From Ianthella basta (lineage: Eukaryota; Porifera; Demospongiae; Verongiida; Ianthellidae), in contig OZ025878.1 in assembly GCA_964019415.1 (NCBI GenBank), forward strand, positions 124,001-188,000: DNA of 64,000 nt, in the 5' to 3' direction. This document shows, one piece after another, positions 1 to 64,000 of this stretch. The translations under genes were made by a program, and so were the position numbers. The number at the start of each line of letters is the position of its first letter. The stretch's first letter is position 1. The notes under the pieces were generated by a model that saw only the letters and a program-made list of their open reading frames with translations, was not told where the DNA came from and made no database searches.

Positions 1-920
1 CAAAGTTGTGGCCCAACTCATGGGAAATGGTTACTATGGTAACAGCCCTGGTCTGCCTCCGTCCAAAGTTGAGAAAAGTGACAATAGCCGAGTTGAGGCT
101 CCGCTCTCCTGATGTTATTCTAGCCCTCCGCTCACACACACCTCCCAGATTGCCCCCGGGGGGCTGGGCCACCCACGCGAGGCCCAAAGCACCTCCATCA
201 AAATCCCTATACGTCAGAAGGAGTGCTAGGCAGAAGTCATTGTGGTCTTGCTGTAAGGAAAGGTGGACAACAGTGACAGTGACATCAAGAGACAGTCAGT
301 GACAACTAGCAGTGACATGAAGTGACAGTGAGTGACTAGATAATAGGAGACATTGACCCCATAGGTGATGTCAAGTGACACTAGGTGACAGTGCGCCCAT
401 CTCTCACCACCCTGCTTCCACCCGTCACTCACCCCCCAGCCAATGTTCACCTATCCACCCTGCCCCACCCCCACAGCTCACCTGAGACCTGCCCCGCCCC
501 CACAGCTCACCTGAGACCTGCCCCACCCCCACAGCTCACCTGAGACCTGCCCCACCCCCACAGCTCACCTGAGACCTGCCCCACCCCCACAGCTCACCTG
601 AGACCAGAGGTCCAAGAAGTTGCTCACAGCAATGTTGTCGTTAGCAAACGCTGATGTTGGCTCACTAGCAGATGCATAGATGCCAACCACCAGAGCAAAC
701 CGGATCCCATCTGCCTGGCGGTCAAAGTTGAAGTCAGTCCCGGAAAAGATTCGGTTGACTTCATTGAAGATGGTGGTAATTTCGTTGTTGACAGCGACAA
801 CACTGCTCCCCCCAACGCTGGTGAAGAAGCGACTGTCCACACCAATACGCAGCCGGCAAACAGTGTTCCCATTAGGTGGGAAGGCACGTCTAAGTAAGGG
901 GAACCACGCACACTGTGAAC

Positions 921-992
<72 letters not shown>

Positions 993-2723
993 CACGCATT
1001 GTTTTCCATCACCACGCCCCTCTGCCCCACCCCTCACTTGCTCCTACTGCCGACCGAGCGCCTCAGAGCCCCGCCCTCTTTAAGGGGCACAGCAGAGCTC
1101 TGGACCTTCTTGAGGTAGTCCTGGAGACTCTCGTCCCCACAGAGGGTCCCCTCCCCCTGGCCACTCCCACCGGGGAGGTGTGGCATGACGTCACCAATCT
1201 TGTACACCACGGAGTGGAAGGAGGAGGGCAGAGGGTCAAAGAACTTCCATGCTGCCTCCACGTAGTAGGTCTCGTTGCCATGGTGAATGATGCCATCAAA
1301 GATGCCATCATGAAGAGATCCATGGACGTAGGATGCAGTGTCATCTAAAGTGGATGGAATGAACACACGGAAGGGAGTAGGCACATGTGTGGGGGGGTGG
1401 GGTGTGTGGAGGGGTGGGGTTGAGGGGGGTGTGGGGAGGGGTGGAGTGATTGCGTACTTTCTAGGAAGCCATGGTACATCTCATTGGGGACTTCCTCCTT
1501 GGAGGGCTCTCTCCTGGTCCCGCCCTTCCCCACGAGGTGGATACTGGGGGGTGGGGCTGTGTTTGGGCGGAGGAGGAGCCTGAAGGTCCTGCAATGGGTT
1601 GACACAACAGACACAGTACACCACTGCTGATGTCGCGGTGTTGTCACAAGACTGTGACATTGATATTTAAACAGACCAATCAGACGCACCCTACCTGATG
1701 GCACATGTCTAATGAAGCTTGACTTCCACAGTCCATTCATGGGACAACCAGACTAATTCAAACTTACATTACATCCTACACTACAGGCCGGGTATAGGTC
1801 ACATGACCATCACCAGGTCACATGACCATCACCAGGTCACATGATCATCACCAGGTCACATGACCATCACCAGGTCACATGACCTTCACCAGGTCACATG
1901 ACCATCACCAGGTCACATGACCTTCACCAGGTCACATGACACACTGCCACTATCCTAAGAATGTCCCAGTCCAAGTGGAAGGCACTCCACACAACACCCA
2001 ATATGGCCACTGTCCACACAACAGTAGTGAGTGTGTGGGTACACGGTGGGGTCCACTTACACACAAAGCATTCCTCCCATTGCACCACTGACAGGCCTTG
2101 GACCACGTATTAGCTCACATCCACTAGTGCACCTGTATGGCTGCTCTCCCACCCACTCATACACTCAAGCACACACACACACACACACACAGCACACTCA
2201 TACAATCTAAATTGGTTGCTTTTAACACAACTTACTTTCCAAGAGCGTTGAACTCCACCACTGCAGGGTCGATGGGGGAGTGGGAGGGGGAGGAGCGCTG
2301 GATCCTCACGTGGTGGGCGTGGACCTCACCTCGGTCATAGTTTAGCCTCTCGTAGTAGTCAAGGTGGTCCAGGTGACGGGCTGCAGGGAGGGGAGAGAGG
2401 GAGGGGTGGGGGTGAGGGAGGGAGGGGCGCACTCACATCACACAGAGACAGAGAATAGTATACAGAGGGCGGGAAGGGGCATGATAAGAGTAAGTTACTG
2501 AAGATCTCTGTTTAACGCTATAACGATGATTGATTGTACATCCGATACACGCGAGCGCCCCGAGGCCGGGACTCCATTCAGTTTTAGCGCTTCCCGCTCG
2601 CAATCTCATCGGGAGAGAGAGATCACGGCAAAACTCACAGTGGATGTGTTCCGTCCTCGCCAAGGGTAGGAGAAGCAGGGGACCGAGAGCCAGTGAAAGA
2701 ACAACCAACGCCGCCTTCCGCAT
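1..2723 (-). CDS. ADAM10: ADAM10-like metalloprotease, copy A (3' part beyond the window edge)
   Basis: Five complete exons and part of a sixth can be placed by comparison with copies B and C: 2723-2639, 2380-2236, 1588-1458, 1344-1038, 889-598 and 250-1. All junctions are GT-AG and phases agree. Exon 1 encodes a signal peptide (MRKAALVVLSLALG followed by a Leu-rich core). Exons 2-4 encode the prodomain and exon 5 ends it with the start of the mature enzyme. Exon 6 begins the catalytic domain and is cut by the window before the whole zinc motif can be read. ADAM10 is a type I membrane sheddase that acts on Notch and other surface proteins; this is family knowledge. No break is visible in the part present. 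Exon 5 ends in a 29-bp minisatellite array that repeats its own donor site. Its start faces a remnant of a NOX gene. Confidence 0.88.
471..604. repeat. 29-bp minisatellite repeating a 5' splice site (ADAM copy A)
   Basis: About five near-identical 29-bp units directly follow exon 5 of ADAM copy A. Read on the minus strand each unit contains CTCAGGTGAGCTGTGGGGG, so the real donor CAG|GTGAGC is repeated in every unit. Confidence 0.85.
925..996. repeat. (CA)n microsatellite in ADAM-A intron 4
   Basis: About 70 bp of CA dinucleotides lie between exons 5 and 4 of copy A. Copies B and C have a CA/GT tract in the same intron, so the tract predates the duplications. Confidence 0.95.
1797..1940. repeat. 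19-bp tandem repeat in ADAM-A intron 2
   Basis: Seven to eight units of about 19 bp built on ggtcacatgaccatcacca lie in intron 2 of copy A. A shorter version is at 7498-7590 in the same intron of copy B and two units are seen at about 12895-12945 in copy C. The unit contains the E-box-like palindrome GTCACATGAC. Confidence 0.85.
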
Positions 2724-2959
2724 CTTGTTAAAGTGTGTGTGTGTGTATTAAGGTAAAGTAGATAGGGTGTTTCCGAGCACGGCGCCGCGCTCCGTCTGTA
2801 ATTGAAGGAACAACTTCTTACTGTGTCAGTTATCGCATTGACCCTTGCTCCTATACAGAAAAGGAATTCGAAGCTGTTCTATTGTACATGTGTACAGGCG
2901 AAACACGCCGCTCCGTTCGGAAACCCCATCTCGTTCGGAACCCCTTACCCCACATTACA

Positions 2960-3150
2960 AACCACGCCCCTTCTGTCCAAATGGGAAACACCTCTGAACG
3001 TCTCCTTGACGTTACTTCCGGCACTTGGCTGCCGAACCAGAAGCCGAGTGTGGTACAACAGAGGGAGAGTGCGTTGCAAGCCAGTTAGCTAGCGATTGCT
3101 TTTCGTTGGAGGATTGATCTCCCCTGCTACGTCTTCTTCGGCATCTGGAT
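2960..3150 (+). pseudogene. NOX2-like remnant 1: promoter and first codons only
   Basis: This stretch matches, in inverse orientation, the start region of the intact NOX gene at 10134-11834 plus the DNA just upstream of it. The coding part covers only the first codons (the AFRWRIDLP segment through GIWM, about 3095-3150). The start codon is ATT here instead of ATG, and the match stops abruptly at about 3150, where DNA shared with 9585 onward begins. It lies head to head with ADAM copy A, as the intact NOX does with copy C. Confidence 0.8.
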
Positions 3151-3500
3151 GTGTGCCCTATCCACACATATAGCTACCCCCTCCCCCTCCCCCTCCCCCT
3201 CCCCCTCCCCCTCCGGCTCCCACACACATACTTGTACTAGTCTGTGCTGTGCAGTTAGCCCCATGCACTTCACTGCATGTTGTCTGGTCACCGGACACTC
3301 CTCCCCCTCATACCACACACACACACCATTGAGCACATTGCATGCTCCCTACAGCCACACATTCCTCAGTGTGGGGATGGGTGACAACACAACTTAGACT
3401 ACAATTAACCCTCCATCATAACCCCTCCCCTTTCCCTCCCCTCCCTTCTCCCTCCCCTCCCCCTCCCCTCCCCTCCCCCTCCCCCTCCCTGTACATGCAG

Positions 3501-3590
3501 CCGTTCATGGACGCCCTTGACAAGGACACTGCCCATGTTGGTCTGCACTACACCATTGAGCGGTGGAGAGCTGAGCTCAAGAGGAACTGA
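3501..3590 (+). pseudogene. Second exon of the small unrecognised gene, copy 1
   Basis: After a polypyrimidine tract and a CAG acceptor the reading frame gives PFMDALDKDTAHVGLHYTIE and then RWRAELKRN before TGA. It is nearly identical to the exon at 9858-9947. The matching first exon (9352-9390) is absent here because the homologous block begins only at about 3155. This copy therefore looks like a partial duplicate, unless another upstream exon is used. Confidence 0.55.
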
Positions 3591-3815
3591 CGTGTGTAGT
3601 AGCAATTCAATAATGAAAATGTACAATTATTTACACAAAGGTATATTCATCAGAGGTGTGGTAGGAGTGACTTTGTGGGATGAATATTTCATGAATGGAT
3701 CTCGGCAAAGGTGTAATGTATGTTGTTATCTTCACATTTTTAAATTAGCTGTTATTTATATTACAAGCATGCAAGGTACAATTGCAAGAAAGCAATTTTG
3801 TAAATGTTGACTTGT

Positions 3816-6548
3816 TCACAATATTTGCAAAGAAGGTACCTCCTGGATGTTCTGGCCTCTATTTCGCTGACTACCACGCTGGGAGGCACGCATCTGAAGA
3901 CTGTTCACACGTTCCCGAAGTTTAGAGAGAGACTTCTTGCGATACGTGATGAATGACAATACGAGGATGACAACAACAATGACAACGATGGTGATGACGA
4001 CTATGATCCCCACCGGGATGTACCAGTAGTTCTGCAGCCAGACAAGGATGGTGGTGGTGGTCTCCTCAGTCCTCTCCTCGGTGGAGACGTTCCTCAGGAT
4101 GTCCAGGAAGTCGTCATTATTGACACCAACACATCTGCAAGGGTGGACAGACAGGAGCCATTTAGTCACCATGACAACCTGTTCAGTATGCTAGTGCTGA
4201 ATTGTTAACTCTACTGTTAAACCACATCCCTGCCCCCCCCCCCCCCCCCCCCCGGGGGCTTACACAGGAGGTGCTCCAGGTGCTGAGTCAGCACAATAGC
4301 CGAGGAAGTTGTCGCAGGCCCTGCCTGGGGCACGATACACTCCCCTAGATATGTTCTGCAGGGAGAGAGTCATGTGATGGTCACATGACAGTCACCTGAT
4401 AGTCACATGCTCACATCACTTACCAGAGTGTCCAACAGGTTAAAGGTGGAGGTACAGACTCCATTGACCATACAGCAGACATCACAGAGCTGGTCCATTG
4501 CAGTACAGAGACACTCCTCCAGGTTGCCACGCCTACACACTGACCCACTACACTGCCCTCCCAAACAAGTGTTGTTGCCATTATTGCAGATAGTGCCATC
4601 CGGCAAGAAGCTACTTCTGTCTGCAGGGCAGGTTGCCTGTGTGCCATCACACATCACAGCCGTTCTGCATTCATCTGCCATTTGACACTCCATACCCGGC
4701 GCAGTGAACATGCCCTGGTTGTTGCAGCATGGCTGTCCCCCCTTCATTGGGCTGAGGGTAGGTCACACAGAGGTCATGTGACAGTCATGTGACAGTGACA
4801 GCACCAATTGTAACAAGATTCAGAATGTTTCGACCTGAGGGATTTGCCAGTTTTGCCAGTTGAACAATTTGCTATAATTATGTTGCATGAATTGTTCAAA
4901 AGTCTTTGCCTCCCCACATGACACAATAATGAGCCACTACAGGTATCAGGTCATGTGATGACCACCTGAAAGTCATGTGATGACCACCTGACAGTCATGT
5001 GATGACCACCTGACAGTCATGTGATGACCACCTGACAGTCATGTGATGGCCACCTGACAGTCATGTGATGACCACCTGACAGTCATGTGACCCACCTGCA
5101 ATCATTCCCTGGCTTCAGTGTGCAGTTTGTGGTACAGCAGTTGTCATTCATGTCACACTCGGCCTGGTCGTCAGAGCCACAGTCACACGGCTCGTCACCC
5201 TCAACAAGACCATTCCCACACTGGTTCTCACCAGCTGCAAGGAGAGGGGGAGGGAAGAGGGAGGAGGGAGAGGGGGAGGGAGAGGGGAGGAGGGGGAGGG
5301 GGAGGGGGAGGGGGAGGGAAATAGATATAGTTTATAATAAAGAACAAAGTAAAGTGCATCCTGCAATCCCCCACCCCTGACCCATCAATCCCCCAGCCCC
5401 GACCCACCAATCCCTCAGCCCTGACCCACCAATGAAACAACTCGACTTGGAGCTCTCCAGCACCAGTCTGATGTCGGCCACACTGCAGGTGGAGAACCTC
5501 TCGTTGTTGGGCTGAGAGCCGTCCACTGCACTGAAGAACATGATAAAGTTCCCTCCCCCGGACACACCAGGGGCACATGCAGCCGTGTTGGGGTCGTGAT
5601 TGGAGCCAAAGTTGTGGCCCAACTCATGGGAAATGGTTACTATGGTAACTGCCCTGGTCTGCCTCCGTCCAACTTTGAGAAAAGTGACAATAGCCGAGTT
5701 GAGGCTCCGCTCTCCTGATGTTATTCTAGCCCTCCGTTCACATACACCTCCCAGATTGCCCCCGGGGGGCTGGGCCACCCACGCGAGGCCCAAAACACCT
5801 CCATCAAAATCCCTATACGTCAAGAGAAGTGCTAGGCAGACGTCATTGTGATCTTGCTGTAAGGAAAGGTGGACAACAGTGACAGTGACATCAAGTGACA
5901 GTTAGTGTCAACTAGCAGTGACATGAAGTGACAGTGAGTGACAAGGTAACAGGAGACATTGACACCATAGGTGATGTCAAGTGACACTAGGTGACAGTGC
6001 GCCCATCTCTCACCACCCTGCCTCCACCCATCACTCACCCCACCCGCACTCACCACTCATCCCCCAGCCAACGTTCACCTATCCACCCTGCCCCACCCCC
6101 ACAGCTCACCTGAGACCTGCCCCACCCCCACAGCTCACCTCAGACCTGCCCCACCCCCACAGCTCACCTGAGACCTGCCCCACCCCCACAGCTCACCTGA
6201 GACCTGCCCCACCCCCACAGCTCACCTCAGACCAGAGATCCAAGAAGTTGCTAACAGTAATGTTGTTGTTAGCAAACGCTGATGTTGGCTCACTAGCAGA
6301 CTGATAGATCTCAACCGCCAGAGCAAACCGGATCCCATCTGCCTGGCGGTCAAAGTTGAAGTCAGTCCCGGAAAAGATTCTGTTGACTTCATTGAAGATG
6401 GTGGTAATTTCATTGTTGACAGCGACAACACTGCTCCCCCCAACGTTGACGAAGAAGCGACTGTCCACACCAATACGCAGACGGCAAACAGTGTTCCCAT
6501 TAGGTGGGAAGGCACGTCTAAGTAAGGGGAACCACGCACACTGTGAAC

Positions 6549-6589
<41 letters not shown>

Positions 6590-8359
6590 CGATTCCACCA
6601 CCATGCCCCTCTGCCCCACCCCTCACTTGCTCCTACTGCCGACCGAGCGCCTCAGAGCCCCGCCCTCTTTAAGGGGCACAGCAGAGCTCTGGACCTTCTT
6701 GAGGTAGTCCTGGAGACTCTCGTCCCCACAGAGGGTACCCTCCCCCTGGCCACTCCCACCAGGGAGGTGTGGCCTAACGTCACCAGTCTTGTACACCACG
6801 GAGTGGAAGGAGGAGGGCAGAGGGTCAAAGAACTTCCATGCTGCCTCCATGTAGTAGGTCTCGTTGCCATGGTGAATGATGCCATCAAAGATGCCATCAT
6901 GAAGAGATCCGTGGACGTAGGATGCAGTGTCATCTAAAGTGAATGGAATGAACACATGTAAGGGAGTAGGCACATGTGTGGGGGTGCGGGAGGGGTGGAG
7001 TGTGGGGAGGGGTGGGGTGTGGGGAGGGGTGGGGTGTGGGAGGGGTGGGGTGTGGTGGTTGAGGGGGTGTGGGGAGAGGTGGGGTGTGTGGAGGGGTGGG
7101 GTGTGTGGAGGGGTGGGGGGTGGGGAGGGGTGGGGTGATTGCGTACTTTCCAGGAAGCCATGGTACATCTCATTGGGGACTTCCTCCTTGGAGGGCTCTC
7201 TCCTGGTCCCGCCCTTCCCCACGAGGTAGATACTGGGGGGTGGGGCTGTGTTTGGGCGGAGGAGGAGCCTGAAGGTCCTGCAATGGGTTGACACAACAGA
7301 CACAGTACACCACTGCTGAGGTCACGGTGTTGTCTCAAGACAGTGACACTGATATTTAAACGGACCAATCAGACGCACCCTTCCTGATGGCACATGTCTA
7401 ATGAAGCTTGACTTCCACAGCCCATTCATGGGACAACCAGACTAAGTCAAACTTACATTACATCCTACACTACAGGTGGGGTGGGAAACATGACCATCAC
7501 CAGGTCACATGACCTTCATCAGGTCACATGACCCTCAGTAGGTCACATGACCATCACCAGCTCACATGACCTTCACCAGGGCACATGACACACTGCCGCT
7601 ACCTTAAGAATGTCCCAGTCCAAGTGGAAGGCACTCCACACAACACCCAAATATGGTCACTGTCCACACAACAGTAGTGAGCGTGTGGGTACACGGTGGG
7701 GTCCACTTACACACAAAGCATTCCTCCCATTGCACCACTGACAGGCCTTGGACCGTGTATTAGCTCATACCCAATGAACCAGTGCACCTGTATGGCTGCT
7801 CTCTCACCCACTCATACACTCAAGCACACCCATACAATCTAAATTGGTTGCTTTTAACACAACTTACTTTCCAAGAGCGTTGAACTCCACCACTGCGGGG
7901 TCGATGGGGGAGTGGGAGGGGGAGGAGCGCTGGATCCTCACGTGGTGGGCGTGGACCTCACCTCGGTCATAGTTTAGCCGCTCGTAGTAGTCAAGGTGGT
8001 CCAGGTGACGGGCTGCAGGGAGGGGAGAGAGGGAGGGGTGGGGTGAGGGGGGAGGGGCACACTCACATCACACAGAGACAGGAAATAGTATACAGAGGGA
8101 GCGGGAGGGGGCAGGATAAGAGTAAGTTACTGAAGATCTTTATTTGACGCTATAACGATCGATGATTGATTGTACATCCGATACACGCGAGCGCCCCGAA
8201 GCCGGGACTCCATTCAGTTTAAGCGCTTCCCGCTCGCAATCTCATCGGGAGAGAGAGATCACGGCAAAACTCACAGTGGATGTGTTCCGTCCTCGCCAAG
8301 GGTAGGAGAAGCAGGAGACAGAGAGCCAGTGAAACGACAACCAACGCTGTCTTCCGCAT
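3816..8359 (-). CDS. ADAM10: ADAM10-like metalloprotease, copy B, short cytosolic tail
   Basis: Ten exons on the minus strand: 8359-8275, 8012-7868, 7277-7147, 6933-6627, 6517-6226, 5856-5430, 5234-5096, 4751-4424, 4355-4264 and 4134-3816. Lengths of the first nine equal those of copy C, and all phases join, giving about 754 residues. Order: signal peptide, prodomain, furin-type RSKR site made at the exon 4/5 junction, catalytic domain with HELGHNFGSNHD (zinc ligands and catalytic Glu), disintegrin-like Cys-rich region, one transmembrane segment (IPVGIIVVITIVVIVVV) and a basic juxtamembrane tail. Compared with copy C, the tail leaves the shared sequence after NIQE and stops seven residues later, so the C-terminal CUE-like domain is absent. 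Everything up to the tail looks intact. It should be a membrane sheddase; substrate unknown. Confidence 0.87.
4214..4253. repeat. poly-C run in ADAM-B intron 9
   Basis: An almost pure C run of more than 25 bases lies between exons 10 and 9, next to the donor of exon 9. Its length may be unreliable in an assembly. Confidence 0.9.
4965..5095. repeat. 22-bp tandem repeat at ADAM-B exon 7 donor
   Basis: About six units of gtgatgaccacctgacagtc run up to the donor of exon 7. On the minus strand each unit contains CAGGTGGTCA, a near copy of the genuine donor CAG|GTGGGTCA. In copy C the same place has only about one unit. Confidence 0.85.
5367..5436. repeat. Repeat copying the exon 6 donor (ADAM copy B)
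   Basis: Three to four units of about 25 bp, each containing on the minus strand GGGATTGGTGGGTC, follow exon 6. The exon itself ends ATTG|GTGGGT, so the array repeats the donor. A longer array of the same kind is in copy C. Confidence 0.8.
6091..6232. repeat. 29-bp minisatellite repeating a 5' splice site (ADAM copy B)
   Basis: Five units of the 29-bp repeat also seen in copies A and C begin at the exon 5 donor. Each unit carries a CTCAG|GTGAGC or CTGAG|GTGAGC site on the minus strand. Confidence 0.85.
6549..6588. repeat. (CA)n microsatellite in ADAM-B intron 4
   Basis: About 40 bp of CA dinucleotides in the same intron position as in copies A and C. Confidence 0.95.
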
Positions 8360-8582
8360 CTTGTTACAGTGTGTGTGCGCGTAAGGTAAAGTAGATAGGG
8401 TGTTTCCGAACACGGCGCCGCGCTCCGTCTGTATTCGAAGGAACAACTTCTTACTGTGTCAGTTATCTCATTGACCCTTGCTCTAAGTGTACACAGAAAA
8501 GGAAGCTATTCTACTGTACATGTGTACAGGCGAAACACGCCGCTCCGTTCGGTAACCTCATCTCGTTCGGAAACCCCCTACC

Positions 8583-9011
8583 CTACCTTAGACCACGCCC
8601 CTTCTGTCCAAATGGGAAACGCCTCTGAACGTCTCAACATAGAAAATCGAGGGAATCTATGGTCTCAATGACATCTTCTTCAGCATCTGGATGTTCATCA
8701 ACGTTGCTCTGTACTGCATCCAATTCTTCCGCTTCCAGTTTAGCCCGCAGTACGCGTACATGCGAGTGCGCACGAGGGAGGCGCTCGCCTTCGCCCGCGG
8801 GCCGGCCCTCATGATCAACTTCAACACTGCCTTGGTCCTGCTACCCATCTGCCGTAACCTCATCTCTTTCGTGCGCGGCTGCTGCAAGTGTGCCCCGCGC
8901 GGACCTTGCTGGACAAGAACATCACCTTCCACCAGTGGTTCGCATGGGCCATCGTGGTGGGCAGCATCATTCACACGGGGGCACACTGGTACAACTACGA
9001 GCGGTTCACCC
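8583..9011 (+). pseudogene. NOX2-like remnant 2, frameshifted fragment
   Basis: From about 8655 the plus strand encodes the N-terminal transmembrane part of a NOX2-like protein (IFFSIWMFINVALYCIQFF onward to YNYERFT), closely matching residues 14-127 of the intact NOX gene. No start codon precedes it: a stop lies directly upstream, and the first residues differ. About five bases are missing near 8900 (after CAPRG), shifting the frame. The match ends at about 9011, so the heme, FAD and NADPH regions beyond are gone. Upstream DNA from 8583 matches the NOX-ADAM spacer. It lies head to head with ADAM copy B. A non-functional duplicate of the NOX/ADAM unit. Confidence 0.88.
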
Positions 9012-9351
9012 GCGGGGAAATTGTTCCTGAAAATTATTGTCCTAGGGCCAATTTTTCAGACAAAATAATGGTTCCCCGGCCCAGAATTATCGGGAAAAAT
9101 TGGTCCTAGCTTGAAACTTTACATAATTCTGTAAGTTCTTCTTGTTAGCAACCACTCTCGCAATCGTCGCAGTCTGATTTAGCCACACCAACTAAACAAG
9201 CTAACATGACCACAGGTGAAGGCAGAGCCCAGCACTGCTGACACTGTAGCACCTTACCTTTATGCGTTAAGAGTGTTTAAAGCTCGCTGCCACCCCACTG
9301 CAAACGCTGACATCTGCAGGTGCTAGTTGAAGCTCATTGTGGACTGTTGCC

Positions 9352-9947
9352 ATGGTGATTGTGGAACCCTACCAGAAAGCATTAAACCAGGTACGTATTC
9401 CTCTTGTCCCCTCCCCTCAAATATAGAACTGGCCATCCTCCACTTGACAGTGGATTGTTTGGTTCTCCTGCAAAGAGCATGTGGTGATCTAGAGGTGTGT
9501 GAGTGCACCACTGTGTGTGCGTGTGTGTGTGTGTTGGAGGGGGAGGAGGTCAACAGAAGCATTGTGTGTTGTGTTTGTGTATGTGCCCTATCCACACAGC
9601 CCCTCCCCCTCCCACACACATACTTGTACTAGTCTGTGCTGTGCAGTTAGCCCCATGCACTTCACTGCATGTTGTCAGGTCACTGGACACTCCTCCCCCT
9701 CATACCACACACACACACCATTGAGCACATTGCATGCTCCCCACAGCCACACATTCCTCAGCGTGGGGATGGGTGACAACACAACTTAGACTACAATTAA
9801 CCCTCCATCATAACCCCTCCCCTCCCCTCCCCTCCCCTCCCCTCCCTGTGCATGCAGCCGTTCATGGATGCTCTTGAGAAGGACACTGCCCATGTTGGTC
9901 TGCACTACACCATTGAGCGGTGGAGAGCTGAGCTCAAGAGAAACTGA
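9352..9947 (+). CDS. Small two-exon gene of unknown function (42 residues)
   Basis: I do not recognise this protein. Exon 1 (9352-9390) reads MVIVEPYQKALNQ and ends at a GTACGT donor. Exon 2 (9858-9947) follows a CT-rich tract and a CAG acceptor, begins PFMDALEKDTAHVGLHYTIE and ends RWRAELKRN plus TGA. Both junctions are phase 0. The joined product is 42 residues, rich in charged residues and probably helical, with no signal peptide. It may instead be the 3' end of a longer gene with exons I cannot see. A near-identical second exon at 3501-3590 differs by one residue (Asp for Glu), which suggests the frame has been under constraint. It sits tail to tail with the NOX gene and after NOX remnant 2. 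Confidence 0.5.
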
Positions 9948-10133
9948 CGTGTGTAGTAGCAATTCAATAATGGAACAATTAATGTACAGTTATTAACACA
10001 AAGGTATAATCATCACGACACATTAATAATTTCCTACTGATGAACTATACCATGAGGTGTGTGTGAGTTAAGGAGACACGCTACACACATAATTATTCAT
10101 TCAAGTGTGAACACACTAAAGGAACTGCTAGTC

Positions 10134-11834
10134 TTAGAAGTTCTCTTTGTTGTAGAAGAAGCGTGCGCGCTGGGAGCTAGCCTTTTGGTTGCACTCGTTG
10201 CACTGCTTGTGGAGCGTGGAGGACAGCGACTTGGGCCCACAGAACAGCACCCCCACGTCCGCCCCAGGGTGTGCCTGTGCCACCCGCTCAAACACCTGAG
10301 GCCAGTTCGGCCGACCAAAGTGCGTCTTCTGCTGCAAACCAGTGATGGCGTCCTCCGCATCGTCGTGGAGCATAATCTGTTTGGCGTCTGTGTCCGACCA
10401 CCCGCTGGTCAGGTGAATGTTGTACTCGAGGAACTCTCCCCAGCCGTTCTCTATCATCTGCGACTCCACCGTCTGCAGAAGGTCCTGGAACCACTCGAAG
10501 GCACTGCCCTGCACCGAGCGACCAAAGGAATTGATCCAAAAGAAGTAGACCTTTTTGAGTCTCAGGCTCTGGCCCCTCTCCTGCAGCTTGTACCATATGG
10601 ACTTCAGGATGGCAGCAAATGGGGTGACTCCAATACCGGCACCACAGAGGAGGGCCACCTCAAAGTTGAAGACGTCCTCGCTAGCCGTTCCAAATGGGCC
10701 GTCGATGAAGATCTTAGGCAGTTGCCACGACTGTTGGAACTCACCCGAGCCAATCCCGAGGTTGTCAGCGACACGCTGCGTCCAATCTCCAACGATGCGA
10801 ATGTGTACACTAAAGTAGTCCTCTTCAGGGGCTGACGTGAGGGTGAACGGGTGCCACTCAAACACAGAGGCCGACGGGACGTTGATGAAGACATACTGAC
10901 CGACCTCTGGGCGGAACCACTTTCTCTTCATCTGTATCTCGTAGACATTTGAGGGGTGCTCCACCACCTTGGTGACAACCACGGGCAGACAGTAACTGAC
11001 CAATCGGATGACTCGCTCCACAATGTACACAAAAAAAGGAAACACAAACCAGTAGAAGGAGGTGGGGCCTCCAGCACTGAACACAGGGGCATTGGCACCA
11101 GTGCACCGCGGGTTCCTCTCAAAGACGGATTGGTTCAGAGAACAAAATGCTGGGTCGTGAACAGTTGGGTTACTAAGTACTGGGAGGAGACGCTGCGTCT
11201 GGTGCAGGGCGAGGGCAATGAGGTAGATGAAGAAGAGGTGGTGTGTGTACCAGAAGACCTCAAAGAAGGACCTCCGGATGAACTCCACGGAAGAGGTGAC
11301 CATTAGGAAGAGGACCAGCAGCATCACGTGACCTGTGACCCCAGCCACGGTGGAGAAACACACCAGAATGGGTTCTTGGTCGAAAGTCAGCCCAGGAGGG
11401 TTTGCTGCGGAGGGGGCGAATGGGCTGGACCCATCCGGCAGGGCGGCGAAGTGGGTGAACCGCTCGTAGTTGTACCAGTGTGCCCCCGTGTGAATGATGC
11501 TGCCCACCACGATGGCCCATGCGAACCACTGGTGGAAGGTGATGTTCTTGTCCAGCAAGGTCCGCACGCCGCGCGGGGCGCACTTGCAGCAGCCGCGCAC
11601 GAAAGAGATGAGGTTACGGCAGATCGGTAGCAGGACCAAGGCGGTGTTGAAGTTGATCATGAGGGCCGGCCCGCGGGCGAAGGCGAGCGCCTCCCTCGTG
11701 CGCACTCGCATATAGGCGAACTGCGGGTGGAACTGGAACCAGAAGAATTGGATGCAGCACAGAGCAACGTTCAAGAACATCCAGATGCTGAAGAAGATGT
11801 AGCGGGGGAGATCAATCCTCCAACGAAACGCCAT
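10134..11834 (-). CDS. NOX2: NOX2-type NADPH oxidase catalytic subunit, intronless
   Basis: A single 566-codon frame, close to the 570 residues of human NOX2. I chose the ATG at 11834 (MAFRWRIDLP) over an upstream alternative start at 11879 because it matches the family N-terminus in position. Six membrane spans occupy the N-terminal half. Candidate heme ligands are H101, H115, H198 and H211, with the spacing of human H101, H115, H209 and H222. FAD site: HPFTLTSAPEEDYFSVHIR; NADPH site: GAGIGVTPFAAILKS; the protein ends FYNKENF, like the family's NKENF terminus. There are no EF-hands, so it is of the p22phox-dependent NOX1-4 type rather than NOX5 or DUOX. It would move electrons from cytosolic NADPH across the membrane to O2, making superoxide. 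The lack of introns is odd beside 10-11-exon neighbours. Head to head with ADAM copy C. Confidence 0.94.
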   Translation of the reverse strand: MAFRWRIDLPRYIFFSIWMFLNVALCCIQFFWFQFHPQFAYMRVRTREALAFARGPALMINFNTALVLLPICRNLISFVRGCCKCAPRGVRTLLDKNITFHQWFAWAIVVGSIIHTGAHWYNYERFTHFAALPDGSSPFAPSAANPPGLTFDQEPILVCFSTVAGVTGHVMLLVLFLMVTSSVEFIRRSFFEVFWYTHHLFFIYLIALALHQTQRLLPVLSNPTVHDPAFCSLNQSVFERNPRCTGANAPVFSAGGPTSFYWFVFPFFVYIVERVIRLVSYCLPVVVTKVVEHPSNVYEIQMKRKWFRPEVGQYVFINVPSASVFEWHPFTLTSAPEEDYFSVHIRIVGDWTQRVADNLGIGSGEFQQSWQLPKIFIDGPFGTASEDVFNFEVALLCGAGIGVTPFAAILKSIWYKLQERGQSLRLKKVYFFWINSFGRSVQGSAFEWFQDLLQTVESQMIENGWGEFLEYNIHLTSGWSDTDAKQIMLHDDAEDAITGLQQKTHFGRPNWPQVFERVAQAHPGADVGVLFCGPKSLSSTLHKQCNECNQKASSQRARFFYNKENF

Positions 11835-11999
11835 CGCTAGCTCACTGGCTTGCAACGCACTCTCCCCCTGTTGTACCACACTCGGCTTCTGGTTCGGCAG
11901 CCAAGTGCCGGAAGTGACGTCATTAGACCAATATGGAGACGTTCAGAGGTGTTTTCCCATTTGGACAGAAGGGGCGTGGTCTGAACACACAGTGGCAAG
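11835..11999. promoter_or_regulatory. Shared NOX / ADAM-C divergent promoter region
   Basis: Only 165 bp separate the NOX ATG (minus) from the ADAM-C ATG (plus). The spacer contains GGAAGTGACGTC (ETS-like plus CRE-like motifs, about 11909-11920) and a GGGGCGTGG GC-box-like motif (about 11971). Parts of it recur near 2960-3090 and 8583-8640 beside ADAM copies A and B. Promoter activity is inferred from position. Confidence 0.5.
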
Positions 12000-12616
12000 A
12001 TGCGGAAGACGTCGTTGGTTGTCCTTTCACTTGCTCTCTGTCCCCTGCTTCTCCTGCCCTTGGCGAGGACGGAACACATCCACTGTGAGTTTTGCCGTGA
12101 TCTCTCTCTCCCGATGAGATTGCGAGCGGGAGCGCTTATCACAAAGCCCCCTCGGGGCGCTCACGTGTATCGGATGGACTCGCGGTGCCGAACATGATTC
12201 GAGCGTGTATGCCATCAGTTCACTGTGAACCTCGTGACTCTCCATTTGGTGGATCTGCGAGGCTATCAACTGGAGGATTGCGTGCCTCGGATAGCGTTAA
12301 ACAAAGATCTCCACTACTCTTTAACCCCTTCCCGCCCCCTCTGTATACTATTCCCTGTCTCTGTGTGATGTGAGTGCGCCCCTCCCTCCCTCACCCCCAC
12401 CCCTCCCTCTCTCCCCTCCCTGCAGCCCGTCACCTGGACCACCTTGACTACTACGAGCGGCTAAACTATGACCGAGGTGAGGTCCACGCCCACCACGTGA
12501 GGATCCAGCGCTCCTCCCCCTTCCACTCCCCCATCGACCCCGCAGTGGTGGAGTTCAACGCTCTTGGAAAGTAAGTTGTGTAAAAAGCAAGCATTTTAGG
12601 TTGTATGGGTGTGCTT

Positions 12617-12670
<54 letters not shown>

Positions 12671-13818
12671 TGGGGGGTGTGGGTGAGAGAGCAGCCATAC
12701 AGGTGCCTAGTGGATGTGAGCTAATACACGGTCCAAGGCCTGTCAGTGGTGCAATGGGAGGAATGCTTTGTGTGTAAGTGGACCCCACCGTGTACCCACA
12801 CACTCACTACTGTTGTGTGGACAGTGGCCATATTTGGGTGTTGTGTGGAGTGCCTTCCACTTGGACTGGGACATTCTTAGGATAGTGGCAGTGTGTCATG
12901 TGACCTGGTGAAGGTCATGTGACCTGGTGAAGGTCATGTGACCTATACCCGGCCTGTAGTGTAGGATGTAATGTAAGTTTGAATTAGTCTGGTTGTCCCA
13001 TGAATGGGCTGTGGAAGTCAAGCTTCATTAGGCATGTGCCATCAGGTAAGGTGCGTCTGATTGGTCTGTTTAATTATCAGTGTCACAGTGTTGTGACAAC
13101 ACCGTGACATCAGCAGTGGTGTACTGTGTCTGTTGTGTCAACCCATTGCAGGACCTTCAGGCTCCTCCTCCGCCCAAACACAGCCCCGCCCCCCAGTATC
13201 TACCTCGTGGGGAAAGGCGGGACCAGGAGAGAGCCCTCCAAGGAGGAAGTCCCCAATGAGATGTACCATGGCTTCCTGGAAAGTACGCAATCACCCCACC
13301 CCTCCCCATACCCCACCCCTCCCCACCCCTCCCCACACCCCCACACCCCCACACCCCACCCCACACCCCACCCCACACCCCACCCATCCCCACACCCCCC
13401 ACCCCACTCATTCCATTCACTTTAGATGACACTGCATCCTACGTCCATGGATCCCTTCATGATGGCATCTTTGATGGCATCATTCACCATGGCAACGAGA
13501 CCTACTACGTGGAGGCAGCATGGAAGTTCTTTGACCCTCTGCCCTCCTCCTTCCACTCCGTGGTGTACAAGATTGGTGACGTCAGGCCACACCTCCCCGG
13601 TGGGAGTGGCCAGGGGGAGGGTACCCTCTGTGGGGACGAGAGTCTCCAGGACTACCTCAAGAAGGTCCAGAGCTCTGCTGTGCCCCTTAAAGAGGGCGGG
13701 GCTCTGAGGCGCTCGGTCGGCAGTAGGAGCAAGTGAGGGGTGGGGCAGAGGGGCGTGGTGGTGGAATCGATGTGTGTGTGCGCGAGTGATGCGTGTGTGT
13801 GTGTGTGTGTGTGTGTGT

Positions 13819-13902
<84 letters not shown>

Positions 13903-16900
13903 ATGTGTGTGTGTGTGTGTGTGCGTGTGTTGTTCACAGTGTGTGTGGTTCCCCTTACTTAGACGTGCCTTCCCACCTAATGGGAACACTGTTTGCCGGC
14001 TGCGTATTGATGTGGACAGTCGCTTCTTCGTCAACGTTGGGGGGAGCAGTACTGTCGCTGTCAACAACGAAATTGCCACCATCTTCAATGAAGTCAACAG
14101 AATCTTTTCTGGAACTGACTTCAACTTTGACCGCCAGGCAGATGGGATCCGGTTTGCTCTGGTGGTTGATATTCATACATCTGCTAGTGAGCCAACACCA
14201 GCGTTTGCTAACGACAACATTGCTGTGAGCGACTTCTTGGACCTCTGGTCTCAGGTGAGCTGTGAGGGTGGGGCAGGTCTCAGGTGAGCTGTGGGGGTGG
14301 GGCAGGTCTCAGGTGAGCTGTGGGGGTGGGGCAGGTCTCAGGTGAGCTGTGGGGGTGGGGCAGGGTGGATAGGTGAACATTGGCTGGGGGGTGAGTGACG
14401 GGTGGAAGCAGGGTGGTGAGAGATGGGCGCACTGTCACTTAGTGTCACTTGACGTCACCTCTAGGGTCACTGCCTCTTGTTATCGTGTCACTCACTGTCA
14501 CTTCATGTCACTGCAAGTTGACACTAACGTCTCTTGATGTCACTGTCACTGTTGTCCACCTTTCCTTACAGCAAGACCACAATGACTTCTGCCTAGCACT
14601 CCTTCTGACGTATAGGGATTTTGATGGAGGTGTTTTGGGCCTCGCGTGGGTGGCCCAGCCCCCCGGGGGCAATCTGGGAGGTGTGTGTGAGCGGAGGGCT
14701 AGAATATCGTCAGGAGAGCGGAGCCTCAACTCGGCTATTGTCACCTTTCTCAACTTTGGACGGAGGCAGACCAGGGCAGTTACTATAGTAACCATTTCCC
14801 ATGAGTTGGGCCACAACTTTGGCTCCAATCACGACCCCAACACGGCTGCGTGTGCCCCGGGCGTGTCCGGGGGAGGGAACTTCATCATGTTCTTCAGTGC
14901 AGTGGACGGCTCTCAGCCCAACAACGAGAGGTTCTCCACCTGCAGTGTGGCCGACATCAGACCGGTGCTGGAGAGCTCCAAGTCGAGTTGTTTCATTGGT
15001 GGGTCGGGGCTGGGGGATTGGTGGGTCAGGCTGAGGGATTGGTGGGTCGGGGCTGGGGGATTGGTGGGTCAGGGGTGGGGGATTGGTGGGTCGGGGGTGG
15101 GGGATTGGTGGGTCGGGGCTGGGGGATTGGTGGGTAAGGGGTGGGGGATTGCAGGATGCACTTTTATTTTGTTCTTTATTATTAACTTAATCTGTTTCCC
15201 TCCCCTCCCTTCCCCCTCCCCCTCCCCCTCCTCCCCTCCCCCTCCCCCTCCCCTCTCTCCACCCTCCCCCTCCTTCTCCCCCTCCTTCCCTCCTCCTTCC
15301 CCTCCCTGTCCTTCTCCCCCTCCACCCCTCCCCCTCCCCCTCCCCTCCTCCTCCCCCTCCCCCTCCCCTCCTCCTCCCCCTCCCCTTTCCCCCTCCTTGC
15401 AGCTGGTGAGAACCAGTGTGGGAATGGTCTTGTTGAGGGTGACGAGCCGTGTGACTGTGGCTCTGACGACCAGGCCGAGTGTGACATGAATGACATCTGC
15501 TGTACCACAAACTGCACACTGAAGCCAGGGAATGAATGCAGGTGGGTCACATGACTGTCAGGTGGCCATCACATGACATGATACCTGTAGAGGCTCATTA
15601 TTGTGTCATGTGTGGAGGCAAAGACTTTTGAACAATTCATGCAACATAATTATAGCAAATTGTTCATCTGGCGAAGCTGGCAAATCCCTCAGGTCGAAAC
15701 ATTCTGAATCTTGTTACAATTGATGCTGTCACTGTCACATGACTGTCACATGACCTCTGTGTGACCTACCCTCAGCCCAATGAAAGGGGGACAGCCATGC
15801 TGCAACGACCAGTGCATGTTCACTGCGCCGGGTATGGAGTGTCAAATGAGAGATGACTGCAATACGGCTGTGATGTGTGATGGCACACAGGCGACCTGCC
15901 CTGTGGGCAGAAATAGCTTCAGGCCGGATGGCATCATCTGCAATAACGGCAACAACACTTGTTTGGGAGGGCAGTGTAGTGGGTCAGTGTGTAGGCTTGG
16001 CAACCTGGAGGAGTGTCTCTGTACTGCAATGGACCAGCTCTGTGACGTCTGCTGTATGGTCAATGGAGTCTGTACCTCCACCTTTAACCTGTTGGACACT
16101 CTGGTAAGTGATGTGAGCATGTGACTATCAGGTGACTGTCATGTGACCATCACATGACTCTCTCCCTGCAGAACATATCTAGGGGAGTGTTCCGTACCCC
16201 GGGCAGGACCTGCAACAACTTCCTCGGCTATTGTGCTGACTCTGCACCTGGAGCACCTCCTGTGTAAGCCCCCAGGGGGGCTTGGTTTAACAGTAGAGTT
16301 ACGTAGCATGTCAGCTGTTACGTACGTACCTACTGAACAGGTTGTCATGGTGACAAAATGGCTCTTGTCTGTCCTATGCAGATGTGTTGGTGTTAACAAT
16401 GACGACTTCCTGGACATCCTGAGGAACCTCTTCACCGAGGAGACCCTCAACAACATCCTTGTCTGGCTGCAGAACTACTGGTACATCCCAGTGGGAATCA
16501 TAGTCGTCATCACCATCGTTGTCATCCTACTGCCCATCACGTATCGCAAGAAGCCTATCTCTAAAATTCGGCAACGTGTGAACACTCTTCGGAGGCGTGT
16601 TTCCCAGCGTGGCAGTCAGCGGAATAGGGGCCGAAACATCCAGGAGGCCCAGACTGGCGGGGTGGGCCGGAACAGGGCACGGGGCAACCGTCGGGAACAC
16701 ATCAGCAATCCTCGTCGCCTCACAGAGAGTGAGTTGGTCGCTGTGTGCTCTTCAAAAGGGTGTTTGTGGATGGGTTTGTTGTTTGAAGTGAGAGCACTTC
16801 CTCAAGAAAGCTCCTTTTGTTTACATCCTAGCGGCATTCATTTGCTATTGTGAAGGTGTAAAGTGAAACCTTCCAGCAAACAGTCCATGTTTGTACCCTC

Positions 16901-17118
16901 TGACCCTTGACCTCTGAACCCTCTGACCTTTGACCTCTGAATTCTCTGCAGGTGAGGGAGTACAGCGTGTCAAGTGTTTCTTCCCGCATGCCGATGACGA
17001 CACCATTCGCACCGTGATGCGCTCCAAGGGGAACGAGTCAGCCACAGTCAAGCAGCTCTTGGCCATGGGCTACCCCATCAAGAAGCAGACTGTGGACGTG
17101 CTACCTGTGCACACCTGA
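12000..17118 (+). CDS. ADAM10: ADAM10-like metalloprotease, copy C, with C-terminal CUE-like domain
   Basis: Eleven exons: 12000-12084, 12426-12570, 13152-13282, 13426-13732, 13963-14254, 14572-14998, 15403-15541, 15776-16103, 16172-16263, 16382-16728 and 16952-17118. All are GT-AG with matching phases, giving 819 residues. Order: signal peptide; ADAM10-type prodomain (VHGSLHDGIFDG); furin site RSKR at about 221-224; catalytic domain with DGGVLGLAWV and HELGHNFGSNHD (H397, E398, H401, H407); Cys-rich disintegrin region (CGNGLVEGDEPCDCG); Cys-rich membrane-proximal part; transmembrane segment at about 684-702; basic cytosolic tail. The last exon adds a CUE/UBA-like segment (FFPHADDDTIRTVMRSKGN through QLLAMGY) not known from animal ADAM10. 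Mature proteins should shed cell-surface substrates. Human ADAM10 has 748 residues; the extra length is mainly the tail. Confidence 0.9.
12615..12669. repeat. (GT)n microsatellite in ADAM-C intron 2
   Basis: About 55 bp of GT dinucleotides. Copy A has a shorter CA tract at 2169-2191 in the same intron. Confidence 0.95.
13792..13930. repeat. Long interrupted (GT)n tract in ADAM-C intron 4
   Basis: About 140 bp of GT dinucleotides with a few interruptions, just before the acceptor of exon 5. It is the longest of the three orthologous tracts. Confidence 0.95.
14251..14364. repeat. 29-bp minisatellite repeating a 5' splice site (ADAM copy C)
   Basis: Four units beginning at the exon 5 donor, each containing TCTCAGGTGAGCTGTG. 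Only the first follows the coding sequence; the others are equally good donors downstream in the intron. Confidence 0.88.
14993..15150. repeat. Minisatellite repeating the exon 6 donor (ADAM copy C)
   Basis: Six to seven units of about 20-25 bp, each containing GGGGATTGGTGGGTC. Exon 6 ends ATTG|GTGGGT, so each unit reproduces the exon end plus donor. Confidence 0.85.
15197..15400. repeat. 200-bp polypyrimidine tract in ADAM-C intron 6
   Basis: A nearly uninterrupted CCCCTCCC-type tract runs to the acceptor of exon 7. A shorter equivalent is at 5245-5320 in copy B. Such homopurine/homopyrimidine tracts can form triplex DNA; that is general knowledge, not seen here. Confidence 0.9.
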
Positions 17119-17647
17119 CCACGCCCCTTAGCATCACCATGGCAACATTACTAATATCATCCTTTAACACAGCTCACCGTTTCTATTGCCCCACGGTCCC
17201 CCCCTGGGGCAGAGTGCGCTCTTGTACAGTTATAGTGTAGTTGGATATACTGTAATTAATTGCATGCATTTAATTAGTAAAAGTGTGATATAATTAATGT
17301 CTATTTGAGAATGTAATTGTTACTTGCATGTCCAATGAGATTAATTCAACCCTTGGGCTCACGCATGATTCTCCTGAAAGGTATATTGTACGTATGTACA
17401 CGCATGCATGCACTAGCCTATATATAGCTATTATGTACATTTAATTCACTACATGTATGTATGTATGCAGCCGCAAACAATACTTGGATTGATTGATATC
17501 AGCGCATGGCAGACAACTTGCTATTACATATGCTTGTCAGTTAATAATTAGCCAGAAAACAATTAATTACTGTATTGAGAGATTAGGATGTTTTGCCTAT
17601 AATTAGTCCAGCTGGCACTTTGATGGACTCCGCCCCCCTGGGGCACC
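17119..17647. other. AT-rich spacer between ADAM-C and SRP72-1
   Basis: Convergent 3' ends meet here. The stretch is AT-rich, with taattaat runs and gcatgcatgca-type palindromes. I see no gene in it. Confidence 0.6.
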
Positions 17648-20600
17648 CTACCATCCTTTTCCCTTCTTCTTCCCTTTCTTCTTTGCGGCAGGCACTTTGG
17701 GTTTGGCTGCAGCTGCCGGCTGTACAGCAGACGTCTGCTTGTCTGCACCCTTCTTCTCCTCAGACGGCTGTCGGCTGGCGTCTAGTCTGTCCACCAGTGC
17801 AGACGCCGCTCCTTGTGTTCCCCGAAGTGTCTGGGCAGCTTTCTTCTTCCCACGACGGTAGTGGGACCGCTCCCTCAGAGGCAGCCATCTTTCAGGGTCA
17901 GGCTTCACATTAGGGTCGTAGTTCTTGGGGAGGCGTGGCTTGCGCTTTCGTTTCTTTTTCTTTGATGTATCCATGGCAACAACATCTGCTCCCTTCTGCT
18001 CGGTAACTGTTGCCTTGGCAACCCTGTGTCTATAGATGGGCATTTGTTCAAGAGCATCTGCATCCATATTGGCTGCCTGTTCTGGTAGTGGCAGCTTCAC
18101 GCTGACCTCCTCCGCTTGGCTGGGAGAGAACTGGGAGTACGCTGAGACCAGCTTCACCAGGATGCGAGGGTCACTGGGGTCCAGTTTGCGCAGCTGCTCC
18201 AAGTGGGACACAGCGTCTTGTGGGCGGCCATTTTCTATCCCAAAAGTGGCAGCCTGCATTAGTATGGCTTTCAGTGTGTCCCGCCCCCCTGGCTGCCCCG
18301 CCCAGTGGGAGATGGCTCTGGTCCAGAGGGCACATGCCTCATCGACTCCGCCCCCCTCTTTTCGGGTGTGCAGAGAAACCAGGTATGCCAACACACCGAG
18401 ATGATCAAACATCTACAAGGTGGAGGAACACACACACACACACACACACAATGAAGCCATTTCTCCAGCACAGAACACTGAGTGAGTTTGGGTGTGACTA
18501 GAACTACAAACAGAGTTAAAGCACAAACAGAAGAGACACGTGGGGCTATAGTGAACATGCACAGGAGGTGAGGAGAGATCTGAACTACCACACACCATGC
18601 AACAAGGGGCTGCCTGCTAGCTAACAGAGGGAACACTGCTGGAGGCATGCCGCAGATCTGAGCTACCTGAACACACATCAACAGTCAACACACACAACAC
18701 CCCCCCACACCCACCAACCCCACCCCCCCAATGCCCCCCTCTCCCTCACCTTGGGGAATGCCGCTAGTGTCTGCGCTGCTGACTGAGGGCTGTGTTGGTG
18801 TGTCAGTTGTAGCTGTGCTAGAGTGAGGTAGACCAGAGGGCTGGCCGCAGTGGGATGCTCCTCCACCAGCCGAATGAGGAACTCCGCCCCCTGACTGTGT
18901 TGCCCCTGACAACATAGGAGGGCCACTTCTGCAAGTGCAGCAAGGCCGCCACCTTGCCCCGCCCCCTGCTGCAGCCGACCCATCATTTCTCTTGCCTGAG
19001 CAGTCTGTCCAAGAGTGAGGGCAAACAGTGTCAAGTTGAAGTGGACCACATCACGCTGAGTGCCAGTTAGCTTGGACAGGGCAGTGTCGTTGGAAAGTGC
19101 TTTGACACGTTTCTTGGAGTCAAAGACATCTCGATCACGATTGAGGACGAGGATGTTGTTGGACGCTATTGCAACCTGGGTGACATCATCAGGGTTGCTC
19201 TTTATGCAGGAGAGATACATTTGATTGGCTGCTTCTTGTTGCCCTAGCAACTGCTTGAGGTAGCCACACTGGAGCTGTAAAATGCCAAGCTCCGCCTCCA
19301 TCTCATCCTCGTCATAGCCGTCCTCCTCAAATTGCTACAAGGTGTAACCATAGCAACATAGATCACCATAGTAACAAGCCATAGCCTACAAGCAATGGGG
19401 CCTTTAAATAGCTATACATGTGTGGACTAGAAGAGTTGGGGGATTACCCCACACACAAGGCCAACACAGTGAGTTGTGTGGCAGTGCTGTGATGTGAGTT
19501 GGGTCTAAGGCACAAACAAGGCTTGAGACTTTGGAGCCATTTCTACCTGTCGTTGGAGAGGGGGGGGGGGGGTCTGTGTTGGCCGAGCTAAAACATTTGG
19601 CCAGAAGCTGCAGCCTTCTTCAGAGACTGAGTCAAAGGCCATCGACTGAGAGCACAGTCAGGGGACCCATTGTCGTACACCTACCTGATCCAGCAAGTTG
19701 CAGTAGCAATACAACGAGGCAACACTGCAGCAGTGCTTGGCACGGTGTGGCCCTCCTCGAGAGCTGCTGACTCGTACTTGGGTTGTATTTGACTGATTGC
19801 CTATGTTCCTGTTTGTAGGCCTTAGAGTGTGGGCGTTTCTTTATTGTATGTAGTTGTATTTCACCTAATTTTGAGGTTATATACATGTAAATATTGCTAA
19901 CACTTCAGGCAGTAACACATCACATACGTACATGTATTGCTAATTTGTATGTGTTCCCATGTCTGATGAATGCATACTGTACGCAGAATTGCACTGTACC
20001 TCTCTGGCCATCTGTTCCGCCTGCTCCAACAGCCGGCTGGCCTCTGTCAGGTTGCCATTGGCAATGGCAATGAGAGAAGCATTAAAGGCTTGTTCGTAGG
20101 TCTCCGCCCCCTTCTCCTCCCCCACCCCGAGGGGGGACAGGGGAGTCCCCTCCTGTGCTGCCAGTGCCCGTGCAGCCAACAGATTGGTCCGCCTCTCCTC
20201 AGCGAACTCGTCCTCGCCTCCCGCCGTCGACTGCTGCTGGAAGGCGCGCTCGTACGCCTCACACGACTCGCGGTACCGCTCCAGACGGTAATACGTCTGC
20301 GCCAGGAGTTCGTGGACCCCCGCTCCACATCCGTCAGGGCTGTCCTCCAGCGGCTTCAACACAGCGAGACACTCCTTGTAGCGACCCAAGCGATAGAGGC
20401 AGTAGCCTTTCATCAGGGGAAGCCCCTCTCCGCCAGGCGGTCTCGTCTTCAACAACCGGTTCACCTCCTTCAGTGCGTCTGAGCACTTTCCAACGTGAAC
20501 CAGACAGGCGGCCTTGGCCTGGCGGGCGTCTTGGTCATCCGCGTCATACTTCAATACCTCACTGGCTGCCTCAATAGCTTTGTTGTACTCCCCGTCCCGT

Positions 20601-20653
20601 CCGTGGTCGCGTATTCGTCTAAACAGTGTCTGCACGTGGTCAGGAGCAGCCAT
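17648..20653 (-). CDS. SRP72: Signal recognition particle subunit SRP72, copy 1 (intact)
   Basis: Three exons on the minus strand: 20653-20000, 19334-18750 and 18412-17648, all phase 0, giving 667 residues (human SRP72: 671). I start at the second ATG of the open frame (MAAPDHVQTLF) because it fits family length and lies in a strong ATGGCTG context. Exons 1 and 2 encode a TPR solenoid (for example YCLYRLGRYKECLAVLKPLE). The end holds the SRP RNA-binding signature LPKNYDPNVKPDPERWLPLR followed by a Lys-rich tail ending KKKGKGW, both characteristic of SRP72. The protein binds SRP68 and 7SL RNA in the particle that targets nascent secretory proteins to the ER. It is divergent from kinase K1, with 14 bp between start codons. 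This is the only complete SRP72 of the three in the window. Confidence 0.95.
18424..18450. repeat. (CA)n in SRP72 intron 2
   Basis: A short CA tract sits at the acceptor of exon 3. The matching tracts are at 26006-26030 in SRP72-2 and, expanded, at 32160-32222 in SRP72-3. Confidence 0.95.
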
Positions 20654-20685
20654 TTTGTTCAAGAAAAATGGCGGAGAGGACACGC
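20640..20685. promoter_or_regulatory. Divergent start region with two TISU/YY1-like ATGs (SRP72-1 / K1)
   Basis: The SRP72 start (minus, ATG 20653-20651, context ACAAAATGGCTGC) and the K1 start (plus, ATG 20668-20670, context AAAAATGGCGGAG) are separated by 14 bp. Both resemble the TISU element (SAASATGGCGGC), which is also a YY1 site and directs both transcription start and translation from very short 5' leaders. The same arrangement is kept at 28227/28242 and 34436/34451. Confidence 0.6.
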
Positions 20686-23219
20686 CCTTCATTTCAAGGA
20701 CTCCGCATCGCGGACCTTGCCTTCACAGACGTAAAGTTGGGCAGAGGAGCCGACGCAACTGTATTTAAGGTGGAATGGAACGGGACTGTGTGCGCCGCAA
20801 AGCGTCTCCATGACATTCTGCTGGAAGACGACTCGCCCGGAGGAGCGGACAAGCTGATTAGCAACTTCGAGGCAGAATGCCTAACTTGGTCGAAGCTGCG
20901 TCATCCAGGAGTTGTCCAGTTCCTTGGAGTGTACTTTGAGCGCAACTCTCGCTTACCAGTTCTGGTCATGGAGAAAATGGACACCAGTCTTCGCAAGTAC
21001 TTGGAGGATCACAGCAAGGAGGAGTTCCCCCTCAACCTCAAAGCTTTCGTCCTCCGTCAGGTGACCCAAGCGCTGGCCTATCTCCAGAGCCAGAACCCGC
21101 CTCTCGTCCATCATGACTTGAGTCCAAACAACGTATTGTTGAACGTGGTCTCTTTCGTGACCAAGGTGAGCGATTTTGGCATGAGTCGAGCCATCAACCC
21201 ATCCGCCCTCAGTCGCAAGTCCTCCATAAAGGGGACGTTGGCATTCATGGCTCCTGAGGCGCTGCAGAAGGTACCAAAGTATGACACCAAGTTGGATGTG
21301 TTCTCCTTTGGCAACATCATCATCTCCACTCTGACCCACGAGTGGCCAGACCCAGAAGCACCGACCAAATATGAAAATGACCAACTTGTTGCTTTGAACG
21401 AGCTCCAGCGTCGTGAGCACTGCACTGAATTGTTCACTTCACAAGAGAAGCAGCTGTTTCTACCCACTGTCAGCCAGTGTCTGGAGAACCGACCAGACAA
21501 GCGTCCCTCCAGTGTGGTGCTGGTGAGAGAGCTGAGACGTATCGAGTCATCCCTCCCAACAGGCAGCCATGTTGCTGCTCCTATTGAGCACCTTCGCCAG
21601 CAGTTGTCAGCCAAGGAGGAAGAATGCAGACAGAAGGATGAGGTGATTGTAGAGAAGGATGAAGTGATTAGGGAGAAGGAGGTGGCATTGAGGGAGAAGG
21701 ATGAGGTGATTAGGGAGAGGGAGGTGGCATTGAGGGAGAAGGATGAGGTAATTAGGGAGAAGGACGTTGCATTGAGGGAGGCCTTGAAGGAGAAGGAGAG
21801 AGCGATGATTGAGAGAGATGTAGCTTTAAGGGACAGAGATGTAGTTTTGAGGGAGAAAGAGGCTGAGCTCCAACATTTGCGACAGTCAGTGAAAGAAAGA
21901 GACAACACCGCTCCAGGGAAGGTGAAGCAGTTGGCAGCAGCTCAAAAGGTGAGCTGTATGCATGTTGGTGGTGTGTGGGTGGGTGTAGTTTGGGATGTGA
22001 ACACTGAAATGTCCCACCTTGGGACACCACCAGTGAGAGGCAGTTCACTGCATGTGGGAACTGGGCAAGTGCTGAATATAGTCATGTTGGGAACACACAC
22101 TGTTGTGTAGTGTTGGGTTAGTGGGCACTGGAAGGGGGTACATTTGCCTCCCTTTGCTTTAATCTCACCCATGCACCCACCCTTGAAAGGACATTTAGCA
22201 AGTCATAGTAATTATATATGTCATTCCCTCCTCCATTTCTGTGAACTTCAATCCCCATTTCTATAGTAGTGTATATATATATATATATATATATATAGTG
22301 TAGCTACATTGTGGAATTAATGGATATAGACCACTTGGTGTGTGTTGGCCCCTCCCTTGACCCCACCCCCTGGTCCAAATTCAACCTGCAGGTGAAGCAC
22401 CCTCTCAGGGACTGGAGGAAACTTGGAGAGTGTAAGAACGTTATCCAACACAGTCCAGTGGGTGGTGTGTATACCGCTGTGGCCATGAACAGTGAGGGCC
22501 TGCTAGCTGTGACAGATGGGGGGAACAACTGTGTTCATCTTCTCACCAAAGAGGGTGCATTGGTGAGGTCCATTGGGAAAGGAGTGGTTGGTGGTAGGTT
22601 GTCTGGTGTAGCATTTGATCTGAGAGGGAATGTTTGGATTGCAGGCTATCGCAACAATAAAGTAGTCAAGCTGTCCCAAGATGGCCGACTCCTTCAGACC
22701 ATACGCCATGCAGGTAGTGAAAGTGATGGTTTGAGCTGTCTTAGTAGTGTGTCTGTTAGCACAGAAGGACTGATCTACATCTGTGATAGTCACAACCACC
22801 GTGTCACTGTTCACGACGAAGACGGCAAGTTTCTGTTTTCTTTTGGCTCAAAAGGAAGTGGCCCAGGGTGTTTTGATTACCCTCGAGACATAGCATTTGG
22901 TTCAGATGGCCTCGTGTATGTTAGTGATAACAACAGTAGGAGAGTTTGTGTGTGGTCTAAAGAAAGCACATTTAAGAGAGATTTTCAGCCCAAGTATGTC
23001 CCTTCCTGCATTGCTGCTACTAGTGACAACCATTTGTTGATCACTTCACACTCTTCCAACACCGTAATGGTATACACACTGGAAGGTGAACTGGTTCATG
23101 AGTTTGGAGGGAAAGGTTCTTATCCAGGGAGGTTTGATGGACCTCGGGGGATATGTGTTAATGACAATGGTTTGGTGTATGTAGTTGATAAGGAGAACAA
23201 GCGTGTGCAGGTTTTCTAA
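20668..23219 (+). CDS. K1: TKL-like kinase - coiled coil - NHL propeller protein
   Basis: Two exons, 20668-21948 and 22392-23219, joined phase 0, 702 residues. I use the ATG in the AAAAATGGCGG context; an upstream in-frame ATG at 20626 would lie inside SRP72. Kinase domain about 15-290: glycine loop LGRGADATVF (third Gly replaced), Lys45 in CAAKRL, catalytic loop HHDLSPNN (Asp150, Asn155; His in place of the Arg of HRD), DFG 169-171, APE 195-197. All catalytic residues are present, so it should be active. Residues about 320-425 are a heptad repeat of the REKDEVI type (coiled coil). Residues 428-702 are NHL repeats, six blades, ending KRVQVF. No signal peptide or membrane span, hence cytosolic. 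Function unknown; the layout recalls TRIM-NHL proteins with a kinase in place of RING/B-box. Reading through the intron stays open to 22110, giving a possible isoform without the propeller. Confidence 0.9.
21636..21780 (+). repeat. Coding 21-bp minisatellite (heptads) in K1
   Basis: Units of 21 bp of the type gattagggagaaggatgagg encode REKDEVI/REKEVAL heptads. Every paralog has the array but with different unit number and order. Confidence 0.85.
22271..22297. repeat. (AT)n tract in K1 intron
   Basis: About 27 bp of TA dinucleotides, shortly before the NHL exon. Confidence 0.95.
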
Positions 23220-23589
23220 CTGTAAACAATGTGTGTTTGTCAGCAACTAGCTGTGTACTTACTTGTTTTCAGTTACTTGCAATTGGTTTTGTAGTTTGTA
23301 TCTGTATTACCTTATAAATCCCTCAAGTGTTATGGCCCATTCCAACTACTGTGATGTGTACAACTCACTTTACATCACTTTAACATTTCCCATGTATTAT
23401 GATAGCTGTGTGTACTGTGTAAACATGTTTTAACCAGTCATGGGCGGAGTTAACTCATTGCCAAATATGGTATGCTGGCATAATCACTTGCCGTGATCAG
23501 TGAAGTGAGTCCCAATCTTGGAGCAGTCCTGTCTCTTTCCTTTCTCTGGTTTGTTTCTTGTCCGATTGTCCACTGCACACTGCAATGGA

Positions 23590-23689
23590 TCATGTGAACA
23601 GCTCCAGTATTGGAATGGTGGATTCTCATGTGATTTCCACCACCATATGTCACATGACAATCCACCATTCCAATACTGTATTCACATGA
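23590..23689. repeat. Foldback repeat after K1
   Basis: Arms of about 40 bp (tcatgtgaa, then cagtattggaatggtggatt and its complement) flank a loop of about 18 bp. One copy follows every NHL exon except K5. Confidence 0.85.
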
Positions 23690-23752
23690 GTGATTGCAAT
23701 ATGTGTGTATTGTGTACAATTGGGACAAGACAGCACACACCACTGGACACAT

Positions 23753-24934
23753 AGACCATTTTCCCGAGGGTCACGTGCGATGACGTCACCAGCCCGGTGT
23801 AAGGCAAAAGCTGTAGGGGACAGTATAGTAATTATACGCGTTGTTGTAGTTATAGTCTAGTTGCAGTAACGTAACGATGATCGTGACGGAGGTGGATGCT
23901 CTAGGTGAATCTCTGAGGTCTACCATGGATGCGCAGTCTCTTTGAAAGAGTTTGGAGTCTGAGAGTGCTACGGTGCCTGTGCTGCAGAAGCTACGCAAGA
24001 TATTGAAAATAACCTTTAGCAACAAGAAGAAACAGGAGCTCATCGATGCCCTTCTAGGATACGCGGCCACGCACGGCCTATTTCTCTTCCGCAACTCCAG
24101 CAGGACCAACTGATGGCACTTCAGAAGGTGATGCCAGTACCTTGGGCTGTTTCCTCTGCCCGCACCTTTTCTGATATCTTTTGCTCTTGCACCAGTTGCT
24201 TCTGCATTTTCCAAGCTCCTTTCTTAATGTTAACAATTGTTAGAACATAGTCCACGCCACTGGGATCCTCAGAAGGTTTGCCTTCTACAAAGTGCTTTCT
24301 ACAAATGATGTGGGCCACCAATCGACAGCACGACGACAGCAAACTCCTTTGATCCACAACTCCGTTCTCTCTTCATCAGAAAGAGGAAAACGAAAGAATC
24401 CATATGGACATGACGGGACATCCCGATTTGTGCAGCTGTCGGCAGCACAAGAAGACGGCATGACTGACAATAAGCGCCGTCGGAAGCGCATTTCGGCTAG
24501 AATCCGGTACTTCTGCCGCTCGTTCTTCGTAATATAGCTAGCTAAAAGGAGCCAGAGATTTTGACTTGACATGCTTTGAGAGCAGAGCAATATAGGTTAG
24601 GTCTGAAAAGAATGCACGCATAGCTGTCTTCCTTGCGCTAGGAGGCAGAGAGCGAAGCGACCGAAGTCATGTAACTTCGCGGCCACTTCGCTCTCTGCCT
24701 CCTAGCTAGCTATGCATGTGCCCTAGCTACCTCTTGTGCATTCATTCCTTTCTGATTCAACCCTGTATAACATATTTTGGTTCGCTCTCAAAGCATACCC
24801 AGTTTAGAGCTCTGGGTCAGCTTAACTACGAAGAACGAGTGGCCCAAATACGCACTCTAACATATTATCGCTGGAGCTTTTGCCTTACACGCTCGCGGGC
24901 AGCATATCACGTGACCAATGTGACAAAGGTCTAT
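23753..24934 (-). mobile_element. P-element-like DNA transposon remnant with THAP domain
   Basis: Absent from the same place after K2, K3 and K7, so it is an insertion. It is flanked by direct repeats GGACACAT (23745-23752 and 24935-24942). Ends are inverted repeats: left AGACCATTTT then GGGTCACGTG; right CACGTGACC then AAAGGTCTAT. An 8-bp target duplication together with a THAP domain fits the P superfamily. At 1.18 kb it is far too short for a full transposase; only the DNA-binding part remains. A 20-bp perfect hairpin (24638-24657 with 24686-24705) lies in its right half. Confidence 0.75.
24195..24461 (-). pseudogene. THAP zinc-finger fragment of a transposase
   Basis: On the minus strand the frame starts MPSSCAADSCTNRDVPSCPY and continues FFRFPLSDEERTELWI, the N-terminal half of a THAP (C2CH) domain. 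The second half, ICRKHFVEGKPSEDPSGVDY, lies in another frame, so there is a single-base frameshift in the middle (about 24290-24310). The domain's C, C, C and H ligands are all present across the two frames. THAP domains bind DNA and are found in P-element transposases and in host proteins derived from them. Its place inside the element above says it is transposon-derived. Confidence 0.75.
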
Positions 24935-25429
24935 GGACACATGTACCAGTGTGTGTGTGTGGGGGGGGGGTCCTCTGGGGTCACATGCATGGATGCATGT
25001 AGTCATAAAATGGCTGCCATGTTGGACAAAGGAAGGCAGTGCTGTAGCTATTGTGTACTGGATATAGCTACAGGTCAGTGTTTGCAACAGGAGAGGGGGG
25101 AAGGAGGGGTTTAGCTGGAGGTAGTTTCCAAATAAAGCATTCTAGCTTCTTAAGGCTGGGAGGGGGAGTCTAATCTCGCTTACTACTTTCTCCTTTCCAT
25201 TTTTATTTGATTGACCGTGTCGTCATAATATAAAATGGGGGAGCAGTCTGGCTACGCAAGACTAAGGGAAGTCTTGGTCCAGCCATAATGTCTCGTGAAC
25301 ACCATTACCAGGTGCACAGGTCATGGGTACAATACACACGTACATGCACAACAACATGCATACATCATGCACAAGGGACGTCCATTGCATGAACGAGTTC
25401 TGTACAAGCCCATATTCCCTCAGGGGCAG

Positions 25430-28227
25430 CCATCTTTCAGGGTCAGACTTCACATGAGGGTCGTAGTTCTTGGGGAGGCGTGGCTTGCACTTTCTGCTCA
25501 GTCCCCTGTGTCTGTAGATGAGGGTTGAAGGGTTGTACAAGTTTATAGTTTTGTGTGGCTTGCACTTTCTGCTCGGTTGTTGCTGTTGCCTTGGCAACCC
25601 TGTGTCTATAGATGGGCATTTGCTCAAGAGCATCTGCATCCATGTTGACAGCTTGTTCTGGTAGTAGCAGCTTCACGCTGACCTCCTCCGCTTGGCTGGG
25701 AGAGAACTGGGAGTATGCTGAGACCAGCTTCACCAGGATGCGAGGGTCACTGGGGTCCAGTCTGCGCAGCTGCTCCAAGTGGGACACAGCATCTTGTGAG
25801 CGGCCATTTTCTATCCCAAAAGTGGCAGCCTGCATTAGTATGGCCTTCACTGACCTGCCCCCCTGGCTGCCCCGCCCAGCGGGAGATGGCTCTGGTATAG
25901 AGAACGAAAGCCTTAATTATTGATTCCGCCCCCTCTCCTCAGGTGTGCAGGGCAACCAGATACACCAACGCACTGAAATGATCAAACATCTACAAAAGGG
26001 AGGAACACACACACATACACACACACACAATGAAGCCATTTCTCCAGCACAGAACACTGAGTGAGTTTGGGTGTGACTAGAACTACAAACAGAGTTAAAG
26101 CACAAACAGAAGAGACACGTGGGGCTATAGTGAACATGCACAGGAGGTGAGGAGAGATCTGAACTACCACACACCATGCAACAAGGGGCTGCCTGCTAGC
26201 TAACAGAGGGAACACTGCTGGAGGCATGCCACAGATCTGAGCTACCTAAACACACATCAACAGTCAACACACACTACACCCTCCACACCCACCAACCCCA
26301 CCCACCCCCCAATGCCCCCTCTCCCTCACCTTGGGGAATGCCGCTAGTGTCTGCACTGCCGACTGAGGGCTGTGTTGGTGTGTCAGCTGTAGCTGTGCTA
26401 GAGTGAGGTAGACCAGAGGGCTGGCCGCAGTGGGATGCTCCTCCACCAGCCGAATGAGGAACTCCGCCCCCTGACTGTGTTGCCCCTGAGGACATAGGAG
26501 GGCCACTTCTGCAAGTGCAGCAAGGCCGCCACCTTGCCCCGCCCCCTCCTGCAGCCGACCAATCATTTCTCTTGCCTGAGCAGTTTGTCCAAGAGTGAGG
26601 GCAAACAGTGCCAAGTTGAAGTGGACCACATCACGCTGAGTGCCAGTTAGCTTGGCCAGGGCGGCGTCGTTGGAAAGTGCTTTGACACGTTTCTTGGAGT
26701 CAAAGACATCTCGGTCACGATTGAGGACGAGGATGTTGTTGGATGCTATGGCAACCTGGGTGACATCATCAGGGTTGCTCTTTATGCAGGAGAGATACAT
26801 CTGATTGGCTGCTTCTTGTTGCCCTAGCAACTGCTTGAGGTAGCCACACTGGAGCTGTAAAATGCCAAGCTCCGCCTCCACCTCATCCTCGTCATAGCCG
26901 TCCTCCTCAAATTGCTACAAGGTGTAACCATAGCAACATAGATCACCATAGTAACAAGCCATAGCCTACAAGCAATGGGGCCTTTCAGTAGCTATACATG
27001 TATGGACTAGAAGAGTTGGGGGATTACCCCACACACAAGGCCAACACAGTGAGTTGTGTGGCAGTGCTGTGATGTGAGTTGGGTCTAAGGCACAAACAAG
27101 GCTTGAGACTTTGGAGCCATTTCTACCTGTCGTTGGGGAGGGGAGCTGTGCTGGCTGACCTAAAACTTTTGGCCCAGAAGCTGCAGCCTTCTTCAAAGAC
27201 TGAGGCAAAGGCCATCGACTGAGAGCACAGTCAGGGGACCCGTTGTCGTACACCTACCTGATCCAGCAAGTTGCAGTAGCAATACAACGAGGCAACACTG
27301 CAGCAGTGCTTGGCACGGTGAGGCCCTCCTCGAGAGCTGCTGACTCGGACTTGGGTTGTATTTGACTGATTGCCTATGTTCCTGTTTGTAGGCCTTAGAG
27401 TGTGGGCGTTTCTTTATTGTATGTAGTTGTATTTCACCTAATTTTGAGGTTATATACATGTAAAATATTGCTAAAACTTCAGGTAGTAACACATCACATA
27501 CCTACATGTATTGCTAATTTGTATGTGTTCCCATGTCTGATGAATGCATACTATACGTAGTATTGCACTGTACCTCTCTGGCCATCTGTTCTGCCTGCTC
27601 CAACAGTCGGCTGGCCTCTGTCAGGTTGCCATTGGCAACGGCAATGAGAGAAGCATTAAAGGCTTGTTCATAGGTCTCCGCCCCCTTCTCCTCCCCCACC
27701 CCGAGGGGGGACAGGGGAGTCCCCTCCTGTGCTGACAGTGCTCTTGCAGCCAACAGATTGGTCCGCCTCTCCTCAGCGAACTCGTCCTCGCCTCCCGCCG
27801 CCGACTGCTGCTGGAAGGCGCGCTCGTACGCCTCACACGACTCGCGGTACCGCTCCAGACGGTAATACGTCTGCGCCAGGAGTTCGTGGACCCCCGCTCC
27901 ACATCCGTCAGGGCTGTCCTCCAGCGGCTTCAACACAGCGAGACACTCTTTGTAGCGACCCAAGCGATAGAGGCAGTAGCCTTTCATCAGGGGAAGCCCC
28001 TCTCCGCCAGGCGGTCTCGTCTTCAACAACCGGTTCACCTCCTTCAGTGCGTCTGAGCACTTTCCAACGTGAACCAGACAGGCGGCCTTGGCCTGGCGGG
28101 CGTCTTGGTCATCCGCGTCATACTTCAATACCTCACTGGCTGCCTCAATAGCTTTGTTGTACTCCCCGTCCCGTCCGTGGTCGCGTATTCGTCTAAACAG
28201 TGTCTGCACGTGGTCAGGAGCAGCCAT
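25430..28227 (-). pseudogene. SRP72: SRP72 copy 2, broken in the last exon
   Basis: Exons 1 (28227-27574) and 2 (26914-26330) keep the exact lengths and phases of SRP72-1 and are nearly identical to it. Exon 3 (from 25989) has a TGA at 25941-25939, sixteen codons in. The remainder drifts: a piece with ILVKLVSAYSQFSPSQAEEV is readable, then the order is scrambled by a short duplication (gtggcttgcactttctgctc occurs twice, near 25485 and 25555). The RNA-binding motif LPKNYDPHVKSDPERWLPLR survives in another frame and the Lys-rich tail is lost. A TPR-only protein could still be made. It is head to head with K2, 14 bp apart. Confidence 0.88.
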
Positions 28228-28241
28228 TTTGTTCAAGAAAA

Positions 28242-30657
28242 ATGGCGGAGAGGACACGCCCTTCATTTCAAGGACTCCGCATCGCGGACCTTGCCTTCAC
28301 AGACGTAAAGTTGGGCAGAGGAGCCGACGCAACTGTATTTAAGGTGGAATGGAACGGGACTGTGTGCGCTGCAAAGCGTCTCCATGACATTCTGCTGGAA
28401 GACGACTCGCCCGGAGGAGCGGACAAGCTGATTAGCAACTTCGAGGCAGAATGCCTAACTTGGTCGAAGCTGCGTCATCCAGGAGTTGTCCAGTTCCTTG
28501 GAGTGTACTTTGAGCGCAACTCTCGCTTACCAGTTCTGGTCATGGAGAAAATGGACACCAGTCTTCGCAAGTACTTGGAGGATCACAGCAAGGAGCAGTT
28601 CCCCCTCAACCTCAAAGCTTTCGTCCTCCGTCAGGTGACCCAAGCGCTGGCCTATCTCCACAGCCAGAACCCGCCTCTCGTCCACCACGACTTGAGTCCG
28701 AACAACGTATTGTTGAACGTGGTCTCTTTCGTGACCAAGGTGAGCGATTTTGGCATGAGTCGAGCCATCAACCCATCCGCCCTCACTCGCAAGTCCTCCA
28801 TAAAGGGGACGTTGGCATTCATGGCTCCTGAGGCGTTGCAGAAGGTACCAAAGTATGACACCAAGTTGGACGTGTTCTCCTTTGGCAACATCATCATCTC
28901 CACTCTGACCCACGAGTGGCCAGACCCAGAAGCACCGACCAAATATGAAAATGACCAACTTGTTGCTTTGAACGAGCTCCAGCGTCGTGAGCACTGCACT
29001 GAATTGTTCACTGCACAAGAGAAGCAGCTGTTTCTACCCACTGTCAGCCAGTGTCTGGAGAACCGACCAGACAAGCGTCCCTCCAGTGTGATGCTGGTGA
29101 GAGAGCTGAGACGTATCGAGTCATCCCTCCCAACAGGCAGCCATGTTGTTGCTCCTATTGAGCACCTTCGCCAGCAGTTGTCAGCCAAGGAGGAAGAATG
29201 CAGACAGAAGGATGAGGTGATTGTAGAGAAGGATGAAGTGATTAGGGAGAAGGAGGTGGCATTGAGGGAGAAGGATGAGGTGATTAGGGAGAGGGAGGTG
29301 GCATTGAGGGAGAAGGATGAGGTAATTAGGGAGAAGGACGTTGCATTGAGGGAGGCCTTGAAGGAGAAGGAGAGAGCGATGATTGAGAGAGATGTAGCTT
29401 TAAGGGACAGAGATGTAGTTTTGAGGGAGAAAGAGGCTGAGCTCCAACATTTGCGTCAGTCAGTGAAAGAAAGAGACAACACCGCTCCAGGGAAGGTGAA
29501 GCAGTTGGCAGCAGCTCAAAAGGTGAGCTGTATGCATGTTGATGGTGTGTGGGTGGGTGTAGTTTGGGGTGTGAACACTGAAATGTTCCACCTTGGGACA
29601 CCACCAGTGAGAGGCAGTTCACTGCATGTGGGAACTGGGCAAGTGCTGCATATAGTCATGTTGGGAACACACACTGTTGTGTAGTGTTGGGTTAGTGGGC
29701 ACTTCATGCAGTGAAGGGGTACATTTGCCTCCCTTTAGTAGTAGTGTACATTGTGGAGTTAATGGATACCACTTGGTGTATGTTGGCCCCTCCCTTGACC
29801 CCACCCCCTGGTCCTAATTCCACCTGCAGGTGAAGCACCCTCTCAGGGATTGGAGTAAGCTTGGAGAGTGTCAGAAGGTCATCCAACACAGTCCAGAGGG
29901 TGGTGGGTATAGGGCAGTGGCCATGAACAGTGAGGGCCTGCTAGCTGTGACACATGTGATGGGCAAGTGTGTTCATCTTCTCACCAAAGAGGGTGCATTG
30001 GTGAGGTCCATTGGGAAAGGAGTGCTTGGTAGTTGGTTGTTTGGTGTAGCATTTGATTTGAAAGGGAATGTTTGGGTGACAGACTGTTCCAACAATAAAG
30101 TAGTCAAGCTGTCCCAAGATGGCCGACTCCTTCAGACCATATGCCATGCAGGTAGTAAAAGTGATGGTTTGAGCGGTCCTCGTGGTGTGTCCGTTAGCCC
30201 AGAGAGACTGATATACATCTGTGACAGTGGCCACCACCGTGTCACAGTTCACGATGAAGAGGGCAAGTTTCTGTTTGCTTTCGGCTCAAAAGGAAGTGGC
30301 CCAGGGTGTTTTGAGGCACCTCATGACATAGCATTTGGTTCAGATGGCCTCGTGTATGTTAGTGATGATGGGAATAGGAGAGTTTGTGTGTGGTCTAAAG
30401 AAGGCACTTTTAAGAGAGCTTTCCAGCCCAAGTATGCCCCATCCTACATTGCTGCTACTAGTGACAACCATTTGTTGATCACTTCACACTCTTCCAACAT
30501 TGTAATGGTATACACATTGGAAGATGAACTGGTTCATGAGTTTGGAGGGAAAGGTTCTTATCCAGGGAGGTTTGATGGACGTCTGGGGATATGTGTTGAT
30601 GACAATGGTTTGGTGTATGTAACTGATTGTTACAACAAGCGTGTGCAGGTTTTCTAA
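28242..30657 (+). CDS. K2: TKL-like kinase - coiled coil - NHL propeller protein
   Basis: Exons 28242-29522 and 29830-30657, phase 0, 702 residues. The kinase exon is almost identical to K1 (differences include Gln in KEQFPL and His in YLHSQ). HHDLSPNN, DFG and APE motifs are intact. The propeller exon differs much more, with different residues at the start of most blades (for example VTHVMGKC where K1 has VTDGGNNC, and YVTDCYNKR where K1 has YVVDKENKR). Start context and divergent SRP72-2 are as in K1. The intron is only 307 bp. Kinase activity is predicted from the motifs; the ligand or partner of the propeller is unknown. Confidence 0.9.
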
Positions 30658-31707
30658 CTGTATACAATGTGTGTTTGTCAACAACTAGCCGTGTACGTAT
30701 TTGTTTTCAGTTACTTGCAATTGGTTTTGTAGTTTGTATCTGTATTACCTTATAAATCCCTCAAGTGTTATGGCCCATTCCAACTACTGTGATGTGTACA
30801 ACTCATTTTACATCACCTTAACATTTCCCATGTATTATGATTGCCGTGTGTACTGTGTAAACATGTTTTAACCAGTTATGGGCGGAGTTAACTCATTGCC
30901 AAATATGGTATGCCGTCATAATCACTTGTCGTGATCAGTGAAGTGAGTCCCAATCCTGGAGCAGTCCTGTCTCTTTCCTGTCTCTGGTTTGTGTGTTTCT
31001 TATATGATTGTCCACTGCACACTGCAATGGATCATGTGAACAGCTCCAGTATTGGAACGGTGGATTCTCATGTGATTTCCACTACCATATGTCACATGAC
31101 AATCCACCGTTCCAATACTGTATTCACATGAGTGATGGCAATATGTGTGTATTGTGTACAATTGGGACAAGACACCACACACCACTGGACACATGTACCA
31201 GTGTGTTGGGGGCGGGTCCTCTGGGGTCACATGACTAAGGACACCATGCATGAATGCATGTGGTCATAAAATGGCTGCCATTTTGGACAAAATTTAAAGG
31301 AAGGCAGTGCTATATTGTGTAATGGATACAGGTCAGTGTTTGTAACAGGAGAGGGGAGGGGTTTATCTGGATGTAGTTTCCAAACAAAGCATTCTAGCTT
31401 CCTAAGGCTGGGAGGGGGGAGTCTAATCTCTCTTACTACTTTCTCCTTTCCATTTTTATTTGATCGACTGTGTCGTCATAATATAAAATGGAGGAGAGGT
31501 AGCAGTCTGGCTACGCAGACTAAGGGAAGTCTTGGTCTGGCCATCAATAATGTCTCATGAACACCATTACCAGGTGCACAGGTCATGGGTACAACACACA
31601 CATGCACAACAACATGCATACAGCATGCACAAGTGACGTCCATTGCATGAACAAGTTCTGTACAAGCCCATACTCCCTCAGGGGGTACAGTAGTGGGACC
31701 TCATCTT
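30658..31707. other. K2-SRP72-3 spacer
   Basis: Shared kinase 3' flank with a foldback repeat, then DNA shared with 25000-25430. The THAP element is absent: the uninterrupted site is ccactggacacatgtacc at about 31184-31201. I see no gene. Confidence 0.7.
31032..31131. repeat. Foldback repeat after K2
   Basis: Same foldback as after K1. The stem has ggaacggtgg/ccaccgttcc where K1 has ggaatggtgg/ccaccattcc: both arms changed together. Confidence 0.85.
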
Positions 31708-32159
31708 TCAGGGTCAGGCTTCACATGAGGGTCGTAGTTCTTGGGGAGGCGTGGCTTGCACTTTCTGCTCAGATGGGCACTTGTTCAAGAGCATCTGCAG
31801 CTGAGCTGTCTGCCTGCTCTGGTAGTGGCAGCTTCACGCTGACCTCCGCTTGGCTGGGAGAGAACTGGGAGTAGGCTGAGACCAGCTTTACCAGGATGTG
31901 AGGGTCACTGGGGTCCAGTCTACGCAGCTGCTCCAAGTGGGACACAGCGTCTTGTGGGTGGCCATTTTCTATCCCAAAAGTGGCAGCCTGCATTAATATG
32001 GCTTTCAGTGTGTCCCGCCCCCCTAGCTGCCCCGCCCAGTGGGAGATGGCTCTGGTCCAGAGGGCACATGCCTCATCGACTCCGCCCCCCTCTCCTCAGG
32101 TGCGCAGAGCAACCAGATACGCCAACACACCGAGATGATCAAACATCTACAAGGTGGAG

Positions 32160-32160
32160 G

Positions 32161-32222
<62 letters not shown>
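32160..32222. repeat. Expanded (CA)n in SRP72-3 intron 2
   Basis: A CA tract of about 62 bp, twice the length of the matching tracts in SRP72-1 and -2. Confidence 0.95.
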
Positions 32223-32224
<2 letters not shown>

Positions 32225-33335
32225 GAAGCCATTTCTCCAGCACAGAACACTGAGTGAGTTTGGGTGTGACTAGAACTACAAACAGAGTCGAAGCACAAAC
32301 AGAAGAGACACGTGGGGCTATAGTGAACATGCACAGGAGGTGAGGAGAGATCTGAACTACCACACACCATGCAACAAGGGCCTGCCTGCTAGCTAACAGA
32401 GGGAACACTGCTGGAGGCATGCCACAGATCAGAACTACCTGAACACACATCAACACTCAACACACACTACACGCCCTCCACACCCACCAACCCCGCCCAC
32501 CCCCAATGCCCCCCTCTCCCTCACCTTGGGGAATGCCGCTAGTGTCTGCACTGCCGACTGAGGGCTGTGTTGGTGTGTCAGTTGTAGCTGTGCTAGAGTG
32601 AGGTAGACCAGAGGGCTGGCCGCAGTGGGATGCTCCTCCACCAGCCGAATGAGGAACTCCGCCCCCTGACTGTGTTGCCCCTGACGACATAGGAGGGCCA
32701 CTTCTGCCAGTGCAGCAAGGCCGCCACCTTGCCCTGCCCCCTGCTGCAGCCGACCAATCATTTCTCTTGCCTGAGCAGTCTGTCCAAGAGTGAGGGCAAA
32801 CAGTGTCAAGTTGAAGTGGACCACATCACGCTGAGTGCCAGTTAGCTTGGACAGGGCGTCGTCGTTGGAAAGTGCTTTGACACGTTTCTTGGAGTCAAAG
32901 ACATCTCGATCACGATTGAGGACGAGGATGTTGTTGGACGCTATGGCAACCTGGGTGACATCATCAGGGTTGCTCTTTATGCAGGAGAGATACATCTGAT
33001 TGGCTGCTTCTTGTTGCCCTAGCAACTGCTTGAGGTAGCCACACTGGAGCCGTAAAATGCCAAGCTCCGCCTCCATCTCATCCTCGTCATAGCCGTCCTC
33101 CTCAAATTGCTACAAGGTGTAACCATAGCAACATAGATCACCATAGTAACAAGCCATAGCCTACAAGCAATGGGGCCTTTCAGTAGCTACACATGTATGG
33201 ACTAGAAGAGTTGGGGGATTACCCCACACACAAGGTCAACACAGTGAGTTGTGTGGCAGTGCTGTGATGTGAGTTGGGTCTAAGGCACAAACAAAGTTTG
33301 AGACTTTGGAGCCATTTCTACCTGTCGTTGGAGAG

Positions 33336-33355
33336 GGGGGGGGGGGGGGGGGGGG
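33336..33355. repeat. poly-G run in SRP72-3 intron 1
   Basis: A run of about 20 G. The matching run in SRP72-1 (19559-19571) is shorter, and SRP72-2 has none. Confidence 0.9.
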
Positions 33356-34450
33356 TCTGTGTTGGCCGAGCTAAAACATTTGGCCAGAAGCTGCAGCCTT
33401 CTTCAGAGACTGAGTCAAAGGCCATCGACTGAGAGCACAGTCAGGGGACCCATTGTCGTACACCTACCTGATCCAGCAAGTTGCAGTAGCAATACAACGA
33501 GGCAACACTGCAGCAGTGCTTGGCACGGTGTGGCCCTCCTCGAGAGCTGCTGACTCGTACTTGGGTTGTATTTGACTGATTGCCTATGTTCCTGTTTGTA
33601 GGCCTTAGAGTGTGGGCGTTTCTTTATTGTATGTAGTTGTATTTCACCTAATTTTGAGGTTATATACATGTAAATATTGCTAAAACTTCAGGCAGTAACA
33701 CATCACATACGTACATGTATTGCTAATTTGTATGTGTTCCCATGTCTGATGAATGCATACTGTACGCAGTATTGCACTGTACCTCTCTGGCCATCTGTTC
33801 TGCCTGCTCCAACAGCCAGCTGGCCTCCGTCAGGTTGCCATTGGCAACGGCAATGAGAGAAGCATTAAAGGCTTGTTCGTAGGTCTCCGCCCCCTTCTCC
33901 TCCCCCACCCCGAGGGGGGACAGGGGAGTCCCCTCCTGTGCTGCCAGTGCCCGTGCAGCCAACAGATTGGTCCGCCTCTCCTCAGCGAACTCGTCCTCGC
34001 CTCCCGCCGTCGACTGCTGCTGGAAGGCGCGCTCGTACGCCTCACACGACTCGCGGTACCGCTCCAGACGGTAATACGTCTGCGCCAGGAGTTCGTGGAC
34101 CCCCGCTCCACATCCGCCAGGGCTGTCCTCCAGCGGCTTCAACACAGCGAGACACTCCTTGTAGCGACCCAAGCGATAGAGGCAGTAGCCCTTCACCAGG
34201 GAAAGCCCCTCCCCACCAGGCGGTCTCGCCTTCAACAACCGGTTCACCTCCTTCAGTGCCTCTGAGCACTTTCCAACGTGAACCAGAAAGGCGGCCTTGG
34301 CCTGGCGGGCGTCTTGGTCATCCGCGTAATATTTCAATACCTCATTGGCTGCCTCAATAGCTTTGCTGTACTCCCCGTCCCGTCCGTGGTCGCGTATTCG
34401 TCTAAACAGTGTCTGCACGTGGTCAGGAGCAGCCATTTTGTTCAAGAAAA

Positions 34451-36846
34451 ATGGCGGAGAGGACACGCCCTTCATTTCACGGACTCCGCATCGCGGAGCT
34501 TGCGTTCACAGACGTAAAGTTGGGCAGAGGAGCCGACGCAACTGTATTTAAGGTTGATTGGAACGGGACTGTGTGCGCTGCAAAGCGTCTCCATGACATT
34601 CTGCTGGAAGACGACTCGCCCGGAGGAGCGGACAAGCTGATTAGCAACTTCGAGGCAGAGTGCCTAACTTGGTCGAAACTGCGTCATCCAGGAGTTGTCC
34701 AGTTCCTTGGAGTGTACTTGGAGCGCAACTCTCGCTTACCAGTTCTCATCATGGAGAAGATGGACACCAGTCTTCGCACGTACTTGGAGGATCACAGCAA
34801 GGAGGAGTTCCCCCTCAACCTCAAAGCGTTCGTCCTCCGTCAGGTGACCCAAGCGCTGGCCTACCTCCACAGCCAGAACCCGCCTCTCGTCCATCATGAC
34901 TTGAGTCCAAACAACGTGCTGTTGAACGTGATCTCTTTCGTGACCAAGGTGAGCGATTTTGGCATGAGTCGAGCCATCGATCCATCCGCCCTCAGTCGTA
35001 AGACCTCCATAAAGGGCACGTTGGCATTCATGGCTCCTGAGGCTCTGCAGAAGGTGCCAAAGTATGACACCAAGTTGGATGTGTTTTCCTTTGGCAACAT
35101 CATCATCTCCACTCTGACCCACGAGTGGCCAGACCCAGAAGCACCGACCAAATATGAAAATGAGCAACTTGTTGCTTTGAATGAGCTCCAGCGTCGTGAG
35201 CACTGCACTGAATTGTTCACTGCACAAGAGAAGCAGCTGTTTCTACCCACTGTCAGCCAGTGTCTGGAGAACCGACCAGACAAGCGTCCCTCCAGTGTGA
35301 TGTTGGTGAGAGAGCTGAGACGTATCGAGTCATCCCTCCCAACAGGCAGCCATGTTGCTGCTCCTATTGAGCACCTTCGCCAGCAGTTGTCAGCCAAAGA
35401 GGAAGAATGCAGACAGAAGGATGAGGTGATTGTGGAGAAAGATGAAGTGATTAGGAAGAGGGAGGGGGCATTGAGGGAGAAGGATGAGGTGATTAGGGAG
35501 AGAGAGCAGGTAATTAGGGAGAAGGACGTTGCATTGAAGGAAGCCTTGAAGGAGAAGGAAAGAGCAATTATTGAGAGAGATGTAGCATTAAGGGACAGAG
35601 ATGTGGTTTTGAGGGAGAAAGAGGCTGAGCTCCAACATTTGCGGCAGTCACTGAAAGAAAGAGACAACACTGCTCCAGGGAAGGTGAAGCAGTTGGCAGC
35701 AGCTCAAAAGGTGAGCTGTATGCATGTTGATGGTATGTGGGTGGGTGTAGTTTGGGATGTGAACACTGAAATGTCCCACCTTGGGACACCACCAGTGAGA
35801 GGCAGTTCACTGCATGTGTGAACTGGGCAAGTGCTGCATATAGTTGTGTTAGGTTAGTTAGGTTAGTACACTGTTGTGTAGTGTTGGGTTAGTGGTCACT
35901 TCATGCAGTGAAGGGGTACATTTGCCTCCACTAGTAGTGCACATTGTGGAGTTAATGGATACTGTGTGTTGGCCCCTCCCTTGACCCCACCCCCTGGTCC
36001 TAATTCTTCCACCTGCAGGTGAAGCACCCTCTCAGGGACTGGAGGAAGCTTGGAGAGTGTCAGAAGGTCATCCAACACAGTCCAGAGGGTGGTAGGTATA
36101 CCGCTGTGGCCATGAACAGTGAGGGCCTGCTAGCTGTGTTAGATGATTGTAACAACTGTGTTCATTTCCTAACCAAAGAGGGTGCATTGGTGAGGTCTAT
36201 TGGGAAAGGAGTGCTTGGTGGTGTGTTGTATGGTGTAGCATTTAATCTGAGAGGGAATGTTTGGGTGGCAATGTATCACAACAATAAAGTAGTCAAGCTG
36301 TCCCAAGATGGCCGACTCCTTCAGACCATATGTCATGCAGGTAGTGAAGGTGATGGTTTGAGCAGTCCTTGGGATGTGTCTGTTAGCCCAGAAGGACTGA
36401 TTTATATCTGTGACACTGACAACCACCGTGTCACAGTTTACGATGAAGAGGGCAATTTTCTGTTTGCTTTTGGTTCAAAAGGAAATGGCCCAGGGTGTTT
36501 TGAGGCACCTCGTGACATAGCATTTGGTTCAGATGGCCTCGTGTATGGTACTGATGGTGGGAATAAGAGAATTTCTGTGTTGTCTAAAGAAGGCACTTTT
36601 AAGAGATATTTCCAGCCCAAGTATGCCCCTTCCTGCATTGCTGCTACTAGTGACAACCATTTGTTGATCACTTCATACTTCTCCCACATTGTAATGGTAT
36701 ACACATTGGAAGGTAAACTGGTTCATGAGTTTGGAGGGGAAGGTGCTGATCCAGGGAGATTTGATGGGCCTGCGGGAATATGTGTTGATAACAATGGTGT
36801 GGTGTATGTAGCTGATAGAGTGAACAAGCGTGTGCAGGTTTTCTAA
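34451..36846 (+). CDS. K3: TKL-like kinase - coiled coil - NHL propeller protein
   Basis: Exons 34451-35710 and 36019-36846, phase 0, 695 residues; one heptad shorter than K1 and K2. Kinase motifs are intact (GRGADATVF, CAAKRL, HHDLSPNN, DFG, MAPE). The propeller exon has its own variants (VLDDCNNC, AMYHNNKVV, YICDTDNHR, YGTDGGNKR, YVADRVNKR). It is the last gene of the array that has an SRP72 partner upstream. The sequence aagaaaaatggcgg at the start is the same as in K1 and K2. Cytosolic, function unknown. Confidence 0.9.
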
Positions 36847-37220
36847 CTGTATACAACGTGTGTTTGTCAACAACTAGCCGTGTACGTACTTGTTTACAGT
36901 TACTTGCAATTGGTTTTGTAGTTTGTATCTGTATTACCTTATAAATCCCTCAAGTGCTATGGCCCATTCCAACTACTGTGATGTGTACAACTCATTTTAC
37001 ATCACTTTAACATTTCCCATGTATTATGATTGCTGTGTGTACTGTGTAAACATGTTTTAACCAGTCATGGGCGGAGTTAACTCATTGCCAAATATGGTAT
37101 GCCGTCATAATCACTTGCCGTGATCAGTGAAGTGAGTTCGAATCCTGGAGCAGTCCTGTCTCTTTCCTGTCTCTGGTTTGTGTGTTTCTTGTCTGATTGT
37201 CCACTGCACACTGCAATGGA

Positions 37221-37319
37221 TCATGTGAACAGCTCCAGTATTGGAACGGTGGATTCTCATGTGATTTCCAACACCATATGTCACATGACAATCCACCGTT
37301 CCAATACTGTATTCACATA
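37221..37319. repeat. Foldback repeat after K3
   Basis: Same foldback as after K1 and K2, with the ggaacggtgg/ccaccgttcc stem. Confidence 0.85.
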
Positions 37320-37508
37320 AGTGATTGCAATATGCGTGTATTGTGTACAATTGGGATAAGACACCACACACCACCGGACACATGTACCAGTGTGTGTGTG
37401 GGGGCGGTCCTCTGGTGTCACATGACTAAGGACACCATGCATGAATGCATATGGTCATAAAATTGCTGCCATTTTGGATAAAGGAATTATATAAGGCAGC
37501 ACAAGCTC

Positions 37509-37897
37509 TAGTCCAGCCAGCTTTGGCCCCACGTATGGTGAAAGCACCAAAGCGCCGGGGGTGGGAAGTAAAAAACGTGGGTCCAGCAACAGTGGCTTTG
37601 GATTGCGCAATCTTTATAACATGGCGCTTGACATCGACAACCTCTCCATGGAACTGAAGTTAAGACACTCAAGCGTAAGAAAATGCAATAGACTTACAAA
37701 GCTCCCAGTACACGACATCATATACTCGCGATTGTCCATCTCCATTGAATACTATTGACCAAGATTTTGGTCTGAACAATCTCATTGGTCGAACATTGTG
37801 CAATCGAAAGCCACTGTTGCTGGACCCACGTTTTTCCTTCCCGCCCGCGCTTCGGTGCTTTCGCCATACGTGGGTCCATGCAAAGCTGGCTGGACTA
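37509..37897. mobile_element. MULE-like MITE with long inverted repeats and 9-bp TSD
   Basis: A 389-bp element whose two ends are inverted repeats of about 110 bp (TAGTCCAGCCAGCTTT, later CGTGGGTCCAGCAACAGTGG). It is flanked by CACAAGCTC on both sides (37500-37508 and 37898-37906). Long TIRs with a 9-bp target duplication are typical of the Mutator superfamily. No coding capacity. Confidence 0.8.
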
Positions 37898-37975
37898 CAC
37901 AAGCTCCCATTGGATTGGACATGCGACAGTGTTTGCATGTACTCAGGGTTGATCTTATCTCCATATAGCTGGAAG

Positions 37976-38060
37976 CAGGGGCAGATCTGGGGGGGGGGGC
38001 TAGTGGGGGCTTCAGCCCCTCCCCCTCTTGGCCCAGTTCAGAATATGTTTTCTTCTTAAA
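37976..38060. repeat. Dispersed repeat (copies also at about 52078 and 56526)
   Basis: A G-run, then cttcagcccc, then ggcccagttcagaat and aagtagctagacatccaac. The three copies share their right-hand flank for several hundred bases and so belong to the duplicated spacer. Confidence 0.6.
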
Positions 38061-38291
38061 GTAGCTAGACATCCAACAGGACTTAAATAATTAATGGCCT
38101 AAATCATGTAAGTAATTTTTGAAGAGCTGGTGTAAGCTTAGTAGAGTCTGGTATGGCTGCACAGGGATCTACATTAAGCTCTCTTATTTCTGGCTGCTGG
38201 CAGCCATTTTAAAATAGTCATCTCATGATTGCACTATAGCAATTAAAAGCACTGAGCCCCCCTCAGAAGTTGCATATGGACTAGATCCGAC

Positions 38292-38292
38292 A

Positions 38293-38371
<79 letters not shown>
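38292..38371. repeat. (CA)n microsatellite
   Basis: About 80 bp of CA with two interruptions. The matching tract in the K6-K7 spacer is 56852-56905. Confidence 0.95.
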
Positions 38372-38375
<4 letters not shown>

Positions 38376-38999
38376 GGAGTGATCCATGAAGCAAAGACCA
38401 GTAGCTAACCACACACAGAAGTGAAACTGGTACTAGAGACAATGTTTGCTGCGCACTAGACACCACCCATGCACTCAGCCTTGTCCCACCGCGTGCTCTA
38501 CAGAATCATACTACATCTCCACACAGCATGAGGCGATGAGTGACGCACTCATGTATAATATAGCTATAGAGTGCCCATAGTGTGGTAGCCTAGCAACACA
38601 TTTCACTAAGGGAGGAAGAAGTGCTTTAGAACTGCTCAGACAACCACTGCTCAGTTCAATACAGCTCATCACCTACACGTCAGGTCAAGGAGTCTCACTC
38701 AAACCAGTGAGCCCTTTAGTCCAAAGACCTTACAACTGGTGGACCTATAGCTATAGTCATGAGACAATTGCATGGGCAGGCTTTAGGGGATGGGGCCAGG
38801 AGGAGGGGCTGGGACAGTCATGATCACAGGAATGGGACAACAGAGAAAACAGAACACATCACCATATCCACTAAGACCATGCCTGCAAGGGCCACACTGT
38901 GTGTGCATAGTGCTTTTATCAAGGCTTTCACACACCTAGCTACTTATCCAAAGACCTGGTGGGCCTATCACTTATGGTAGCTAACCAAAGCCTGCTCAG

Positions 39000-39190
39000 G
39001 CTTGACATCTCTTACCCCAACCACACCCTCGTTGTGCACGAGACGAGGAAAAGATGGAGGGATATGTGATCCAGATAGACCTCAAAGAAATTGAAATGAA
39101 CGAGAATGAGTGGTACACAGCAGCCATGTGGTCTAGAGAGGGATGCAGGGCCAGTCTCGAACCCAGACCCATTCCGTCACTTTATAATTG
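39000..39190 (+). mobile_element. LINE 3'-end fragment
   Basis: The frame reads DLKEIEMNENEWYTAAMWSR with a preceding MEGYVI, the kind of DLxxxxMxxxEW...R.GWRA segment found near the C-terminus of many non-LTR retrotransposon polyproteins. A second copy (48050-48310) reads further. Fragment only; family uncertain. Confidence 0.4.
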
Positions 39191-39382
39191 GGAGGGCCAG
39201 GTGCAGTCTAGGGAACACTGAAGCCCAGGTTTTGCAGAGGGACAATGGAGGTGAAATGTGATGCATGCTCTAGGGAGTTTAGAAGAGAGAGTGCATGACA
39301 TGAAGAGACACTTTGAACATGAAGAGACACAAATGCTTGGATGAAAGGACTCCAAGTCACATGACCAATGACGCAAGGCAAA

Positions 39383-42300
39383 ATGGCGGAGAGGACACGC
39401 CCTTCTAGCTCCAGGTTCCACGAACTGCTCATCTCCAACCTTGTGTTCAGTGACGTCAAACTGGGCAGAGGAGCCGACGCAACTGTGCTTAAGGTAGAGT
39501 GGAACGGGACCGTGTGCGCCGCAAAGCGTCTCCATGACATTCTGCTAGAAGACGATTCGCCCGGAGGAGCGGACAAGCTGATCAGCAACTTCGAGGCAGA
39601 ATGCCTAACGTGGTCGAAGCTGCGCCATCCAGGGGTTGTCCAGTTCCTTGGAGTGTACATGAAGTGCAGCTCTTGCTTACCAGTTCTGGTCATGGAGAAA
39701 ATGGACACCAGTCTTCGCACGTACTTGGAGGATCACAGCAAGGAGGAGTTCCCCCTCAACCTCAAAGCATTCGTCCTCCGTCAGGTGACCCAAGCGCTGG
39801 CCTATCTCCACAGCCAGAACCCCCCTCTCGTCCATCATGACTTGAGTCCGAACAACGTATTGTTGAACGTGGTCTCTTTCGTGACCAAGGTGAGCGATTT
39901 TGGCATGAGTCGAGCCATCAACCCATCCGCCCTCACTCGCAAGTCCTCCATAAAGGGCACGTTGGCATTCATGGCTCCTGAGGCGTTGCAGAAGGTACCA
40001 AAGTATGACACCAAGTTGGATGTGCTCTCCTTTGGCAACATCATCATCTCCACTCTGACCCACGAGTGGCCAGACCCAGAAGCACCGACCAAATATGAAA
40101 ATGAGCAACTTGTTGCTTTGAACGAGCTCCAGCGTCGTGAGCACTGCACTGAATTGTTCTCTGCACAAGAGAAGCAGCTGTTTCTACCCACTGTCAGCCA
40201 GTGTCTGGAGAACCGACCAGACAAGCGTCCCTCCAGTGTGATGTTGGTGAGAGAGCTGAGACGTATCGAGTCATCCCTCCCAACAGGCAGCCATGTTGCT
40301 GCTCCTATTGAGCACCTTCGCCAGCAGTTGTCAGCTAAGGAGGAAGAATGCAGACAGAAGGATGAGGCATTGAGGGAGAAGGATGAGGCATTGAGGGAGA
40401 AGGATGAGGCATTGAGGGAGAAGGATGAAGCATTGAGGGAGAAGGATGAGGCATTGAGGGAGAAGGATGAGGCATTGAGGAAGAAGGATGAGGCATTGAT
40501 GGAGAAGGATGTGGTGATTAGGGAGAAGGATGAAGCATTGAGGGAGGATGAGTTACTGCAAGTAGCCATGGAAGAAAAAGATGCAGTGGTTAGCAAGAAA
40601 GAGACTGAGCTCCAATGTTTGAGTGACATGTTGAAAGAAGGAGACAACACCACTCCAGGGAAGGTGAAGCAGTTGGCAGCAGCTCAAAAGGTGAGCTGTA
40701 TGCATGTTGATGGTGTGTGGGCGGGTGTAGTTTGGGTTCAGAACATAGAAATGTCCCACCTCGTAACATTGATACAAACACCCTTTTTCCATGGTTTGCA
40801 TTTTTCCAGTGAAACACAAACGGTGAAAACCAGTGTAGGCTACATGACACTAACCAGTGAGGAAGTAGTCAACTTCTACAATCGTATACCCACACTGTTA
40901 GCATTTGGCAGGGGACATTGTTTTCATCTCACGCATACATGCACCCTTGGATGGCAAAACGTCTGTCAATTGAGTATCACCCCCTATTTCCAGGAGCCTC
41001 ATTTATTACTCTCACGTGCCAGCCCCTATTTCTTCTATTGCGCAATCGTGGAGAAATAGGGTCCGGTTAGACTTGACCGGTTCCTGGGTCGCCATGGAAT
41101 GTGCAGAATGTGTGACGTCATTATAGCCACTTTCGAGATTTGAATTATACGGCCAACAGGACCAGAAGCAGCCGCAGTGAACACTGCGAACTACTCAGCG
41201 TTGTAAGGAAGAAGCGTTCAGTGATATTGCTGTCGATTTTACCAGTACTCTAAGTTGTCAGTTGTCATGCGTGGCCGTTGGAGGAGTCAACCTGGACGGT
41301 ACACGTAAGTGAGAGAACTGCTCGTCTGCCAAAGGGTCACAATATATTATTATTATTATTATTATGCCACATGCCCTCAGGCACTAGGGCCAAACTGCCC
41401 TGTGAGGCCAAAAGAAGCAGCAAAGTAAACATCATAATAAGCATAATTATAGTCATGTCAGTATTGTCAATTAGTCAGTTCAACAGCAATCAATCTGGAC
41501 AGGTACTTGAAAGGGGGCATTAGCTAATAGAATCGGGCACTCCACATCTTCATAATGGCTTTCAATATTGATGGGTGCTTGCATCCCCTGTCCAAAACGC
41601 AGACCAGCTTGTCATCCTCCTCGAGATTATCAAAATCATTGACTACTTGCCTCATGCACTGCAGGAGAGCTTGTCGTTCCGTGCCCCATGCATGACACTC
41701 CAACAACCAATGGGGCACATCCTCAATCTTCCCTGATTGACACTCCCGACACCTTCTCTCCTCTCTCGGCAGCCCTCGCCACCGTCCACTTTCAATCATA
41801 AGGGGGGCTGTCCCACTTCTCAACATCATCATCATCCGTCTCAGAGACTTACTAGCTACTTCCAAGCATCGCGATTCACTACCCTTTTCTTTTAGTAGCC
41901 GCAATGTTGCCAACTTAGGTTTGGTACTAAGCTCACAAGTCCATTCATCCTCAATCGACCTCTTTGCACAAGTTTCTAACATAACTTTGATTTCTGCACT
42001 GGATAGGCCTCGTACCTCCTCAGCTCCAACACCATCCCACCCAAATGACTTAAGACAATCCTGTAGTTTCATCATCCATGACCCTCCACACACCATAGCT
42101 TCTACTGCAGCTACTCTCAAAATCCTGCCATCATACAAGGGGTTAGACAGTATTCTAAACCAGAATGACAGTATTCTAAACCAGAATGCAGCACATCTGA
42201 CCCTAGCTAACCAAGCAACTGGCATAGCATCTGCTTCCATCAGCAACGATGCCTTAGGGTGACGTAGTCCAACACCAAAAAAGATGCGCAAAGCTCGTAG

Positions 42301-45300
42301 CTGGATCTGGCTCAATCCCTCTAACTTGTGGTGGCAGCCCCAAACCTCAACTCCATACATTAACACAGATTCCACCAAAGACTGCAACAACTGTAGAAAG
42401 GATCTGCCATTCACCTCACCAACTGACTCACGGCAGTTCCGCAGCCAAGTGCCCAAAGCCTGTGAACCTAGCTTCACCCTATGCTCTACCATCTCAGAAC
42501 AGTCTAGGAACTCATCTATCACACATCCTAAGTACTTATAGGAGGAAACCCAAGGGATTTCATTCATACCAATCTTGAAGGTAGCTGCACATCTATCCAC
42601 TCTCTTCTTCCTCATGTGCATCATAGCACTCTTCTCCACATTTATCTCCACAGACCATTCCTCACACCAAGTTTGTAGACACTGCAGGCTCCTCCTCATA
42701 TCTTCTGCATTCTCGGCCAACAAGACTGTGTCATCTGCAAACAGGAGACTAGATACCAGCATTTCACCACATAGCACCCCACAATCACTGCGCTTCAACT
42801 CTGATACTAGACTGTTTATGTAGAGAGAAAACAGGAGTGGGGACAGAACACATCCTTGGCGCAGGCCTCTGGATACTGCAAATTCCTTGCCTAGACGGTT
42901 GTTAATTCTCACCTGAGACATACTGCCATCGTACAACCCTTTCAAAAACATGAGAAAGTGCCCACCAATGCCATACTGACCTAAGCAGTCCCACAACTTC
43001 ATCCTGTCCACCCTATCGTAGGCTTTCCTGAAGTCAATGAAAGCAGCTACCATCCCACTAGACTTCTTGGCAACCATAGACTGTCCAATCAACAATAGAG
43101 ATAGAATTTGGTCCCTGCAACCTCTGCCCCTACGAAAGCCACCTTGCTCATCAGCCAATAGCTCTTTAGCTTCTAAAAAGTCAGCCAGCCGGTTGTTCAA
43201 GACCATACACATGATCTTTCCAACCAAGGATGTCAGGGAGATACCTCTGAAGTTACTGGTGTCACAGGCTCCCTTCACCCTCCCCTTAGGGATTGGCACA
43301 ATGATAGATCGTTTCCAGAAGGAAGGGACAACTCCAAACCTCCAGCAAGCATTAAACAAATGCACCCACACATCCCTTAAAATCTCCACTTCCATCATCT
43401 CAAGAGAAATACCATCTCTACCTGTCGACTTTCTCTTCTTTGCCTTACTCAATGCCCACATCACCTCTTCTCGAGTAATTTCACCTTCCAACTCTGGATT
43501 ATCACTGTCCTGCTCACCCTGAGGTGCCTCACTGCAAACACTACGTCCGGACTTCCCCACCAGTGGCTCCTTACTCCCCTGCAACACTTCCCTGAAGTGT
43601 GCACTCCAGACTTTCACAGCCTCTTCACCGGATTGGATCACACCATTGTTGTCAAGAACTTTGTCAAGATAAGCATCTGATACTTTCCTCTTAACAATGC
43701 CCAGCTTCTTAACTTTCCTCCACCATCTCTTGGGGTTACCCAATAGCTTCTCCAGCCTTAACTGCTGAGACCGAAAGAACTTCCTTTTGGAACTACTAAC
43801 AGCTTTGGCATAAGCTCTTCGACTGGCAACATAATCCATTCTCTTGCACTTCCTTTCCTCTTTATCTTTAGTTCTCAGCCACACACGTTCAGATTGATGG
43901 AATGTCTTCCTCATATTCATCAAATCCTTTGTAAACCACCTATGTTTCTGTCTAGAAGTGCTCAGAGAACGCTTAACTTTATGTAGCCCACTGAACATCA
44001 ACCCAATCAACTGATCATACAAACTATCCAAATGATTCTGGTCACCATCAAAACTATGCAAATTCTCCACAATACTCTCAATATCCCTCTTCTTATCACA
44101 TAGGTAGTCATCCGGGACCACATATCTGAACTCATTACCAGAACATTCACCTGGAGTGTCTTCAGGTTCACTGCCTTGGCATCCAACATCACTATCTAAC
44201 ACTATATCCCATACCAAAGCAGAATGGTCTGGAATTCGTTCAACAATACCATCGGCATGGAATGCCTTGACAAACTCAGTCAAAGATATCACCTTAAAGT
44301 TTGACACAACCCCGAGGTCATCCTTGAACAACAAACAATAGTCCACCACTGAACACCCTTTAGAAGAAATGCAGGTAAAGTCACCACTCCCAGCTCTGCC
44401 ATTGGCCACACAAAGCCCCAATGACCTTGTGAAATCTAGCAACACTCTGCCTTGCTCGTTAATCACCTGGTCTTCTGACTGTCTATCACCTAAAAAAAAA
44501 TATACTGGAACGCGTCCTCAAATAGTTGAAGTTGTAGCTCGCTGGAGCCGCGTCCCACTACACTGTAACTCTCTAGCCGACGTGCAGCTCTGTCACTGGG
44601 CTAAAGTACCTATTTCTGTCTCGCCGCACACCAAAACCCAGAATTCGGAGTACACAACTCCCTGAAGAGGTGGAAAACCTTCTTTCTGAAGAGCAGCATG
44701 CTCCCTTGTCCAAGATCAAAGGAGTTTGTTAACCGCAAACACCTTTCTTGCAATCTGATTGGTCTACTCAAATTTCAGTAGAGATCCCAAGAACATGTCA
44801 AGTCTGACCAGACCCTATTCTAAGCGCGATTGTGCAATAATAGGGGCTGGCGCGCGAGACTACTCATTTATCCCTTCAGCATAATATATATCACTTGCTG
44901 AATGTTGGCCCCTCCCTTGACCCCACCCTCTGGTCCTAATTCCACCTGCAGGTGAAGCACCCTCTCAGGGACTGGAGGAAGCTTGGAGAGTGTCAGAAGG
45001 TCGTTAAACACAGTCCAGTGAGTGGTGGGTATAGAGCAGTCGCTGTGAACAGTGAGGGCCTCCTAGCTGTGACAGATGAGGTGAACAGGTGTGTTCATCT
45101 TCTCACCAAAGAGGGTGCATTGGTGAGGTCCATTGGGAAAGGAATGCTTGGTATTGTGTTGTGTGGTGTTGCATTTGACCTGAAAGGGAATGTTTTGGTG
45201 ATAGACTATTTCAACAATGAAGTAGTCAAGCTGTCCCAAGATGGCCGACTCCTTCAGACTATACGCCATGCAGGTAGTGAAAGAGATCGTTTGAGCGGCC

Positions 45301-45779
45301 CTAATGGTATGACCGTTAGCCCAGAGGGACTGATTTACATCTGTAATTGTGGCCACCACCGTGTCACTGTTCACAACGAAGGGGGCATTTTTCTGTTTCC
45401 TTTTGGCTCTAAAGGAAGTGGCCCAGGGTGTTTTGATAACCCTAGTGACATAGCATTTGGTCCAGATGGCCTCGTGTATGTTACTGATGTTGGGAATAAG
45501 ACAGTTTCTGTGTGGTCTAAAGAAGGCACTTTTAAGAGACACTTTCAGCCCAAGTATGCCCCAACCTGCATTGCTGCTACTAGTGACAACCATTTGTTGA
45601 TCACTTCACACTCTTCCAACATTGTAATGTTACGCGCATCGAAAGGTGAACTGGTTCATGAGTTTGGAGGGAAAGGTTCTCATCCAGGGAGGTTTGATAT
45701 ACCTCTGGGAATATGTGTTGATGACAATGGTGTGGTGTATGTAGCTGATAGTAAGAACTATCGTATGCAGGTTTTCTAA
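39383..45779 (+). CDS. K4: kinase - coiled coil - NHL gene split by a 4.3-kb intron with nested transposons
   Basis: Exon 1 39383-40690 (436 codons) and exon 2 44952-45779 (275 residues), phase 0, 711 residues. The N-terminus is of the second type (MAERTRPSSSRFHELLISNL) shared with K5-K7. Kinase motifs are complete. The coiled coil holds seven or more almost exact REKDEAL heptads, the purest array in the family. The intron grew from about 0.4 to 4.26 kb by insertion of a MULE-like element carrying a LINE in antisense orientation; donor and acceptor are intact. The propeller exon is open, with variants VTDEVNRC, YICNCGHHR and YVADSKNYRM. One oddity is MLRASKGEL where the others have MVYTLEGEL. 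There is no SRP72 partner upstream. If splicing across the large intron fails, read-through gives a propeller-less protein ending at 41059. Confidence 0.87.
40363..40550 (+). repeat. Coding 21-bp minisatellite in K4
   Basis: Seven or more nearly perfect 21-bp units (gaggcattgagggagaagg plus at) encode REKDEAL heptads. The low divergence between units says the expansion is recent. Confidence 0.92.
41007..44862. mobile_element. MULE-like element in K4 intron, interrupted by a LINE
   Basis: Ends are inverted repeats: left TACTCTCACGTGCCAGCCCC, right (complement) TAGTCTCGCGCGCCAGCCCC, continuing with similarity for about 60 bp (GCGCAATCG, AATAGGGTC, AGACTTGAC). Direct repeats CTCATTTAT flank it (40998-41006 and 44863-44871), a 9-bp target duplication. 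Without the LINE it would be about 0.7 kb. The termini resemble the foldback element at 57562-57670. Confidence 0.75.
41345..44500 (-). mobile_element. Non-LTR retrotransposon (LINE) with 980-codon ORF
   Basis: The minus-strand ORF 44466-41524 is uninterrupted. It begins inside the C-terminal part of an apurinic-type endonuclease domain (DFTCISSKGCSVVDYCL and RIPDHSALVW). The reverse transcriptase follows: AAFIDFRKAYDRVDR, GLRQGCVLSPLLFSLYIN, and the catalytic SSLLFADDTVLLAEN. It ends with a Cys-rich CRECQSGKIEDVPHWLLECH motif. The 3' end carries an (AAT)n tail (41345-41365). The endonuclease N-terminus is missing and the open frame starts after a stop at about 44519, so the copy is 5' truncated. 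Clade not certain (CR1/L2/I-like). An intact long frame suggests a recent insertion. It lies inside the MULE-like element. Confidence 0.9.
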
Positions 45780-46157
45780 CTGTATACAATGTGTGTTTGT
45801 CAACAACTAGCTGTGTACGTAGTTGTTTTTAGTTACTTGCAATTGGTTTTGTAGTTTGTATCTGTATTACCTTATAACTCCCTCAAGTGTTATGGCCCAT
45901 TCCAACTACTGTGATGTGTACAACTCATTTTACATCACTTTAACATTTCCCATGTATTATGATTGCCATGTGTACTGTGTAAACATGTTTTAACCAGTCA
46001 TGGGCGGAGTTAACTCATTTCCATATATGGTATGCCGTCATAACCACTTGCCGTGATCAGTGAAGTGAGTCCCAATCCTGGAGCAGTCCTGTCTCTTTCC
46101 TTTCTCTGGTTTGTGTGTTTCTTGTCCGATTGTCCACTGCACACGTACTGCAATGGA

Positions 46158-46261
46158 TCATGTGAACAGCTCCAGTATTGGAACGGTGCATGGATTCTCA
46201 TGTGATTTCCAACACCATATGTCCCATGACAATCCACCACTCCAATACTGTATTCACATGA
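46158..46261. repeat. Foldback repeat after K4
   Basis: Same foldback family, more mismatched than the others (a catg insertion in the left arm and ccaccactcc in the right). Confidence 0.8.
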
Positions 46262-46314
46262 GATTGCAATATGTGTGTGTTGTGTACAATTGGGACAAGA
46301 CACCACACACCACT

Positions 46315-46330
46315 GGACACATGGACACAT
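46315..46330. other. Tandem GGACACAT duplication (possible transposon footprint)
   Basis: The 8-mer that flanks the THAP element after K1 occurs here twice in tandem with nothing between; the copies after K2, K3 and K7 have it once. Confidence 0.6.
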
Positions 46331-46743
46331 GTACCAGTGTGTGGAGGCGGTCCTCTGGGGTCACATGACTAAGGACACCATGCATGAATGCATGTGGTCA
46401 TAAAATGGCTGCCAAGTGGAACGAAGTGTAAGGCAGTGCTAAGCTTCCTGCTGTTGGATTGTACTGCATGAATGGTGTTGATCTAGCTGGGGTTCGATCA
46501 GGGGCTGCATGCATGCCCGTATGCATAGTGCCTGAAGTGCTGAAGCTCAGGAGGGAGGAGGTGACCATACGTATGCATACACACTTGACCAATAATGTCT
46601 CAAAAAGACAATCAATTCCGTGCATGCACAGCTCAACTATGGGATACAATACACACAATGTCATGTATATTGCTACAATATATGTACATCATTCACAAGG
46701 GACATCCCCTGAATCCTGTACACGCCCCCTCCAGCATGAGATG

Positions 46744-47744
<1,001 letters not shown>

Positions 47745-47872
47745 CTGCAGCACAAACACCACACATACGTGTTGGGTAAGGTGTGCATGTAGGACATGTA
47801 CTACTGTATAGTACCACATACGCGTAGGACAAGTACTACATGTGTTGGTTCACAGTTTATACAGGATAGGTG

Positions 47873-47874
<2 letters not shown>

Positions 47875-47952
<78 letters not shown>
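47875..47952. repeat. (CA)n microsatellite
   Basis: A pure CA tract of about 78 bp at the end of the duplicated CCDC89 segment. Confidence 0.95.
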
Positions 47953-47956
<4 letters not shown>

Positions 47957-48049
47957 TAGGTATAATTGCACACATTAAATTGCCACTGATGAGTGGGTTG
48001 CACCTAGCTACTTATCGCTATATGGTAGCTAGCTAACCAAAGCCTGCTC

Positions 48050-48310
48050 AAGCTTGAAATCTCTTAACTCAACCACACCCTCGTTGTGTGATGAGGAAAA
48101 GATGGAGGGATATGTGATCTGGAAAGACCTCAAAGAAATTGAAATGAACGAGAATGAGTGGTGAGAAGCCATGTGGTCTAGAGTGGGATGGAGGGCTGGT
48201 CTCCAACTGTCCGACCCATTCCGTCACTTTATATGTGATGTGTGACTTGCAGAAAATGGTTCAAAACCAGAGGTGGTCTGGCCGTATACACAGAAGTAGG
48301 CCTCCAGAGA
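48050..48310 (+). mobile_element. LINE 3'-end fragment, second copy
   Basis: Reads MEGYVIWKDLKEIEMNENEW, then SRVGWRAGLQ and, after a break, CRKWFKTRGGLAVYT. The last part resembles the C-terminal zinc-finger remnant of non-LTR polyproteins. Shorter copy at 39000-39190. Fragment only. Confidence 0.42.
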
Positions 48311-48550
48311 ACTAGAGGTCTCCATGAGGACCTAGCACAAGACTTGCTACCCTTCACAGCTAGGGCTTGCCTGACCGTTCTACGGCAGCAATACAACAGG
48401 ACAGGACAGGCTAGTTATGTAGGTCCTCACCACATATCATATATTTACCTGTACCTGGCTAGCTGTCAGGACAGAACAATAGCAGCAACTAGGATCTGCT
48501 GCAACTGCTGTGGAATCCAACTGGTCACATGATCAATGACGCAAGGCAAA

Positions 48551-51500
48551 ATGGCGGAGAGGACACGCCCTTCTAGCTCCAGGTTCCACGGACTGCTCAT
48601 CGCCAACCTTGTGTTCAGTGACGTCAAACTGGGCAGAGGAGCCGACGCGACTGTATTTCAGGTGGAATGGAACGGGACTGTGTGCGCCGCAAAGCGTCTC
48701 CATGACATTCTGCTGGAAGACGACTCGCCCGGAGGAGCGGACAAGCTGATCGGCAACTTCGAGGCAGAGTGCCTGACTTGGTCGAAACTACGTCATCCAG
48801 GGGTTGTCCAGTTCCTTGGAGTGCACTTTGAGCGCAGCTCTCGCTTACCAGTTCTGGTCATGGAGAAAATGGACACCAGTCTTCGCACGTACTTGGAGGA
48901 TCACAACAAGGAAGAGTTCCCCCTCAACCTCAAAGCGTTCGTCCTCCGTCAGGTGACTCAAGCGCTGGCCTATCTCCACAGCCAGAATCTGCCTCTCGTC
49001 CATCACGACTTGAGTCCAAACAACGTATTGTTGAACGTGGTCTCTTTCGTGACCAAGGTGAGCGATTTTGGCATGAGTCGAGCCATCAACCCATCCTCCC
49101 TCACTCGCAAGTCCTCCATAAAGGGCACGTTGGCATTCATGGCTCCTGAGGCGTTGCAGAAGGTGCCAAAGTATGACACCAAGTTGGACGTGTTTTCCTT
49201 TGGCAACATCATCATCTCCACTCTGACCCACGAGTGGCCAGACCCAGAAGCACCGACCAAATATGAAAATGAGCAACTTGTTGCTTTGAATGAGCTCCAG
49301 CGTCGTGAGCACTGCACTGAATTGTTCTCTGCACAAGAGAAGCAGCTGTTTCTACCCACTGTCAGCCAGTGTCTGGAGAATCGACCAGACAAGCGTCCCT
49401 CCAGTGTGATGTTGATGAGAGAGCTGAGACATATCGAGTCATCCCTCCCAACAGGCAGCCATGTTGCTGCTCCTCTTGAGCAACTTCACCAGCAGTTGTC
49501 AGCCAAGGAGGAAGAATGCAGACAGAAGGACGAGGTGATTAAGAAGAAGGATAAGGTGATTAAGGAGAGGGAGGAAGCATTGAGGGAGAAGGATGATACA
49601 CTGAGTGTGAAGGATGAGGCATTGAGGGAGAAGGATGATGCACTGAGGGTAAAGGATGAGGCATTGAGAGAGAAGGATGATGCACTGAGGGTGAAGGATG
49701 GGGCATTGAGGGAGAAAGAGGCGGAGCTCCAATGTTTGCGAAATGCAATGATGGAAAGAGACAGCAGCACTCCAGGAATGGGGAAGCAGTTGGCAGCAGC
49801 TCAAAAGGTGAGTTGTGTGCATGTATGCATGTGCAGTATAGTTTGGGGTGTAAATAATATAAATGTCCCACCTTGCAATTGGGACACCATGGCAAGCATG
49901 CATGCAGTGAGAGGCAGTGTACTGTGGGTAGTCTTGTCCCCAGACCCTTCGGCCGAGCAGAGGAAAGGTCTGCATGGTGGCTATGGACATGCACAATGTT
50001 TTGACACAATGCTCTTACAGTTGATGATGCAATCCTGCACAAAATAGTTGCGCATGGTGCAGATTCCACACCATGGCCACGCTGCATTCTGGCTCAGGAG
50101 CTCATGCACAATGAAGGTTGTCAAGGTAGGGATCATGTCCTCACCTTGCCTTGAAAATCAAAAAAAAACAGACAACACAGGTTAGAAATCTGCTTTCTGC
50201 CACCTGTCTGTCAGATGACTGACCAAGACGTCTTTGCCACATGGATGCATGCATGAGCTCTGTCCCTATAGTCTCATCCCTAGACATGCTACTCTATCCC
50301 TGCTTTGTATTGATTCCATGTCCTTAAGGTTCATCCATGCATATGTAGCCTTATAGCTGTTCTATTGATAATGCTTTGCTCACTTCAACTCCACATCTAA
50401 TGCATGTGTTTACTCGACATCAAACTCAAGGTTTCAAGCCGAACTAATTGCACAATAACATCAAACTAGCAATCTGATTGACTTCCATCAGCGGTTACAA
50501 GAACCTATTTTCACCTAACCTTTCCTCCACATGCATGCAATCCAGAAGGATCTGGAGACGACACTATTATTATTATATAGAACTGAATGGGCATGCATGC
50601 ATGCATGTAACACAAACTGTTATAATGTTGTGGGACATTTGTGCCCATTCTTTTAATCTCATGCACCCACCCCTGGATATGTAGCAGGACATAATTAATG
50701 GATATATACCACTTGGTGTATGTTGGCCCCTCCCTTGACCCCATCCCCTGGTCCTAATTCCACCTGCAGGTGAAGCACCCTCTCAGGGACTGGAGGAAGC
50801 TTGGAGAGTGTCAGAAGGTCATCCAACACAGTCCAAAGGGTTCTGAGTATAGGGCTGTGGCTGTGAACAGTGAGGGCCAGCTAGCTGTGACTGATGAGGT
50901 GACCAGGTGTGTTCATCTTCTCACCAAAGAGGGTACGTTGGTGAGGTCCATTGGGAAAGGAATGCTTGGTGGTAGGATGTGTGGTGTTGCATTTGACCTG
51001 AAAGGGAATGTTTGGGTGACAGACTATTCCAACAATAAAGTACTCAAGCTGTCCCAAGATGGCCGACTACTTCAGACCATACGCCATGCAGGTAGTGAAA
51101 GTGATCGGGTGAGCTATCCTACTGGTGTGGCTGTTAACCTGGAAGGTCTGATTTACATCTGTGACCGTGGCCACCACCGTGTCACTGTTCATGATGAAGA
51201 GGGCAAGTTTCTGTTTGCTTTTGGCTTGAAAAGAAGTGGCTCAGAGTGTTTTGATAGCCCTCGTGACATAGCATTTGGTTCAGATGGCCTCGTGTATGTT
51301 AGTGATAATGGGAATAAGAGAGTTGCTGTGTGGTCTAAAGAAGGCACTTTAAAGATAATTTTCTCACCCAAGTATGCCCCAACCTGCATTGCTGCTACTA
51401 GTGACAACCATTTGTTGATCACTTCATTCCTGTCCAACATTGTAATGGTATACACATTGGAAGGTGAACTGGTTCATGAGTTTGGAGGGGAAGGTTCTCA

Positions 51501-51597
51501 TTCAGGGAGGTTTAATGGACCTGATGGGATATGTGTTGATGACAATGGTGTGGTGTATGTAGCTGATAGTAAGAACAAGCGTGTGCAGGTTTTCTAA
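48551..51597 (+). CDS. K5: TKL-like kinase - coiled coil - NHL propeller protein
   Basis: Exons 48551-49807 and 50770-51597, phase 0, 694 residues. Kinase motifs intact (HHDLSPNN, DFG, MAPE). The coiled coil is a 14-residue superrepeat in which REKDDAL and RVKDEAL alternate, unlike any other copy. The 962-bp intron holds a possible small TIR element. The propeller exon has variants such as VTDEVTRC, YICDRGHHR, ITSFLSNIV and YVADSKNKR. Its 3' flank differs from the others: the common foldback repeat is missing and a perfect palindrome is present instead. No SRP72 partner. Confidence 0.9.
49931..50563. mobile_element. Possible TIR element in K5 intron
   Basis: Left end GTCTTGTCCCCAGACCCTTC and the complement of the right end (GTGTCGTCTCCAGATCCTTC) are similar. 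Both lie in intron sequence absent from the other paralogs. No clear target duplication, no coding capacity. Confidence 0.35.
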
Positions 51598-51710
51598 CTG
51601 TATACAATGTGTGTTTGTCAACAACTATAGCCGTGTATGTATTTGTTTTATTTACTTGCAATTGGTTTTGTAGTTTGTATCAGTATTACTTATAAATCCC
51701 TCAAGTGTTA

Positions 51711-51776
51711 AGTTGTACACATCACAGTAGTTGGAATGGGCCATGGCCCATTCCAACTACTGTGATGTGTACAACT
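51711..51776. repeat. Perfect 66-bp palindrome after K5
   Basis: The sequence agttgtacacatcacagtag onward reads identically on both strands, with no loop, centred on CCATGG at about 51743/51744. The right half is the flank found once in each of the other six genes; the left half is its inverted copy. Confidence 0.95.
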
Positions 51777-52427
51777 CATTTTGAACTGATTGACTGAACA
51801 TGTATCAGACGTCATGTTCGTGAGGTCTATTTAGGAATGTGCCTGCCAGTGGTTCCAAATGGCATCTCTTATCTTAATGTATTATAGGGCGCTTCAGCGA
51901 AACTAGCCAAACGGTGGTGGCAAAGAACAAGTAAAGGACATGGGTAAGGTTTTGTGATGTATTGAATACAGCAGTGCACCCAAAGGCAACGTGCATGTAG
52001 GAGAAAAGCGTCATAGGCTAGCTGCCAGTACCCCATTTGTTTTCTTCATATGCATCAGGGTTGTTATAGTTGTAAGCAGGGGCAGATCCGGGGGGAAGGG
52101 GAGGGGGGGCTAGAGGGGACTTCAGCCCCCCCCCCTCCTCTTTGGCCCAGTTCAGAATATTTTTTCTTGGCAAATTGTACTAAAGTAGCTAGACATCCAA
52201 CCGGACTTAAATAATAGCCTAAATCATCTTAATAATTATTGAGGAGCTGGTGTAAGCTTATAGAGTCTGGTTGGCTTAACATAGATCTAAATTGTGCTCT
52301 TTCTTATTTCTGGCTGCCGGCAGCCATTTTAAATTATGTCATCTCATGATTGCATGCACTATAGCAATTAAAAGACCCCCTCAAAAGTTGCATATGGACT
52401 AGACCCTACAGATCAGTAGAGTACAGC

Positions 52428-52561
52428 AGTCAACTGGCCATGGCCAGGTGGTGCTGTTTGCAGTGCTCTGTGACAATGAGGAATTCACACAATCTGTCAA
52501 ACACATCTTCCCATTCACTGGTCCATGCAGCAATGAGCACTGGCTGGAGGCAGAATGTGCG
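52428..52561 (+). other. Exon-like conserved segment (copy also at 57679-57807)
   Basis: Both copies can be read as VVLFAVLCDNEEFTQSVKHI with a following FTGPCSNEHWLEAEC and stop; the 57-kb copy is fully open. The two copies differ by small insertions. I do not recognise it. It could be a leftover exon of an unknown gene or just part of the duplicated spacer. Confidence 0.3.
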
Positions 52562-52825
52562 TAGCTAGCTAGCTATCCATAGTGTTTGCATGAGGGGGGG
52601 GGGCTAGCTAGCTATGTAGCTAGGACCTCATCACAAGTCACATTTCCATGCTCCAGTCTATAGCTGTCAGGAGAGAAGAATAGCTGCAACTGCTGTGCAA
52701 ACAGAAATCTAGTCGACCTGCTTTTGGTTGTCTGGGTAGCTAGCTAGATCGCGTTCGATACGTATGTCCAGGGGCACCAGCTGGTGGTCACATGACCAAT
52801 GACGCAAGGTCGTTTGTTGAAGAAA

Positions 52826-55392
52826 ATGGCGGAGAGTACACGCCCTTCTAGCTCCAGGTTCCACGGACTGCTCATCGCCAACCTCGTGTTCAGTGACGTC
52901 AAACTGGGCAGAGGAGCCGACGCAACTGTGTTTAAGGTGGAATGGAATAGGACTGTGTGCGCCGCAAAGCGTCTCCATGACATTCTGCTGGAAGACGACT
53001 CGCCCGGAGGAGCGGACAAGCTGATCGGCAACTTGGAGGCAGAGTGCCTGACTTGGTCGAAGCTGCGTCATCCAGGGGTTATCCAGTTCCTTGGAGTGTA
53101 CTTTGAGCACAATTCTCGCTTACCAGTTCTGGTCATGGAGAAGATGGACACCAGTCTTCGCACGTACTTGGAGGATCACAGCAAGGAGGAGTTCCCCCTC
53201 AACCTCAAAGCGTTCGTCCTCCGTCAGGTGACCCAAGCGCTCGCCTATCTCCACAGCCAGAACCTGCCTCTCGTCCATCACGACTTGAGTCCGAACAACG
53301 TACTGTTGAACGTGGTCTCTTTCGTGACCAAGGTGAGCGATTTTGGCATGAGTCGAGCCATCAACCCATCCGCCCTCACTCGCAAGTCGTCCACAAAGGG
53401 CACGTTGGCATTCATGGCTCCTGAGGTGTTGCAGAAGGTACCAAAGTATGACACCAAGTTGGATGTGTTCTCCTTTGGCAACATCATCATCTCCACTCTG
53501 ACCCACGAGTGGCCAGACCCAGAAGCACCAAACAGATATGAAAATGACCAACTGGTTGCTTTGAATGAACTCCAGCGTCGTGAGCACTGCACTAAATTGT
53601 TCACTTCACAAGAGAAGCAGCTGTTTCTACCCACTGTCAGCCAGTGTCTGGAGAACCGACCAGACAAGCGTCCCTCCAGTGAGATGCTGGTGAGAGAGTT
53701 GAGACGTATCGAGTCATCCCTCCCAACAGGCAGCCATGTTGCTGCTCTTGATGACCACCTTCGCCAGCAGTTGTCAGCGAAAGAGGAAGAATGCAGACAG
53801 AAGGATGAGGTGATTGTGGAGAAGGATCAGGCACTTTGGCACCTGGATAAGGTAATTGGTGAGAAGGAGGTGGAGTTGAGGGAGAAAAATAAGGTAGTTA
53901 GAGAGAGGGAGGATAGGAGATTCCTAAAGCGCTCAGTCTCTCCCTCCTTGTGCAGCTAGCCAATCGCTATTCACTGTCCTGCGCAGTTTTCTTCTGTTCT
54001 TCATTGCTGTTCTTCATTGCTGTTCACGTCCTCTTCACTGTTGAAGCCTATCTTGCCATGCTGCGTCATCAGTAGGTGTACTATCCATAATGCGTGGAAT
54101 GATAGTTGCTGTGTGCAAAGAATTGTGTGTCGCTGTCAACAACAGAAGTGCTTGGCAGGGGCATGCTGGCCTGCCTCTACTGCATGTGACGGCCCCAGCA
54201 CCCACTGTGCCTGTGCAAGACCACTCCACGCCCTATTGTTGTGCTTGTCATGAATACCATTACATATAAAATTGTAGCCGGTAAAAATTCACCAGCCGAG
54301 TGTTCGTGTACATCGCTACATACGTATGTACAGCCCATTTCACCCGTTCACTTCACTAGGTGGGCTCGCTCATGCTCGCCTCATTCATGTCATTATTCGA
54401 TCCTCCACACTATTTCGGGAACCTCAATTTATCTCTCTTCCCCGAAGTGTTGTGTGTAATAGCCTTAGTGCACTAGTAGTGTACATTGTGGAGTTAATGG
54501 ATACCACTTGGTGTATGTTGGCCCCTCCCTTGACCCCACCCCCTGGTCCTAATTCCACCTGCAGATGAAGTACCCTCTCAGGGACTGGAGGAAGCTTGGA
54601 GAGTGTCAGAAGGTCATCAAGCACAGTCTACTTGGTGGTATGTATGCCGCTGTGGCCATGAACAGTGAGGGCCTGCTAGCTGTGACGCATGGGGGGAACA
54701 AGTGTGTTCATCTTCTCACCAAAGAGGGTGCATTGGTGAGGTCCATTGGGGAAGAAACGCATGGTGATATATTGCTTGGTGTAGCATTTGATCTGAAAGG
54801 GAATGTTTTGGTGGCAATGTATTTCAGGAATAAAGTAGTCAAGCTGTCCCAAGATGGCCGACTCCTTCAGACCATATGCCATGCAGGTAGCGAAAGTGAT
54901 GGTTTGAGCGGTCCTCGCGGTGTGTCCGTTAGCGCAGAAGGACTGATTTACATCTGTGACAGTGACAACCACCGTGTCACAGTTTACGATGAAGAAGGCA
55001 AGTTTCTGTTTGCTTTTGGCTCAAAAGGAAGTGGCCCAGGGTGTTTTGAGGCACCTCGTGACATAGCATTTGGTTCAGATGGTCTCGTGTATGTTAGTGA
55101 TAAGGAGAATAGGAGAGTTTGTGTGTGGTCTAAAGAAGGCACTTTTAAGAGATATTTCCAGCCCAAGTATGCCCCAACCTGCATTGCTGCTACTAGTGAC
55201 AACCATTTGTTGATCACTTCATTTGACTCTTGCTTTGTAATGGTATACACATTGGAATGTGAACTGGTTCATGAGTTTGGAGGGGAAGGTGCTGATCCAG
55301 GGAGGTTTAATAGACCTCTAGGTATATGTGTTGATGACAATGGTGTGGTGTATGTAGCTGATTGTTACAACAAGCGTGTGCAGGTTTTCTAA
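52826..55392 (+). CDS. K6: kinase - NHL gene with altered junction, possibly broken
   Basis: Exon 1 starts at 52826 (MAESTRPSSSRFHGLLIANL) with complete kinase motifs. The coiled coil breaks off: after REREDR the sequence leaves the family and stops at 53959, so the usual end (LAAAQK and its GTGAGC donor) is lost. The NHL exon 54565-55392 is fully open, preceded by a normal CTGCAG acceptor, but begins ATG where others have GTG. A possible replacement donor AATAAG|GTAGTT at 53893 would join in phase 0 and give 631 residues; otherwise the gene makes a 377-residue kinase without propeller. About 550 bp of unrelated DNA replaces the original exon end and intron. The propeller carries its own variants (VTHGGNKC, YVSDKENRR, ITSFDSCFV). 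Confidence 0.72.
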
Positions 55393-55766
55393 CTGTATAC
55401 AATGTGTGTTTGTCAACAACTAGCCGTGTACGTAGTTGTTTTCAGTTACTTGCAATTGGTTTTGTAGTTTGTATCTGTATTACCTTATAAATCCCTCAAG
55501 TGTTATGGCCCATTCCAACTACTGTGATGTGTACAGCTCATTTTACATCACTTTAACATTTCCCATGTATTATGATTGCCGTGTGTACTGTGTAAACATG
55601 TTTTAACCAGTCATGGGCGGAGTTAACTCATTGCCAAATATGGTATGCCGGCATAATCACTTGCCGTGATCAGAGACGTCAGTCCCAATTCTGGAGCAGT
55701 CCTGTCTCTTTCCTTTCTCTGGTTTGTGTGTTTCTTGTCCGATTGTCCACTGCACACTGCAATGGA

Positions 55767-55866
55767 TCATGTGAACAGCTCCAGTATTGGAACGGTGGAT
55801 TCTCATGTGATTTCCACCACCATATGTCACATGACAATCCACCGTTCCAATACTGTATTCACATGA
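55767..55866. repeat. Foldback repeat after K6
   Basis: Same foldback family, with the ggaacggtgg/ccaccgttcc stem. Confidence 0.85.
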
Positions 55867-55921
55867 GTGGTTGCAATATGTGTGTATTGTGTACAATTGG
55901 GACAAGACACTACACACCACT

Positions 55922-55937
55922 GGACACATGGACACAT
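55922..55937. other. Tandem GGACACAT duplication (possible transposon footprint)
   Basis: Identical to the tandem 8-mer after K4 at the site where K1 carries the THAP element. Confidence 0.6.
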
Positions 55938-56065
55938 GTACCAGTGTGTGTGGGGGGCGGTCCTCTGGGGTCACATGACTAAGGACACCATGCATGAATA
56001 TGCATGTGGTCATAAAATGGCTGCCATTTTGGACAAAGGAATTATATATAAGGCAGCACAAGCTC

Positions 56066-56449
56066 TAAGGCAGCTTTGGCCCCACGTATGGCGAAAGCAC
56101 CAAAGCGCCGGGGGTGGGAAGCAAAAAACGCGGGTCCAGCAACAGTGGCTTTGGATTACACAATCTTTATAATATGGCGCTTGACATCGACAACCTCTCC
56201 AACTGAAGTTAAGACACTCAAGCGTAAGAAAATGCAATAGACTTACAAAGCTCCCAGTACATGACATCATATACTCGCGATTGTCCATCTCCATTGAATA
56301 CTATTGACCAAGATTTTGGTCTAAACAATTTCATTGGTCGAACATTGTGCAATCCAAAGCCACTGTTGCTGGACCCACGTTTTTCCTTCCTGCCCCTGAT
56401 GCTTCGGTGCTTTCGCCATATGTGGGTCCATGCAAAGCTGGCTGGACTA
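56066..56449. mobile_element. MULE-like MITE, second copy at the same site
   Basis: 384-bp counterpart of 37509-37897, flanked by the same CACAAGCTC target duplication (56057-56065 and 56450-56458). The insertion therefore predates duplication of the spacer. Confidence 0.8.
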
Positions 56450-56851
56450 CACAAGCTCCCATTGGATTGGACATGTGACAGTGTTTACATGTACTCAGGG
56501 TTGATCTTATCTCCATATAGCTGGAAGTAGGGGCAAATCCAGGGGGGGGGGGGGGCTAGTGGGAGCTTCAGTCCCCCCCCCCCCTTTGGCCCAGTTCAGA
56601 ATCTTTTTTCTTCTTAAAGTAGCTAGACATTCAACAGGGCTTAAATAATTAATGGCCTAAATCATCTAAATAATTTTTGAAGAGCTGGTGTAAGCTTAGT
56701 AGAGTCTGGTATGGCTGCACAGGGATCTACATTAAGCTCTCTTATTTCTGGCTGCTGGCAGCCATTTTATAATACATCATTTTATGATTGTGCAATAGCA
56801 CTTAAAAGCACTGAGCCCCCCTCAGACGTTGCATATGGACTAGATCCGACA

Positions 56852-56905
<54 letters not shown>
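56852..56905. repeat. (CA)n microsatellite
   Basis: CA tract of about 54 bp, counterpart of 38292-38371. Confidence 0.95.
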
Positions 56906-56907
<2 letters not shown>

Positions 56908-57561
56908 CACATGCACAGAGGGAGGAGTGATCCATGAAGCGAAGACCAGTAACACACACAGAAGTGAAACTGGTACTAGAGACAATGTTTGCAGCACTAG
57001 ACACCACCCATGCATGCACCCAGCCTTGTACCACCGCATGCTCTACAGAATCATACTACATCTCCACACAGCATGAGGTGATGAGTGACACCCACTCACA
57101 TAATATAGCTAGAGTGCCCATAGTGTGGTAGCCTAGCAACACATTTCACCAAGTGAGGAAGAAGTGCTTTAAAACTGCTCAGACAACCACTGCTCATGCA
57201 GTTCAATCCAGCTCAACGCCTACGTACACGTCAGGTCAAGGAGTCTCACTCAAACCAGTGAGCCCTTTAGTCCAAAGACCTTACAACTGGTGGACCTATA
57301 GCTATAGTCATGAGACAATTGCATGGGCGGGCTAGGGGGTGGGGCCAGGAGGAGGGGCTAGGACAGTCATGATCACAGGAATGGGACAACAGAGAAAACA
57401 GAACACATTAACATATCCACTAAGACCATGTCTGCAAGGCCCACACTGTGTGTGCATAGCAAAGTGCTTTTATCAAGGCTTTCACACACCTAGCTACTTA
57501 TCGCTATGGTAGCTAGCTAACCAAAGCCTGCTCAGGCTTGACATCTCTTGCACAGTACAGC

Positions 57562-57670
57562 TAATCTGGTGCGCTAGCCCCAACTTCCTGCCCCCGATTG
57601 CGCGTGGGCCAGAAACTTTCTCGCCCACGCGCAATCGGGGGCAGGAAGTTGGGGCTAGCGCGCCAGACTA
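57562..57670. mobile_element. Foldback MITE with 45-bp arms and 9-bp TSD
   Basis: Arms 57565-57609 and 57623-57667 are complementary except one position, around a 13-bp loop. Direct repeats CAGTACAGC flank it (57553-57561 and 57671-57679). The termini TAATCTGG/TAGTCTGG followed by GCGCTAGCCCC resemble the ends of the K4-intron element, so both probably belong to one MULE-like family. Confidence 0.8.
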
Positions 57671-58069
57671 CAGTACAGCAGTCAACTGGCCAGGTGGTGC
57701 TGTTTGCAGTGCTCTGTGACAATGAGGAATTTACACAATCTGTTAAACACATCTCCTTCACTGGTCCATGCAGTAATGAGCACTGGCTGGAGGCAGAATG
57801 TGTGTAGCTCGCTAGCTATCCATAGCGTTTGCATAGGGGGGGAGGGGCTAGCTAGCTAGCTATGTAGGTCCTCATCACAAGTCATATTTCCATGCTCCAG
57901 TCTATAGCTGTCAGGAGAGAAGAATAGCTGCAACTGCTGTGCATACGGAAATGAAGTCGATCTGCTTTTGGCTGTCTGAATAGCTAGCTAGACCGCGTCC
58001 GATACGTACGTCCAGGGGCACCAGCTGGTGGTCACATGACCAATGACGTAAGGTCGTTTGTTGAAGAAA

Positions 58070-60765
58070 ATGGCGGCAAGGACACGCTCTTCTAGCTCCA
58101 GATTCCACGGACTGCTCATCGCCAACCTTGTGTTCAGTGACGTCAAACTGGGCAGAGGATCCGACGCGACTGTCTTTCAGGTTGATTGGAACGGGACCAC
58201 ATGCGCCGCCAAGCGTCTCCATGACATTCTGCTTGAGGACGACTCACCCGGAGGAGCGGACAAGCTGATCAGCAACTTCGAGGCAGAATGCCTAACGTGG
58301 TTGAAGCTGCGTCATCCAGGGGTTGTCCAGTTCCTTGGAGTGTACTTTGAGCGCAGCTCTCGCTTGCCAGTTCTGGTCATGGAGAAAATGGACACCAGTC
58401 TTCGCACGCACTTGGAGGATCACAGCAAGGAGCAGTTCCCCCTCAGCCTCAAAGCGTTCGTCCTCCGTCAGGTGACCCAAGCGCTGGCCTATCTCCATAG
58501 CCAGAACCCCCCTCTCGTCCATCACGACTTGAGTCCGAACAACGTATTGTTGAACGTGGTCTCTTTCGTGACCAAGGTGAGCGATTTTGGCATGAGTCGA
58601 GCCATCAACCCATCCGCCCTCACTCGCAAGTCCTCCATAAAGGGCACGTTGGCATTCATGGCTCCTGAGGCTCTCCATGATCCTCCTCGGTACAGTGAGA
58701 AGCTAGATGTGTTCTCCTTTGGCAACATCATCCTCTCCACTCTGACCCACGAGTGGCCCAACCCCGGTACCCCCACACTAGTACAAGGAGACCAGATTGT
58801 TGGTCTGAGTGAGCTCCAGCGTCGTGATCGGTATGTTGCAATGTTCACTGCACAAGAGAAGCAGCTGTTTCTACCCACTGTCAGCCAGTGCCTGGAGAAC
58901 CGACCAGACAAGCGTCCCTCCAGTGTGATGTTGGTGAGAGAGCTGAGACGAATCGAGTCATTCCTCCCAACAGGCAGCCATGTTGCTGCTCCTATTGAGC
59001 TACTTCGCCAGCAGTTGTCAGCCAAGGAGGAAGAATGCAGACAGAAGGACGAAGTGATTAGGGAGAGGGAGGAGACATTGTGGGAGGCCTTGAAAGAGAA
59101 GGAAAGGGCAATCATGGAGTTGAGGGAGAAAAATAAGGTAGTTAGAGAGAGTGAGGATGCTTTGAGGGAAAAGGATAAAATAATTAGGGAGAAGGATGAG
59201 GTAATTTGGGAGAAGGACGTTGCATTGAGGGAGGCCTTGAAGGAGAAGGAGAGACCGATGATTGAAAGAGATGTGGCATTAAAGGGCAGAGATGTGGTTT
59301 TGAGGGAGAAAGAGGCTGAGCTCCAACATTTGCAGCAGTCAGTGAAAGAAAGAGACAACACTGCTCCAGGGGAGGTGAAGCAGTTGGCAGCAGCTCAAAA
59401 GGTGAGCTGTATGCATGTTGATGGTGTGTGGGCGGGTGTAGTTTGGGGTGTGAACATTGAAATGTCCCATGCACCTTGGGACACCACCAGTGAGAGGCAG
59501 TTCACTGCATGTGGGAACTGGGCAAGTGCTGCATATAGTTGTGTTAGGTTAGTTAGGTTAGTACACTGTTGTGTAGTGTTGGGTTAGTGGGCACTTCAGT
59601 GAAGTACATTTGCCTCCCTTTACTTTAATCTTTTGCTTTAATCTAACCCATGCACACATCCTTGAAATGATACTTGGCAAGTCATAATAATTATGTCATT
59701 ACTGCATGCATTCCCCCTCCACACTATTCCGGGAACCTCAATTTATCCCCCTCCCCCAAAGTGTTTTCTATAATAGCCTTAGTGTAGTATTTATTTCCCT
59801 GTTTGTGTGGTATAGTAGCTCAGTGTATACTGTATGTGTGTATATAGCATTGTGGAGTTAATGGATACCACTTGGTGTATGTTGGCCCCTCCCTTGACCC
59901 CACCCCCTGGTCCTAATTCCACCTGCAGGTGGAGCACCCTCTCAGGGACTGGAGGAAGCTTGGAGAGTGTCAGAAGGTCATTCAACACAGTCCAGAGGGT
60001 GGTTGGTATAGGGCAGTGGCTGTGAACAGTGAGGGCCTGCTAGCTGTGACAGATGGGGGGAACGATTGTGTTCATCTTCTCACCAAAGAGGGTGCATTGG
60101 TGAGGTCCATTGGGAAAGGAGTATTTCATTTTGTTTTGACTATGTTGTATGGTGTTGCATTTGATCTGAAAGAGAATGTTTGGGTGACAGGCAATTTCAA
60201 CAATAAAGTAGTCAAGCTGTCCCAAGATGGCCAACTCCTTCAGACCAAACACCATGCAGGTAGTGAAAATGATGGTTTGAGCGGTCCTCGCGGTGTGTCC
60301 GTTAGCGCAGAAGGACTGATTTACATCTGTGACAGTGGCAACCACCGTGTCACAGTTCACAACGAAGGGGGCAAGTTTCTGTTTGCTTTCGGCTCAAAAG
60401 GAAGTTACCCAGGGTGTTTTGAGGCACCTCATGACATAGCATTTGGTTCAGATGGCCTCGTGTATGTTATTGATAATGGGAATAGGAGAATTTGTGTGTG
60501 GTCTAAAGAAGGCACTTTTAGAAGAAATTTCCAGACCAAGTATACCCCATCCTGCATTGCTGCTACTAGTGACAACCATTTGTTGATCACTTCATTTGAC
60601 TCCAACATTGTAATGGTATACACATTGGAAGGTGAACTGGTTCATGAGTTTGGAGGGGAAGGTTCTCATCCAGGGAGGTTTGATGGACGTCTGGGGATAT
60701 GTGTTGATGACAATGGTTTGGTGTATGTAGCTGATTGGCAGAACAAGTGTTTGCAGGTTTTCTAA
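58070..60765 (+). CDS. K7: TKL-like kinase - coiled coil - NHL propeller protein
   Basis: Exons 58070-59401 (444 codons) and 59929-60765 (278 residues), phase 0, 722 residues, the longest copy. Start context GAAAATGGCGGCAAGG is the best TISU match of the family. Kinase motifs intact. The C-lobe segment 58671-58843 is strikingly different from all others (ALHDPPRYSEKLDV and GTPTLVQGDQIVGL instead of ALQKVPKYDTKLDV and EAPTKYENDQLVAL), while the DNA on both sides is near-identical. The coiled coil is longer and less regular. The propeller has a three-residue insertion (FHFVLTM region) and variants VTDGGNDC and YVADWQNKCL. It is the last kinase and is followed by the CCDC89-like gene, tail to tail. 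Confidence 0.9.
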
Positions 60766-61732
60766 CTGTATACAATGTGTGTTTGTCAACAACTAGCCGT
60801 GTACATACTTGTTTTTAGTAACTTGCAATTGGTTTTGTAGTTTGTATCTGTATTACCTTATAAATCCCTCAAGTGTTATGGCCCATTCCAACTACTGTGA
60901 TGTGTACAACTCATTTTACATCACTTTAACATTTCCCATGTATTATGATTGCCGTGTGTACTGTGTAAACATGTTTTAACCAGTCATGGGCGGAGTTAAC
61001 TCATTGCCAAATATGGTATGCCGGCATAATCACTTGCCGTGATCAGCGAAGTGAGTCCCAATCCTGGAGCAGTCCTGTCTCTTTCCTTTCTCTGGTTTGT
61101 GTGTTTCTTGTCTGATTGTCCACTGCACACTGCAATGGATCATGTGAACAGCTCCAGTATTGGAACGGTGGATTCTCATGTGATTTCCAACACCATATGT
61201 CACATGACAATCCACCATTCCAATACTGTATTCACATGAGTGATGGCAATATGTGTGTATTGTGTACAATTGGGACAAGACACCACACACCACTGGACAC
61301 ATGTACCAGTGTGTGTGTGGGGGCGGTCCTCTGGGGTCACATGACTATAAGGACACCATGTGTGAATGCATGTGTGAATGGTCATATAACATGGCTGCCA
61401 AGTGGAGCAAAGTATAAGGCAGTGCTAAGCTTCCTGCTGTTGGACTGTACTGCATGGACATGGTCAGTATTGATCTAGCTGGGGTTTGATTGGGGCTGCA
61501 TGCATGCCCGTATACATAGTGCCTGAAGCGCTGAAGCTCAGGAGGAAGGAGATGGCCATATGTATACGTGCACACTTGACCAATAATGTCTCAAAAAGAC
61601 AATCAATTCCGTGCATGCACAGCTCAGCTATGGGATACAATACACACAATGTCATGTATTGCTACAATATATGTACATCATTCACTAGGGACATCCCCTG
61701 AGTCCTGTACACGCCCCCTCCAGCATGAGATG
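60766..61732. other. K7-CCDC89 spacer
   Basis: Shared kinase 3' flank with foldback repeat, then about 300 bp that is also found after K4. No gene seen. Confidence 0.7.
61140..61239. repeat. Foldback repeat after K7
   Basis: Same foldback family; here one stem position is unpaired (ggaacggtgg with ccaccattcc). Confidence 0.85.
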
Positions 61733-61838
61733 TTACTCTATCATTTTCCGTAGCTTGCAGTTCAGTCCCCTCTCTTGTTCCAAAAGGGAAGACATGTGAC
61801 TCTTGTACGCTGCAAACTCCTGTGAACACACGCACACA

Positions 61839-61870
<32 letters not shown>

Positions 61871-62622
61871 GGTAGTAGACCAACACATCCAGTACACAAG
61901 TGCCAGTGTGTGCAGTGCTGCATGTGACACTGAGTGCTGTGAGCACTGACCTCCCTCAACTGCCGCAGTTCCTGGAGAGCAGCACTTCCCGCGACCTCCT
62001 CTCTCCTCCTCCTAACCACAGACAGACCACACCACTCAGTGCCAACACATGTTGCATGCAATACATGCACAGGTACCAGCATGTCTCCGTCCTTGGTCCT
62101 CCCTCTCACCTCAGTTCTTCCTCCAGCTTCCTCCTGTCCTCCTGCTCTGCTGACAGCTCTCCCTCCACTTCACACACACGCACATCACAGGCCTATCAAT
62201 ACAGTCAGCACTCAACAAGACCACGTCTGCCACAGACAACACTCACATACCTTAACAGCTTCCTTTTGATCTGCCACTTCCTGTGATAACCTAGCAACTT
62301 CCTGTGTGAGCTGAGCTTTTTCCTGTTTCCACTTCACTTCCTGTTTCCTGTGCTGTGTTTGCACTTCCTGTGCTGTCTCCCGAACCTCCCCAACACACTG
62401 ACGAGACTCTGCACAGACAACACAGTGCAGCAATGACTGACTCCAGTGAGCTAGCTCAGTAGTGAGCCCCTTGACTCATGGTGACACATCATGATGGGTG
62501 GACCCACCCCTCAGCTGTTGCTCCAGCAATGTTGAGGCTGTTCTGTTCTCCTCTGCTTCCTTCCGGCAGTCAGCCAGCTCCTGTGTCAGGCACTCCACCT
62601 GCGACTGCAGTAACCTGCAGCA

Positions 62623-62688
<66 letters not shown>

Positions 62689-62747
62689 GGGTTACAGTTA
62701 TATCACAACATGTACACATGTACATGTGGATTGACTGACTACCCACA

Positions 62748-62781
<34 letters not shown>

Positions 62782-63369
62782 GGTATATACTAGCACACAC
62801 ATTGCCACTGATGACTGTATGGGTTGAACTACATACAGTGACCAAGACAAGCTAACTCTACCACACAACACAAACTGACATGAGTACACACTAACAAGCT
62901 CTAGTGTGGACAGCTGAGGGGTTAGTGCATGCACACACGTATTCTATACAGTGTGTTGTCAGCACTACACATCACCAGGGTACTCTGCTGGCATCCCTCA
63001 CTGTCACTACATGACTGCTGGGCACACACATCCTCACCGAGACCTGTCCTCTGCAGTGGAAGTGCAGCATTGAGCACGCTGCAGCTCTTCACGCAGCTCA
63101 GCCACCTCACTGCTGTGTCGAGCTAGCTCTGCTGCCCTTTCCGCCTCCTGCTGTCTGCCACTGCTGAGGGCCTCCAGACGTGCTCTCAAGGCAGTGCTCT
63201 CGCGCTTGTACTCATCTTTGATTTCAATCATCTGCTGATGGTTGGCTTGGAGGGTGTCAAAGTGGTCCTCCGCACTGTGACATCGCTGCACCTCCTTTGC
63301 CAGTGAGCACACGGCTGCATCACGCTCTTGGGACAGCTCCTCATTCTCCACCTTCAAACGCTGTACCTG

Positions 63370-63412
<43 letters not shown>

Positions 63413-64000
63413 AGGAGTCATCCGCATGTAGATACAAATTTTAAAGACAAGTGCTAAAGACAATCATTACAACAATTGTCATCACTCACTTAACCTTGTA
63501 GCTACCACCACTCTGCAGCCGATACAGCATGAGGTGATGAGTAGCACACACTCACACATGGACTGCCCATAGCAACATGCTATCTGGGCTATGTAACCTA
63601 GCAACACATCTTCACCCAGTTAGGTACAAGTAACTTCCACGGCAGTCATGCTTTCTCTATTGTTCCCCATTCCTTGGCTAGGAATGGGGACAACAGAGGA
63701 AGCATGAACACAACATCGCATTAACTCCACAGTGCCACGACGGGGACTGCACTGAAGAAATGGTACATAGACAGGAATTTGGACACGTGTACGAATAACT
63801 GGGACAGCTATGGTAGACCGTGGGAACTGCTGTAGCAGACGTGCGCGGGGCAACTGCTAAACATTGGCATCACCTCAAGAAGGGTGCTGTCGGCTCTGGT
63901 CTTCAGCATCGCTATCAGCTCCGACTGCTGTGTGACACGCGTCCGAAGGACCACCAGTTCGTCGCTGTGGGACTTGGGAAGTGAGATGACACTCTTCGGC
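61733..64000 (-). CDS. CCDC89: CCDC89-like coiled-coil protein, 3' part, with an in-frame stop
   Basis: Six exons on the minus strand with matching phases: 64000-63874 (continues beyond the window), 63366-63038, 62614-62251, 62192-62110, 62011-61951 and 61819-61733. Almost all predicted coiled coil. The start VTQQSELIAMLKTRAD, then FDTLQANHQQMIEIKDEYK, and the end LLEQERGLNCKLRKMIE resemble human CCDC89 (EQSQLICILKRRSDEA; FMTLAANHELMLRFKDEYK; LLSKERELNGKLR) in order and spacing. The family's function is poorly known (the mouse protein binds a Hey bHLH factor). In exon 62614-62251 a TGA at 62478-62476 follows DVSP, where the partial copy at 46744-47744 has TGG. This would remove the last 170 or so residues, unless it is a polymorphism or sequencing error. 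Confidence 0.72.
61830..61871. repeat. (CA)n in CCDC89 last intron
   Basis: CA tract of about 42 bp, counterpart of 46835-46986. Confidence 0.95.
62626..62687. repeat. (GT)n in CCDC89 intron
   Basis: GT tract of about 62 bp directly upstream of the acceptor on the minus strand. A CA tract at 62749-62779 in the same intron could pair with it. Confidence 0.95.
63370..63410. repeat. (CA)n in CCDC89 intron
   Basis: CA tract of about 40 bp at the acceptor of exon 63366-63038. Confidence 0.95.

Follow-up and report, generated by a model that had tools for sequence, protein, structure and literature searches.

The closest described parallel to the genes reported here is the HNWD family of Podospora (HET-D, HET-E and HET-R), which combines NACHT with WD40 propellers. 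According to the available excerpts of two papers (PMC1805685, PMC2873952), this family has recurrent selected positions on the top face of the propeller and exchanges recognition units between paralogs. In the first of these, codons 7 and 9 (d-a loop) and 25 and 27 (b-c turn) of the WD40 repeat, pairs set around a constrained residue, are positively selected and lie on the propeller top. TRIM-NHL proteins (LIN41/TRIM71, Brat, Mei-P26 and Thin) have a six-bladed NHL fold, and passages of PMC9070667 place RNA binding by NHL domains on a charged top surface; in zebrafish LIN41, 14 residues contact RNA (PMC5908797, in the part available). Mycobacterial PknD, which we compared by description, joins a kinase to a six-bladed NHL sensor propeller, and the excerpts of PMC3140968 place this sensor outside the cell. 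Coral tachylectin-2 is an animal propeller with positively selected surface sites, but it is a lectin with few such sites, conserved sugar-binding residues and no kinase (passages of PMC2880987). For sponges, the available passages of an immune paper name NHL once, in a figure legend (PMC8242945), and those of an NLR paper do not mention it (PMC12909245). Among the matches listed for the literature on kinase-NHL proteins, sponge or invertebrate repertoires and hypervariable propellers, from which subscription papers are mostly absent, there was no animal kinase-NHL family.

In the sponge Ianthella basta, we found seven genes (K1 to K7), all in one orientation, each pairing a kinase exon with an NHL exon. 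They lie in the window, by which we mean the whole 64-kb stretch analysed (C11:124001-188000, C11 being the contig that carries it in the 209-Mb, 96-contig assembly used for genome counts). Their features, in window positions, are:

20668-21948, + strand: K1 class A kinase and heptad-repeat exon, 427 aa, donor GTGAGC
22392-23219, + strand: K1 NHL propeller exon, 275 aa and stop
28242-29522, + strand: K2 kinase and heptad-repeat exon
29830-30657, + strand: K2 NHL propeller exon
29739-30805, + strand: K2 cassette (91 nt of intron end, propeller exon and ~150 nt downstream, the downstream end approximate), common to class B genes of the next array
34451-35710, + strand: K3 kinase and heptad-repeat exon
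36019-36846, + strand: K3 NHL propeller exon
39383-40690, + strand: K4 kinase and heptad-repeat exon, with a 21-nt tandem repeat at 40356-40546 (9.1 copies)
44952-45779, + strand: K4 NHL propeller exon
48551-49807, + strand: K5 kinase and heptad-repeat exon, with a 21-nt repeat at 49545-49716 (8.2 copies)
50770-51597, + strand: K5 NHL propeller exon, the reference for numbering (1-275)
52826-53959, + strand: K6 kinase exon, early frame end, probably truncated
54565-55392, + strand: K6 NHL propeller exon
58070-59401, + strand: K7 kinase and heptad-repeat exon, the most diverged kinase of the seven
59929-60765, + strand: K7 NHL propeller exon, 278 aa

The kinase exons of K1, K2, K3, K4, K5 and K7 end in ...AAAQK at a GTGAGC or GTGAGT donor and are followed by introns of 443, 307, 308, 4261, 962 and 527 nt, respectively. 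The 4261-nt intron of K4 contains a reverse-transcriptase-like open reading frame. The open frames holding the propeller exons run over 22299-23219, 29818-30657, 36004-36846 and 44940-45779 in K1 to K4 and over 50758-51597, 54553-55392 and 59917-60765 in K5 to K7; the NHL exon proper begins after CTGCAG, in phase 0, and codes for 275 residues (278 in K7). Six of the seven genes look intact and K6 is probably truncated, since its kinase frame stops prematurely, at 53959, and the splice donor common to the other six was not found there.

Pfam yields only kinase families in the first exons of K1 and K7. K1 matches Pkinase with 118.9 bits and NHL (PF01436) with 103.4 bits, against a cut-off of 20 (K7 NHL, 89.8 bits). 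With a PF00069/PF07714 match and the catalytic residues in place, the proteins are eukaryotic-type protein kinases and probably active: each of 17 class A kinases inspected has the catalytic K, HHD and DFG. Class A finds its best PDB matches in CTR1, TYK2, WNK, ASK1 and Raf, all distant. Each unit of the 21-nt repeat behind the kinase of K4 and K5 equals one heptad, and the heptad repeats that follow the class A kinase probably form a coiled coil. The usual hydropathy mark for a membrane stretch is 1.6. A scan of six genes gave no apparent membrane segment between kinase and propeller: the highest 19-residue mean, 1.89, lies in the K4 propeller, and the kinase exons reach 0.96-1.57. A cytosolic location is plausible, because outside the propeller fold no hydrophobic stretch attains the usual mark. 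In this, and in being a large hypervariable family, K1-K7 differ from PknD. Neither are they HNWD members, as NACHT and WD40 were not found above Pfam cut-offs in K1 and K7, nor TRIM-NHL proteins, as a Pfam scan of the K1 and K7 frames and of one class B kinase part showed neither RING nor B-box nor filamin; it showed no DEATH domain either.

An AF2 model of the K5 propeller, built on an alignment of the seven window exons, has six four-stranded blades (mean pLDDT 89.8), and Foldseek matched it to Thin and LIN41 (TM 0.88), Brat (0.75) and PknD (0.74). With PF01436 above its cut-off in K1 and K7, the propeller is of the NHL-repeat type. When placed on the LIN41 sequence, its RNA-contacting residues immediately precede the blade proline (R564, R611, Y658, R752), immediately follow it (W660, R707), or are the first (R581, K628, F722) or second (S582, D629, R676, R770) residue after the D of VxD. 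Thus 13 of the 14 contacts, all but C563, occupy position types that vary in the K1-K7 family. LIN41 contact residues are mostly identical between species, as far as the available passages of the source go, whereas here they are hypervariable between copies. Extended over six blades, the rule (the proline-flanking pair and two residues after VxD) gives 24 positions in K5; blades 1 and 2, where the proline is replaced (Y27, M70), were placed by strand order. It is independent of the family's own variability but was chosen after the entropy table had been seen. The positions are:

50845-50853, + strand: blade 1, positions 26 and 28 (variable pair, DA side)
50896-50901, + strand: blade 1, positions 43-44 (BC loop)
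50974-50982, + strand: blade 2, positions 69 and 71
51025-51030, + strand: blade 2, positions 86-87
51115-51123, + strand: blade 3, positions 116 and 118
51166-51171, + strand: blade 3, positions 133-134
51256-51264, + strand: blade 4, positions 163 and 165
51307-51312, + strand: blade 4, positions 180-181
51376-51384, + strand: blade 5, positions 203 and 205
51427-51432, + strand: blade 5, positions 220-221
51517-51525, + strand: blade 6, positions 250 and 252
51568-51573, + strand: blade 6, positions 267-268

These positions were compared over 68 distinct propeller exons of the genome (the seven of the window and 61 others, with four split exons and partial matches left out). Mean entropy is 2.84 bits at the 24 positions versus 0.68 at all others (Mann-Whitney p 1.9e-15), and the 24 supply 21 of the 30 sites that vary most. 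If only the 61 non-window exons are considered, 19 of the positions given by the rule are among the top 24 sites by variability. In total, 67 distinct 24-residue signatures occur in the 68 exons. Within the window, pN/pS is 0.477/0.275 at the 24 positions, 0.064/0.119 in the AB loops and 0.076/0.106 in the CD loops. The initial annotation had described seven NHL exons of 275 residues that differ in short clusters recurring in nearly every blade. The exons and their length were confirmed, save for K7; the triplets it quoted (GGN/VMG/DCN/EVN/EVT/GGN/GGN, SHN/SGH/TDN/CGH/RGH/SDN/SGN and KEN/CYN/RVN/SKN/SKN/CYN/WQN) are exact, and the clusters were found in all six blades. Its wording that the sequence between clusters is almost fixed was too strong: 147 of the 251 sites outside the 24 are invariant among K1-K7 (versus none of the 24), but pooled dN/dS is 0.75 outside a first list of 28 sites.

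A genome search with the K5 propeller scored 140 exons out of 414 candidates (136 in one piece, 4 in two), with identities of 61-100% and a stop in only 5, so that the genome carries at least 140 propeller exons of this type. For the class A kinase, 130 of 858 candidates were scored, which puts the number of matching exons at 130 or more, and a search with a second kinase, class B, scored 136 out of 872. Assigning to each propeller exon the nearest upstream kinase (within 7 kb, same strand, no other propeller exon between), from all 130 class A matches and 42 of the 136 class B matches (those on C11 and C17, close to class B), gave class A for 97 of the 140, class B for 29 and none for 14. At least 102 NACHT domains (102 scored of 469 candidates) are found in the same genome.

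The class B kinase, which begins MGALFSRFFAP..., stands before the same type of propeller exon in the neighbouring array at C11:205-281 kb (B1), where 3 of 12 kinase frames are interrupted. An earlier reading of the window had missed this sharing with a second kinase family. The two kinases are 29% identical over 269 residues. The best PDB matches of class B, all distant, are an entry named Tyrosine-protein kinase, EGFR and then IRAK4; among nine class B kinases, K is present in all, HRD in eight (HCD in one) and DLG in all. When K2, K5 and K6 were each compared with five B1 genes (15 comparisons), the sequence before the exon matched only over the last 64-108 nt of the intron (92-100% identical), with no match farther upstream. 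Downstream, the aligned genes (seven of class A, nine of class B) lose homology ~150 nt past the exon. In 75-nt windows, the cassette flanks are 94-96% identical between A and B and the exon 84-92%. On these alignments, homology between the neighbouring arrays is limited to a cassette of ~1.1 kb. The shared intron end was not found in any of four more distant class A genes compared, nor in a class B gene of a different type at 279.7 kb; hence, the cassette borders are established for neighbouring arrays only.

Among 63 labelled propeller exons arranged in a tree, the A/B label changes 10 times (a count that is rough because of recombination), compared with a mean of 16.6 and a minimum of 13 for shuffled labels and the single change expected from one transfer. 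K1 and one class B gene have in common an exact 161-nt tract that starts at codon 62 and spans the blade-2 variable sites, and exact 45-nt sharing covers on average 0.41 of the exon versus 0.25 with codon order shuffled. For neighbouring arrays there is good support that both kinase types share the propeller, and such sharing is likely in other arrays too. The family thus resembles HNWD in having selected, recurrent top-face positions (see below) and exchange between paralogs. However, recombination in HNWD, according to the excerpts, moves individual repeat units from place to place and from gene to gene, whereas here each of the six distinct blades keeps its register and genes have a whole cassette, or patches of one, in common. 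Within-gene blade shuffling of the HNWD kind is disfavoured, as the blades are in register in all 68 aligned exons.

K1 and K2 form a recent duplicate, in units that include a gene we take to be SRP72-like. The units are 95-100% identical per 200 nt across this gene, the kinase, the heptads and the intron (which is gapped), 87.5-92% in the propeller exon and 94.5-96.5% in the next 400 nt, after which identity falls to 85% and then disappears. The kinase has a dS of 0.030 and a dN of 0.007, the propeller a dS of 0.119 and a dN of 0.107; two SRP72-like exons have dS values of 0.043 and 0.061. The propeller may have been replaced, or have diversified anew, once the units had duplicated; alternatively, conversion may have homogenised its surroundings and spared the exon.

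Selection was tested in five arrays: A1 (the window), B1, A2, B2 and A3, the last four with 12, 19, 7 and 18 exons. M8 and M8a were fitted with in-house code, not PAML, using trees from FastTree, a single branch scale, brief optimisation and, in M8, eight beta classes for the window and five for the other arrays. The window propellers gave a 2dlnL of 108.7, with an omega of 7.2 at 10% of sites and 19 sites at P>0.9; the values for B1, A2, B2 and A3 were 213.4, 351.0, 71.4 and 256.9. The PHI test detected recombination (p=0.002) in the window propellers, the B1 propellers and both kinase sets, though not over all 68 exons (p=0.29), and single-tree site models such as these can overcall under recombination. 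The kinase comparisons covered ~300 codons, excluding the heptad part, in 17 class A genes with a full kinase match and in 9 of the 12 B1 loci, the three interrupted ones being left out. The window kinase domains gave a 2dlnL of 0.0 and no selected site. Nevertheless, this control is not clean, as the nine class B kinases carry a weak M8 signal (2dlnL 16.1, omega 1.9, 24 spread sites). Nei-Gojobori estimates for the 21 pairs of K1-K7 are dN 0.046 and dS 0.179 in the kinase (pooled ratio 0.26) and dN 0.131 and dS 0.135 in the propeller (0.97). The conserved kinase that had been claimed behind the propeller is borne out by the ratio of 0.26 over 300 codons, although the K6 frame is probably truncated.

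The models called selected sites 132 times over the five arrays; 83 of the calls are within the 24, and 22 of the 24 positions were called at least once. The DA and BC loops, 79 of the 275 residues, hold 93 calls, and the strands 34, 25 of them in strand A. On the bottom side, the AB loops have 5 and the CD loops none (53 residues together), faces being assigned by strand order in the model and by the LIN41 contacts, not from coordinates. Sites above 1 therefore cluster on one face, as the initial annotation had expected from a per-site omega analysis. Positions 23, 68, 124, 197 and 270, outside the 24, were called in three or four arrays; position 124, called in three, is on the opposite side of the propeller. 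Altogether, there is good support for the variation pattern, for its placement on one side and for a codon signature of selection.

The same pattern might arise without selection if the loops of recent duplicates were decaying or a mutator hit these codons, a reading that we consider highly improbable. Part of the divergence at the variable sites is indeed regional, because silent sites, too, change faster close to the 24: in the window, fourfold divergence is 0.17-0.21 up to two codons away and 0.01-0.08 beyond, and near silent divergence exceeds far silent divergence 4.2-fold in the window and 2.5-, 1.7-, 1.3- and 1.6-fold in the other arrays (two of the five intervals are clear of 1). The young window copies also show little framework constraint by the dN/silent measure, since at codons four or more from the 24 the ratio of dN to fourfold divergence is 1.36 (0.66-0.77 in the other four arrays), and the pooled window dN/dS of 0.75 outside the 28-site list points the same way. 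However, dN at the 24 exceeds even local fourfold divergence 3.3-4.0 times in all five arrays (lower 95% bounds 1.9-2.6), and distant silent sites 4.7-14.1 times. Furthermore, differences in the window are more frequent at codon positions 1 (0.49) and 2 (0.50) than at position 3 (0.31), the AB and CD loops are conserved, and 135 of the 140 exons are stop-free. An excess of A-containing silent pairs close to the 24 in A1 and B2 would suit hypermutation, but the other three arrays have none; adenine-targeted mutagenesis of the DGR kind was rejected for want of a consistent signature. For the blocks of raised silent divergence, we favour, without proof, old variants kept by selection in a framework homogenised by conversion over a locally higher mutation rate.

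Granted selection, two other readings concern what the propellers bind. They could be subfunctionalised regulators, each reading a different endogenous RNA or substrate that its kinase modifies, with no part in immunity or self-recognition. The coincidence of the variable positions with LIN41 RNA contacts fits this, as does the enrichment at the 24 of arginine (0.109 vs 0.045 elsewhere), tyrosine (0.079 vs 0.029) and tryptophan (0.047 vs 0.012). Yet lysine is depleted there (0.018 vs 0.058), unlike in a basic RNA pocket, and an arms race would better fit both the recent turnover in K1/K2, with a propeller dN so far above that of the kinase, and the near-unique signatures on a module shared by two kinases; we regard endogenous regulation as improbable. 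Somewhat less remote, though still unlikely, is a repertoire for allorecognition rather than pathogen sensing, in which the propellers would read polymorphic self proteins where cells of two individuals meet, comparable to HET-D/HET-E with HET-C. The layout of the positions, near the selected HNWD codons as these appear in the excerpts, speaks for it, and the apparently intracellular location of the proteins against it. An immune or allorecognition role, taken together, would be the likeliest meaning of the family.

We consider it probable that K1-K7 are members of a large intracellular family of recognition receptors, in which a kinase is joined to a six-bladed NHL propeller whose top ring of ~24 residues is under selection to read ligands and is diversified by point change and by conversion or recombination. 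Our confidence is slightly lowered because the cassette borders are established only between neighbouring arrays and because the window framework shows little constraint. In such a receptor, the kinase (in class A followed by the heptad repeats) and, after one phase-0 intron, the propeller would form one protein; two residues beside the strand-A proline and two after strand B in each blade would make up the ligand-reading surface, perhaps as one continuous rim. Selection would drive this ring to differ from gene to gene, with point change and the passage of the ~1.1-kb cassette, or of patches inside it, as the sources of diversity, also across the two distant kinase types. Ligand bound at the rim, the heptads would let receptors cluster, and clustering would switch the kinase on. 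The layout resembles that of HNWD, placed here on an NHL fold with a kinase. More tentatively, at slightly under an even chance, the family may represent an undescribed animal recognition system, whose germline would encode more than 100 kinase receptors acting inside the cell, with a single hypervariable NHL cassette of ~24 contact residues passed by conversion between at least two distant kinase chassis.

If so, recognition and signalling modules would evolve apart in this family, like variable and constant segments, and one reader module would serve more than one kinase. The 24 positions predict which residues decide specificity, which makes the claim directly testable. Hypervariable propeller receptors have so far been described for fungi; if our reading is right, K1-K7 represent a kinase-NHL build of this type in an animal lineage, which would have founded a broad intracellular recognition repertoire on a propeller face and not on leucine-rich repeats or immunoglobulin domains.

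Fourfold silent divergence in the propeller set of the window is higher in small blocks around the selected codons (about 0.2 versus 0.06), these blocks being defined as codons lying at most two from the 24 hypervariable positions (four per blade in six blades). Outside the 24, sites 23, 68, 124, 197, and 270 (numbered on the propeller exon of K5) were called as selected in three or four of the five arrays tested; site 124 belongs to the AB side of the propeller, opposite the variable face.

Several other genes accompany the seven kinase-propeller genes (K1 to K7), as read from the sequence, with the kind of the K4 intron ORF judged by eye:
565-7321, minus: ADAM-like metalloprotease sequence
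8643-9068: fragment resembling the NADPH-oxidase-like ORF
10134-11942, minus: NADPH-oxidase-like ORF, 602 aa
13260-16853, plus: ADAM-like metalloprotease sequence
20651-20668, opposite orientations: start region of SRP72-like gene and K1, head to head
41524-44517, minus: reverse-transcriptase-like ORF, 997 aa, within the K4 intron

The ADAM, NADPH-oxidase, and SRP72 names are presumptive, given by sequence likeness. Two ADAM-like copies contain HELGHNFGSNHD. One ADAM-like copy is on the strand opposite to the remaining copies. The same head-to-head SRP72-like arrangement precedes K2 and K3. Since only ca. 14 nt separate the start codons of the SRP72-like gene and the K gene (taking MAAPDH as the SRP72-like start), a promoter common to the SRP72-like gene and its K1-K3 partner is likely.

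Elsewhere in the genome, single open frames with NHL repeats, many of about 800 aa, are found on C15 (2.22-2.39 Mb) and C16 (5.48-6.57 Mb) and are perhaps TRIM-NHL-like. NACHT domains number at least 102 genome-wide, many of them clustered on C4, C5, C8, C10, C17, and C18. The genome kinase search listed at least 43 matches at C3 (9.4-13.4 Mb), 64 to 73% identical to class B, the second kinase type joined to this propeller, and the matches listed by the propeller search included no propeller exon of the K1-K7 family in that interval. Judging from these searches, the class B-like kinase chassis on C3 may carry a different reader.
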